A stretch of 64,000 nt of DNA from Crossaster papposus. Taxonomy: Eukaryota > Echinodermata > Asteroidea > Velatida > Solasteridae. The stretch is taken from NCBI GenBank assembly GCA_037893245.1, contig JBAIAA010000531.1, positions 186,001-250,000 of the forward strand, in the 5' to 3' direction. The position numbers and the translations under genes were made by a program. Of the stretch, positions 1-64,000 are shown one piece after another (position 1 is the first letter of the stretch; every line of letters starts with the position of its first letter). Under the pieces are notes generated by a model. That model did no database searches and was not told where the DNA came from. It worked only from the letters and a program-made list of their open reading frames with translations.

Positions 1-448
1 ATCGAAAAACCTCTTAAATTACGTGATTGGATTAAATTCCATTTAGTGGTCTAATTAACACGGTAATATGCAAATCAGGTCCTCGTAAGTATCCCACGTT
101 TTCGAAATGTTGATATTTTGTTGTTTATACAATATTCTGTATGTGTGGAAAATTTCAAGAAGAAATAATGATTAGAACATAGCCGTTGCTATGCTCAACC
201 GAACCTTACTTGTCCTGTTTTGTAATCTTTTGCGTGTTATGTTTAAGAATGTTTAAAGTAAGTTTTCTCACAAACACGTTTTGTGAAACCCATGACTTTC
301 TAGAGCGCTGTTAAATGTATTTATTGCAAAACCCCTAAGTGTTATGTACCATTGGAAAGCTCGCTTTCTCAAGAATTTGAATATACCAAAATCTCAATTT
401 TCAATATTTCCGACTTTACTCTCATTTTGTGGTGACAGGTCACATTAT
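1..448 (-). mobile_element. Terminal-inverted-repeat DNA element, truncated by window edge
   Basis: Closely matches the reverse complement of about 61440-62005. The end near 416-448 (GACTTTACTCTCATTTTGTG) is the terminal inverted repeat seen at both ends of the right-hand copy. Confidence 0.8.
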
Positions 449-699
449 GTGAGTAGAGTTGTGCGTTGGTTCCCTCCTGTGCTAGAGGTTTTTTTTATCT
501 GGGCTCTCTGGTTGTCCTCCCTCTTGAAAATCAAACATTTTACGATCTCTGGCTCTGCTCTTTAGTCATAATGAGTGAATGTTGTAGGCTGCCAGAGGCG
601 CCTTTAAGTGCCATCAACTCGACCACATTGTAGTCGCGTCCTTCGCAACTTAGCATCCCAGCTGCGAGTAAGGGCGATTAGCCTCCCAAATTATAATTA

Positions 700-941
700 T
701 TAACCAGTTCGCGCCAGATGACGTATATAAACGCAAAAATTTCCTCAAATTCAAAACGGATGACGCATAAACACGCCAAGTTCAAGTTCGGAAATGTATG
801 TCAGCAGCGAGCCAGGCCGGAAATGCGTGGGTGTGCTTCCCAGCACTATCAGCCTGAACACGCTTCGGATCGAGTTTCGTTAAAAATAATCCTGCCCGTG
901 GGCTCGGCGATGTTAAAATAATCCCGGCGCGAACTGGTTAA
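700..941. mobile_element. MITE family F1 (TTAACCAGTTCGCGCC ends)
   Basis: 242 bp with 16-bp inverted ends TTAACCAGTTCGCGCC (700-715) and GGCGCGAACTGGTTAA (926-941). TTAA at both borders suggests a TTAA target duplication, as for piggyBac-like transposition. Non-coding. Confidence 0.85.
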
Positions 942-1086
942 TATACGATGTGTCGTTATTTGCTACTGTGCGTATCACGCATCGCACCCACGAACTGGAC
1001 ATGTGAAGTTGTTTATAAGAGGCGTGGCTAATTTGCAAATGGCGATAGGCCAATTCAGAGCAAGGGTAATGAGAATACAAACATAC

Positions 1087-1241
1087 CCTGGTGGCATTGC
1101 CGTGAAGTTCTGGAATGGAGCCGTCCAGGGTGTAGAGAATAGTGGCCATCTGGGACGTAGACTGAAGCTCCACGGTGTGGAAACGTTCAACAACACCGCC
1201 GTTAGAGATTGACATTATCACAGGCATCGATGATAGAGACT
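1087..1241 (-). CDS. Gene 1 exon 23, chitobiase C-terminal-like module
   Basis: 51 codons, acceptor ATATTTCAG, donor GTATGT, phase 0 out. MSISNGGVVERFHTVELQS, then MATILYTLDGSIPE. The I-x-YTLDGSxPE motif is typical of chitobiase/hexosaminidase C-terminal (CHB_HEX_C_1) and Fn3-associated modules. The module is incomplete; the next exon must lie left of 1087 or outside the window. Confidence 0.88.
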
Positions 1242-4200
1242 CTGAAATATTCATAAAAATAGAGATTGTTGCCTTTTTGGCAGGCGATTCCTATATATTT
1301 TGTGTATTTTTAAGGTTTTTTTAATGTGCCCTTTGACCTATTTGAAAAGAGTTGTGATGAACCCCCACCCAAGGATCACTCCATCCAAGTTACATGAAAA
1401 TTCATCAAATTCTGTAGACAAAGAAATATTTGTTCAAACAATGACCTGTAATGACCTTTGACCTCAGTTATCGAATGAAGAATTGTGTCTTCCCATTCAA
1501 GGGCCACTACATCCAAGTTTCACCAAAATCCATGAAAGCATGTCAAAGTTTATTTTTAAAACGTATCCTAAAAACCTTAACATACACACAGAGATGAGGT
1601 CATACACATACAGAATTTGGGACTGGTGATGAGCACACGCCATAACTTTGTTGAGGTGACTCAACAATTAAGGTGCAATTATCCCACCAGCTGTACTAAA
1701 GAAGAAAACATACATGTATATAATATATATGGCTGGCCAGTTTTAAACATATGTTTAAAACCGGCTCATGGGCCCGGATAAGTTAATGGCCCTAGCCCCA
1801 AAATGCATATCTTTATACATGTACGTTAATACAAAAAAAATTCTGAGGTTCAAAAAGTCTGAATTCCGATAATAATTTGAACAATCTCGTGTTTATTTAA
1901 TGTTTGATACATGTTGTGTGTTTTCCAGACAATGCACACAGCACCAATGCACAAATGTGGTTTCTTACACGTCCGCAAAAGGCGACCACTTTCTGACTGG
2001 AGTTATGACTAAATCCAAACAAGTGATCCCCAAAACTCGTCCCACACAAGAATAACACAAACAAGCCCAGTTGTTTATATCCTACTTTTAAATAATCTTT
2101 CCGATTAACATCAATTCACTTCAGAGACGCATTTTGTAGCCCAATTAGACATTTCCAGAAGATAGTGTCCCTTTAAATCTGCCGGGCAAGCGCTATTCTT
2201 GTTGAAGCAACCTACCATCATCAAGGATGTGTACAACCCCGACGCAGCCCGGCGCCCCTTCCGACGTCTCAAAGAACGTCCCCGGCTCCTCAAAAGTGAA
2301 GATGAAGCTGTTGTTTGGCTCCGGGTTGCCGCTGCTGAAGGCGAGGGGACCGGTGACGAGGCTGTAGGGGCGCTCATGGGACGGGGCATTAGCGTGGACG
2401 ATGTTGTGGGTTTCAAACTGGCTGCCCTTCCATGACCAGAGTACGCTTTGACCCTGTGATATTGAATTATAAATTATATTGACAATTATCCATAAATACA
2501 GTTTAGCTATTCCTAAGAGTCGAGAGCCTGGCACATTGGTAGTCTTAAATGGCCGATAAAACAAGGCTAACCAATACTTAAATATTAATTGTCCTAAATT
2601 TACTCGACATTGAGCAGTAGGCGGAGTGTGCGCATCATCTCCAGTGGAGTGTCGTGGCCTCGTAGTTTGGAGCATTGAATTTGCCCTCTGTGGGTAAAGC
2701 TGCAGGTTGTGGGTTCAAGTCCGGCCTGGGATTATGGTGCGTTTGCCCTTGGGCAAGGCACCTTGTCATAAACAATAGACAGATGGGTGCTTCTCAAAAC
2801 ACAAGATAATTAAAAATGTTGGACAAAATCGGTGAACAATTGTACATTTTGGACTTGTTTTGACTTTATGCCAAAAGTATTTATGATGGGAATAAATTGA
2901 GCAACCTGCGATTTTCTTGCGCCGCAGCGGAACAGTCAGTATCAAGCAGAAAAGTAATGCGCATGAGAAACAATGATTGCTTTGAACACTTAAGTAAAGT
3001 TGTGCACTAAGATAAGCGGGGTGCTTAGATCTTTCGTGAATACCAAATTAAGCGTGGCACTTAAGTTAGCAGGGTGCTTTGATTTAAGTCTGACTTAAGT
3101 GTTTTGTGAATACGTCCCCAGGTCACAAAACTAAGAAATCGCATGATTATCATGGACGAAATAATCCCAACCATGCAATGATTCCTCTAAATGATTTCTC
3201 AAAATAGATGCGATCAAGCACCCCTTCAAATGATGGTGCGCGTGTTGATAACAACCAAACCATCTCTCCACCCAGGAGTAAATGGGTACCTGTGAGGGCA
3301 AAGATGGTTGTTGTGGTTGATTTAGATGCTTTGCGCCAACATGGAAGCATCGAGCTGTATACTCCCCCGGGAGCTGAGATGGTATTTGGAATGTTTTAAT
3401 GGCCAAATGAGCAGGGTTAATAATGCGAGAGCGCCTTGAGCACCAGTCTGGTGGATATGTGTGCTTTATAAATACGCATTCATAAGTACCGGAAAAAGTT
3501 TAGCCATTCCTTTTTGTCGAGAGCCCGACACAAGGGTATGTTTAAACAGCCGATAAAACATGACAAAATCGGTTTTAAACTCTTTTTCGGTGTCACATTA
3601 AATTTTGACTCCTCTAAAGTCTGGTGCATGACCCTTTCATTGGTTGAAACCTCTGAAAGCATGCGCAATACAACCATTGAGTGTGTATACTAATAGTCCC
3701 AATGCCATATCACGCATCTATCATGCACGTTTCTATCTCCATATAAGAGCACGTGCACATACCATTAAAATAGCTGGAGGGGTATTAAATTGTAAAACAA
3801 AATCGGTGGAAAAATGTAAAATTTTGACCTGTTTCGATATTTGACCAAAAGGTAATTATGAATGGGAATAAAAAGGTGGTCGGCCGGTTATTAAACAAGT
3901 ATGTTTGAAACCAGCACATATGCCTGAACATTGTTGATGCCCTCACCTACGGCTCGTGCCTCAAAAACACATCCAAGCCCATGAGCCGATTTTAAACATA
4001 CTTGTTTAAAATTGGCCTACTACATTTTTATTCTCGTTATATTCTTTATGTTATTAATATTTCGTCTTTTACTATTGTCAAACAATGATTTGTTCCTGAC
4101 GGTTACAGCTCTGTTGCAGTTTGAACCCGAGAAGTCAGTCGTCGACTGTTGTGTCTTGTCGCAACGCTGACCTGCGAATAACCACTTACCTTATGTATAC

Positions 4201-7200
4201 TGACGGCAGGAGGCTTGAATCCTTTACTGGACACCATGACAGTGAATGAACCACTAGGATTACTGACAACCACACTGCTGAGGACTGTCTTACTGCTGTG
4301 CTCATACTGTGAAGTTATTAAAAAACCAAGAGAACCAATGGTTGACACATGTTTAAAGTTATATTTATTATACATTGAGACAGTTGACCCATTCCTATTG
4401 ATCGAGAGCTCGTATGTGGCCGGTTTTAAATGGATGATAAAACACCGGGGGCCAGTTTTCAACACTTTTTCAAAATTTAGACGTCTGTGATATCTAGTCG
4501 TCTTACACTTTTTGGGGTTGAAACCTCACAATGCATTCCCAATACCACAAACAGGTTGAAATGTTTTTAATTAGTTCGCGCCGGGATTATTTTAACATCG
4601 CCGAGCCGAAAGTGCCAGGAAGCACACCCACGCAGTTTTGGCCTTGCTCGCTGCTGACAGACATTTCCGAACTTGAACTTGGCGTGTTTATGCGTCATCC
4701 GTTTTGAAGTTTGGGAAATGTTTGCGTTTATATACGTCATCTGGCGCCAACTGGTTAAGCGGCTGAGCGTACGCACAACACCTGGTGCTAGCAATGGATC
4801 TCAATATCTTTTATAGATTAACCACAACCATATTAAATAACAATAATTGTGTGTACATTATTTATTTTGAAGTCACAACATTTCAATTAGATAATATGTT
4901 ACTCAACATTAGTACTAAAAGGTTTGCTTCAGTTAGCACAGTTTTAAGCTCGATTTTTGAGTGAGTGAGTTTTTAGGGTTTAACGCCGTACCAGCATGAA
5001 TGGCCATATTCACGGCGGGAACAAATTTCATTCAACAATTTTTTATTTCATTCAACAATTAATGTGAAGAAGTTACAGTTTTAGAGGTGGGAGGAAAACC
5101 CCAGAAGAATATCCTGGGGAAAAACCCACGGAGTCAGGCAGGGACTGAAAACCCAATCCACATATTGGCCCAGGCCGGATTCGAACCCGGGTCATAGTGG
5201 TGGAAGGCGAGGAAAGAACCGCTACACCAACCCGACTCCCCCTCGATTTTTGAAACTTTTGTAGATTGTTATCCAGCCTCCCATACTTACTGAAAAATTA
5301 AATTAACAAGTCTTCAAAGTTTGGTTACTTTTATTGGTCAAGCGGTGATAATGCTGCATATGCATTGGATTGCATAAATGCATGCCGGTACGTCCGGGTA
5401 CACATCGAATCACATCGAATCACATTGAATCACATAGAAATACAGATCGATCAAGTCAGAATTGCTAACTTTCTGAATCACATGTACATGTACATGGATA
5501 CACATACTCTGCATGCCATGTACACATATTCGTATTTGTATTTCCTTGTGGAGACATCACTTTGTTGTCGTATACAAGTTAGTTAGAAAATTGACAATGT
5601 TTTCTTAAAAATGCTCTTATTTCAAGCACAATTAATTTCCTGGGTTGAAATTTCGACCCAATATACCCTACATGCATATTATACCCTAACCCAAACGCTA
5701 CCCCTAACCCACATCTAATTCTAGTTTTTGAGTACTTTTAAGTTAATCCATATATCTATTTTTGTGAAAAACCTTGTTAAAGAAATTAATACCCTGTAGA
5801 GATGTATTCATTCCCATTGTCCCCATTGTGTTCATTTCTCCACAGGGTACCGTATTTCCCTCCACGCATGCACAAGTCATGTACACAATTGTACAGTGTG
5901 CGTGCATTGTTAAATATGCGGCATTAAAGTAGAAAACGTGATGGGGCGTGTAACTTTCAAGTTTTTTGAAATATAAACATTTTTTTTGAAGTTTTAGGAA
6001 ATTTAATAAATAAAATGGACATCTTTATATACATATACCAAAAAAAATATTTTCTTTGGAGGTAGAAAACATCATTAGTAATTGCTTGAAATATCAGAAA
6101 TGGGTGGATTTTGGGGATTGTATTTTGTAGTAAATATTGTTTATTTGCCCAAAGTTTTACAATTATGGATGTCACGAAAAAGCAAGAAAGACAACCGGTG
6201 TCAGGCAGTTGTTCTGTTGTTTTGGTGGTTTTTTTCTCGTATCTGTAACAGGATATCTAGTGCAATAGAGCTCCATAGACCTTCCCGTTCTAAATATAAC
6301 AGATCGATAAACACAAAATGGTTGTTTTTGCTTGACTTTATTCATCAAAATCAACATTTCTGTGAATGAAACTTGAAACTTTTTCATGAAATGTTTACCC
6401 TCTCAGCGTTGAGCGGGCATTTACACGATAATGCACAATGCGACATATAGTACCCTTTTTGGTAGAGCCAGAACAAATGTTATGTACATCAGCTTAATAC
6501 CTGGTGCTGTATAAAGCTCACCAACTTTTTTTGTTTAACATGTGACGTTACATGTATGATGGCTCTTTACCATAAACTTGTCCGTTTTATTGGAGAACGC
6601 TTTGCTGTAATAGTGGTAGACTCCGGGATTGGAAAACCTCAATGCACAACAGCGCCTGGATAATGGAACGTAACACAAACATGACAAGGACTGAATTTAC
6701 AAAATGACTATTAAGGTTATAAGCTTTAATAGTGCTAACAATTAGAACAAAATACTTGTGACCCAACCCATCAAAATGAGTTACAAGTTGCCAAAAATAC
6801 ATCCGAATAATATGCCAGTATTGTCAGTATGCCAGTAACAGTATTCTACACAATAGAAATCAATGAGAACATTCGACCTTTTTATCCAAACACATGTAAC
6901 ATCTTTAAATTATAAGATGTCAACCAAATTGACGAGCAATTGATGAGCTTTTTACTTCACATGTAAAACTAAAACCTAATAATTTGTCTTTAACCCCTTG
7001 TCCCCGGTGTCAAATGAAAATCATACTCCTATAAAACTCAGACTCTTTTTTCCTACTATTGGTTGAACCCGAATTATCTTCAATCGGGCATGCGCAATAC
7101 TAACAATGAGTCCGCATTTCAAAGAGAGAATATGCATGACTGCACAGCAGCCTTTGTCTTAAACTGCAGAGCACAATGGACCAGAGCATGCAGCTGTGAC

Positions 7201-10200
7201 ACAGGCCATGTTCTACAAAGTAGCACAGCTAACAACAGCATTTCGGACGGATTAGCAAGCTGCGGCCATAACCGCTTCCCGGCATCAAGGGGTAAGACTT
7301 ATTTTGAGGGATTTGGTCAAATATGAAAAAGCTAAGTATTCATTCTCTGGTCGTGCAAAAATGCATGTTGGCAATTATAATATTTTCATTCCCCTTGGAT
7401 GGGTTGCTAACTAATGCTGGTTCCCATTGATACTCCTGGGTGGGGGAAGGCAAGTAGGGGTAAAGTGGCTTGCCCAAGAACACAACACATGGCCAGCAGT
7501 TAGATTCAAACCCCTGACCCTTTGAGTCGCCAACCCTTACCGCTTAGCCACACTCCCCCTATATGGTAATTAACTAATTATGATTAGCAACTGAACCTTG
7601 GCGTGACGATATCCTGCGTGTAGGTCTGAAGCTCAAAGACTTGCTGAGTGTTGGTCAGCTGGGTCACGCCATGCTTGCGGAGTACCGGCCACACCCAGGC
7701 GACGCAGTCATGGGTCTGGGCAAGAACCGGGTCGGGCTGCAAGTGGTTCTTGGCCACCAAAACTTGATGGATCTAATAAACACGTAGATGGGCAAAGGAT
7801 GGTTAATGCAGATGCTTTCCCTAAGGCCGACCATCAAATACCAATCTCTTTCCAGACCGTTCGGGTCAAGCCCATCTGTTAAATCAAAGGGATTGGCATT
7901 TTGGACTGAACCGATCGGGCAGGATTAACTCTCTGATCACCACCCTCTGGCTCATCACAAAGGAAGCAATTTGAAGGATACAGTAGGCGAACAAAAACTG
8001 TGAGCTTCAAAGAGGTTGCCACCGTGCTGGCAATCCCTCCAGACCATTGCATTTGTGTGCGACGCGATGTTTACCTTTTTCTGTTTACAATCCCCCAATA
8101 TGCACTTTTCATGCTAAGCAAAAACTAGCTGAATACAGTCATAAACAATATACCTCATTCTGAATATTTGGTTTAAACCCCTGTTTTTGCCAAAGATGAA
8201 ATGTTCATGCTAAGCAAATTTGTGTGCTTATATGTTTTAGAAAAATTACCCCTGCCATTCTGGCTGAATAATTTCTGTAACAATGGCCACACTTCAACTT
8301 ATGCTGCCTTTTGTTCAAGCCCTGAGGCATCAGTTTGGACCAATCGGGGTTTCACGCCATAACCAGGTGGCTTCTGGCTAAATACTAAGTGAGGAGAAAG
8401 GGATTGGCTTACCAGGCCCGGTACCTGAATGGTCTAGTTTGGTATTCCAACTGCGCCTGGGCACAACAAGATTTGAAGATTTTTCTCCTCCGCTTTTTTA
8501 CTTGCCCTGTATCACCAGTGAAAGTGCTATTTTACATGAACTGCACACGCCCAGTGAGGTATTTCCAACTACCGGTACTTGTTATTATAAAGTTTGACCT
8601 AAACATTTTTTAAAGATCGCCCATGTACAAAGTGTTGTGGGGAAGACCTTTCTTGGCCATTTTTGTCCTTAAACAAATTTCAAACTTCATAGCGTTTTCC
8701 CTAAAAAAAAGAAATAGATTTCGAGAGATTTTTGACGTGGGGAAGATGGAGCCTTTTGTTCTATTGTGTTTTCATACCCAGACTCGGAAGAACAAGGAAA
8801 ACGCAGTATGCCCATTTGGCATCGCCGGGCACAGCACAACAATCCTAACTGTTGAAAAGTGTATTAGAGTCCATTTGTTCCTTTACACTGCCAAAATTTA
8901 TTATCGTATAGGAAACACATACAGGTAGGCCTACACATTCCAAATGTGGACATTCCTTTGTATTCATGTAGTTATGAATTGTCTGCCCCAATACTAATTT
9001 TTATCGCACCCAGATAATTATTTCACCCCAAAATTGTGATTCTGACGCCCTTCGGTGTGTATTTTTATTCTGCGACAGGTGACCCTAACCTGATTTTCCC
9101 ACTGAAGCCCTTTTTCGTAGAGGGCGAAAAGTTGTGTGGACATTTGCGAGTCCACACAGCGATTTTGATTTGTGTACTGTGTGGACATCTTTTGTTTGCA
9201 GCATTTGCAAGCTTCGTACTTGCATGTACAGTGGAACGCCGCTATACAAAAAACCACTATACTGAACATTCGGCTGTACCAAACACGATCCTTGGCTCCC
9301 GATATTTGTAAAAAAAGATACTGAACACAGATGTAACAAAATACACTGTTCTTTGCTCCCAATTTTAGTGTCCAAACATACCAAACATTGTTGTTGAAAA
9401 TGTGTCAGTATTTTTTTAGAAATCCTCTGGGTATATCGAATGCTATTTAGTCTGTTTTTGTTTTTATTCTTCCCAAACGTCAATCTACTAGTGGCTTTAC
9501 ATTAAAGAGGGCACCTGATGGATAGCGGCGCTCCACTGTTTATTGTGAAGGCAGAACACAGGGACAACAGTTTCAATTAAATCCTCCCTTTTTTGATATG
9601 TTTTAAAAATTGCCAGGGTTATCAGTCTCTTACCTGGGATTGTGATACAGTAACTATTGCACCATACAGCTTTGGCAGAGCAACGCTAAAAAACAAAACA
9701 AAACAAACAAAATTAATTGCGCGTACTCGGTACGATATAAAGCGAGTGATCATTTATCGAAAAGTGCATAGCTTGCGCCACTTTTAAGTGGCATAAGGTT
9801 TACGCAACAAAAAAAGTGTGAACTGCACCTCCGATTTTCAGCAGAATCGTGCGGAAACTTAAACAAATTATGTCACAAGGCTTTGAGTGTCTATCATCGA
9901 GGTAATAAGTTGAGAAATATGGCAGGCTCCACGACAATCACGATTTGCTGGTAAAATAGGTACATTTCAGTAGCTACGCCACAACTTACGCCACCTAAAT
10001 TGACTGAGCGAGTTACGCTATAATTTGTTGTGTAAGTTGTGGACTTACGCACTGTCAAACTTTCGCTTAAACAAATCCAAAACAATATGCGATATGAAAA
10101 TCAACTGGATCCGACCGATGGCCTTGTTTCAGTTGGAGATTGAATCGTATTTTAAGCGCACAGATAAAACAGATAAGTATAGGCGGGGCTTATATGTGGA

Positions 10201-13200
10201 GCTTATATACATTACGTTCAAAAAAATGGCAAAGGCTAGGAAGCATCGTCTGTCGTCCAAAGATCTGTCGTGTTGTTTGAATTCTGCAGCAGAGTAAATT
10301 ATCCGCCCTCAAAGATTTTCGACCCGAGCAGCGAAAGAACTTTCTTTGTGGTCAATGTTGTTCTCGTTGATTTGCCGACAGGTTGTGTGTTTGCTTAGAG
10401 CTAGCTGGCACAAAACCCAATCATGTTAGTTCATGTAGTTTTTACCATAACATTGTAAACATTCAAGCAAATACCCAGCAAAAGGAGCAAAAATTTAACC
10501 GATATGACCCTCCACCGATCTATGATCCTGACAGTGTCCAGGAAATAATTATTAGAATCAACTTACAGTCCAATCTAGACCCATGAACGCGGGTGTATAC
10601 CGCCACGTTCACATGTTTAAGTCCGATCGATCTCCAATATTTTGAGCACGCTGTATGTACTGTACATGTACATGACCAATGTGCGTGCAGTTATGACCTT
10701 TCACCGCTATCTAAATATGCATTTTCTACGCAATAACATAACGACTTTAAGGGTCAACTTAGACTATTAGCATAATGAGCACCAAAACCTCACTCGAATG
10801 AATGAACCAAGGTCATCGGTCGGATCCAGTTGATTTGTATAGTGGCCGCATGAGGTCACTGTTCGTGATTTATTTTTGCACTGTGCGTGCTAAACTATAA
10901 AACTGCATGCAGCGCCCTGTGGATTTTGGACAAATAAACGACGAAGGCCTTGCACAAGGCTATATATCTGACGTGCCAAATTACCAATTTACTGGCCAAA
11001 TTACATGCTTGTATCATCAAAGGCACAATCTCATCACCTATCTGTCATACTATGTACATGACAGAACTCACCTCTGATAGTAAACTACAGCGCCAGCATT
11101 GAACTGCCTGACGAATGCCGCCGGGCTGTCCTGGGGTAACCCACTGCAGAAACCTTCCTTGGTGGGATGGCCGTGACGAGATACCTACGATGAAAGATGT
11201 GGGTTTTGAAATATTTTCTCTAAAGTTAGTTTATGATGTTAGCAACAATCTTGTAAAGCGCATTTATGATTTATTTTAAGAAAATGTTGTTAGGAAAACA
11301 TCTATGCCTATGCTCTAAAGTGCATTTGTATGTACATACATGTAATGTGCACGAGTAAATACATTGTTTTTCCGACAAAACTTTAAAAAATAATTAACCT
11401 AAAGATAGGATACACCATTAATAATTGTTTGAATTATCATGAATGGGGTTGTATTTATAGTAAATATCTTTTAACCGACCTGTCCAAAGTTTTACAATCA
11501 TAGATAACAAGAAAAGCAAGAAAAACGCCATTTGTTTTCAATCGGCGTCGGGCAGTGGTCTTACATGTATGTGTTCTTGTTTTCGTGATTTTTTTTTGTT
11601 TTCAATTCTATTTTTCGTAACAATTACTTTATCTAGCTCAATCATTTTGCTGGATGCCTAGAATCATTTTTACTTTAAAATAAGTAAGAGATTTCTTAAT
11701 AATCCGGTAGTAAACAGAGCTTCAAAATGATGTACAACTTGGCCTTCTCGGTGCTATACTTTTGGAGATACAAGAGTTTAAAGTTTGAAGGTCATGCTCA
11801 TTAGTTGAAAGGTCAATTATCCAGTTTTCAAAACATAACAAGCCGAATTACTAAAACAATTCTGAGGGTTTCTTATAATAGACCAAATGCAACAGTGTTA
11901 GGTGAAACAAATTGAGAAACCAGGAAGGTGTTCCTTTTTACTGCCGTGCACAAGTAAAGATGTCGTGTGGACTTGCCCACATCCATAAACTTGTGTTTTA
12001 CTATAACGACCGAAGATCCTCTATTATGTTTCCCTTTGTTCCTGTACTATAACCTATCCTAATAGACTTATATTATACACTTTAACAACCAAGGAGCAAA
12101 TTTGACCAAAAAAAACGTCGTGCAAGAATTCTTTGTTTTGTTTTGTTCTCTTTTGTGTTTCGATCCTTGGCGTAATACCATGAGACTCACGTCTACATGT
12201 ACACGTGTGTACAAACTTTTTATCATAGACTTCCTATTGTCCCTCTTTTGTTTGTACTTTAACTTTTTTGGAAGACCTCATATATGTTTTGCACACGATT
12301 TTCAATTGCGGGCTTTCTGTAACCCGTTGACCCTATTGTCCACTATTTGAAAGGGTAATCATCGAGTTTGTATAAACTCGAGGGTTTACCCCTGTCTGAA
12401 AAAAGAGCTTAGGATTACAGCTTAGGTTAGGTATCTGTAGAAAAATGATAACAAAGAAAATGTAGGACGAAGGCCTTGTGGGATATGGGACACAGACGCA
12501 CTACATTATTCTGTGTTCCACTTGCACTCGTGGATAACTAATAACATCACCAGAATGGGAGGGGCTATGGAGCTGTACTATACATGTACCAAATGAAAGC
12601 TTATATCCTGGACTTTCAAACAAAGTACATGAATCTGGTGTTTTTGTTTTTTTTACTTATATCACCTTTTCCTAGAGCGGGTAACTTTTTTGTCGGGTTT
12701 CCTTGACAACACAAATACAAAGGAATAACCATACTAGGTATGTAATGCTTTAAGATAAGTGTTTGCACTTATACTGAGCCACCTACCTGGATGATGTTAT
12801 GCTGTTGTCTGGTGGTCTCCCACAACCACCACACCCTGTCACCAGGGTGCACCCGCAGCACTTTGGGTTCAAAGCCCGTGTCACTGACTGTGATGCAATG
12901 ATCCTGGCAAGAACAATTCAAGTCAAAAATTCAATGTTTGCATCTGTAACCATTATAAGCACTTCTACATGTGTGTACTACAGGGTGCCCCCCCCCCCCC
13001 CTAAAAAAGAAATAGTGCAAGACGAATAGATTTTTTTATTCATAAAATTATGAAAATTCCTTTCGAAAAGCTATATACTCAAAATGACTACAAATTTGAC
13101 TTTGAGATGATTTGTATTTCATCTCATTTGGTTTTGTCAGTGCAGACTGCAGAGAAATACTTAATTATTTAAAACTACCCAAAATCGATGCCACTTTTCA

Positions 13201-16200
13201 GTTTGAGACGGAAGACTCGGCCTTGCTTTATCTGCTATGAACAGCTTTCACAAAATCTGGAGACTAAAGGGATTGAAACTCGCCACCAAGCTAGGTATAT
13301 ACTGGACATGTGTCATTCCTGTCCTCTGTACGGATCAGAAACCTGGACACTTCTGAAATCCGATCTCAGAAGACTTGAGTCATTCAACCAAAGGTGTCAA
13401 CGCTCTATTCTAGGCATCCAGTGGTTTTACTTCGTCAGTAATAACGAGGTCACCCGCAGAACAAGATTGCCAACCATCAACCACCAAATCCAACGTCGCC
13501 GCACCACCTTCTTTGGTCACATCACTCGCCTGGCTCACAACATTCCAGCCAAAAATGCTCTGAGCATCCACATCAATTCCAGGAGAGGGCAACCGCCAAC
13601 TCCGGGCTGAAAAAGACCCCATGGCCGTCCAAGATCATCCTGGACGAAAAAAACTGGGATGGCCTACCAAGATTGCATGTCTGCATGTGGAATGAGGTTG
13701 TAGAACATAGGCACAGGAGATCGGCGCGACAGACCGTTGCTGTCTATGCGAATATGCAAATATGTGAGTGAGTGAGTGAGTAAAATACACAGGCCCCATA
13801 GGGGGATAGGTTGGTCCATTGGTTTTGTAACCTGTTGCAACAAAACTAGTAATGCACCGAAACTTGGTAATGATGTCAGCTCGCAAGATTCGTCTATGGC
13901 GAGCCCATATAACATTTTTTACTTTATATTATATATGCGACAATATTTTATAGTTGGGCATAAACAAAAAAATGTTATGTTGGTGTAATCCGACCGACCC
14001 TAAAAATACAGCCGACCCTGGATATTTTTTTCTTCAAGGGACCAAATTTAATGATTAAAATCTATATAAACCATTTCTGACCGTTTCTCACTACTATGTG
14101 TGTGGATTGTGTATATATTGAACCTGGACACACTATCGTGTATCACTACCGGCTTAAACAATTAGAAAACATATCATTTTCATTGCTAGGAGAGGAAAAA
14201 AAAAAAAAAAAATAAAAGAATCCCTACCTACCTACCCTATTTTTGGTGGCCAGTTACGCCAACATAACATTTTTTTTTTTTATGCCTTATTTAAAGATAT
14301 CTAGAAAAATATTTAATGAGAATAAATATATGTAAACAATTAGAAATAACTCTAAATAATTGAGGACATCTCCAAATTATTTAAGATACGGCCGTGTCTG
14401 ATTTGACAGATTTGGCTGCGACTTTGGCCATTGCTATGCTGTTGCTAAGCTGTTGCTAAGGGCGGACAATGACTGCCCGTAGCAACAGCATAGCGACGAT
14501 CCAAGTCACAGCCAAAGCCGAATATTCCGATACGATCTATCTCTAATTCATTTAGAGATATCTCTAAACAACTCTAAAATATTATTGCGTAAGTTTTGAT
14601 CAATGGGGCTTGCTGTACAAATCTTGTGAGCTAACGTCTTCACCAAGTTTCCGTGCATTACTAGTTTAGTTGCAACACAACCTCCCTCCACTTTGCATTG
14701 ATACATTGCAGATTAACTACAAAAAAAACAAACCCAAATCCACCCATTCATGATAATTCAAGCAATTACCAATGGTGTATCCTACCTTAAACTTTCAATT
14801 ACACTGTACTGTACATTGTACCTTTTGGCCTGGGTTGGCAATCACCGAGCAGCAGCCAACAGTGATAGGGGTATCAGACACCCTGTAGTGGTATACTCCA
14901 GGGGTGTTGAGCTGCACGGTGGCCAGGCCTATGTTGGTGATCATCTCCATTGCCTTCAGTGTCAGGTGGGTGCACAAATCTAAGGCGCAGTATAAACAGG
15001 CAGAACGGAAGTTTAGTCAGGCAGATTGGTGCACAATATGATATGATTTGTTACTAAGGGAATACAAATGTGGTTGGCAAGTTTTAAACAAGGCTCATGG
15101 GCTCATTGGCCTGGAAGCGTTAATGCTCAAGCCGAAGGCGAGGGCATTAATAATGTTCAAGCCCATGAGCCAGTTTTAAACATTTTTGAAAAGTTTCCAT
15201 TGTGACCAGATGAGGACGCCTTGTAAAAACACAGTGAAAATGCAATGAGTCTCCAGGAGGCCAATGTAAAAAATACAGTGAAACTGCAGTAAAACTCGTC
15301 CTCTACAGACCTAGCCAACTATGCACTGTGAAAAGGGGCTAAAACTGCAGTGTCAAAATGTTCCACATTGATTTTAGGGGAAAATTGTATTTCCCAAATT
15401 CAAGCAAAGCGCAAATATTGATGAGAAAAAATGCCTCACAGAGTATCGGGACTTACTAATGCAGTCCACTTCAGCAACAGATTTGTTGTCACTTGCTACA
15501 CACCTGTCCACCTGCGAGGAGAAAACAAAATAAGAAACTAGACTTGTGTTTGTGGGTGACGATCACATGGCTGTTTATAGGCAACAACGTTGCGGCAGCA
15601 CTTTGCGTTAACAACAAGAGGCATTACAAATAAGCAGAACTTTTGAAACTGAACCTTTGCAAAAATTGCACCTGTAGGTCTGTAAAAATAGGGCTTTGAA
15701 ATGCATTATGTGACTTCAGTTCCATTTTGTTTATCTTTACCACATCCCGGTCTAGGGGCAGACCGAATTGAAACCCACTTGGACCTGTAGTTCTGTAGAT
15801 AGAGGCCAATCTTCAAATAATGAAACTTTAATGTGACGCTACTAGACATGCAAAGACCGTCATACAAATTTAAGCATAACAACTCCTTGGGAAAGATATA
15901 CTTATGACTAAATTGTTAAAAATAATTAAAACAAATATCCCAGGACACAACAGATAGTATTGTTCAGGTTTGGCTGTCATTGGGAAAGTATTTTCCTCAA
16001 CAAAATAATTATGACACTTTTATTTGATGTTGCAAGTACATGTACATTTGAGTATTGACACAAGATGTCCCTCGCAAAAGTTATGTCAACATTTGTTTCT
16101 AAAGCAATCTTTAATCAAAGATATGTATATTTTTGAAAGTATTAGGGGGGGACTTTCATTTTTAGTGGGTCTTAACCAGTTTGTGCTGAAGGACGTATAT

Positions 16201-19200
16201 ACATGTACTCGCAAGGTTTTCCCCAGAATCAAAACAGATGACGCAAAACATGTCACGAGCAAGGCCAGAAAAGTCTGTCAGCAACAAGCAAGGCCGGAAA
16301 TGCGTCGGTGTGCTTCCCAGTACCATCGGCCTGAACCCTCCTTGGATGAAGTTAAAATAATCCTGCGCCTCGGCTCGGTGATGTTAAAATAATCCTGGCG
16401 CGAACTGGTTAAAGATAGGATACACCATTGGTAATTACTGAAATTTTCAAGAATGGTTGATTTGGGGTGTTGTATTTTATAGTAAATATCGTTTGAACTG
16501 ACCTGTTCCAAGTTTTGTGTGGCCCGCACCAGGTGTGCTAACCCACCGGGTGTGCTACCCACACCGGGTGTGCTACCCACACCGGGTGTGCTAACCCATC
16601 GGGTGTGCTAACCCACCGGGTGTGCTACCCACACCGGGTGTGCTAACCCATCGGGTGTGCTAACCCATCGGGTGTGCTAACCCACCGGGTGTGCTACCCA
16701 CACCGGGTGTGCTAACCCATCGGGTGTGCTAACCCATCGGGTGTGCTAACCCACCGGGTGTGCTACCCACACCGGGTGTGCCTTGCTAGTGATGTGTTTA
16801 TCTTTCATTCGTTTTGAATCCCAGAAAAACATTGCGTGTATACACAGCGTCTGACGTGGACTGGTTAAAAACCAATACACATTGACATTGCTCCTACTTG
16901 TGGGAAGTACTCGTACTCAAGTAAATTGTTTGGTACTCGTACTCATGTAAACAAATTTGCCATGGATGTACTTGTACTCATACTCGTGAAAAGTACTCGT
17001 ACTCATGGCTAAGTACTCATACTTGTACTCAGCTACAACACTGGGATGAATACAATAGAGGTCCATATTTTTACCTGCATGACAGGGAAACTATCTTGTA
17101 TATTATCCACATCCCAGTTCCACCAGATCCTATCGCCACTGTTGATCACACTCAGATCTAAAATCAAAATCACATGCATCTCTTGAAACACTGTTCTACC
17201 AGATCTACATTAATCCTTTTCTTACCAATGTTGAGTTTACTTGACCGTTTTGACACTAGAAATGAACAAAGTTTCTCTCCTCACTTTCCACCACTGTGGC
17301 CAAGGTTCGATTCTTGGCCTGGACCACATGCAGATAGGGTTTTAAGTCCCTACCTGATTTTGTGGGTTTGCCCAGAATATTCTTTGAGGGATTTTTCTTT
17401 CACCTACCTCAAACTGTAATTTCTTCTCATTGTACTCTTGTTTACGTGTTTTTCCAGGCTTGCGAGCTTACAGTGCCTTGAGGGCACTCATGAGGATTCC
17501 TTGGTTTTAGTACCAGAAATATTATAATAATAATCCTTCATAAATACCTAATACAGTTTACACATTCCCATTAGTCGAAAGTCCGTCATGTGGCTGGTTT
17601 TAAACAGATGATAAAGACATGGCTGGCTGGTCCTAAACACTTTTCAAGTGTCACATGAAATTTGGACTACTAAGAAATCCAGTGCCTATTGGTTGAACTT
17701 TCACAATGCATGCGCAACAGTTACCAGCGAGTCAGTATTTTTCATGGTCTTAAATTCACAGCCACAGCTGCATTTGCTCGACGTGCGTGCCAATCTCCAT
17801 AAAAGGAGTTGTTAACATCTTTAATACTACCGAGCTGGATGCTCCACTATATAGCTGGAGGGATGTTTTGAAAAAAATGTTTTTGACTTTTGGACCGAAG
17901 AGTTTTCAATTTTTTGACCAAAAAAGGTATTTATGAATGGGAATAAAACTGTGGTTGGCCAGTATTAAATAAGTATGTTGAAAACCAGCTCATGGGACTG
18001 TCCCGGCCAATGACCCGGTTTTAAACATACTTGTTTTGATTCCCTTTAGTTACAAACCTGGGTAGAATCCTTCCGCTGTCACCTCTACGTGGTGCTCCTT
18101 TGCCCTGGGTTTGACTACCACCACACCAAGGTACTCCCGGTTGTCATCGTAATTATTGTCGCAGTAGTAAAACACACCAGGCTCATGGAAGATGTGAGAC
18201 AGCATACCAGCCCGGCTATATGCATACACAAATGAGGAAGAAGAAGAAAATATTACACTCAAAGGTAGGATACACCATTTGCAGATATCAACAACAAATA
18301 TTACCAAATTATCTTACCAAATATCTTACTTTATAAAAATGGATCGTCTTGCCATGATTAAAGGTCCTTGGTATTTAATAATAATAATAATAATAATAGG
18401 CAGTACTTATATAGCGCACGTATCTACCAAGACTAGTACTCAATGCGTTATATAACATTATTACCCTGGCCATTGGGCCCATAAAACATTCCAATCACCA
18501 TCTGAGCTTCCTGGGAGTATACAGCTCGATGCTGTCATTTTGGCACAAGGTAGCTAAATCAACCACAATAACCATCTCTGCTCTCACAGGTACCCAATTT
18601 ATTGGGTGGAGAGAAGCAATGAGTGACAAAGTGCCTTGCCCAAGGGCACCCGCACCGTAGTCCCAGGCCGGATTTGTACCCACAACTTGTAGCTTTACCT
18701 ACAGATTACAAATTCAATGCTCCAGACCACGAGACCACGGCACTCCACATTATTTGGGTAATCAGACGAAAAACAGATGTGCCACTGTAGTAGTAATTCA
18801 TTACTTGTCGTTCTGTATACAAACACAACTTTAATTGGTACTTGTCAACAATCAGTGCTCGCAAACAATCACTACTTGCGAGTAGCGAGGACACAAGTTA
18901 ATGGAATTGTACCAAAAACTATAAACAATTAAAAACCATGGAAACACAACTGACATTACCGTCGGTGCGTTACTGTCGGTGCGTTACCGTCGGTGCGTTA
19001 CTGACGGTGCGTTACCGTTTATTTAGAGATATCTCTAAAATATCATCGCGTAAATGGGCTCGCCATAGACGAATCTTGTGAGCTGACGTCATTTTCTAAG
19101 TTTCGGTGGATTACTAGTTTTGTTGCAACAAAGGTATGTCCAGGTGGGCATAAATATTATTTTGTACAGGAAATTCCACAGGTTCTTTTTTTTTTTGGTA

Positions 19201-22200
19201 CCTGCATGTAGACCAACAAAGTCAAACAACATGTTCATCATGTTTGGTACCAAACCAGCTAAAACATATTGATAAATTAGAATGGATTAGAACCGTCAGA
19301 GAGACTCACCTAGGAGCATCACTGCTGAATCCTCGTTTGACAGCTCTTGGGAATGGATCACTGATTGCGTGGCCGGTGGGAACCTCCATCTGTTGGATAC
19401 GGTGCTGCTTCTTGCACTATACAGAGACAAAAGACACCAAATCTCATCATGTTCAAATTAATCATAAAACTCTGAGTCTGTGTGTTGAACAGGAAGCTAG
19501 AGCTGAATCCCTCACATACGACAAAGCCAATAGGTCTCGCTCAAGTCGTCACCGTTTTTACGAAGAAACACACATGCCAAAAATGACCTTGGTATGACTT
19601 TGGTATATAATTTGTTAAGATTATTTCGCTATTTTGCTTTAAAACACTGTACTTAAACATTTTGACATGCTTCGGTAATCAAAACAAATGATAATAAACA
19701 TAATAATCATCATTTAAAAAACGCTTTCCATGTCACCAAGACATCCCAAAGCGCTGTACAAAGATATAACAATAATAAGAACACCAAGTAAGTGATAAAA
19801 AGTACTGTAATGCTTAAAAAGATGAGTTTTCAAATTAGCTTTAACATTTTTTAAATTATCAACAGATCGGATCGCTGCTGGAAGCCTATTCCAAACGAGG
19901 GGCATATATTGTGAATGATTGATCGCCATAGTACTTAGTTTTGCCAAGTGGCTGCTTTAAACATAACACACCAGAGGTTGTCGAGCGCAGAGTGCGTGTA
20001 CTCGGTTTAACACTTAGTAATTCACATAAATAACCTGGAGCTATTCCCTTCATCTAAAATGATGCATATAAAAACATAACCCCAAGGTCACGATCTACTG
20101 GAAAACATCTTTATTTTTCAAATTACATAATGATACAAAGAGCAGGCATCTTGATATTTGCATTTTTAATTTTCATGAAGAGACGCAAATGCGTACAAAA
20201 CGTATTGTACAGAAATGCATAAAAGTCAACTGAAATTTTAATTTTCATGAAGGGACACACATCTTTGTCAATGTAGAACAATTTGAATTATTGTTTTCAC
20301 AAAGGGACGCCCATTTTCATTTTTAATTTAGGCCAATTAACCACCGTGTTAATGATATAATCACTGAGTTTACTTTTAAATAATCACCTCTCATAGAATC
20401 GTGTGAAAGTTTCCTTACTGCACAAATTTGTTGCAAAGTAGTATTTGTTTCTGTTTTAACATAGAAGAAACTAAGCTTATTTCAAAAACCCTTCTTTTTC
20501 AAAATGTGTCGCTTCCTGAAAACAGTGACGAAGTGCTGTTATTTCCTACAGATCAGCCACGTGCATCGGCATTTTGAGTGTCAACTTGCATAGCGTGCAT
20601 CGGCTGCGCCGTATTTCGAACACATTTCACGCAACAAGCGTGCGTACATGGAACATTTGCCACACTGAAAAACGCGTGCTTTGCCATCAAATACGGAGTT
20701 GCAATTCTTCTACAAAGATTGCTGTCTTTACTAGTCAATGTTATTATGCGCGACAAATAAAAGATCCCTTTAAAGTCAAATATGAGGGGTTCTGGCAAAA
20801 TGAGACGGAACTTCATCCAATTTCATGAACTAACTTACGATGCATCATATCCCCGCGCCATATCCCCATGATGCATTGCAGCTGCAACACGTCATAAAAT
20901 CCATTTTACGAAACGTATCGTACGTGCGACACATCGTAGGGGTTTTTATAGAACAAAACGGTGACTGTTATACATGTAATTATTCAACGCACAGCAAATA
21001 GTCTTCTCATATTCAGCAAAGAGTCGTTGAATCTCTTCACGGAAAGTAAATCAAAAATTAAAAAGTTTGGCTGCTTTATAGCTCAATGGTTAACCACCTG
21101 CAGAATTTTGCAGAATACAGGTTACATGGAGTTTTAACACTTTGGAATTGGAGGATTTGGCAGAAATCAGGTTGTGTAAGAAAAATGGAGTAGTGAGTTA
21201 GGGTTAATAATAATAATATACTGACCTTGAATCTATCCCACAGCCACCAGACTCGATCACCCTGGGACACGATGAGCAGACGGGGGCTGAATCGTCGGTC
21301 AGTCACCTCCACGTAATGGTCTCGCTGGGTGGCCCTGACGTGTACTACGCACAGCTGCATCTCGCCGTCCTCAGCACCTTCTGTCTGAAAGTAGAACAGT
21401 CCTGGATGCCTGCAACGATAAACGGTTCACTGTAAAGGCCGGTTCATACTCGGCGCGCAAACAAAAGCGAACGCGAATTTGTGAAGCCAAAGTTGAACAC
21501 ATTTCAACTCCAGCAGTTAAATTCGCATTACAGCAATAATGAAGAAATAATCAAGCCTATTTTACTTACATATAAAGGGGAATAAATACGTGGTTGGCCG
21601 GTTTCAAACATACGTTTAAACCCAGCTCATGAGCCTGGATACAATATTGCACGAGCCGAAGGCAAGGCCATTAACAATGCTCAGGCCCATGAGCCGGGTT
21701 TTAAACATACGTTTAATACCGGCCAACCACATATTTATTCCCATTCATGAATACCTTTCTTTTTTTAATATCAGTTTTCAACGATTTTGTAAAACCATTG
21801 TGTAAAACAATTATAGGGTCATTCTGTGTCAAATCACCCCATGGGTTAAACCCTACCCCCTTCAAATTTACCACGAATATTCAAAGGACCATACCGCCCT
21901 AACCTGTCGACCAAATTTGCTGATTTTGATTTCATTGGAAAGCTATAACATCATAAATAATCAAATGTTGGCATTATTTTTAATGTTCCAGCAATTTAAT
22001 CTATAATGACCTTTACACTTTACTTTGACTTTGAATTTGACCTTGTGCTTACTCGACCTTAAGCCGACTGGGTTCAAATATGTGACCCATTCCTACGAAA
22101 CCCGACATAAGTCGCACAGGCTATTTCGAGATACAGCTCATTAAAGTTAAAATGGAGTGACAAATCTGGCGGACATCGATTTTAGTTTTTTGTTATTTTT

Positions 22201-25200
22201 GTATTCTTTAATATACTTTAACCCCTCAGTTACATGTAGGTTAAACAACATTAACTTTATTGATGAGAAAGTACAAAAATCATGCATGTATTGAGACAAA
22301 CTGTGTCCTGAAAGTGGTAATCTATCTCCAAAATACATCGAAATAAAATCCTCATAATTTTAAAGTATGTATGGTAGAAAGGTGGTTTTGGTACCAAATG
22401 AAAGCTGACGAAGTGTACTAAATGGAAATAACAATATCTCACAATAACAAAAAAACACTTATGGGAGCAGGTCACATATACCCATACATTTTTTTTCTTA
22501 AATATATCAAAAGATTGTAGGTGTAATATCTTTTGTTTGCTTCCTAGCTATGTCAAAAACGGCAAATTGTGATTTCCCTACTTTTTACATGTATGTATAG
22601 TGATAAAATATTGTATTGTATGTACATCAATTTACATACAATATATACTCATCACAAAAAGTATCGAGACACTTAAAAATGAGCCAATAATATAACAACT
22701 GTATATTATGGTATGTTCCTAATGTGAACATTGAAGCGCGCATCCCACGAGTAGTGCGCGATGTTACGCGAAACGCAAGCAGCCGGTACAGCGTGAAGTA
22801 AGGACTCTAAAATACGGACTCTTCTTTGGTATAGCACATGCCTTACGAGGTTTCAACCATTACAAATCTAAGGGGACCAGGATTCGCGGATGTCCAAATT
22901 TCAAGTGACATCAAAGAGGTTATTACAACTTTATCATCCGTATAAAACTGTTGGTGTCTGAAACATAAATTGTATCCTATAACGTGGAAAGTATGTAAAC
23001 TCACGGAAAATCATGCTTGTAGGAGCCAGACTGCATGGGTGCTGAGGTTCTGTTAAACAAAAATTACAAAAGGAAATTACATCACAACAACAGTTTGCCT
23101 TTTAAAAGTTTTGGAAATGCAAAACACGTACATTTGTAAAAGCCACAGGCAAGGGGCCAAGGAGGAAGGGCTGGCACCACCAACGTTGGGAGTTACATCA
23201 TGACCCCCAGGTTGAATTTACAATTAATGTTGGCTGGCAGTTGTTTATGAGGACTGAAGATACGAAACGTTCTAGTAAACATGTATTTTATTGTAGTAAT
23301 ATTGTAATGTTAATACTATTTAGTTGTTCCCCAGGTGTGGTATTTTGGTATGTCTCTATTGTTTGCTTCCAGGCTTGGTAAGTACTAGAAATAATTCCAG
23401 TTCTTTGTCTGGATTGTGCTTACCTTGCCTGGAAGAACCTTTTGTTGTTAAACCTTATTTAAGTGCTGTGCCTCCAGCACACTGAGAGGCATTTCTGACT
23501 AAATGTGGCTGGAGGCACACACACCGCTGGGCGACTGCTCTTATTTTTTGGTTATAGACTGTTGTTTCGTTAGTATATAGTTTAGCAGTCGTCCAGCGTT
23601 TGCTTTATGATTATTTTGTAAGTATTTAATTATTGTATTTATTGTATTTATTGTATTATGCACCTGGGATTTGTCGGCCCATTTTGTCTGGATAAAAACG
23701 TAAAAGAACCTGAAATATTTGTCGACTCATTTAGTAAACCACGCCGTTACAATATTAATAAACAAACGAAATAAACTCGCAAACTTTGTCTGCTCGTTTG
23801 CTGCTCCACTACAGTTTACTATCGTTAATAGTGTGCAGGTAAACATTGCGCGGGTACCAATGATATACAGCTCACAGGGAGCTAACTGCAGCTTGGGGGG
23901 GGGGGGGGGGTTGTGTTGTTATACAACGAACACGTGATTGTTTACATGTAGACCAATACAAATACCGTATCTACGACTAGAGGTATGACAATCTCACTTC
24001 TGTCCGCAAAAAAAACAAGAATAACAATTTTTCTTGCTTTTCTCAGCATTTATGATTGTACATGTAAAACCTGAACAGGTCAGTTAAACGATATTAATAA
24101 CTTAACAGATTGCATACTTTGTCACATTGACTTGTGTGCAGAATCCAGCAAGATCAAGCAGTCACCACAGATGCACTGTGCTAGATCTGGCAGGGTTAGG
24201 GTTAGAATACAATCCTAAATCCACCCATTAATGATAATTCAAGCAATTACCAATGATGTATCCTACCTTTAATATTTTACTTTAGCAACATGTTAATTTT
24301 CAACAGGCATAACTTATTAACCGAATGTCAGATTTAAGCACAACAAAAAGTATTTGAAAGAAAGTGTTATTCTCTTTCTTAATGCTTAAAAAAAACCACC
24401 CGATTTCTACCTTGAACAAGTTCCGTCTTATTTTGTCCGAACGTACCCCTTACATATACTCACTCTCCATTTGTCTGTAGGATGCCGCAGTGCTTAGGAC
24501 ACAGTTTGACCTCTCTGACTGAGTGGCCTTGATGGATGGAGTTCCAGACCCACTTGACAGAGTTGCCCTGCTCAATGTGCAGCAGGCTGGGAACAAATCG
24601 CTCCTCGGTCAGCTGAAGAAAAAAACAAATGGACATTGAAAATCACATAATACTTGTGTGTTATTGTTAACTGTACCGGTACATGTGTGACCAGTCCATC
24701 TATTTTTCTTACAACCAACAGGTCCCTCAATGTCCACTTCCTTAATTTTTACTTACTTGAACACATACTTTCCGATACCGATTAAATGTTGTTCTCTTTG
24801 AGTAAACCATTTAACTTTGTGATAGTGCGCCCTCAGCACATGTGCACGATGTAATTAAGTAGTCTTGCGAACGACATTCACGTTTTTGTCAGGTACATTT
24901 TGTTCTATTGTTTGGCCTCCATTTTTTAGCAGCACTTGCAAAACACCATGCATTGGCCAGGTAGAAGCCTTCTTGTTTTATGAATGCATAATTTCCAGCA
25001 GAGCACTTTGTGAAGAGAACATCTCTCAATAATTGCAGTTTGCTTGTTGCAACGTATTTGCCTTGTTATTTACACTTGTTGTGTTGCAACGTATTTGCCT
25101 TGTTATTTACACTTGTTGTGAACTCTGCATTTGCCATGTTTATTCACACTCGTGATAGTTCCCCTCGGTGCTAGAATTGGCATATGGAGAGTGGCACAGA

Positions 25201-28200
25201 TCGTGGAAGGCTGCGTGCATGGTACTGTATGTATCAACTCTATTATTGTTCACATTATACGATGAGTAGATACAAGAGTTGGTGACATACCGGTACATTT
25301 GTATATTGTGGTGGATATACAACAGTACAGTGCCCATTTAAATTTATGAGTATATTTACATATATCTTTGGCATGCGTAGAATATTCGATTATAGGTCTG
25401 ATAACCTTGCGCATGATACTGATAGCTACTGCTGCTATTTATATTTTGTTGACTACCTGTTAATTCTTGTGCTGTATTATTAATGATTTACACTGGGGTA
25501 TGACAACCTTCATGCGGTCCAATCTGTTTTACACTAATGTCATAAAAAAACAACGTACATGTATGCAGTAACACGTTAAGCTGCCCATCATCATACGAAA
25601 GAAGACGATTTACACTTTGCTGTGAGGTTTAACTAGAGTGAACTGTCACTGACATGCAATTTGTTGGAATGGCAGTTAAAGTACCGGTAAATAGCATGTC
25701 TGAAATTATTTCCCCCCTCATATCACGAACATGATTTTAAATTGCATATCAAAAGTTTTGGAAATAAACTAATAATACATGTCGGAGTCATGCCGATTGG
25801 CTCTAATTAAGACCAAGGCCGTGCTTGTTGCATAAAAAAAAAAAAATTTATACATATAAATCAGTCGAAGGATTTGGAAGATAAAACATTTCTGTTGCGT
25901 AAATTATACATTTTCTGCAGTAAGGTGACAGCTATAAAAGCTCTAAAACAAAATTTCTTATCTAGAGCCAACATGTACATTTATAACTGAATAGTTTAAT
26001 CCTGTTTGATTTCAGAACTATAGGTTCTTGAGGTCACTTACTGTTGGTACGTGTATACTGCTTGTATTTATTTAAAATTAAGCAAAGAAACTTGTACTAA
26101 TTTATATAGCTAAATATTTTAATGGGTGAATTTAGACTTGACCTGTTATTTCAGATTGGTTCTTTAATAAGATTCTTGTAAACGAGGTGTATAAGACAAT
26201 GAAGTAACCATTGTAAATAAGAAAACACATTTTACTTAAAGTTAATCTCCTTAGGCTCACACAGGAGAAATAAATTGTGGTTATTGTACAATTGTTGAAA
26301 CCTCAATGGCAATTGTACCCTGTATTATAATAATTTATATTAATATGAAATTGTATAATGAATTCCCAGTGGTAATTTTATTGTATTTTACTTTCGTGAT
26401 TGCAGGTTATTACTACAATTGACTGTCGTTTAGTTACGTTAATTTCCGTTTAAATTCCCTCTAAATTTACCATACCTGTACATAAATTACTAACTTACAA
26501 TGTAATCGGGATTTAAACAAATTATATTCTTTTGGAATATTTTGTATAATAAAACTTCTTCATCCAATTTCGGTTGCTCTTGGTTTCCTAGTTCTGTGGT
26601 GCTGTTTCCTGATATTAAAATTGTATTCATAAATACCTGGGACAGTTTAGGCATTCCTATTGGTCGAGAGCCCGTCACGTGGCCGGTATTAAACGGGCGA
26701 TAAAGACATGGCTGGAAGTATTTAAAACCAGCTGGCAACAAAGCGATGTCGCATTATACCCGTCCCCAGGGCTCACTTTATTTCCAACCGTACCTCGTCT
26801 CCAATAGTAAGAGCGGGTAGTGTTGGGCGCAAACAGCTCGACACCCTGGGAACGAAGTTGCCAATGGCAGTAATAGTCTGGTTTATAGTAAATACGCTTT
26901 ATTGCATTTTGTAGAGCGCGACAGAGGCGGAAACATGTCATTTGACACACAGAATGGCGAAACACCGAAATTTCCTTGCAACAATTTTCAGGGATTTTCT
27001 GGGATTTTTTGGCTGAATTTTACAAAAAAGTATTTATGAATGGGAATAAATGTGTGTTCGAGAGGTTTTATTCACTCTGTTTAATACCGCTTGCAGTCTG
27101 GGTGCACACATTTATTCCCTTATTATAGTACATGTACTACTTGGTTATACACATTAACTATCCCAAATCCCAAAATCCTCTTTGCCAAAAGGGACGAATT
27201 TGAAGGACTGATGGCACTTAATTGGAAGCTGATGCATCGATTGGCAGGATTGAGGGTGTTAGAGGTTTTTTGCCACTGCAAACAAATGCAGAATCCAGGT
27301 AAAAGGTTCTACTCTAATGCTGGAGGATATTGCAGGATTGAGGTTACTTGGGTGTATTTTTATACCCAACGTTTGGTTTTTTTTAGGATTCAGATTATTT
27401 GTTTATATACTTGCCTATGCATATTCTTAAAAGAGTTGGAGAATTTTGCAGGATTCAGGCTGTGGTCCCTAATGTTTAGTAACAAATATTGGTCGATCAT
27501 TTTGGAGGATTAAGTTACATGTAATTTTAACACTTTGAAATCGGGGGATAGAGGATTTCGGTTTCTTGTCAGTAACATCGGGTAGGAAGTTTAAAGTGCC
27601 TAAACATGAAGCGAAAGTTACCGTGAAATATACATGTTCCTTCACATTGTACATACATGTACTTACAGAGTCGTTATCTTACCTCTGCCATCACATAGCG
27701 TCTTGACCTCACTGTCACATGGAGAACCTTTCCACTATTCGCCTCATAGCCATCACTGTAAAAACAAATAAACAATACAGTGAACATCTCTGAATGTCTA
27801 AAACTATAGTCCAAGAGTCCAGTCAATGCAGGTACACATGTAGTTGCCTGTCTACATGTACATGTGTATGTGGCTCATTCTATAAATTTGGGGTCCAAGG
27901 TGTGACATGGGGTTCAAATTTTAAATTGCTTTAATTGACAGTTTAAATGCATTTTTACCTAGTCCCAAGTATCAATATTTATGATTTAATTATCATTAGT
28001 GAACAGCTTTATGTATGATAATTTTTCAGCCGTTTGAATTAAAGGGCAGCCTAAAAATTACCAAGATAACAGGGACGGGAAAATTTTCAATGCCCACCCA
28101 TGTAAAAGCATGAAGCTTGACTATTTTAAGATGCCTTTTTCAACCATTAGGCAGAGTTTCATATGGAAATTAATAAATATAATATGTGGAAAGGGTATAA

Positions 28201-31200
28201 AAAAGCAAAATGTCTGTTAAGGCATACCTAGATATGCGACGGGTAAAAAAAGAAGAAGTGTTTGTTAACTTTTGTATTAAATTTAGTTTTGTTTACAAAC
28301 CCTCTCATATATGAGTTAAATTATCTTGAAATGTTTCTGTTGGTTATTTAGTTTGCTTTAAATATTTACTCATTTTAAATTGAAAGCATTTAAGTAGTTT
28401 CCTTGGATTCTAAAGAAACATATGTCAGAGGTAACGGGGACGGGAAACACTATAAATTGGAACAATATTGACAAAACACAATAGCTCGTTTCCCAAAATC
28501 CATTGTTATCCAGGTCTCTTTATTTATATCAGGCCATCCTTGCATGTCGGAGGTAAGTGAAAATGGGTTGGTTTTCAAGAAACAAATGTCTCCTAAAGAC
28601 ATTTATAGTCTCCTATAATTACACCGTACTTGTATTTTTCCCCAATTTCTAAGCACATCTTTGACACACATATGCAACAAAATTGGACAAAATGTCAATA
28701 ATAAAGTATCTAGTTACACAAGGGCCATTTGCTCATCGAACCGTGTTCCCACTTGACATGCTGTTGAATTCTGAGTGTGGTGTGTTAGTTGTACAATGTT
28801 GTAAGGTGCTAATTAAGTGCTTTGCTGTGCCTCACTCAAAATATGCCCTCAAGCAGTTCTTGTTAAAGGTAGTATACACCATTGGTAATTTGTTGAATTA
28901 TCAGGAATGGGTGGATTTGGGGGGTTGTATTTTATAGTAAATATCGTTTAACTGACCTGTCCGAATTTTTACATTCATGGATGCCGAGAAAAGCATGAAA
29001 AACAGCGTTTGTTTTCCACCGGAGTCGAGCAGTTATTCTTATGTTATCTTTGTTTTTTCGCGCTCGCCGGACGGCGAGAATGAATTTTGGTTTATACAAT
29101 TCAATTTTTTGGAACAATTACAGGATATCTAGGGCCCTTATTTTGCTGGATGCCTACAATCATTATTTACTTTTAAATAAGTAAGATATTTCTTAATAAT
29201 TCGGTAGTAATTTCTTTCGATATCTGCAAATGGTGTATACTACCTTTAAGCAAAGGATGCTTGGTTGGCAAAAGGCCACAGTTCTAAGAGAACGTATTCA
29301 TCTACTTTGTTTTCTTCAACAAGTTCAACTTTGTAAACATTATTTAAATGAACCAACACTTTAAATTCTTCACATTTTTTACTAATGTGTAACATTCAAA
29401 TGCATGCTAACCGTTAAAAACATTATTTTTTTTCATATTTCATTGATAGTTTTAAGAATTTCAAATACCAACACGTTGACCATAACTTTTGTACTATCAC
29501 ATTCTGCATTTTAGAGTAAGCAAACTTGTTATATCTAACCTTCCTAGAAGTTCCCCTAATTTAGTTAATTGTTCAGTTCAGTTCAACTTCATTTGTTAAT
29601 TGTTCTGTTGAGACTTTGTGTGTCACTCGGCTGAGAAAAGCTTCGCTTTTCTGTGGAATAATTAACTGTGTTTTGTTTTGTTTTGTTTATTGGGAAGGGG
29701 CGTACAATCATTTTAATATTACTGGCGACTTCAACATTTAATTCACTGCAACAATACTGGTTCTTGATTACTCTTTGAAGTTTTGTTCAGAAAATTCATA
29801 AACAATGGTCTTTTTGTTTTTGAACAGCATAGTTGGAGGTAAAAAGACTTCAACTACATGTACATCATCCAGGGGATGGATGTGTTCACTTCCTTCTGTC
29901 CAGTAATATCTTCACGTTTGTTTATGAACTTCAGACCAACTGTACTGTGCTGGCTTGCAAGATGGTCACCTGCAATTTAGTAAACAAAAAAGAATATATT
30001 TAGTAGGCTGTGTGTTCTGTCATATTCAACCTTTTAATATTTTTGGGATCTTCTTCAGCAATCTTCGTTTGACGACCAATTTTTTATTTATTTTTTTATT
30101 TGACTGAACAACTTTACAAACCCAAATAATTATTCTAACTCAAGTTATAATTATAATATAATTTCTAACTCAATTTGTCTAACCCCGCACTACTCTGTGC
30201 TGTAGGCCATACCATGATCAGTCAGATTTTTCTCCTCTTTTTTATGGAAATCATTCAATCTTAAACTCGGCATGGTTTCCATGGTTTCGTCTGTTGTAAT
30301 TTGTCTCTAAATCTGCGATCTAAAGTAAATTTAAAACAATTCGCGATAAACGTAACAAAAATATGGCGGAACCAATCTGCGCAGGCGCGGCGTGCACAGC
30401 TCTGCAGTATTGTTCATGCATTAACTGTTGCGAGCGCCCTCTGTTGTTCGGTGCAACAAGCTGTGCACGCCTGCGCAGACTTGCTCCGCCATTTTTTTTT
30501 GCGTTTGTCGCGATATATATTTTGTTTACCGTAGTAATTATTCGCAAACTTGCTTTAAAAAGTGATATTATTGGCCCAGGCTTTTACTTTTAGAAACAAC
30601 TATCGATGATACAAGTATTTTAAGAAAGCTCCAACGGTGATTCCGAGCCGAGGTGTGATTTAAAACAATGGCGACAAAATTGCTTATGGTGGCCGGCGTA
30701 TCGGGGACAAGAGAAAATTACTGTCCCGGTTTACGCTGACCTGAATGTACCCGTATTATTCAGAAACTTACATTATAAAGTAACATTATGGGTGTAGGTT
30801 TTTAGGTTTAAAAACAGTGCATGTATCTAAAGAAAGAAACAACTGTGATTTCAACGTGTGATTGGAAACAAAGCCAACAAAATCACGAACCTGGCCGGCG
30901 TATCGGGGACAACAAAAGTATTCATGTCCCAATCGATTTGATTACGTCGTTACAGAGATGATGTTTTTTATAGAATTAATCATAATTATATAAGGTGTGA
31001 CAAACAAAATATTCATAAATCGAACAAAACAAAGCTGTAGACTAGTCATGACCTAATACAATCGTACATGATACCGGTATGTTAAAACTTACCTGAAAAG
31101 GCTCCGTCTGACCGAAGTAACACGGGACGGGAAATCAGTTTAACGTCCACTGAAGACTTCCATCCTGATCCACATGTAGTTAAGTTTAACTAACTTCAAC

Positions 31201-34200
31201 TTTCTCAGTGTTACCACAAATTTCCCTTCCACCGATATTCGAAATTTCAGTAACAAATGTGACAGTTATGCACTCGGTTTTTGTTAAAACGAATCAAATA
31301 CTAGCTGCCAGCGTAACGAAATCGACCGACGAAACGGACAACAAATTTGGGACGGTCAAACTTTGCCAGCCAGTCACACACGATAGAAAATAGCGCAAGA
31401 GGCACTTCGTTGGCGACAAGAAAGTGCACGTGTATGCACATCAGGGTACATGTAACTCTATCCTTTTCACATACGTTTGGGTTTTCCAAGTATTATGAAC
31501 AATTCAACATGCTCGACGTAACACGCTCTCGGGGACAGGAATTGATCGCGCTTTCAATTCTCAACGCACATCTTTGCATGAAAGTGGAAAAATTATCACG
31601 TAAGTTATTTATCTTGTTCAGAAAACTCGAGCCAAGATATGTTGATGGTGTTTACGTGGAAAAAAAAAAAGCTGTTCTGGGTAGAGCTGCACTGAATTGT
31701 GCACAACCAGCGTAACACCATGGGACAGAAAAAGTTACGCCGGTACTGCCGAATTCAACAGGCCTGTGCTTGAAATGCATTGTTTGTGAAATGTCAATAC
31801 TTGCATGGATTATTAGGTCAATCATGGTGATGATTATGAGTGGGTTTTAATTGGTTCAATTTATTTGTCTATATAAGAAAACATGTATTAGTGGGTCGGT
31901 GTCCTCATGTCACACTTTTGGGGTTGAAACTACCATGGGACAGGCAGACATTTTGTATCGTAGAAAAAATGTTAACCATAATTAGGATCAAACTAATACA
32001 GTTTGAACATCATATGACATTGGGGGATATTATGCAAGAAAACTTTCAGAGTTGACAATTTTCTATATAATTAATAATGGCACTTAAAGATGAACAATGT
32101 GTTAAAAGCTCACTGGACCCCAAATTTATAGAATGAGCCATAAGCCTGCTAACGACACGATTATAGACAAGCTTCCTCGCTCATGCATACATCTTTGCAA
32201 AATGTTTCTAGCGGTTTAACTTGGACATGAACATGTACTTGCAGCGACATCTTGGGTGAATCCTGATGAATCTTGATGAGTCGTGATCATAGAGCTATAT
32301 TAAATTACTAGAGCGCTAACTCTTCCTTCTTACGCGCGGAGATACTTTGAATCCATTCTGCACGCAGACATTTTGAATTCATGTGCGTGTTGTAGAATAT
32401 ATTACAAATAATTGCGCGTGCAAGTAGAACAGACGCAAACAACTTTACACGATTTATGTCAGTTTAAAAAAAGTCACGGCAAAATCAACTGCAGCGCCCT
32501 GATACGCACGCGCATTTGCAATGTTTGCGCCCATTTGCTGATCTTGTGTTTTGTTTTTAGGCGTATCGGCTTCGGTAACGCACTGTATAGAATACAAACG
32601 CCCGTATAAAATGTTGAGGTTTCCATAAGTTTGTGCACAAACATGGATGCGTCCAGCTCGCATCACTTTGTACATCGAGCCAGCTCTCTAGTTCAAAACT
32701 GTCGGGGCAGTGCTACAATTTTTTTTAAATCGTAGGGCAATCCTTACCCAATCCCACACAGTCATAGCGCCATCCTGTATGCATTCGTGGCCTTCTGCGG
32801 CCAATCGTAATATATTTTTGATCACGAATCAAGCCCAAGTAACACTGTTAGAATTTTTGCAAATACAGCTCTCGATTTATAGTCGTAGCAGTTTTAATGC
32901 CCCGACTGCACCCTCCTACGAATAGTCATGATCCCCTTACTGTGACACTACGATTATTGACAATCTTTGTACATTGACCGATAATCGTGGTTGTCAGACA
33001 AAAGAATTGGGTACCGGTATGTCCACTATTGACAAAACGTCCACGATTCCAAATCGTGTACAAATCCTATTGAGGTCATCCGAAAACGTTAGAGTATAAA
33101 CAAAAGAAGGGAAGACGGTAGGACAATGCCCCGTCCACGATTGGCGGTGTTTACCAACCTGTGTGTACATGTATATTTACGAATGTATATTTTGAAGCCG
33201 ATTCATCGTGACCTCCTGCGGTCTATTTTGGTGTACTACGGTTTACCTCAGTTACCGGTAGGTTTACTCTAAGGTATGATGATGATGATGATGATTGAAG
33301 ACTTATATAGCGCCGGCATATGCGTAGGAGATCGTATAACGTAGTGATTCGTGATAAAAAGTATACCGCGATTGGCCGCAGAAGGCTATGAATGCTTACA
33401 AGATCATGCTACGACTGTGCGAGATTGAGTTACAATTGCACAGCGACTGCCCTATGGTTTGACAAAAATCGTAGCATCGTCAAGACAGTTTTGAACAGTT
33501 TGCTGACCAGCCAAGATTCATCACAACTCATCAAGATGCAGCTACGAGTATGATATGTGTACGAATCACACATATTTTGTGACCTATAGGCCTTATACAC
33601 CAGGTATTGGGAATTTGCCTGGAATTGTAGTGAAGCGTAACAAATCTCGGTACATGTACGTAGTACATGTAGGTCCATCGTCATAAATCGGTAAACACTT
33701 AAAGAGAGCCATCAAAATGACAACCAAAGCTGCATGACGATGTCGCGTAACGGTGTCGCTTTTGTTGTAGTCTAACAGTGCCTTTTGAACATTATGAAAT
33801 GAACATGCACAAATTCGTGCTTGTTTCAATAACAAAAACTGCTCATTTAAATATTAATACTATTTGAAAATGCATTCTGTTCAAAAATGCAAAAATTGTC
33901 CACTTGTTCACCAACCTGACAAAACAGAATTCCCCTTGCAGATTAAACTGAACGTCAAAATTTCCATCCTGGGCCTGGGTACCACTGTTGTAGCCACCTT
34001 GCACGGAATGCACAGCCTGGCCGTCAAATACAATCTATTAGGTGGTTCAAAACAAAAAAGTTAACCAAAGTTTAACCAGTTCCCTGGAGGACGTATACAT
34101 GCAAAGTTTTCCCCAGATTCAAAACAGATGACACATACATGTAAACACATCACAAGCAAGGCCAGAATTGTCTGTCACCAGCGAGCAAGGCCGGAAATGC

Positions 34201-37200
34201 GAAGGTGTGCTTGTCAGTACCATCAGCCTGAACCCGCCTCGGATCGAGTTTCTGTAAAAATAATCGGCTCGATAAAATAATCGGTTAAAGGGGCACTGTA
34301 GCCTTAAAATCCATGAAAATATCATGTTTTGGATTGTTTACTTTAATATTCTATTTCAAACATCTGGTTGAAAGAAAAGAAAGCTAACCTAATGTTTTAC
34401 CGTTCAACGGAAAAGTCGAGCATCTGACACAACAGGGTACGCATACTTTTTCCTGTCGTTTTCATTTAATGTACGATACACCTTGCGTGTATCCATAATT
34501 TACACACAGTACCAATGCACAAAATAATGTGGTTCTTTACACGTCCGCAAAAGGTAAAAACTTTCCGGGTGGAATCACAACTGCACGCAGATAGTTCTGG
34601 GGTCACAAAAGTGGACCACGAACTCGTTCTACACAAGAATAACACAAAAATGCTCAGGTTTTTGAAGAGTGGTTGTGCGGAAATGCTCTTTCCAATTAAC
34701 ATCATTTCGTTCAAAACGCATTCTGTAGACCCATTGGGCACTTTTAGGAGACGAATGTTAACCCACCTTGATTAGTAAGGGGTTTAGAAGTAATCCTGAT
34801 TTTGTTTTACATATCTAGCTTAATTGGATCTCAAGATATGACCCATTACTGAGAGCATACGTACAAAACTGGCTTGTCCACGGGAAAACAGAAACTATTT
34901 ATGTAAGAAGCTCCCGTGGACAAGCCAGACATACAATCTGTAATGGGCCCTTTAACATTTAATTACCGGTAAACTAGACCTTGCTTTTTTTTCAGGATTA
35001 TTTCTAATGATCCTACTCATCAACACACACATTCTCTTGTTCACAAGTTCACATTGAGTATGGAAGGTTCGTACCGATGTGTATCCCCAATAGGCCTTTA
35101 CATTGTAAATAAAGCCATTATGTTTGTACTCATCATCATGCTCTTCTACCGTATGTCAAATCTCAAACAATTTGCAAATCCTCCAACCTTTAGAAAGACG
35201 GAGATTAATGGACCTGGAATTCAATTATAGTCAAAGACCTTTCCGTTAATTTTTGATTCCATTACAATGTACAACGAAGGCGTACATGTAGCTTGTGCAT
35301 CAAATTCAAGTCTGACTATTAACCTGAATACCGGCCAGCCTATAGGATTTCTTGTGCAAACAATGCCACAATCGATTCCATTTATAATTGGTATATTACC
35401 AACTACGAGTACATGTACAATGATCCAGTTCGGTATTGCAACAAATCATATTGTTAGATCTTTTTGCAGGACACAGTACCGGTATGTGCAATTTTTTAAA
35501 CAAAAATTATGTACCCGGTACACTATACATGAACATAGTACACGCAGTCGTGAACCACATAACGATCGAGGATCGATATTGTGTTTTCCTTTATTCCTAT
35601 GTTATACCCTAACCCCATTGCCTAGCGCTTGCACCGTCGATCGAGGACCAAATTTTTCCATTCATACCGTCGACCGAGGGGCTTTTGTTTCCTTTGTTCT
35701 CTTTTGTGCTTCGACCCTCAGTCGTTATGTGGTACCAGAGCATACATTTTCATGTTAAAATAAGGTTGTGTAATGCTTTAGGGCTTATTAAATTTACTCC
35801 AATTATATCATGGAGCTATAAAAAGGAAGGAGGTCGAACAACCAGGAGATCAAACAAACAACTCTCATGCCGCGCTCGTTAACGTATTAGTATTAACCAC
35901 AAACCAGCCATTACATACACGCACGGCCTTAATTGCGACCGCAAAGCATTATGAGATGTGAAGAGCTGATCTGTGTATGCGCATTGTTGGCAAAAAGCGA
36001 GCGGCGTACGCAAAGCGAGAGTACTACACCAAGTTGGATTTAGCGATTTCAACGAAAATGATTGATATTTTTTGCAAAGTAAAAATTACGTACACCTTCG
36101 TACACTATAGACACGACCAAACAGAGAAAATCATCCACAACAACCTTATATCATATCATAAAGTTTTCTCCGGATGATTTAATATTTAACTTATCATAAC
36201 TTGGCAACGGATGGTCCAATTTTGAAATGCAGAAATAAAAATGGCGCATAAAAAACACAAACATGAAGCTACTGTGCATGTGATAATTAGATTGTTCCAA
36301 CATTCACTACTTTAATAAGAGTAAAGTCCATGTTTTGACCTCAAACAAATTGCAACAAACAATTTTTCACCACAATGCATTTCTAAAAGGTCCCCACAAT
36401 GACATACCGTACTAAAAGTCTTTAAAAATCCAAGTGGTGAAAACCTTTTCCTATTTTGCATAAATCGTTAATCCCTGCCGCGTAATATATTTATTCCTAT
36501 ATTTGGTACGTGTATATATTTTATTTTTTGAAAAGTTTATTTTGGTGATTCTACTTACCGGTACATATATATCTCTACTTCAATAACATTTTTTCTAAAG
36601 CATATAAGTGACTGATTAATTATGAAAACATAGTAATTATCCAAAATGACAACTTTGTGACCCTATTAATGTGCGCACATTACACTGTCTCCAAATTAAC
36701 TAAGTTGCTTACTGGCACAGTTATCATATTAAAACCTTATGGAAAATGTTATGAACAATGATAACATTGTGATATTTAGCCCAGCAAACAAAAACTGGGG
36801 AAAATGGTTTTAATAGGATAAAGTTTTAATAGAATAACTGTGGCTGGTACATGTAAGCTGGTTTTTACAAAGCAAGAGTGTTTTGTGCTTAATTTGTATG
36901 CTTAAGCAGCTCTATGAAATTGGCCCCAGACCAGAAAGAGTAAATTGCGGTATAGCAAAAGCTTACCTGCTGTATATTATGGCCATTGCTGCCCAAAGAT
37001 GCATTCCAATGTATTGAGATGCTCTGAATAGAAAACAAGAATATGAAAGCAAGATGATTACAATATTATGATGATGAATCAATATTATTACCATAATATA
37101 TATTTTAACGCAATGTCATTTTATTTTAATACAATCCTTGATAATGCACCTTTGCGACCCATTTATTAAACTCAAATTTTCATTAAATTGTCTTTTTCCG

Positions 37201-40200
37201 TTTTGGGTATTTTGATGCCTTTTTGGTTTTAAGGTGAATTGTTTATATTTCTAAGCAAATGTACTAGTGTGATGTCACTTCAGGCAGAAACCTCAATCAT
37301 GTTGTCAATGTTAAAGCTCATGTACAGTACTTCATCAAAAATAGCGAGATACATGTTTTGCTTATGAATCTCAACAGTTAACGGTTGTCAGTTCATATTA
37401 TATTGCTCTCAATTGTTCAAAATCCAGTATTTGAATGTGTACATAAGTATGTAAATGAACAGATACCTTTATGTACCGGTACACATTATACAACACGCGT
37501 TGAGCATGCAGTCACACAGTTAGGAGCAGAACACTCCTAAATCAAAATTTGAAATTAATTAATAAATAACTAATTCGAAAGCTCATAATAAATACAATGC
37601 TAGAAAATTATCAATTCAGTTTGAAAATCCATTTGTCAGGGTGCATGCACCCCCCTAAAAGCACGGTAACACAAACTTCAAAGTGTTAAAATATTTGTAT
37701 ACAATTAAAACATTAAAATGGCTAGTGTTAATTGTCATTCCGTAACACTTGAACCTAGCTGTCCAGTACAAACAGGTACTGTAGTCTGAAAAATTATATC
37801 AATCCAGACAGCACTATACGTATCCTGCTGATCACATTCAGTTTTTTAACGGCTGATTGCTGAACGTGTAATCAGCTGTAATTATCATGCTAAAAGTTGT
37901 ATGTGCACACAAAGCAATTACAAGCCTGCCTGTTATTCTGTTTCCATGGCAATATCACTCATCAACCCCCTACCTACATGTACATGTACAAAAGCGACAT
38001 ATTAATCACTGACAAACTCTACATGTCTGTGCAAGCTGTCAAATCAATTGCTGGGTTGCTGGGTCTTTGTGCTGGGTACACATTGTGACGGTAATTGGTT
38101 GGATACATGTACTGTACACCAAGCAAAGTCCACCACCACTCTCATACATTGTGTAGTTTACCGTGTACAAATGGAGAAAGTGTAAATTCCACTTGCTGTA
38201 CATAATATGCATCAGCATTACATTACGTACCGGTTCATATTGTATTACATGTACATATATTACACTATACATGTACATACGACACACAATTTGAAATTAT
38301 ATAAACAATGTTTTTTACTACCAAATTATTAAGAAAAATCTTACTTATTTGTAAGTAAATTGATTCTATAGACATCCAGCAAAATGATTGCGCTAAATAT
38401 CCTGTAATTGTTCGGAAAAAAAGAATTATATAAAAAACAACAAGAACAACTGCCCGACGCTGGTTCAAATGTCATTTAACCAGTTTGCGCCGGGATTATT
38501 TTAACATCACCGAGCCGAGGCGCGAGATTATTTTTTGTTAACGAAACTTGATCCGAGGCGGGTTCAGGCCGATGGTACTGGGCAGCACGCCCACAAATTT
38601 CCGGCCTTGCTCGCAGCTGAAAGACATTCTGGCCTTGCTCGTGATGTGCTTATGCTGATGATTCCGTTTTGAATCTAGGAAAAACTTTGCGTGTATACCC
38701 CCTCCGGCGCGAACAATAACCATTTCACATCGGAGGACGTGTAATGCATGCAAAGTCTTTCCGAAATTCAAAACGAATGACGAAAAAACACGTCACAAGC
38801 AAGGCCGGAAATATCTGTCAGAATGTCAGAGACCAGTTCACAGCGAGCAAGACCAAAATTATCAGGTTGTGCTACCCACAGATGCCAGCCTGAACCCGTT
38901 TCGGATCGCTGTTTGTTAAAAAACAATCCCGCACCTGGGCCCGGTCAGTCATTTGTCAATGTCAACAAATCCCGCCGCAAACTAGTTAAAATAAGAATTC
39001 AAAGAAAAGAATCCTTCTGGATAGCATGTACTAGTTTACCAGACTTTTACAGCATACCTGTCCTTCGCTAACAGTGACTTCCGCTGGAGAGAAGCCAAGT
39101 TTGGTCAGACCTATACGAACGATGTCTGTGGTGCCAGTGTTTCCTGGAGAGAAGTAGGAGTAATCAGAACAAACAATCAATTGGACCGAAGAGCGTTGTG
39201 TATAGACATAGAAAAAGGAACAGTATAGACGAATCTGATGGACGATGCATGGTGGTGCGCCCTCATTATTGGACGTGGCCATTGTGGGAGGCCAGTATAC
39301 AAATATTGAATGTTTATGAGTGCGTTGGTAAGAATAATGTTCTATTCTACTCGGCTTCGCCTTGTGGAATAGAACATGCCATCTAGTCACCTCAAGAAAT
39401 TATTCCTACCATTGCACGAATGTGAAACATTCATTATTTTGATTTAATAAATACCTAGGAGAGTGGATGGCTTCTGATTGGTCGAGACTCGATCACGTAG
39501 AGGGCATTATTTTGTAGTAATTGACAGGCTTTCAAGAAGAAGCGAATAAATGTCTCCTGAACCAGCATTATTCAAGCATCATGTACATGTAAGCCAATGA
39601 TTGGCCAAATGCAAGAGTCCTACGGTAACTTGTAACAAGGTACTGCGCGCTATAAATGTATGCAAAGAATGTTTGTATATGCGCGGCATTTTTCAAAATG
39701 CGCGTGTTGTCTGTTAACGCTAGCGCATTGCTATGCACGGTGGGCATCGGTAGTCTGGTCCCTAAGTATGGGTAACACTAACAACACATATAGAAGAGAT
39801 TGGGTACCATGCAAGCTAAAACATTGCCCCTGAACATGAACACGAATAGCTGGAAAGAAAAGTCCCAAAATGTTGAGCATTTTCACCATTTTTCTCGTTA
39901 AAAAGGTTTTTATTAAAGGGAATAACAGTGCGAGGGCCCGGTTATTACTGCGTGATACTGACCGGGTTGGGGGATGACTGCTGGTAATGGACCTCGCCTT
40001 CAGCTCGGTCCATAATTACCAGCGGTCACCCCCTAACCCGGTCATTATTACGCAGTAATAACCGGGCCCTCGCACTGTTATTCCCTAAGTAATGACTGGG
40101 TCCTCGCACTGTTATTCCCTAATTATACAACGCCTGAATAACTAGAAAACTAGAAGTAACTAGAAAATGCGCGCATTCCCCGTTGGATAGCCATGTGATA

Positions 40201-41394
40201 GAATGTTTTGGGCGGTGTGGGTTGGCGACGGGTGATGGGTCGAATAAATCAATCCACGTGATCGACGATCCACCAATTCGATGGGGGATATATTCATGTG
40301 TTGTATAATACAAAATAGCAAGCAATCTCTTTCGATCTCGCACCGTATAAATATTTATACACACTTACGGTAAGTGCCATTTTACAGTCTATTTTTAACC
40401 CTTTAACCACCCTGAATCCATTAAAACCATTTCCTGTTTTGGAGGACTTTGGCGGAATCATGATACGGTACCTCCATATTGGATACGGGTGAAATCTGAT
40501 GGATTGAGAATTTTAAACCTAGGTGTACAGCAGGATTTTGATGGATTCAGAATAAGCCTGTACATGTACATGTATGCATTGAGCAGTCACCAACACCAAC
40601 TTTTGTGTGCAAACATATTGGTGGACTTTGGCGGATTCAAGATACCCTCCAGTAAAAGTACTCTTGGGTTAGAATTTTATGTTTATTGCAAAGTACAAAG
40701 TTTGACTTTGAAACATTTGAAAAATATATTACGGCAGAATATTATTTTGATAAAAAATTGATGAATTCGTGAAAGGGCATCTAATGCGTCGCATGGCCCC
40801 CTAAAAAATGGAAAGAATGTCACAGTTGGATTATGCGTGACTGATTCGCTGGTTTGCAACAACATACCGGTACAAGTGTGTGCCTGCAGTCTAAAATTGT
40901 ATACATCTGCTTGCAGTAGCACATAACCAATTGATGCAAGCAGATGGACTCGGACATGTCCACACAGCGTTTCACCCTCTCTGAAAAGGGGCTTCACAGG
41001 GAACATCGGGTTAGGGTCTTGAATAAAAATTTGGGGTTAAAATCATTATCTGATGGGTGCACAAATTATTATAGTATTTAGGTCGACAATTATAAACTAT
41101 GCGAACAAAGGAATGTCCACACTACAATGTACCGGTATGTCTAACGCCTGGCTGCGTGTACAGTTAACAGAAACAAAAACCATATCCAATGCATGGAAAG
41201 CATGTTGCATCATGATGCCACTTTTTCCTGAATGAAGGTCAGTATTGCAAAAATGGAACCGACATGACTGAAGAAACACTTTCAGTTTTACAGAAAATTA
41301 TACTTAAGTTTAACTCTTTGTACACAACAGCAGGATACTATTTTGTAAAAGTGTAGGTTAGGACACATCCAAGGGTGGAAGATTCGACCACCAG

Positions 41395-41435
<41 letters not shown>

Positions 41436-42408
41436 ACCCCTCGTCTCTAATTGTCCCAGGCTAACGAAAGTACCCCTCTCGCAGTTTTAAATGTGCCCTT
41501 TTAAGATGTAAACAATAAAACTGCCCCTCAAACGAACACATAAAAGCCGTATCGCGCTCCTCTCTCTAAATGTGCAAAACTGCCCCTCAAAAACACAAAT
41601 TCTCCCTTGTGCATAAATACAAGATTGTTAACCCTCTCGGAAAAATACACCTCAAAATCAATAAAGTTGCACCCCTCTGATCTAGAAATGGTAAATTTGC
41701 CATCAAAAACAATAGTGTCCTCTTGAGATAGTTTATCGAGATGAACAACTGACCTACCGGTATCTGACGTTTTACAATCATAAATGCTAAGGAAAGCAAG
41801 AAAAACAGCGTTCGTTTTTAACTGGCGTCGGGCAGTGATTCTTATGTTTTTGTTTTTTTCACAATCGCCATCCGGCGATTGGGATTGCCGGTGAATTTTT
41901 GTTTAGAATTTAAATTATAGGATTATAGGATTATAGGATATCTAGCGCAATCATTTTGCTGGATGCCTACAATCATTATTTACTTTCAAATAATTAAGAT
42001 ATTTTGTGATAATTCGGTAGTAAAAATTGTCAATATCTGCAGAATGGTGTCTAATAGAGAACATTTTATAAAAATAAACACTGCGCGCAAAATAAACACA
42101 AATTGCAAGATGGACAACGCGTATTTATAATTCGTTCCTCGTCATACATACAGGTTTATAATATCAAAATGAAGGGGACCATAATTTCACACCAATGTAA
42201 GTTCCCTTTTTTTCTACCGGAACACTAAAACTACAGGTACACTTTTATCCCACATTCTTTCCCCGAAAAACCTGAGAATGTTTGTACCTTTCTTGGGAGG
42301 TTGTGACTTTGACGTCCATGTGCTGGTGCTATTTTTCTTGAGCTTTTGGTGATGATGTTGGCTTGGCGTCAACCCCACGGCAGTATCCTTGGATGCGCCA
42401 GTCCCCAT
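1087..42408 (-). CDS. Multi-cupredoxin repeat protein, 23 exons, 3' end outside window
   Basis: Spliced gene running leftward. I joined 23 exons by homologous repeats, GT-AG borders and matching phases; they sum to 2637 nt (879 codons) with no stop. Layout by residue: 1-44 basic, Ser/His/Lys-rich N-terminus starting MGTGASK; cupredoxin-like repeats at about 45-150, 150-215 (degenerate), 218-310, 312-421, 423-532, 535-626, 629-722 and 724-826; chitobiase/hexosaminidase C-like module from about 831. Repeat signatures are GF-P near the first strands, GD-V-W-W at the middle and PGVFYY at the end. Type-1 copper requires His, Cys, His and Met; no repeat keeps all four, so most are probably structural. 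No signal peptide or membrane segment is seen; the start fits N-myristoylation. Many repeats share a phase-0 intron just after the W-W strand, which supports tandem duplication. Function unknown. The fold call is family knowledge; the cytosolic location is inference. Confidence 0.85.
1325..1690. repeat. Dispersed repeat with TGACCTTTGACC words
   Basis: Contains repeated ATGACCTTTGACCTC and TCCATCCAAGTT words, a style shared in part with 21820-22080. No ORF. Confidence 0.4.
1725..1810. repeat. Fragment of the palindromic GGCTCATGGGC element
   Basis: TTTTAAACATATGTTTAAAA followed by CCGGCTCATGGGCCCGG matches half of the palindrome at 21578-21765. Confidence 0.55.
1905..2176. mobile_element. 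MITE family F4, partial copy
   Basis: Shares the segment with CACGTCCGCAAAAGG and ACACAAGAATAACACAAA with 34285-34755 and 42755-43530; it ends AGTGTCCCTTTAA, the inverse of the TTAAAGGGGCACT start at 34285. Confidence 0.65.
2216..2453 (-). CDS. Gene 1 exon 22, bulk of repeat 8
   Basis: 79 codons: GQSVLWSWKGSQFETHNIVH, LVTGPLAFSSG, FIFTFEEPGTFFETSEGAPG and CVGVVHILDD. Has the HNIVH loop and an EPGTFF end strand; the Cys sits late (GCVGVV), not in the copper loop. Local GC is clearly higher than the surrounding introns. Confidence 0.95.
2645..2795 (+). mobile_element. tRNA-derived SINE, 5' part
   Basis: tRNA-like start with a B-box-like GGTTCAAGTCC, then CCCTTGGGCAAGGCACCTTGTC. Same family as the fuller copy at 18372-18745. 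Confidence 0.7.
3245..3476 (+). mobile_element. SINE, 3' part
   Basis: Matches the 3' two thirds of the 18372-18745 SINE (GGGTACCTGTGAG, GCATCGAGCTGTATACTCCC, GTGTGCTTTATAAATACGCA). Confidence 0.7.
3477..4035. mobile_element. Composite MITE with palindromic 3' section
   Basis: Starts CATTCATAAGTACC near GTCGAGAGCCCG and has an inner ATGAATGGGAATAAA, then a palindrome around ATGAGCCGATTTTAAACATA. Related copies are at 17540-18035 and 26624-27080. Confidence 0.65.
4190..4306 (-). CDS. Gene 1 exon 21, end of repeat 7 and start of repeat 8
   Basis: 39 codons, phase 0 both sides, acceptor CTTCACAG, donor GTAAGT: YEHSSKTVLSSVVVSNPSGS, then FTVMVSSKGFKPPAVSIHK. Confidence 0.93.
4378..4480. repeat. 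Fragment of the GTCGAGAGCCCG element
   Basis: TTCCTATTGATCGAGAGCTC and GTGGCCGGTTTTAAA match the 5' part of the 26624 copy. Confidence 0.5.
4567..4758. mobile_element. MITE family F1 copy
   Basis: Opposite orientation to the 700-941 copy. Ends TTAATTAGTTCGCGCC and GGCGCCAACTGGTTAA, TTAA at both sides, about 50 bp shorter inside. Confidence 0.8.
4963..5243 (-). mobile_element. tRNA-derived SINE, second family
   Basis: On the minus strand it begins GAGTCGGGTTGGTGTAGCGG with B box GGGTTCGAATCCGGC and a long tRNA-unrelated body; related to 17275-17530. Next to a GAGT microsatellite. Confidence 0.7.
6045..6280. mobile_element. MITE family F2, truncated copy
   Basis: GAGGTAGAAAACATCATTAG, then GGGTGGATTTTGGGG and AACAGGATATCTAGTGCAAT correspond to the complete copy at 28863-29249. 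Confidence 0.65.
6571..6637 (-). CDS. Gene 1 exon 20, 67-bp exon of repeat 7
   Basis: Codes FSNPGVYHYYSKAFSNKTDK then FM; donor GTAAAG. PGVYHYY is the signature end strand; the Cys ligand position is Tyr/Ser. Confidence 0.9.
7395..7562 (-). mobile_element. tRNA-like SINE fragment
   Basis: On the minus strand GGGGAGTGTGGCTAAGCGGT leads to B box GGGTTTGAATCT and CTTGGGCAAGCCACTTTACC. Confidence 0.6.
7597..7772 (-). CDS. Gene 1 exon 19, repeat 7
   Basis: 58 codons: IHQVLVAKNHLQPDPVLAQT, HDCVAWVWPVLRKHGVTQLT and VFELQTYTQDIVTP. Central strand CVAWVW and KHGVTQ His loop. The usual intron after the W strand is absent. Donor GTTCAG is weak but phase-consistent. Confidence 0.92.
7773..9000. other. 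Gene 1 intron, nothing identified
   Basis: No exon, repeat family or RNA gene could be supported. A minus-strand stretch near 7975-8055 looks open but lacks splice sites that fit. Confidence 0.4.
9003..9190. repeat. Dispersed repeat with GTGGACxxxTGCxxxGTCCAC hairpin
   Basis: Shares CACTGAAGCCCTTTTTC and GTGTGGACATTTGCGAGTCC words with 40925-41045 (inverse) and, more loosely, with 52505-52760 and 58085-58300. Confidence 0.5.
9231..9537. mobile_element. MITE with CAGTGGAACGCCGCTAT ends
   Basis: Inverted ends CAGTGGAACGCCGCTAT and ATAGCGGCGCTCCACTG (one mismatch), 307 bp. The CAGTGGAAC start recalls pogo/Tigger-type Tc1-mariner ends; a TA duplication is not clean. Confidence 0.65.
9634..9685 (-). 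CDS. Gene 1 exon 18, 52-bp exon closing repeat 6
   Basis: Acceptor TTTTTTAG, donor GTAAGA. Codes VALPKLYGAIVTVSQSQ; GAIVTVSQS parallels GVVVVKPRA. Its length (1 modulo 3) is exactly what is needed to bring exon 17 into frame with exon 19. Confidence 0.88.
9686..11071. other. Gene 1 intron, nothing identified
   Basis: Contains ACATGTAC-rich stretches and short ORFs without family resemblance. Confidence 0.4.
11072..11184 (-). CDS. Gene 1 exon 17, repeat 6 second half
   Basis: 37 codons: VSRHGHPTKEGFCSGLPQDS and FVRQFNAGAVVYYQ. GFCSG matches the GF-S strand and GAVVYY the GVFYY strand. Donor GTGAGT. Confidence 0.93.
11390..11715. mobile_element. MITE family F2 copy
   Basis: AAAGATAGGATACACCATTA start and an internal GATAACAAGAAAAGCAAG and TTTTGCTGGATGCCTA body like 28863-29249; the right terminal repeat is lost. 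Confidence 0.7.
12000..12350. repeat. Dispersed repeat shared with 35560-35720
   Basis: Both carry TTTGTTCTCTTTTGTG(T/C)TTCGA and CCCTTTGTTCC/CCTTTATTCC segments with GACCGAAGATC/GATCGAGGATC motifs. Confidence 0.45.
12787..12903 (-). CDS. Gene 1 exon 16, first half of repeat 6
   Basis: 39 codons, phase 0 both sides: HCITVSDTGFEPKVLRVHPG, then DRVWWLWETTRQQHNIIQ. The intron sits right after HNIIQ, as in repeats 1, 4 and 5. Confidence 0.95.
13188..13770 (+). pseudogene. Non-LTR retrotransposon ORF2 C-terminal fragment
   Basis: An open stretch codes LYGSETWTLLKSDLRRLESF, NQRCQRSILGIQW and RRRTTFFGHITRLAHNIPAK, the region that follows the reverse transcriptase in LINE ORF2 proteins. Frames break after 13610, where WDGLPRLHVCMWNEV is still readable in another frame. 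It ends in a GTGA repeat (13763-13782), as expected for a LINE tail. 5'-truncated and dead. Confidence 0.85.
13783..13920. repeat. Dispersed repeat (GCTCGCCATAGACGAATCTTG family)
   Basis: The inverse of this segment recurs at 19050-19135 and partly at 14605-14690 (ACTAGTTT-GTTGCAACA and CTTGTGAGCT-ACGTC). Confidence 0.65.
14335..14590. mobile_element. Inverted-repeat element
   Basis: Long imperfect palindrome: GATTTGGCTGCGACTTTGGC with GCTATGCTGTTGCTA on the left, GTAGCAACAGCATAGC with AGTCACAGCCAAAGCC on the right, flanked by AGAGATATCTCTAAA. Confidence 0.65.
14728..14791. mobile_element. MITE family F2, terminal fragment
   Basis: Inverse copy of the F2 end: CCACCCATTCATGATAATTC then AATGGTGTATCCTACCTTAA. 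Confidence 0.65.
14822..14979 (-). CDS. Gene 1 exon 15, end of repeat 5
   Basis: 52 codons. TVQLNTPGVYHYRVSD is the F-PGVYYY end strand, and SVIANPGQK parallels VVVVKPRAK of repeat 4. Donor AAAAG|GTACAA. A copy of the TTAAAGGTAG MITE lies only about 30 bp past this donor. Confidence 0.93.
15068..15200. repeat. Palindromic GGCTCATGGGC element
   Basis: TTTTAAACAAGGCTCATGGGC and GCCCATGAGCCAGTTTTAAAC arms around a GCTCAAGCCGAAGGCGAGGG loop. Confidence 0.7.
15457..15511 (-). CDS. Gene 1 exon 14, 55-bp exon of repeat 5
   Basis: Codes VDRCVASDNKSVAEVDCI; donor GTAAGT. Two Cys residues 13 apart could form a disulfide or metal site; phase joins both neighbours. Confidence 0.85.
16172..16412. mobile_element. 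MITE family F1 copy
   Basis: TTAACCAGTTTGTGC start and GGCGCGAACTGGTTAA end, 241 bp, immediately abutted by an F2 fragment (AAAGATAGGATACACC). Confidence 0.8.
16410..16515. mobile_element. MITE family F2, 5' fragment
   Basis: AAAGATAGGATACACCATTG to AACTGACCTGTTCCAAGTTTTG, cut off by the minisatellite. Confidence 0.65.
16528..16779. repeat. Minisatellite, CGGGTGTGCTAACCCAC unit
   Basis: About 15 tandem units of 16-17 bp (CCGGGTGTGCTACCCACA and TCGGGTGTGCTAACCCA variants). Each unit contains the near-palindrome GGGTGTGCTAACCC. It is followed by one half of an F1 MITE. Confidence 0.95.
16780..16868. mobile_element. MITE family F1, half copy
   Basis: CTTGCTAGTGATGTGTTTAT to GACGTGGACTGGTTAA, matching one end of F1; the other half is replaced by the minisatellite. 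Confidence 0.65.
16898..17032. repeat. GTACTCGTACTCA-rich repeat
   Basis: Irregular runs of TACTCGTACTCA and TACTTGTACTCA, probably the end of a degenerate DNA element. Confidence 0.5.
17075..17157 (-). CDS. Gene 1 exon 13, repeat 5 middle
   Basis: Codes LSVINSGDRIWWNWDVDNIQ plus DSFPVMQ, phase 0 out. The first copper His is absent here (DSFP replaces the usual H-x-I-Q). Confidence 0.93.
17275..17530 (+). mobile_element. tRNA-derived SINE, second family
   Basis: CCACCACTGTGGCCAAGG with GTTCGATTCTTGGCCTGG (B box region) and TTTTAAGTCCCTACCTGATT match the inverse of 4963-5243. Confidence 0.6.
17535..18040. mobile_element. Composite MITE, GTCGAGAGCCCG type plus palindrome
   Basis: Starts CTTCATAAATACCTAATACA, ends GGTATTTATGAATGGGAATA, then a palindromic section (CAGCTCATGGGAC, TTTTAAACATACTTG). 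It stops about 20 bp before gene 1 exon 12. Confidence 0.65.
18058..18215 (-). CDS. Gene 1 exon 12, end of repeat 4 and start of repeat 5
   Basis: Codes FHEPGVFYYCDNNYDD, EYLGVVVVKPRAK and HHVEVTAEGFYP. A Cys follows FYY as in type-1 copper sites, but the expected His is Asn and the Met position reads Leu, so copper binding is doubtful. Confidence 0.94.
18372..18745 (-). mobile_element. tRNA-derived SINE, nearly full length
   Basis: On the minus strand: GAGTGCCGTGGTCTCGTGGT start, B-box-like GGGTACAAATCC, body with CATCGAGCTGTATACTCCCA, TATATAAGTACTGCC and an (ATT)n tail at 18380-18398. Confidence 0.8.
18956..19016. repeat. Short minisatellite, GTCGGTGCGTTACC unit
   Basis: Four 14-16 bp units (TACCGTCGGTGCGT, TACTGACGGTGCGT) followed by the ATTTAGAGATATCTCTAAA motif of 14335-14590. 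Confidence 0.85.
19310..19416 (-). CDS. Gene 1 exon 11, repeat 4 middle
   Basis: Acceptor TGTATAG, donor GTGAGT, phase 0 in and 2 out. Codes CKKQHRIQQMEVPTGHAISD and GFSSDAP, the His-bearing loop (QHRIQQ) and the following strand. Confidence 0.92.
19710..19965 (-). pseudogene. CR1/L2-type LINE 3' end
   Basis: Minus-strand reading MPLVWNRLPAAIRSVDNLKN, VKANLKTHLFKHYS and ALGCLGDMESVF is the C-terminus of CR1/L2 ORF2, followed by an AATAATCAT-like tail. 5'-truncated. Confidence 0.85.
19966..21055. other. Gene 1 intron, low-content stretch
   Basis: Three imperfect repeats of TTTTCATGAAGGGACGC (20170-20310). GGTTCTGGCAAAATGAGACGGAAC near 20790 recurs inverted at 24410 and 59590. No gene found. 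Confidence 0.4.
21060..21210. mobile_element. Element of the TTAACCCTAACTCC family (F3-like)
   Basis: GGCTGCTTTATAGCTCAATGGTTAACC, TTTTAACACTTTGGAATTG and AGTTAGGGTTAATAA also occur at 60528-60725 and in part at 27440-27560. Confidence 0.6.
21226..21409 (-). CDS. Gene 1 exon 10, end of repeat 3 and start of repeat 4
   Basis: 61 codons, acceptor TTGCAG, donor GTCAGT, phase 0 out. HPGLFYFQTEGAEDGEMQLC and VVHVRATQ close repeat 3; DHYVEVTDRRFSPRLLIVSQ and GDRVWWLWDRFK open repeat 4. This is one of the clearest cupredoxin signatures in the gene. Confidence 0.95.
21578..21765. repeat. Near-perfect palindromic element
   Basis: Arms GGAATAAATACGTGGTTGGC...GGCCAACCACATATTTATTCC with inner CCGGTTTCAAACATACGTTTAAA and its inverse; the loop carries GAGCCGAAGGCAAGGCC. 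About 185 bp, MITE-like. Confidence 0.85.
21766..23004. other. Gene 1 intron, no gene
   Basis: Includes ACTTTGACTTTGAATTTGACC-type words (22020-22060) similar to 1325-1690; otherwise nothing supportable. Confidence 0.4.
23005..23049 (-). CDS. Gene 1 exon 9, 45-bp exon of repeat 3
   Basis: Codes TSAPMQSGSYKHDF between split Glu and Pro codons; donor GTGAGT. It fills the F-strand before HPGLFYF in exon 10, and both junction codons work. Confidence 0.88.
24000..24275. mobile_element. MITE family F2, inverted copy with insertion
   Basis: Inverse F2 body (TTTCTCAGCATTTATGATTG, AGGTCAGTTAAACGATAT) is separated from its end (AATGATGTATCCTACCTTTAA) by about 120 bp of other DNA. Confidence 0.65.
24464..24612 (-). 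CDS. Gene 1 exon 8, repeat 3
   Basis: Acceptor TTTTCTTCAG, donor GTGAGT. Codes 49 residues: LTEERFVPSLLHIEQGNSV, KWVWNSIHQGHSVREV and KLCPKHCG. The GNSVKWVW segment is the central strand; a Cys/His-rich stretch follows. Unlike several other repeats, no intron splits it after the W strand. Confidence 0.93.
25047..25120. repeat. Perfect 37-bp tandem duplication
   Basis: Two identical copies (25047-25083, 25084-25120) starting TTGCAACGTATTTGCC; no other array around them. Confidence 0.95.
25121..26600. other. Gene 1 intron, nothing identified
   Basis: AT-rich DNA with short chance ORFs only. Confidence 0.4.
26624..27060. mobile_element. MITE, GTCGAGAGCCCG type
   Basis: Inverted ends ATTCATAAATACCTGG and AGTATTTATGAATGGG. 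The 5' part, TTCCTATTGGTCGAGAGCCC, is shared with 3477, 4378, 17540 and 2505-2560. Confidence 0.75.
27683..27755 (-). CDS. Gene 1 exon 7, end of repeat 2 / start of repeat 3
   Basis: Acceptor TTTTTACAG, donor GTAAGA. Codes DGYEANSGKVLHVTVRSRRY then VMAE. GKVLHVTV matches the last strand (GVVVV) of other repeats. Confidence 0.88.
28863..29249. mobile_element. MITE family F2, complete reference copy
   Basis: 387 bp, inverted ends TTAAAGGTAGTATACACCAT and ATGGTGTATACTACCTTTAA with TTAA at each border. The body contains GTTTGTTTTCCACCGG and CTCGCCGGACGGCGAG (hairpin). No ORF. At least nine partial copies lie in this window. Confidence 0.9.
29864..29969 (-). CDS. Gene 1 exon 6, degenerate repeat 2
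   Basis: Acceptor AATTGCAG, donor GTACAT, phase 1 in and phase 2 out. Codes 34 whole codons including DHLASQHSTVGLKFINKRED. Cupredoxin resemblance is weak; assigned by frame continuity with both neighbours. Confidence 0.72.
30328..30530. repeat. Inverted repeat with paired NRF1-like and ATGGCGGA motifs
   Basis: Arms about 30344-30402 and 30460-30512: ATGGCGGA, then CTGCGCAGGCGCGGCGTGCA on the left and TGCACGCCTGCGCAG then TCCGCCAT on the right. Each arm holds a TGCGCAGGCG NRF1-type site and a YY1-like GCCAT. Could be a MITE or a bidirectional promoter. Confidence 0.75.
30600..30950. repeat. Imperfect 210-bp direct duplication
   Basis: GTGATTTAAAACAATGGCGAC...GGCCGGCGTATCGGGGACAA (to 30711) recurs as GTGATTGGAAACAAAGCCAAC...GGCCGGCGTATCGGGGACAA (to 30913). 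Confidence 0.65.
31093..31189 (-). CDS. Gene 1 exon 5
   Basis: Codes 32 residues including CGSGWKSSVDVKLISRPVLL and ends in phase 1 at a strong GTAAGT donor. The acceptor TTAG lacks a clear pyrimidine tract; it was chosen because it joins exon 4 in frame just after an in-frame stop. The donor and phase are secure; the 5' border is less so. Confidence 0.7.
32690..33503. mobile_element. Foldback element with about 150-bp inverted arms
   Basis: Left arm 32690-32838 and right arm 33343-33503 pair over nearly their whole length (GTTCAAAACTGTC, GCCTTCTGCGGCCAATCG, ATCACGAATCA shared inversely). The centre has a GAT microsatellite (33277-33294) next to CTTATATAGCGCCGGCA. No transposase ORF. Confidence 0.8.
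33912..34034 (-). CDS. Gene 1 exon 4, repeat 1 second half
   Basis: Codes 41 residues containing AVHSVQGGYNSGTQ, then FDVQFNLQGEFCFV, the F-x-x-x-G-x-Y-type end strand with a Cys. Donor chosen as TTG|GTGAAC (phase 0); an alternative GTTGGT donor four bases upstream in the transcript (exon end 33916) would give phase 2, which the next exon does not fit. Confidence 0.82.
34072..34288. mobile_element. MITE family F1 copy
   Basis: TTAACCAGTTCCCTGG start and ATAATCGGTTAA end. It abuts exon 4 of gene 1 by under 40 bp and shares its last TTAA with the F4 copy that follows. Confidence 0.75.
34285..34755. mobile_element. MITE family F4 copy
   Basis: TTAAAGGGGCACTGTAGCC start, then GATTGTTTACTTTAATATTC, CACGTCCGCAAAAGG, ACACAAGAATAACAC and GTAGACCCATTGGGCAC, colinear with 42755-43530. 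Confidence 0.7.
34756..36966. other. Gene 1 intron, no gene
   Basis: 35560-35720 holds repeated CCGTCGATCGAGG-type words; a 163-codon plus-strand ORF there (35267-35758) lacks any family signal. Confidence 0.4.
36967..37023 (-). CDS. Gene 1 exon 3, repeat 1 middle
   Basis: Short 57-bp exon, phase 0 both sides, donor GTAAGC. Codes SISIHWNASLGSNGHNIQQ, equivalent to the W-W strand and first His region (GHNIQQ) of a cupredoxin. Confidence 0.88.
37100..38285. other. Gene 1 intron, nothing identified
   Basis: AT-rich with ACATGTAC runs; no supported feature. Confidence 0.4.
38290..38467. mobile_element. MITE family F2, inverted partial copy
   Basis: ACTACCAAATTATTAAGAAA, CATCCAGCAAAATGATTGCG and CAACTGCCCGACGC match the inverse of 28863-29249. 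Confidence 0.7.
38476..38989. mobile_element. Two F1 MITEs in head-to-head array
   Basis: First copy 38476-38720 (TTAACCAGTTTGCGCC to GGCGCGAACAATAACC), then an opposite-oriented copy to 38989 (AACTAGTTAA). Both share the CAAGGCCGGAAAT core, so the pair makes a large inverted repeat. Confidence 0.75.
39058..39143 (-). CDS. Gene 1 exon 2, start of cupredoxin repeat 1
   Basis: Acceptor CTCTCCAG, donor GTATGC, phase 1 in and phase 0 out. Codes residues 41-69, including TDIVRIGLTKLGFSPAEV, the first strands of a cupredoxin fold, ending VTVSEGQ where other repeats have the GD turn. Confidence 0.9.
39440..39911. mobile_element. MITE-like element, GATTGGTCGAGACTC type
   Basis: AATAAATACCTAGGAGAG with TGATTGGTCGAGACTCGATC resembles the start of the 26624 element; it ends AAGGTTTTTATTAAAGGGAA. 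Confidence 0.5.
39912..40113. repeat. Large near-perfect palindrome
   Basis: Arms GGGAATAACAGTGCGAGGGC and its inverse, GGTTATTACTGCGT/ACGCAGTAATAACC, CCGGGTTGGGGGATGAC/GTCACCCCCTAACCCGG. The loop CTCGCCTTCAGCTCGGTCC recalls the loop of the 21578 palindrome; a further half repeat follows at 40085-40120. Confidence 0.85.
40391..40760. repeat. GGATTCAGGATAC/TGGAGGACTTTGGCGG repeat element
   Basis: TTAACCACCCTGAATCC, CATTTCCTGTTTTGGAGG and repeated TTTGGCGGATTCAAGATAC; the inverse words recur in 43023-43437. Confidence 0.55.
40925..41045. repeat. Copy of the GTGGAC hairpin repeat
   Basis: GGACATGTCCACACAGCGTT and GGGGCTTCACAGGGAACATC are the inverse counterpart of 9003-9190. Confidence 0.5.
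41395..41436. repeat. Poly-C tract, about 40 bp
   Basis: Nearly uninterrupted C run (G run on the gene 1 sense strand). Confidence 0.95.
41740..42055. mobile_element. MITE family F2 copy
   Basis: GCTAAGGAAAGCAAGAAAAA, GGCGTCGGGCAGTGATTC, CATCCGGCGATTGGG and GCTGGATGCCTACAATCATT in the order of the complete copy. Confidence 0.7.
42288..42408 (-). CDS. Gene 1 exon 1 (initiator, myristoylation-type start)
   Basis: Codes residues 1-40 and ends in phase 1 at AAAG|GTACAA. The ATG lies in CACCATGGGG, a near-ideal Kozak context, and an in-frame TAA sits four codons upstream (42418-42420), so this start is well supported. The protein begins MGTGASKD, matching the MGxxxSK pattern of N-myristoylated proteins, and continues His/Lys/Ser-rich without a hydrophobic signal peptide. 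Splicing to exon 2 restores a Gly codon. Confidence 0.85.
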
Positions 42409-42420
42409 GGTGAATGTTTA

Positions 42421-42754
42421 TTTAATCGCTGCTCGTTCGCGAGTGATCCTGGGAGTTTAGGCATCTGGACGCACACTGCATGCCGTCTGCAGCCCGAGTC
42501 ATTCTGCTGGATAGGTCATCCTAATTAATCGGTTGCTCGGTTACCGATGCCTGTGGATGTACACACGTGAATAAAATAAAAGATAAAATGGAGCCAAAAT
42601 GGCACGTAAATTAGAAATTCTACAACAAGAAGTCACATCAAGGATACAATGGCCTTACATGTATGTAGGCCATTCCCCCAAAAAAGGGAAAAATTTTTTT
42701 AAAGATATTTAATAAAATGTAAAAAAAAAAATATCTTTATCACCATTTATTTTT
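42421..42754. other. Presumed 5' flank of gene 1
   Basis: Contains TGATCCTGGGAG and GCACACTGCATGCCGTCTGC; no TATA box or clear initiator seen. Upstream UTR exons cannot be excluded. Confidence 0.35.
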
Positions 42755-43530
42755 GATGTTTTAGATTGTTTACTTCTATTTCAAACTTCTGGTTGAAAGG
42801 AAACAACCAAATTATGTCTTAACAATCAAGAAAAAGGGACACGAAGTACACATACCGGTACGTGTATGTTTTTCCCATGCGTTTACACTCAATGTACGAT
42901 ACACATTGTGTGTGTCTATAAATTAATACACATAGCAGCAATATTAATGTGAAACGTGGTTTCTTATACCGGTTTGATGCCCCCCAAAAAAGGCGAACAC
43001 TTTCCGGCTGAAATCTCTCAGTTAACCCTAACTCCCTCACGGCTTTTACTAGAAAGTATCCTGAATCCGCCACAGTCCACCAATTTTGGTTTGCAAAAAC
43101 TGCTAGTGTCCTGAGTCCATCAGACTCCACCAGTATGCATTCTGGAGAGATCCTGAGTCCATCATACTCCACTAGCAAAAGTTTGATGAACTGTGACGGA
43201 TTCAGGATACCTAGGTGGCATACAAAAAAATTGAAGTGCGTTTCTCCATAGAGTCCATCACAGTCCATCACCTGAATTTCTGTATCCTGAATCCATCACA
43301 CTCCTGCGGTAACGCTAGGCTTAAAATCCTCAATCCATCACACTACTCCAGTTGGTTCAATATGGAGGTATCCTGAATCCGCTAAAATCCTCCAAAACAG
43401 GAAATGGATTTTGATGGACTCAGGGTGGTTAGGGTTAAATTAAGCTGTGTGTATGTTTCATTATAAATGCTCTTTCCGATTATTACTTCATTCAGTAAAA
43501 AACACGTTTTGTAGCCCAAATGGACAATGT
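42755..43530. mobile_element. MITE F4 carrying a nested F3 element
   Basis: F4 sequence (GATTGTTTACTTCTATTTCA, AAAGGCGAACACTTTCCGGC) is interrupted at 43023 by TTAACCCTAACTCCC...TTAGGGTTAA and resumes at 43438 (GCTCTTTCCGATTATTAC, TTTTGTAGCCCAAATGGACA), as in the uninterrupted copies at 34285 and 1905. Confidence 0.75.
43023..43437. mobile_element. MITE family F3 (TTAACCCTAACTCC ends), nested
   Basis: About 415 bp, bounded by TTAA. The interior is a degenerate tandem of roughly 35-bp units (ATCCTGAATCC, CATCACACTCCACCAG). Confidence 0.75.
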
Positions 43531-44170
43531 AATAATAAATAATAATAAAACACAGCATTTGTAAGGCGCACTTTCTCTGTATACACATTCAAAGGCGCCG
43601 GTCCAGGTCAATAAAAGAAATCTCAGATGTGCAAGTTCAAAGGCCAGTCTGAAAAGATGTGTTTTAAGGGAGTTTTGGAAGTGAGAAATGTCATGTGTAT
43701 CTCTTAGACTTTGAGGCAGAGAGTTCCAGAGGCGGGGGGCAAGATTAGAGAAAGCTCTATCACCATAAGAGACAAGGCGAGTCCGGGGAACAAAAAGCAT
43801 GCTGCCTGATGACCTCAGACCTGGCCTGCCGGTGCTGAAGCATGCTCTGAAGGTAGGGAGGGGCTGAACCATGAAGTGTTTTGAATGTCAGGAGGTTGAT
43901 TTTGTACTGAATTCTGAAACTAATTGGTAGCCAGTGTAGATTGTGTAGGATGCATGGGAGAGATATGAGAAGACATTTTTGTACAGGTCTGTAAGTAATC
44001 TTGCAGCAGCATTTTGGACTGATTGTAACCGACGCAGTGTATTTTGAGGCAGTCCAGCAAGGAGACTGTTGCAGAAGTCGAGTCTGGTGGTGATGAAGGC
44101 ATGTATGAGGTGCTGTGCTGCATTCGTTGTGAGCAGGCGCCGGATCCGAAGAGCACTAGAACGGCCATCT
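43530..44170 (-). pseudogene. CR1/L2-type LINE 3' end
   Basis: Minus-strand reading FITTRLDFCNSLLAGLPQNT, LRRLQSVQNAAARLLTDLYK and, after a frame change, RTRLVSYGDRAFSNLAPRLW, NSLPQSLR and FQNSLKTHLF, the C-terminal part of CR1/L2 ORF2. It ends in an ATT-type tail (43530-43552). The truncated 5' side passes straight into the 23-bp minisatellite. Confidence 0.88.
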
Positions 44171-45784
44171 GAAGAGCACTAGAACGGCAATCCGGAGAAC
44201 ACTAGAACGGCAATCCGGAGAGTACTCTAACGGCAATCCGGAGAGCACTAGAACGGCAATCCGGAGAGCACTAGAACGGCAATCCGGAGAGCACTAGAAC
44301 GGCCATCTGGAAAGCACTAGAACGGCCATCCGAAGAGCACTAGAACGGCAATCCGAAGAGCACTAGAACGGCAATCCGGAGAGCACTAGAACGGCAATCC
44401 GGAGAGCACTAGAACGGCAATCCGGAGAGCACTAGAACGGCAATCCGGAGAGCACTAGAACGGCCATCTGGAGAGCACTAGAACGGCAATCCGGAGAGCA
44501 CTAGAACGGCCATCTGGAGAGCACTAGAACGGCAATCCGGAGAGCACTAGAACGGCAATCCGGAGAGCACTAGAACGGCAATCCGGAGAGCACTAGAACG
44601 GCAATCCGGAGAGCACTAGGACGGCAATCCGGAGAGCACTAGAATGGCCATCCGAAGAGCACTAGAATGGCCATCCGAAGAGCACTAGAACGGCAATCCA
44701 GAGAGCACTAGAACGGCAATCCGGAGAGCACTAGAACGGCAATCCGGAGAGCACTAGAACGACCATCCGAAGAGCACTAGAACGGCAATCCGGAGAGCAC
44801 TAGAACGGCAATCCGGAGAGCACTAGAACGGCAATCCGGAGAGCACTAGAACGGCAATCCGGAGAGCATTAGAATGGCCATCCGAAGAGCACTAGAATGG
44901 CCATCCGAAGAGCACTAGAACGGCAATCCAGAGAGCACTAGAACGGCAATCCGGAGAGCACTAGAACGGCAATCCGGAGAGCACTAGAACGACCATCCAA
45001 AGAGCACTAGAACGGCAATCCGGAAAGCACTAGATCGGCAATCCGGAGAGCACTAGAACGGCAATCCGGAGAGCACTAGAACGGCAATCCGGAGAGCACT
45101 AGAACGGCAATCCGGAGAGCACTAGAACGGCAATCCGGAGTGCACTAGAACGGCAATCCGGAGAGCACTAGAACGGCAATCCGGAGAGCACTAGAACGGC
45201 CATCCGAAGAGCACTAGAACGGCAATCCAGAGAGCACTAGAACGCCAATCCGGAGAGCACTAGAACGCCAATCCGGAGAGCACTAGAACGGCAATCCGGA
45301 GAGCACTAGAACGGCAATCCGGAGAGCACTAGAACGGCAATCCGGAGAGCACTAGAACGGCAATCCGGAGAGCACTAGAACGGCAATCCGGAGAGCACTA
45401 GAACGGCCATCTGAAGAGCACTAGAACGGCCATCTGAAGAGCACTAGAACGGCCATCCGAAGAGCACTAGAACGCCAATCCGGAGAGCACTAGAACGGCA
45501 ATCCGGAGAGCACTAGAACGACCATCCGAAGAGCACTAGAACGGCAATCCGGAGAGCACTAGAACGGCAATCCGGAGAGCACTAGAACGGCAATCCGGAG
45601 AGCACTAGAACGGCCATCCGAAGAGCACTAGAACGGCCATCCGGAGAGCACTAGAACGGCAATCCGGAGAGCACTAGAACGACCATCCGAAGAGCACTAG
45701 AACGGCAATCCGGAGAGCACTAGAACGGCAATCCGGAGAGCACTAGAACGGCAATCCAGAGAGCACTAGAACGGCAATCCGGAG
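44146..45784. repeat. 23-bp minisatellite, about 71 copies
   Basis: Unit GAGAGCACTAGAACGGCAAT plus CCG. Variants GGCCATCTG, GGCCATCCGAA, GACCATCCGAA and GCCAATCC are interspersed. A 10-unit (230 bp) block beginning AGAATGGCCATCCGAAGAGC repeats at 44641 and 44871, so a higher-order structure exists. Confidence 0.97.
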
Positions 45785-48450
45785 ATTGCTGGTTCAAACC
45801 CCAATATGTGCCCACTCCAGTCAATTTCTTTGTTTAATTTTTGGGTTGGTATACAGGTTTGTCAACATTGAATTGTTACCTTTGGTGAATATGGGTCCCC
45901 ATAATGTTTCACGGTAATATGTGCCATCTTGTTCACGGGGCAAATGAACACGCGTTGCTAGACGCGCGCACATTTTAGAATGAACGCATGATGAATTGGA
46001 AGCGCATGACTACATGACTCGAATTAAGATGTGTCGGGCAGCCATTTTGAAAAGAAAAAAAAAAAAAAAAAAGGGCCTCCTCCTTCCTTTTAAAAACAAG
46101 GCATGTTTTTTTATTTTTGGGGGCCTAATGTAATGCATAATTAATAATGTAATGTTTATTTAAATAAAACAGTAAAGAAAATACTTAATTGTTTTTTGGT
46201 TTTGTTATTATATTTACCTATAGTACTTTGCTCTGAACTGCATTTAACGTATAATATAATTTAATTTGACAAAAACAAATCTTTTTATAATTTTAATTAC
46301 ATTACAATCTTGTTATGGTTACTTAATACTTGTTTCTGATCTGGGACACCCATTCAGCTTGGATTAGGCAGGATCATGAACAATTTAAGTTATTGCAATT
46401 TCTTCAAATTGTACATTATCTAAAAGAGCTCGGAAAAAGGAAAAACATGAGGGGTAAATGATGTCAATATGGTAACTAGAAGGGAAGTTATGATTTTTTT
46501 AGTGATCGTGTTTTTTGGCCGTTTTAGGTGTGAAATAAGCACAAAGGTTGTGACCTATTCACGGGAGTCACGTGATCCGGTACGTGGCCGCGGCCGCGGG
46601 GCGCACTGTGTGGTGCTGCATATCCACCCCTGTTGTGTGATTTCATGGTATCGTCCAACCGTGACGTTTATGTTGAATATTTATATTGCTGGCTGAGCGC
46701 GCGTAACGAGATGCATTCATAATGCACATTGCACCCACGAGGCACGTCAAGTCTAGTCTACGTATTGCCTCGCCGCTGGGCCGCGCAACTAGTTTTTTTG
46801 TGCAACATATACATCGTCAATGAGCCATTTAATATTGCACAGTTTTCCGAAAGGAATTTTCCTGAAGAAAATTAAGGGCCCCCCTCAATAAGCCCAGATA
46901 ATACGGACGGCGCGCCGCGGAACAAATGAACGGGCTAGCTTGGTCTTGACCAAGACTACACTACCTCGGGCTACGGTATCCGGTACGAGATGCTGGTGTT
47001 TCATTATCTTGTCCAACCATGTTGCGTAATCATACTGTAGCGCCCTCTTGCGTTATTCTATATACATTTATTAATCACTGGTATGTACGCCGTGGGAGCG
47101 CGATGTATGCTTTAAATATTATAACAAAAAGGGCCGAGCCGGGAGTACTAATTTAATGTCAAAACTTAAATTTACCTCAAGTATTTACAATGACAAACAC
47201 TGTTGTCCATTTATAACACAATCCATTAACATTTTCCATTAATTATTATTTTTTGTTTTTCAGGGAGAAGAGGATTTAGAAAGAAACTGAAGAGACAAGA
47301 ATTATTTCATGTTTTGGCGTTTTCTTTTTGTGTTAAATTTAAATATTAAATCATTCTAAACAAATACGGTACCTAAAAATTACGAAAATATTTGCCTTGG
47401 CTTTACCTTTGAAATTATAGTACTAAGATTTGACATTTTGATGTAAAATACACGTTTATTTCTGTATACATGTAGGCATTACACGTACAAAAACATGTCA
47501 TCAACTGAAATGTTTAAAAAAACAAATACCGGACGGGTTTCTGCCCCGTGTGTATAATGGACAATATCGAGCGGCCTACCGCTTTCTGTTATCGCATTCC
47601 GTACCACTCGTCTGTGTAAATGAGCCGGTGAAGGCATTAAAAACATGTATTAAACAAGGAAGTAACTTATAAACCAATTAGTGTAGCGAATCTTTTGAGT
47701 ATTTTTAAACCCGGGTATTCCTTCAAACTTGCTCTATGGTTAAAACATGCAGGAAGGAACGTTAAAATAATCAAAAAAGTAAATTTGCGAAGAAAAAGAT
47801 GAACGTTAACGATAACCGGGATCGAACCACATATCTTTCGATCCCTAGCTCGCCTCTCTACCAACTAGGCTATCGGCGAGTTGGTTGAGGACAGCTGTTT
47901 TTTTACAGTTCTTTAATGTAATTCTATAAAAAATAGCGAACCGCTACACGGGTTAATATTAAGTGGTGTCTGATTAATTGAATAATTTAGATTTATTCAT
48001 CTATTCCTTGCCAACTGATTGGCTGGTGGGGGAGTGAGAAATAGTCGAGTCTAAGATAGGGGTGTGCAATGTTTCATACTTCGTGCACATATTAAACCAC
48101 ATTTGCCGCTAGTTCTCAAAGCTTACCGCTAGTAATATTAAATAAAAAGAGTGGTTTCTATGACTAACAAGGGTATATTGTTTCGTTCTTTTGCATTAAC
48201 AATTACATATGTTAACTCTAAAAGTCATTTTTTTATCGTTGAAGTTGGTGCTTCAAATTAGAATTGCCCGCACGTTGTAAAAGTTGGACGGGTGTTAATA
48301 CGGTCTTGATTTTCGGCCACAACTTCTGCGTCCAAAAGAGCCTCCACAAGGGCGCCACCAACGACCGCTGCCGTGATCCTGCCTACTTGGATAACCCCTC
48401 GACAGTAACACTGTTTCTTTTGGGTATCCCTTGTGAGCTGAATGGTATTT
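45785..48450. other. Intergenic stretch, no supported gene
   Basis: 46550-46990 is locally GC- and CpG-rich (GTGGCCGCGGCCGCGGGG, a NotI site) and could be a promoter patch. The rest is AT-rich. An open stretch after TTTTTCAG at 47262 is too short to call. Confidence 0.35.
47815..47885 (-). repeat. tRNA-like sequence
   Basis: Minus strand GCCGATAGCCTAGTTGGTAG (A box) and GTGGTTCGATCCCGGTT (B box). The anticodon and acceptor stems pair poorly, so a tRNA-related SINE head or tRNA pseudogene is more likely than a working tRNA. Confidence 0.5.
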
Positions 48451-51400
48451 AGCTGTTTCGGCATTTCAGCCGAAACAGCTATTGTAATCGTTAAAGTTTT
48501 TTTTATTCTTTTTTTTTTTTTTTTTTTAGCTGTTTCGGCATTTCAGCCGAAACAGCTTTTGTTTTCGTTAAAGTTTTTTTTTTTCTTTTTTTTTTTTTTC
48601 CTTTTTTTTTTTTCCACTTTCAGTGTTTTTACCCATAGGATTTACACACGTTTGTTCTGCCAATACACTTTGGCACTTTGGTGATTCCAATCTACTTGAG
48701 ACTTGGCATACATTTAGACAACCACCCAAGGACGGTCCTAGAACAAATTCGTCGCGATTACATAATTCTTGGTCACGTGACGTCACGTTAAAGGTGCAAT
48801 TTTCCCCCATAGGTTTTGTACACGTTTTTCTTCAGACTATTTAATTTGACAGTTTGGTGAATCTGATTGACTTGAAACTTAGCACACACCTCGACCACCA
48901 TCCCCAGGAGGTCCAGGAGACAAATCGTCATGATGACGTCATCGTGGGTCATGTGACGTTACACAAAAGGTGCAGTTTTTAAGACCCTCTATCTCTGGAA
49001 GTACACGTCCGATTGGGGTCAAATTTGGTTTGCAAGTATTCGAGGATGTGTTATAGACGAAAATTACGATGACGTAATTATGACATCATCGGGTGTCATG
49101 TGACGTCACATTAAAGGTTCAATTTTCTCCATAGGTTTTGTACACGTTTTTCTTCAAAATATTGAATTTGACACTTCTGTCAATTCGATCGACTTGAGAC
49201 TTAGCACAGACCTCGACCACCATCCTTAGGAGGGTCAAGAACAAAATAATCAAGATGACGTCATCGGGGGTCATGTGACGTCACATTAAAGGTAGTTTTT
49301 AAGACCGTCTAACTCTGAAAGTACAAGTCCGGTTGGGGTCAAACTTGGTTTGCAAGTATTCGAGGATGTGTTATAGACAAAAAATAGGATGACGTAATTA
49401 TGACATCATCGGGTGTCATGTGACGTCACATTAAAGGTTCAATTTTCTCCATAGGTTTTGTACACGTTTTTCTTCAGACTATTGAATTTGACAATTTGGT
49501 AAATCCGATCGACTTCGGACTTGGCACACACCTCGACCAACATACCCAGGAGGGCCAAGGGGGAAATCGTCAGGATGACGTCATCGTGGGTCATATGACG
49601 TCACATTAAAGGGGCAGATTTTAGGACCCTCTATCTCTGGAAGTACATGTCTGATTGGGGCCAAACTTGGTATGCAAGTATTCCAGAATGTGTAATAGAC
49701 GAAAATTAAGATGACATCATGATGACATCATCGGGTGTCATGTGACGTCACTTTAAAGGTGTAGTTTTTCCCATAGGATTTGTACACGTATTTTTCAACT
49801 TATATATCTTGGGAAAATTGACAAATCAAATCGATTTCAGACTTGGCACACACATAATGAAAGTTATCTTAGACATCCGAAACAGCTCTGTGTTTGTCCA
49901 CAAACACATGTCTAGTTTTTTTTTTTTCCTGTTTCAGACTTTTTCCCATAGGATTTGTACACGTTTCGTTCAGCCAATACACTTTGACACTTTGGTAAAT
50001 CCGATCGACTTGAAACTTGGCATACAATAAGAACACCACCCACGGATGGTCCTAGAAGAAATTCGTCGCGATTACGTCATTCATGGTCACGTGACGTCAC
50101 GTTAAAGGTGCAATTTTTCCCCATAGGTTTTGTACACGTTTTCATCCAGACTATTGACTTTGACACTTTAGTAAATCCGATTGACCTAAAAGTTAGCAAA
50201 CACCTCAACCACCATCCTCAGAAGGGTCAATATGAAAATCGCCATGATGACGTCATCGGGGGTCATGTGACGTCACATTAAAGGTTCAGTTTTTAGGACC
50301 CCCTATCTCTGGAAGTACAAGTCCGATTAGTGTCAAACTTGGTATACAGGTATTCCGGGATGTGTTATATACGAAAATTAAGGTGACGTCATAATGATGT
50401 CATAACGACGTCATGTGACGTCACATTAAAGGTGTAGTTTTCCCCATAAGATTTGTACACGTTTTTTCACCCGATATATATTTGGCACTTTGGTAAATCC
50501 GATCGACTTCAGACTTGGCTAGCTACTCTTAGCATACTACCCATGGATGATTCTAGAAGAAATTCGTCACGATTACGTCATTCATGGTCACGTGACGTCA
50601 CGTTAAAGGTGCAATTTTCCCCCATAGGTTTTGTACACGTTTTCATCCAGACTATTGACTTTAACACTTTAATAAATCCGATTGACCTAAAAGTTAGCAC
50701 ACACCTCAACCACCATCCTCAGAAGGGCCAATGTGAAAATCGGCATGATGACGTCATCGGGGGTCATGTGACGTCATATTAAAGGTTCGGTTTTTAGGAC
50801 CCTCTTTCTCTGGAAGTACAAGTCCGATTAGTGTCAAACTTGGTATACAGGTATTCCGGGATGTGTTATATACGAAAATTAAGGTGACGTCATAATGACG
50901 TCATAATGACGTCATGTGACGTCACATTAAAGGTGTAGTTTTCCCCATAAGATTTGTACACGTTTTTTCACCAGACTATTGACTTTGACACTGGTAAATC
51001 CGATCGACTTCCGACTTAGCACACACTTCGATCACCATCCCCAGGAGGGCCAAGATAAAAATCGTCATGATGACGTCTTCGTGGGTCATGTGACGTCACA
51101 TTAAAGGTGCATTTTTTTGGACCCTCTATCTCTGGAAGTACAGGTCCGATTGTGCTCAAACGTGGTTTACAGGTATTCCGGGATATGCTATAGATATAAA
51201 TGGAGGTGATGGCATGATGACGTCATCGGGTGTAATGTGGCGTCACCTTAAAGGTGTAGTTGTTAAGACCCTCTATCTCTAGAAGTACAGGTCCGATTGG
51301 GGTCAAACTTGGTATGCACGTATTCCGGGATGTGTTATAGGTATACATTGAGCTGACCTAATGGTAACGACATCGGGTGTCATGTGACGTCACATTAAAG

Positions 51401-51683
51401 GTGAGTTTTCAAGACCATCTATCTCTGAAAGTACAAGTCCGATTTGGGTCAAACTTGGTACGCAAGTATTTCGGGATGTGTTATAGGTATTAATTGAGGT
51501 CATGTCATGATTATGTCATCGGGTGTAATGAGATGTCACATTAAAGGTGTATTTGTTATAGTTTTAGATGAATGTTTTTGTCATTTTTGTCACATTTGTT
51601 ATCAATATAAGTATGTTGTGATGGTGTCATAGAATCATTTAACACTGCCGAAACAGCTAGTGTTTGTCCACAAACACATCTAG
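48451..51683. mobile_element. Helitron-like non-autonomous element cluster
   Basis: Left side: two copies of a 30-bp hairpin AGCTGTTTCGGCatttcaGCCGAAACAGCT type (48451-48480, 48528-48557). Right side: hairpin GTGTTTGTCCACAAACAC then ATCTAG followed by T (51660-51684); the same ending also occurs internally at 49888-49915. A hairpin a few bases before CTAG with T following is the classic Helitron 3' end. The interior is about ten diverged tandem blocks of roughly 300 bp with TTTGTACACGTTTTTCTTCA, CTCTATCTCTGGAAGTAC and many GTGACGTCAC words. No Rep/helicase ORF. Confidence 0.7.
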
Positions 51684-51689
51684 TTTGTC

Positions 51690-53055
51690 TTTGTTGTCAT
51701 GGTTATGTTTTGTATTCTTTGCAATTTTAGTCTGTGCATTTGTTGATGTTTCCCGAGAAATAAAATAGAGAATAGAGAATGAAGACGTCGTCCAATCTGG
51801 GCTAGCCTTTTTCTCAACTCTATCAAAAGTATCATTCGTTGGCGTTGATGTTGTTTACTTAAACCATGCTTTATAAACACAAAGTATAGCGGTCGTCGGG
51901 ATACATTATTTCCTCTTTATTTCTCTTACCAGATACAGATCGCGTGTCAAAAACACTGAATGGTGTGGTGGGCTAGATGACATCGACAAAACCGGGATTC
52001 CCACAAAAATAAATCGTCTGCTTCTCTTTAGAATAGTCGAGCCTCGAGGATCGGAACAGCATCAACATTTTCTTCTTGGCACAGACGGAGTATTGCATGT
52101 TCTCCTGACTTATCGAGTGTTCAGACCAACACATTGTAGGTCTGTATAGGGTACCCGTCCATAATATGTCCATATGGAGGAAACATCCATAATGGAGAAT
52201 ACTGAATAGCTAGCTACACGTTAGCTACCGCCGGTAGTTAGGCCGGCCGCACGCACGCCCCGCGCACACACATTATTTTGAATGTGTCATTACTCATTTT
52301 GGCCTATAAGAACCGAGTTCGTGAAAATTTGTCCATAATACCCCCGTCTTAGGCTAAATACTGGTTGTTCTCGCTTCCATAATTTGTTTTACCCCCCAAA
52401 ATGTTGATTCTTACTTCTAGGCCTTTCATAATGGCTCAAATGTTCTCCCATGACGTACATGGAGAAAAAAAAAGCAGATAGGGAATTTCCCTTAAAAAGC
52501 TCATTCAATTTCCAGAGGGTGGACGGGCTGTGGACGTGTATAACTATAAGTCCACAATCCGTATAAGCTCTTTCTGCACCCGGTCCACACGAGTATGAAA
52601 GGATATAGAGGTGGTTTTTTTATCAAATCCGGCAGTAACAAAATTTCACCCCCAAATTTTGATTCTGGCCCATGTTTTCCCTATTTTTTTAATAACCCAA
52701 AAGGCCGACTGTGGACGTGTGCAAGTCCACAATCCATAACCTCTTCCCGCATCCTGTTTGTACTTTCCACATGTTTTGTACACAATCGGGGACGTTTGGC
52801 AATAATAGGGGACCCTTATTGTGCTCTATTGTTCAGCATCCCGATTTGAATGCAGAAACAAATTACACACACACACAAAAGAAATTGTACAAGCAAAAAG
52901 CAATGTATATAAATTAACTTTTAATAAAACAACAACAATCAGAGTAGACAATTATCTTACATGATCATAATTCCATCCCAAACTTAGAAGAAAAAAAAGA
53001 CACGCGAAGTTGGTTCCGGGTCGGTTTTGCACAGCATTACTGCTCACACACAATC
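51690..53055. other. Intergenic stretch
   Basis: 52505-52760 carries two copies of the GTGGACGTGT-AGTCCACAATCC hairpin repeat. No gene is supported apart from the doubtful ORF at 51973-52173. Confidence 0.4.
51973..52173 (-). CDS. Unidentified minus-strand ORF, doubtful
   Basis: 66-codon ORF with a Lys/Cys-rich middle (CAKKKMLMLFRSSRLDYSK) in a non-repetitive stretch. No family recognised and no clear splice partner. It could be a chance ORF or a UTR. Confidence 0.15.
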   Translation of the reverse strand: MDILWTGTLYRPTMCWSEHSISQENMQYSVCAKKKMLMLFRSSRLDYSKEKQTIYFCGNPGFVDVI

Positions 53056-53100
53056 ATGGCAGCCGGCTACGTCAACAGACGAACCAACGTTCGCGGATCT
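53056..53100 (+). CDS. Candidate first exon of a plus-strand gene
   Basis: ATG followed by 15 codons (MAAGYVNRRTNVRGS) ending exactly at a GTATGT donor, in a locally GC-richer non-repeat patch. It could be a short initiator exon. I found no convincing downstream exon, and it would run antisense into KIN. Confidence 0.25.
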
Positions 53101-53495
53101 GTATGTCAGTTATACAAATATTGATAGCTTTAAATTGTAAAATGAGAGGAATAGTATATCACTTGGTAAAATCTGGACTTTTGTCTTTCACTCTGAACCA
53201 CTCAATATTTATATACTATTACATTATTATCCATGCCTTTAACAATGATGCTAGGGTGTGGATTTGATAAGGAATTGAACTTAAGTTTTAAAGGTCTACA
53301 TGTACAATGTAAGTTGAATGTTTCCGTATATGGTTTTAATAATTACATGTACATAGTCATACCAAACATGCTGCTTTCTTATTTGAAACATTTTACACAA
53401 ACAAATTCATGTGTAATATGAAGAAAAAACCGAACGAAACAAGTTTTAACATTTGTTGTTATAAAAATTAAAAATATGACAAGAGTTTTTTCCTT

Positions 53496-53930
53496 AAAGG
53501 TAGTATACACTATTTGCAAGTTACATATAAAAGAAATACTTAATTATTGATTGGTAATTGCTTGAATCATCATTAATTAATAATTGGATTTCTGGGATTC
53601 ATTTTATAGTAAATATTGTTTAATAACTGACATGTCCTAAGTTTCACAATCATGGATGCTGGGAAAAGCAAAAAAACAGCGTTCGTTTTCAACCGAAGTC
53701 AGGCAGTGGTTTTTATGTTGTTTTGATTTTTTCGCGTTCGCTGTCCGGCGATTGTTAATTTGTTTTTATAAAATTAAATTTCCGCAACAATTACAGGATA
53801 TCTAGCGCAATCATTTTGCTAAAGTGGCTACAATCATTATTTACTTTCAAATAAGTAAGATTTGTTTTAATAATTCGGTATAATTTTGTATAATATCTGC
53901 AAATGGTGTACCGTATTTCACCTTTAACTG
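53496..53930. mobile_element. MITE family F2 copy
   Basis: TTAAAGGTAGTATACACTAT start, body GCGTTCGTTTTCAACCG and GCTGTCCGGCG, end AATGGTGTACCGTATTTCACCTTTAA; a short internal duplication near 53540-53600 makes it longer than the reference. Confidence 0.8.
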
Positions 53931-54164
53931 TAGGTGAATAACGGTATCCTGTGAAATCCTGTGAAATCACGGCACATGGTATGCTGTGGTTTTCAAGAAG
54001 AGTGGAATTTCGTCTGAATTTCCAACAATTGCTAAAAAAAATGAATATTTTCAAACATTGCCCTAATTTATTAAATTTAGTTTGTCCACATTTTATTTGC
54101 CATACAGTTCGTGAGCCTGAGTCTAGTTTCCTGACTTGATAAACTGACGTCTGTCTGTTTTTTC

Positions 54165-54345
54165 TGAACGAAGTCAAGGAACAAGACTGCAAAATTAGCA
54201 CTTGTTTTTAGGTTTTTCCAGCATCTATTAAAAAAAGTTAAACGGGTCAGCGTCGCTATATTTACTATAAAATGCAGGTCCCCTAGCCCACTCAATATTT
54301 TAAAATTACAGCAAAAGCAAATGGTGTATACTATCGCTCTAAATA
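54165..54345. mobile_element. MITE family F2, inverted fragment
   Basis: ACTTGTTTTTAGG, TTTTCCAGCATCTATTAA and AAAATGCAGGTCCCC are degenerate F2; it ends AAATGGTGTATACTATCGCTC. Confidence 0.55.
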
Positions 54346-54347
54346 CT

Positions 54348-54353
54348 TTTATT
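54348..54353 (-). promoter_or_regulatory. Possible KIN polyadenylation signal
   Basis: AATAAA on the minus strand about 465 bp after the KIN stop. Other A/T-rich hexamers exist nearby, and this one lies just outside a MITE fragment, so it is tentative. Confidence 0.25.
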
Positions 54354-54817
54354 CCACAATTGTTTTACTTTTTCTGTAAAAATCCAACAGGTTCTAATGG
54401 AAATGTACTGTGAAATGTCTGGTTGTATCCTGTTGGATTCAGCAGGGTTAGGGTAAACAGCTATTCACCATGGTGACTAAAGCAATTAACTATGTACCAA
54501 AACTGAAGTCGCACTCACAAAATACAGTGTACCTGATTCAGACATGAGCCCAATTTCATAGCGCTGCTTAACCGCTGATTTTGTGCTCAACAGAGCCTCC
54601 ACGTAGTGCACGTAGTGCAAGCACTAAGCACTGCAAAAGCATGCACTAAGTTGCTTAACATGCGCCACCGTTAGCACATCAACACCATAATATTGTGCTT
54701 TTAAAGCAGCATAATATTCTGCTACAGTAAGTAGGACTTTCTGGTAACTGTTAAGCAGCGCTATACATTGGGCCATGGTCTACACGTTCTCATTTGACAT
54801 GCAAGGTTTTGTAGCTG

Positions 54818-54892
54818 TCACGTGTCCTGTGAGGCAAGCTTGGATACATCCTCATATGGAATGCCACTCACTGTCTTTCCTGTCATTGGTCC
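54818..54892 (-). CDS. KIN: KIN exon e (terminal, with stop)
   Basis: Codes GPMTGKTVSGIPYEDVSKLA then SQDT and TGA. Acceptor GTAATCAG, phase 0. The LQT|GPMTGK join matches the family's TGPLKG-type segment. Confidence 0.95.
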   Translation of the reverse strand, partial: GPMTGKTVSGIPYEDVSKLASQDT

Positions 54893-56139
54893 CTGATTAC
54901 ATCGAACACATACAGGCAAAAAAGAAAGAAATGAAATCTCATCATCAACGCAATATATTACATTTGTTTTAAGTGAGGAGCGTGGCCTGTCATAATTCGA
55001 AAGCAGTGTCGAAGTTAGTCCACCCCCCCCCCCCACCCAAGGCCCCCCCCCCCACCCCAAGGCCCCCCCTGCCCAGCCCCCCCCCCCCCCCCCCAGGTCC
55101 CCCCTGCCCAGGTCCCCCCTGCCCAGGTCCCCCCCTGCCCAGGTCCCCCCCTGCCCAGGTCCCCCCCTGCCCAGGTCCCCCCCTGCCCAGGTCCCCCCCT
55201 GCCCAGGTCCCCCCCTGCCCAGGTCCCCCCCTGCCCAGGTCCCCCCCTGCCCAGGTCCCCCCCTGCCCAGGTCCCCCCCTGCCCAGGTCCCCCCTGCCCA
55301 GGTCCCCCCCTGCCCAGGTCCCCCCCTGCCCAGGTCCCCCCCCCCCCCCTGCCCAGGTCCCCCTGCCCAGGTCCCTGCCCAGGTCCCTGCCCAGGTCCCT
55401 GCCCAGGTCCCTGCCCAGGTCCCTGCCCAGGTCCCTGCCCAGGTCCCTGCCCAGGTCCCTGCCCTAAGGTCCCCCCGCCCTAAGGTCCCCCGCCCTAAGG
55501 TCCCCCGCCCTAAGGTCCCCCGCCCTAAGGTCCCCTCCCCTAAGGTCCCCTCCCCTAAGGTCCCCTCCCCTAAGGTCCCCTCCCCTAAGGTCCCCCCCTA
55601 AGGTCCCCCCCTCTATGGTTCCCCCTAAGGTCCCCCCTCTATGGTCCCCTCTATGGTCCCCCCTCTATGGTCCCCTCTATGGTCCCCCCTATGGTCCCCC
55701 CTATGGTCCCCCCTATGGTCCCCCCTATGGTCCCCCCTATGGTCCCCCCCAAGGTCCCCCCTAAGGCCCCCCTAAGGTCCCCCTAAGGTCCCCCGCCCTA
55801 AGGTCCCCCGCCCTAAGGTCCCCCCCCCTAAGGTCCCCTCCCCTAAGGTCCCCTCCCCTAAGGTCCCCTCCCCTAAGGTCCCCTCCCCTAAGGTCCCCTC
55901 CCCTAAGGTCCCCTCCCCTAAGGTCCCCCCCTAAGGTCCCCCCCTCTATGGTTCCCCCTAAGGTCCCCCCTCTATGGTCCCCTCTATGGTCCCCCCTATG
56001 GTCCCCCTATGGTCCCCCTATGGTCCCCCCTATGGTCCCCCCAAGGTCCCCCCTAAGGCCCCCCTAAGGTCCCCCTAAGGTCCCCCTAAGGTCCCCCTAA
56101 GGTCCCCCCTAAGGTCCCCCCTAAGGTCCCCCCCCCCAA

Positions 56140-56204
<65 letters not shown>

Positions 56205-59200
56205 GGTCCCCCCCAAGGTCCCCCCCAAGGTCCCCCCCCCAAAGGTCCCCCCTCCAAAGGTCCCCCCCCCAAAGGTCCCCCCCCAAGGTCCCCCCCCCAA
56301 AGGTCCCCCCCCCTAAGGTCCCACCCCCTAAGGTCCTCCCCCCTAAGGTCCTCCCCCCTAAGGTCCTCCCCCCTAAGGTCCTCCCCTCCTAAGGTCCTCC
56401 CCTCCTAAGGTCCTCCCCTCCTAAGGTCCTCCCCTCCTAAGGTCCTCCCCTCCTAAGGTCCTCCCCTCCTAAGGTCCTCCCCCCTAAGGTCTTCCCACCC
56501 CCTAAGGTCTTCCCACCCCCTAAGGTCCCCCCTCAGGTCCCTCCCTCCCCCCCCCTAAGGTACTCTCCCCCCCCCCCCCCCTAAGGTACTCTCCCCACCC
56601 CTAAGGTCCCACCCCTAAGGTCCCCCCCCACCCCTAAGGTCCCCCCCTAAGGTCCCCCCCTAAGGTCCCCCCCTAAGGTCCCCCCCTAAGGTCCCCCCCT
56701 AAGGTCCCCCCCTAAGGTCCCCCCCTAAGGTCCCCCCCTAAGGTCCCCCCCTAAGGTCCCCCCCTAAGGTCCCCCCCTAAGGTCCCCCCTAAGGTCCCCC
56801 CCTAAGGTCCCCCCCTAAGGTCCCCCCCTAAGGTCCCCCCCTAAGGTCCCCCCCTAAGGTTTCCCCCCCTAAGGTTTCCCCCCCTAAGGTTTCCCCCCCT
56901 AATGTTTCCCCCCCCCTAAGGTTTCCCCCCCCCCTAAGGTTTCCCCCCCCCCTAAGGTTTCCCCCCCCCTAAGGTTTCCCCCCCCCTAAGGTTTCCCCCC
57001 CCCCTAAGGTTTCCCCCCCCCCCTAAGGTTTCCCCCCCCTAAGGTTTCCCCCCCCCTAAGGTTTCCCCCCCCCTAAGGTTCCCCCCCCCTAAGGTTTCCC
57101 CCCCCCCTAAGGTTCCCCCTCCCCTAAGGTCTCCCTCCCCCCCCCTAAGGTCCCCCCTAAGGTCCCCCCTAAGGTCCCCCCTAAGGTCCCCCCCTAAGGT
57201 CCCCCCCTAAGGTTCCCCCCTAAGGTTCCCCCCTAAGGTCCCCCCCTAAGGTCCCCCCCTAAGGTCCCCCCCTAAGGTCCCCCCCTAAGGTCCCCCCCTA
57301 AGGTCCCCCCCTAAGGTCCCCCCCTAAGGTCCCCCCCTAAGGTCCCCCCTAAGGTCCCCCCCTAAGGTCCCTCCCTAAGGTCCCTCCCTAAGGTCCCCCC
57401 CCCCCCCCCCCCCAGGTCCACCCTCCGCCAGGTCGTCCCCGCCAAATCCCGTGCCCCGCCAAATCCCGTCCCCCGCCAAATCCCGTCCCCTGCCAAATCC
57501 CGTCCCCCGCCAACCCCTGTTTGAAATTTGACATTTACCGTTTGAAGTTTGATGACAACTGAACAAGTCTCTTCTTGAAGGGCGACTAGAGAGGCTTGCT
57601 GTCCCCTGTGCGGGCCGTTCACTACTGCCACCATTCTCTCTGTGGGTCAAAGGTCATAGGTCATAGGTTTGTAACTCTTGCATAGTTTCTGTGCACAAGT
57701 ACATAAGCCCTCAATCACAAAGAGGCAGTCAGAAGGAATTACCAATACAATTAATGCAACAAATAATGCAACTAATACATTGATCATGACCGCAAAGGGT
57801 ATAAATTTAAAACAGGATTGAAAACTGCCAAATGCAGCAATATGCACCACTTGACAAAATAACTAACAAGCAACAAGTTTGATCAGGTCAAAGATCTCCA
57901 GGTCAGACTGTCTCAGAGTCAGTGGCACCCAACGCAGCAGGATCCATCTCTAGCATTGTTCAATAGGGGCTAGCTTTCATCGTCTCAAAAGCGGCCCTTT
58001 ATGCACTGGTGTAGATAGCTGAATGTATCAAAGTGCACCAGACTTTTTCACCTGAATGTGTCAAATAATTAGAACCTTGCCTTACTCGCTGTGAACCTGA
58101 GAACAAAACACGTCCACGGGGTGCAGGAAGAAGGCACGGACTGTGGACTTGCACAGGTCCACAGTTTGTTCCCTCTCTTTCAAAAAGAGCATTATAGGGA
58201 AAATGGGATTAACATTAGGGCGTTCATTTTTATTGCTGTGGTTCTCATTTCAAACTGCCCCTATTTTAGGCTCCTGACCCAAGAAAAATAACTCTTATTA
58301 CCGCCAACCCTATCTGAAACCCTATTCACACAAAAATAAGGAAATCTACACGATCCGGCTCTTCATTACATGTATTTCAAAGTTATTAAGGCCATTTAAA
58401 ATTAATAAATAGGTTTACATCACTAAGATTTCAAAAAAATTGGTGGGGAGGGGGATTTATATTTTATATTTTATATTTTATATTTAACCCTGAGAATGAC
58501 TGAAACCGCAAGGCGCTTTTCCCACCAAAATACATCGTCAATCACTCAGACAGTTATACATGTGAATATCACTTAAAATAAATTGAAATTGAATTGTATA
58601 CGTAGCCATCGTTCAATGTTTATTAAATAGTATCAATACAGTGTGGCTTGAACACATTGGAATGATAGTCATAGTGGAAGGAATAGGGCCTACATCTGAC
58701 ATCGTTAGCCACCTGTCCAGCGTGCAGCGACTTGCCCAGTTGACTGACGATCTTTGCAGAGCGCGCTATTGCATGCTGTCAGCCACGTGATGCGACTTTT
58801 CTGAAGGCGGGTTTTGATGAAGCGATCGCGTACGTCTCCCTACAAGCACTGGATGGCGCGCGTAGTTGTTATCGACGATCCTAGACCATCAATTGCATGC
58901 ACAGAAGTAGAAAAAACACAGTTTTAGAAAAAAATATAAAATATTGGGACGGAGCTAAAAATCGGGACGTACGGTGATGTAAACCTATTTATTTATTTTA
59001 AATGGCCTAAGCAATATTGGTGTAATATTAGTGTGGAATCCCAGAAGATGAGAAGATGCATTATGATGTCTCTCATCACATTAGGTGTCTATACTGATAC
59101 ATGCATGTCATGACTGCTGCATCTCGCGAAATATTGACTATTTTTATGCAGTGATATCAACTCATGAAAAACGCACCGCAATAAACAAAACTGAAAATAC

Positions 59201-62200
59201 ATGTAACACACACTTTATTTTAATCATTTAATTTATCCATCTAATCAGTTGAAACTGCTATTGACCCTAACTTCAAAGAGAAACAAATATGAGAAGCATA
59301 GAAATTAAAAGGGACATCTGTAGGGAACATTTGAAGGGCTAAAAAAAAAAAAAAAAAATTCTGAATGCGCAAAACATTCCGAATACAAAGGAATGTTCAC
59401 ATGGAACTAAAGACTGTGTGTAATGCATCTGGCACAATTCAGGCCAATGCTCTGCCATCCTCAGAACAGAAAGAATTCCATACACGGACATCACTAATTA
59501 TTCATTATTAACAGAATGTCCGATTGAAGCACAAATAAAAGTATCTTAAGGAGAATGTTTATTCTCTTTCTTGATTTTAACCTCTGCCCAGTTCCGTCTC
59601 ATTTTGCCGCTCGAACCCCTCACAAATTAGCTCAAAAAATATTAAAGCATTTACTGAGAAAACACTTGGAGTTTTACAGACAAGTCTCATAAGGTTTTGT
59701 GCACAGGGTGTCAACTATGAACTCTTTCTCCCAGATCATTTACTGGATACCCAGGTTACCTGGTGAAGGAATGACCGTCTCCACATGAAGCTGGTCCACT
59801 TTGATTTTGGCCCCACTGTCCATCATCTTCACAGTTGCAGTAAACAGATCTTCAACTTTCTACACAAAACAATAGGATGAGAAGCAGCTTACTACCAGTA
59901 TTTGAACATAAACGACATGAGGTTATTCTATAAATGAGGGGTCCAAAGTGGGATATTGCATTAACTCTATAAGTATAACCCTCCCGATTCCTTCAAAATC
60001 TTCTTTTCAAATTCCAGGATTTTGCAGAATTTAGGGGTTTGGGGTTTTGGGTCGAGTTTTGCGACTGGAAAATAATGCAGGAATTTTTATGGAGGGGTGG
60101 AAATTTTTTAGTTGACATTATCGCCTGAGCCAAGTCCATTTTCGTTTGCCAGTACCGTTATTTCTACATCAAAATACCATTATTTACCCCCTTTTGGTAA
60201 TTTATTATTGTTTAAATTTTTTTTGCGTACGCACCCCCCACCCTCTCCCCACCTGCGTACAGGCCTGAGGATCCAGGTCAAAATGCCTAAACTAATGCTG
60301 GATAATTGTGCAGGATTGGGGTTACTTGGGTTATTTACCCAAATGAGGATTTTGGAGGATTGAGGTTATTGTCATTTTGTACTTTCACACTACTCATGGT
60401 TCTATGCATTTTCTCCATAGAGCTTCAGTCAAAGTGTTATGTGTCAAGGATAGGAAATGTTTGCATAAAAAGGGGGCATGTGTGCAGACCCTGGTTGTAC
60501 TAGGGCACTTAGCCGCTGTTTGTTTCATGTTTGGCTGCTTTATAGCTCAATGGTAAACCCACTGCAGGATTTTGCAGAATTCAGGCAATGGTCACCAGTA
60601 ATGAATATTGGAGGATTTTGCAGGATTCAGGTAACATGAAGTTTTAACACTTTGGAATTGCAGGATTTTGCAGGATTTTGCAGGATTCAGGTTTTGTGTA
60701 AAAAAAATATGGTAGGGAGTTAAAATTAAAAGGGCTCTAAGTGGTTATAATTCCGGTCAACTTGGCTTTTCATGTTAAGAGATGTACATGTACCGTAATT
60801 TCCTGCGGTAAAGACGCGGCTTATCTGACTTTCTAGACCACAAAAACATCGCTGCGCCTTATCTTTCGTATGAACGTTTTCATACATTGTTTGCGTGCCA
60901 GATAAACTCAAGTACTCAGCAAATTCTTGCTTGGATTAGTGGGATCTTTCTAAGGCAACAAAATGACCCCTTTGTGGCGATGTACCTACACCGAGTGGCG
61001 CCTGCAGGTGTTCTTCTGGGTGCATTCAAGCATGCGCCTTATTCGGCGGTGCGCTTTATCTGTTGACGTTTGAATTTTTGGGGGGTGATTTTAGGGACCT
61101 GCGCCTTAACCGCCGAGCGCCTTGTCCGCAGGAAATTTCGGTATTTACTTCCATCAGTATGGTAGAGTGAAAGCCTTTTTAACAGAAAGAAGATCCTAAA
61201 CAACTTCATGTCATCTAAAAAAAAATAATAATACTAGGCTTTACACAAACCTGGGACACCACAAGACACCCGTTACGTGTGAATATATTTTTTAGCATAG
61301 CAGTCTTGTTCTTTTTTATCCTTTTTTTTATTTAATGGTCAGAATTTTTTAATAACAAGGAAAATTAAACAATGTGTGCATGAAAGGCACTTTACACACA
61401 GCCAAATTGGTTTCACACACAACAGGAAAACGGGAACACCAAATGTGATCTGTCACCACATAATGAGAGTAGTCGAAAATATTGAACATTGAGACATTGG
61501 TATTTTCAAATTCTTGAGAAAGAGAGCTTTCCAATGGTACATAACACTTGGGGGTTTTGCGATAAATACTTTCGACAGCGCTCTAGAATGTCATGGGTTT
61601 CACAAAACGTGTTTGTGAGAAAACTTACTTTAACCCTAACTCCCTACACAACAAAGGAAGTTGGAGGATTTTGAAGGAATTGTATTGTTCAATAACAATG
61701 GTGAGGGAGTTAGGGTTAAACATCTTGAACAAAACACGCAAAAGATGACTGTACATAACAGAAAAAGTAAGACTCGATTGAGCATAGCAACAACTATGTT
61801 CTAATCTATATTTCTTCTTGAAATTGTCCACACATGCAAACTATTGTATCAACAACAACATATCAAAATTTTGAAAAAAGTGGAATCCTTACGAGGACCT
61901 GATTTGCATATTTAATTACCGTAATTAGACCACTAATGGACTTTAATCCAAACACTAACTACGCAAAATCGGGTAATTTAAGAGGTTTTTCGATCATCTG
62001 ATTTCACCCAAAATATGGGAATATTTAGAGGACTTTGGCTTTTCAAATTACGCAAAATCTTAAAATTGACCACCCCTTCATATTTTTACTTTGGATGGCC
62101 ATATCTCCAAATCACATTGTGCGACTTTACTCTCATTTTGTGGTGACAGGTCACAAATGTTACGTGAGAAACCGCAATATTGGGGACCACCATATCAGAC

Positions 62201-63757
62201 ATTTATTTCTATAAAAGTTGTATCTCATGTTGAAATTGAGTTAGAACATCCATCATTCCAAGCGAACTGTAGGTTCTTACCGTGATAACACCTTTCTTCT
62301 TGTAGAACCTGTCGCCCAGTCTCTTTGTTGTTATCTTGACTATGATGCCTTCCGTCAGCCAGTTCTCTGTGTGCGTCACTTTGGCCTTCTTTTTCCTCTC
62401 TTCTTCCTGGTCCAAAAAACAACAAAGAATTAATGAAAGAGAGTACGTAGGCAATCCCACAGTAAAACTAAAATACTGGTAATTACATGTACAAACTCAA
62501 TGCAACTAATTAATGATAATGCAATACAAGTACAAAATAAACCACAACAAGCACGAATTTGTGCAAAAGCCACGTCGTTGTGTATTGGTCTAGATCAATT
62601 GCCTTAGAAGTGGGCTTCCGCTAAACTTACTATTTAATTCCACATCCCCTCCACACAGTTGATATACAATGGCCTGCTATGGGAAAGTGAATGTTGCAGT
62701 GACCAAATATTGCCTCAGACCACAGCCAGAAATGCCCGTTCCCTTTGAGAATTCATTTTTAACGACCTCTGCTACAGCGCAGCCCAAATCCCGTCTGAGA
62801 AAGCAGGCCTGACAGTTAATAGCTTTTCAATATGCAGTGACTGTGTACAGATCGAATAGGACGAATTCCCTGACTTTGAATTTGAGGAACTATGCTAGGC
62901 TATTAATTCTATATAAATATTATAAAAGAAAACCATTTAGCATTTTAATCACACCAGAAAAACAACACAACCAGTATAGTAGTACATGTACTCGGTGAAG
63001 GGCAAAACCCAATATTCAATCAACAAATACTGATGTAATTTTTTGCAGATTGTTCAGCCTTCTTTAGCTTTGTTCGCACTAGACAGTTATTTTGAAAGGT
63101 TTTACAAAATGTACCGAGACGTTGGTAAAATGAAAAATGGTGAAATGCGACCACTTTCCGCACTTGGACTTTCTACATTGACCAGTTACGTTGTGGTGCT
63201 TTCTTTCGTCGTAAGATACGACATTGACACCCTTCATTATCATCTGGGAATGATGCACTAGTAGCACCAATCTAACTTCCGACTGTATTATGATTATCTG
63301 CCATGATTGCAACCGAAAGAGAAACAACGCAATGGTAGCATTCCACATTATGCGCCGCACACCACGCAGTGAAACAATGCAAAGCGCATGCGTGAGTAGC
63401 ATGACCTCGCACACGGGTTGGACAAATGTATGCTTTCCTGAGACACCTTTAGTTTTTACCGACTCGCACTGTCCACCTTGAACTTATCCTCTCGGGAGAA
63501 GTTACTTGGGAAGTTTTCCTGGGCAGCAGTTGGCCAGTAAAAGTAACCGCTGGACTCTGGAAAAGTAACTTTAAAAGAGGAAAACATCCCAGGCTGTCTG
63601 CACTGGACTTAAAATGGGAAAAGTGCCCATCATCTCGATAAGCTTTAGCAAAAATGTCCAGCCCAGACAGGGCTTTTAATACCTCTATGATTTCACCCAG
63701 TGCCGATTTCCTCTTCTCAGACTTGCCGCGGCTGTTGCGATCTTTTCGTTTGACCGA
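54818..63757 (-). CDS. KIN: KIN17 DNA/RNA-binding protein, C-terminal five exons
   Basis: Five exons with agreeing phases code 158 residues and a stop. KIN17 is a conserved nuclear zinc-finger protein of DNA replication/repair and RNA metabolism. Its N-terminal zinc finger and winged-helix exons would lie right of the window; what is here is the basic linker (KRKSALGEIIE) and the tandem SH3-like/KOW C-terminus. Key segments: NWLTEGIIVKITTKRLGD, FTATVKMMDSGAKIKVDQLH, VAVVNGPHRGQQASL (KOW loop) and SGIPYEDVSKLASQDT at the C-terminus, which corresponds to the V-GI-YEDISKLA ending of animal KIN17. The protein runs a few residues (SQDT) past the usual SKLA end. The last intron carries a 2.4 kb G-rich (sense) array. 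Identification is from recognised family motifs; no search was run. Confidence 0.93.
55018..57418. repeat. 2.4 kb C-rich array in the last KIN intron
   Basis: Tandem 9-18 bp units. Successive zones: AGGTCCCCCCTGCCC (55090-55460), CCTAAGGTCCCCC and CTATGGTCCCC (55460-56110), a poly-C run of about 55 bp (56147-56202), CCTAAGGTCCTCCC (56325-56490), CCTAAGGTCCCCCC (56590-56855), CCTAAGGTTTCCCCCC (56855-57110), CCTAAGGTCCCCCC again. On the sense strand of KIN it is GGGGGACCTTAGGGGG-like. Confidence 0.97.
57539..57639 (-). CDS. KIN: KIN exon d (KOW segment)
   Basis: Codes RMVAVVNGPHRGQQASLVAL and QEETCSVVIKLQT, the NG-x-RG loop of the KOW motif. Acceptor TTTGACCCACAG, donor GTAAAT, phase 0 out. 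It lies only about 120 bp from the C-rich array in the next intron. Confidence 0.95.
57640..59759. other. KIN intron
   Basis: 58085-58300 is a copy of the GTGGAC hairpin repeat (GTGGACTTGCACAGGTCCAC); 58459-58485 is an ATTTT microsatellite. Otherwise nothing found. Confidence 0.4.
59760..59859 (-). CDS. KIN: KIN exon c
   Basis: 33 codons plus one base: KVEDLFTATVKMMDSGAKIK and VDQLHVETVIPSP. Acceptor TTTTGTGTAG, donor GTAACC. Confidence 0.95.
60528..60725. repeat. GCAGGATTTTGCAGGATTCAGG repeat (F3-like)
   Basis: TTTATAGCTCAATGGTAAACC, TTTTGCAGGATTCAGG units and TTTTAACACTTTGGAATTG, shared with 21060-21210 and 27230-27560. Confidence 0.6.
60793..61143. mobile_element. MITE with ACCGTAATTTCCTGCGG ends
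   Basis: Inverted ends TACCGTAATTTCCTGCGG and CCGCAGGAAATTTCGGTA; GCGGCTTATCTGAC and GCGCCTTATC words repeat inside in both orientations. About 350 bp. Confidence 0.8.
61440..62160 (+). mobile_element. Terminal-inverted-repeat DNA element with nested insertion
   Basis: Ends GATCTGTCACCACATAATGA and TCATTTTGTGGTGACAGGTC form about 30-bp inverted repeats. The body is the inverse of 1-448. A small F3 element (61631-61720) interrupts it. Confidence 0.85.
61631..61720. mobile_element. Mini F3 element at a TTAA site
   Basis: TTAACCCTAACTCCCTACAC start, GGTGAGGGAGTTAGGGTTAA end, about 90 bp. The copy at 1-448 lacks it and has a single TTAA at the matching place (about 256-259), giving the empty site. 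Confidence 0.85.
62281..62406 (-). CDS. KIN: KIN exon b (first SH3-like module)
   Basis: 42 codons, acceptor TTTTGGACCAG, donor GTAAGA. A Lys/Glu-rich start (EEERKKKAKV) is followed by NWLTEGIIVKITTKRLGDRF and YKKKGVIT, the conserved start of the C-terminal domain. Confidence 0.95.
62410..63680. other. KIN intron, nothing identified
   Basis: Short overlapping ORFs near 63043-63481 on both strands have no family resemblance. Confidence 0.4.
63683..63757 (-). CDS. KIN: KIN exon a (basic linker)
   Basis: Codes SVKRKDRNSRGKSEKRKSAL then GEIIE, phase 0 both sides, donor GTATTA. The frame stays open a little upstream (LKGSQ), so the acceptor could instead be at GAAG a few codons earlier; no good pyrimidine tract is visible for either. 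Confidence 0.8.
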
Positions 63758-64000
63758 CTGCGAGCCCTTCAATGGGTTGGGCCAAATTGATTGCCTATTA
63801 AAAAGACCACCAAAAAAAATGCTTCCAATGGTTGTACATGTAATATGCTGCTAATTGTCACAGTCGGCATTACATCCCCTTAGTCCCTTCGTGCTAAAGT
63901 GCATAAACAATGGAAAGATAATTAAACGAGGTTCCCTGATGTCCAACCGCGAGAATGCATCCCAGACAGGTTCCAGGAGAAGTGATCTTGGGATCGTGAG

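Follow-up and report, generated by a model that had tools for sequence, protein, structure and literature searches.

The window, meaning the whole stretch of 64,000 nucleotides that was analysed, corresponds to C531:186001-250000 (C531 being contig JBAIAA010000531.1), and positions below are window positions unless marked otherwise, with negative values lying to the left of the first letter. A gene was rebuilt on the minus strand from splice-site and codon scores and then by hand, with exons partly picked by eye, producing a multi-exon model of 20 coding exons that runs from 42408 to 1087 and encodes 795 residues with no stops, GT-AG junctions, and consistent phases. The rebuild replaces the 23 exons and 879 residues of the original prediction, and reproduces its gene limits exactly, with the ATG at 42408 and the final in-window donor after 1087. 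The exons, in which D1-D7 denote cupredoxin-type repeats, are as follows.

42288..42408, minus strand: exon 1, with the ATG, the MGTGASK myristoylation-type start, and 40 Lys/Ser-rich residues; least certain exon
39058..39143, minus strand: exon 2, beginning of cupredoxin repeat D1
36967..37023, minus strand: exon 3, D1
33916..34016, minus strand: exon 4, D1
27683..27755, minus strand: exon 5, end of D1 and start of D2
24464..24612, minus strand: exon 6, D2
21226..21409, minus strand: exon 7, end of D2 and start of D3
19310..19416, minus strand: exon 8, D3
18058..18215, minus strand: exon 9, end of D3 and start of D4
17075..17157, minus strand: exon 10, D4
15457..15511, minus strand: exon 11, D4
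14822..14979, minus strand: exon 12, end of D4
12787..12903, minus strand: exon 13, D5
11072..11184, minus strand: exon 14, D5
9634..9685, minus strand: exon 15, end of D5
7597..7772, minus strand: exon 16, D6
6571..6655, minus strand: exon 17, D6
4190..4306, minus strand: exon 18, end of D6 and start of D7
2216..2453, minus strand: exon 19, bulk of D7
1087..1241, minus strand: exon 20, start of the CHB_HEX_C_1/Fn3_assoc domain, with its donor at 1086

Several candidate exons were tried and rejected. The one at 26845-26777 fits no repeat and is probably a dispersed element, because a site 73 kb beyond the window's left edge encodes a similar peptide; the one at 16607-16547 sits inside a 17-bp tandem repeat; and the candidate at 5289-5232 and a long form of exon 18 were both discarded. 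A poly-G run of ~40 bases lies within intron 1, at about 41395-41435.

The neighbouring gene on the same strand is KIN17, identified by its WH_KIN17, KN17_SH3, and C-terminal SH3 pieces, which occupies 54818-62406 (minus strand, stop at 54820-54818) and continues to about 66105 outside the window. Its end lies 12.4 kb upstream of the modelled start ATG, and a minus-strand exon scan of the interval from KIN17 to the start showed no other strong exon apart from a minisatellite frame. Minisatellites of the CCCCCCCTAAGGT type occupy 55047-57402, adjoining the last KIN17 exon, and tandem repeats with unit lengths of 322, 176, 147, and 77 bp, several of them TGACGTCA-rich, lie at 48448-51558. A satellite array made of 71 copies of a 23-bp unit (93% matches) lies at 44144-45785, 1.7 kb upstream of exon 1, and an open-frame remnant at 43763-44155 (minus strand) was judged by eye to resemble the reverse-transcriptase tail of a non-LTR retrotransposon.

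Seven repeats were delimited in the 795 residues, at residues 48-139, 140-224, 225-331, 332-442, 443-536, 537-643, and 644-743 (D1 to D7). About eight had been predicted; what might be counted as an eighth cupredoxin is the CHB_HEX_C_1 domain. The cupredoxin identity proposed for the repeats was upheld by Pfam, NCBIfam, and a PDB profile search, which agree. Against Pfam, the whole 795 residues matched Cupredoxin_1 (PF13473; 2.9e-10, 40.5 bits, cut-off 27) and Copper-bind (PF00127; 1.7e-9, 38.4 bits, cut-off 21.2). Single repeats all fell under the Pfam cut-off, the best being D1 with Copper-bind at 18.8 versus 21.2 bits, and four of the seven (D2, D3, D4, and D6), each searched alone, gave no cupredoxin match in Pfam at E<=1. 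In NCBIfam, residues 48-373 had plastocyanin (8.7e-6) and halocyanin (1.9e-5) as top matches, both far under the cut-offs of their models. A profile of the seven repeats searched against PDB sequences found plastocyanin as its best match (E 8.4e-6) and reached 58 distinct sequences in all at E<=1. Of these, 56 were cupredoxin-type copper proteins (plastocyanins, amicyanins, pseudoazurins, mavicyanin, nitrite reductases, and others), many differing little from one another, and the remaining two were an antibody chain and ZP2.

The repeats were also compared with one another by leave-one-out HMM searches, in which they scored 23.5-67.8 bits against a maximum of 12.6 in 7000 shuffled repeats, a control that ignores the by-eye choice of exons and repeats and so understates chance. 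Eighteen intron positions were mapped on the repeat alignment, and three sites recur at the same column and phase across repeats: D1, D4, and D5 share column 43 (phase 0), D1 and D5 share column 113 (phase 2), and D5 and D6 share column 2 (phase 0). These common intron positions are independent support for the repeats. AlphaFold2, run on exon 19 alone with seven other window exons as the alignment, gave a pLDDT of 47.9 and a pTM of 0.30, values too low to be informative on the fold. From the profile matches, we infer that the seven cupredoxin-type repeats would form beta-sandwich folds.

The window holds only the 5' quarter of the gene and leaves it incomplete. The minus-strand model continues ~66 kb past the left edge to a stop at C531:119920 (window -66080), and the full model, which is approximate, has 68 exons, 3,511 residues, and a span of 108 kb. 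The end of the gene is a judgement: a path search left free as far as -75000 ran through weak, repeat-rich exons to a stop at -74481, and the terminal exon with the stop at -66080 was read by eye, after which the search was limited to -66300. Each run of the path search gives one best path, and an earlier stop is possible. Exon 20 together with the next two exons encodes a domain that matched CHB_HEX_C_1 (2.5e-8, 34.2 bits, cut-off 22) and Fn3_assoc (2e-7, 31.5 bits, cut-off 23). Further downstream the model has a long block that is probably disordered; the acidic block at -11197 to -12298, modelled as two exons, may be a single one. The fn3 family was found in four downstream pieces, with E-values of 9.9e-17, 1.3e-22, 1.2e-9, and 7.1e-13 and with 2, 3, 1, and 2 stretches at E<=0.1, respectively. 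At the C-terminus, a Cys-rich segment precedes a segment containing ...VSVAELFGVLATPTIIILHPEG... (C531:119920-127000, window -66080 to -59000), which by eye resembles the second half of a thioredoxin fold; no match for this likeness was found in Pfam, PDB sequences, or NCBIfam.

Where such a protein would reside depends on its first exon. MGTGASK begins at the ATG at 42408, in the context TTCACCATGG, with an in-frame TAA four codons upstream, as originally predicted. The context had been called a near-ideal Kozak sequence; among the window's 1305 minus-strand ATGs, only 5, this one counted, score at least as high. PMC5492501 defines the N-myristoylation motif as a Gly at the N-terminus and, once Met has been removed, Ser or Thr as the fifth residue, and MGTGASK, proposed earlier as a myristoylation-type N-terminus, has both. 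Of the 5577 ATGs on both strands of 214 kb, 2 carry a strict form of the pattern and 54 a looser PROSITE-like form, both patterns having been fixed after the sequence was seen. Judged by the motif, the N-terminus would most likely be N-myristoylated. A Lys-rich stretch comes after MGTGASK, and the predicted lack of a signal peptide at the modelled start was reproduced (residues 1-40, maximum 9-residue hydropathy 0.26).

The alternative that survives best is a secreted or membrane-spanning, mostly extracellular cupredoxin-FN3 protein, whose signal-peptide exon was missed and to which the MGTGASK exon would be unrelated or would belong as a minor isoform. Chains of cupredoxin and FN3 domains are commonly extracellular, and FN3 arrays are present in many secreted proteins, which counts against a cytosolic location. 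Exon 1 is the least certain exon of the model, predicted from sequence, with a weak donor (AAG/gtacaa, score -0.3) and 40 residues that lack homology support, and 38 further ATG exons are also phase-compatible with exon 2. There is also room for another exon: with KIN17 bounding the 5' space, the probable places for an overlooked first exon are the 12.4 kb upstream and the 3.1-kb intron 1. An upstream exon supplying a signal peptide, seen in transcripts, was one of two refutations that the original prediction had named for itself; among the 39 single ATG exons phase-compatible with exon 2 in the genomic sequence from 63990 to 39160 (direct joins, exon 1 counted), none is a convincing signal-peptide exon. 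The most signal-like ones (63402, 59690, and 61209) encode 13-22 residues and lie inside the KIN17 gene span, and the ATG exon within intron 1 (41006-40868) starts in a poor context.

Two further properties of the chain bear on secretion. Across the full model, hydropathy over 19 residues peaks at 2.13 in a segment at residue 3337, near the C-terminus, the next stretch reaching 1.51. The usual membrane-helix cut-off is 1.6, and the segment is by this measure hydrophobic enough for a membrane helix and could span the membrane; because it exceeds the cut-off, it lowers the probability of a cytosolic location and raises that of a secreted or membrane-spanning protein. Because the segment ends in ATPTIIIL, our reading is that it may instead be a buried strand of the thioredoxin-like segment. 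The second property is the distribution of Cys residues, which in the repeats are scattered over 16 alignment columns, with a single column holding two and none common to more than two of the seven repeats; the repeats therefore have no conserved disulfide, which argues against secretion, as does the strict myristoylation motif at an ATG of top-ranking context. N-glycosylation sequons are at chance (4 versus 4.5; downstream, 15 versus 15.6). Weighing both sides, we regard a secreted or membrane-spanning protein as unlikely.

The repeats were also inspected for copper ligands. In plastocyanin these comprise a His early in the chain and a Cys-His-Met loop close to its end. An early His of the first-ligand type (column 39) is present in six of the seven repeats, and the Cys-His-Met copper loop is intact in none: its Cys, second His, and Met are missing in 7/7. 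A search of the C-terminal loops for Cys-x(2,4)-His found it in 0/7 repeats, the few such strings present falling elsewhere in the repeats. Because no C-terminal loop holds this string, the type-1 copper site appears to have been lost in all seven repeats, as shown for the ligand loop, and the blue (type-1) ligand set of His, Cys, His, and Met is incomplete throughout. The Pfam scan of the 795 residues at E<=1 showed no Cu-oxidase families (PF07732 and kin), so the protein does not classify as a multicopper oxidase; elsewhere in the genome PF07732 has 12 matches, none on C531.

A cytosolic copper or redox protein, in which the conserved His and nearby residues would form a non-classical metal site and the thioredoxin-like C-terminus would give electrons, could accommodate the first-ligand-type His and the by-eye likeness of the VSVAELFGVLATPTIIILHPEG segment, and it has a precedent in CupA, presented in PMC5646241 as an intracellular cupredoxin-fold copper chaperone. 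The loss of the ligand loop from every repeat, and the failure of the three databases to detect the thioredoxin likeness, make this role very improbable. Least probable of all is a division into two genes, in which the cupredoxin protein stops shortly past the CHB_HEX_C_1 domain and the FN3 region downstream is encoded separately: the parts are linked by the exon model, not by a transcript, and a score <6 was obtained for 19 of 48 downstream exons, but phases are continuous throughout, and CHB_HEX_C_1, which is split across the window edge between exon 20 and the next exon, improves from 7e-6 to 2.5e-8 once the exons are joined.

On balance, the locus probably encodes a giant animal protein of ~3,500 residues that is cytosolic, myristate-anchored, and copper-dead, and that acts as a scaffold. 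In such a protein, the N-terminal myristate and the following Lys-rich stretch, as the motif suggests, would anchor the chain to a membrane on its cytosolic side; the seven copper-free cupredoxin-type repeats, with a fold predicted from sequence profiles, would form a stiff beta-sandwich rod; and the rod would be extended by the CHB_HEX_C_1/Fn3_assoc domain, a long, probably disordered and flexible block, and the FN3 array. Its role would be that of an intracellular spacer or scaffold that keeps partners at a set distance from the membrane, and not that of an electron carrier. The cytosolic, membrane-anchored cupredoxin array of the original prediction is retained as regards the repeats, the motif, and the absence of a signal peptide, and is revised in that it does not stand alone, being the N-terminal quarter of an FN3 giant.

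Relatives were sought with the encoded protein. In its own 1.02-Gb assembly, all 20 matches obtained with the 795 residues fell within this gene on C531 (21 candidates scored), and no paralog was found among these candidates. A CHB_HEX_C_1 family search of the same genome gave 0 matches and also missed the split domain of this gene, which makes it uninformative on others. Viral contigs searched with the 795 residues gave 9 pattern matches, and prokaryote genomes searched with a 196-residue piece gave 16, none of either set being confirmed as a relative. No description of such an architecture was found in the open-access literature searched. Each fold is already known, and the novelty would lie in the arrangement of the folds.

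Two observations concern the assembly itself. Contig C8 (>5 Mb) carries COX1 matches free of internal stops, one of which beats the mitochondrial copy in family score, and is probably a bacterial symbiont or contaminant. In COX1 on the mitochondrial contig, the codons AAA, ATA, AGA, and TGA stand at positions generally conserved in this protein as Asn, Ile, Ser, and Trp, respectively, which is the code used by echinoderms and flatworms; judged by its look, this COX1 is probably that of an echinoderm.

We tentatively propose that the gene may represent an undescribed animal family, probably of echinoderms, whose tandem array of cupredoxins would have moved into the cytosol, where, tethered to membranes by a myristoyl group and free of copper, it would serve as the rod at the N-terminus of a giant FN3 scaffold. 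Cupredoxins are textbook electron carriers that are secreted, periplasmic, or lumenal. If the proposal is true, animals have reused the cupredoxin fold as a building block, in the way that FN3 and Ig domains are used in giant scaffolds, and the protein offers an experimental case of a metalloprotein fold outliving the loss of its metal. With ~108 kb and ~68 exons in the model, the gene is prone to mistaken annotation in pieces.

Among known systems, plastocyanin, halocyanin, and pseudoazurin (PF00127, PF13473) are alike in sequence profile and repeat length, and share with the repeats a first-ligand-type His-Asn-Ile motif and a PG turn ahead of the last strands. Unlike these small blue copper proteins, the repeats lack the copper loop (0/7), stand in tandem in a giant protein, and follow a start at which a signal peptide was not found. 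Ephrins are animal ligands with a cupredoxin fold that is copper-free and used for binding, and they are extracellular; no ephrin family was among the Pfam matches of the 795 residues at E<=1. RIM-binding proteins are cytosolic FN3 scaffolds, and a downstream FN3 stretch matched Ig_RIMBP2 just under its cut-off (7e-6, 26.4 bits, cut-off 27); no SH3 family was found at E<=0.1 in the eight downstream pieces scanned, which form part of the model, and we know of no cupredoxin in RIM-binding proteins. The N-terminus of DZANK1 is presumably Fn3_assoc-like and in this would resemble the present protein, and to our knowledge DZANK1 has no cupredoxin. PMC4617706 places DZANK1 at the cilium base and gives it zinc fingers and ankyrin repeats. 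A parallel in location is CupA of Streptococcus pneumoniae, described in PMC5646241 as an intracellular cupredoxin-fold copper chaperone that is brought to the membrane and that carries and reduces copper via cysteines C74 and C111. CupA is bacterial, and the likeness is that of a cupredoxin fold working inside the cell and at the membrane; as described there, CupA is a bacterial exception to the premise that cupredoxins are never cytosolic.
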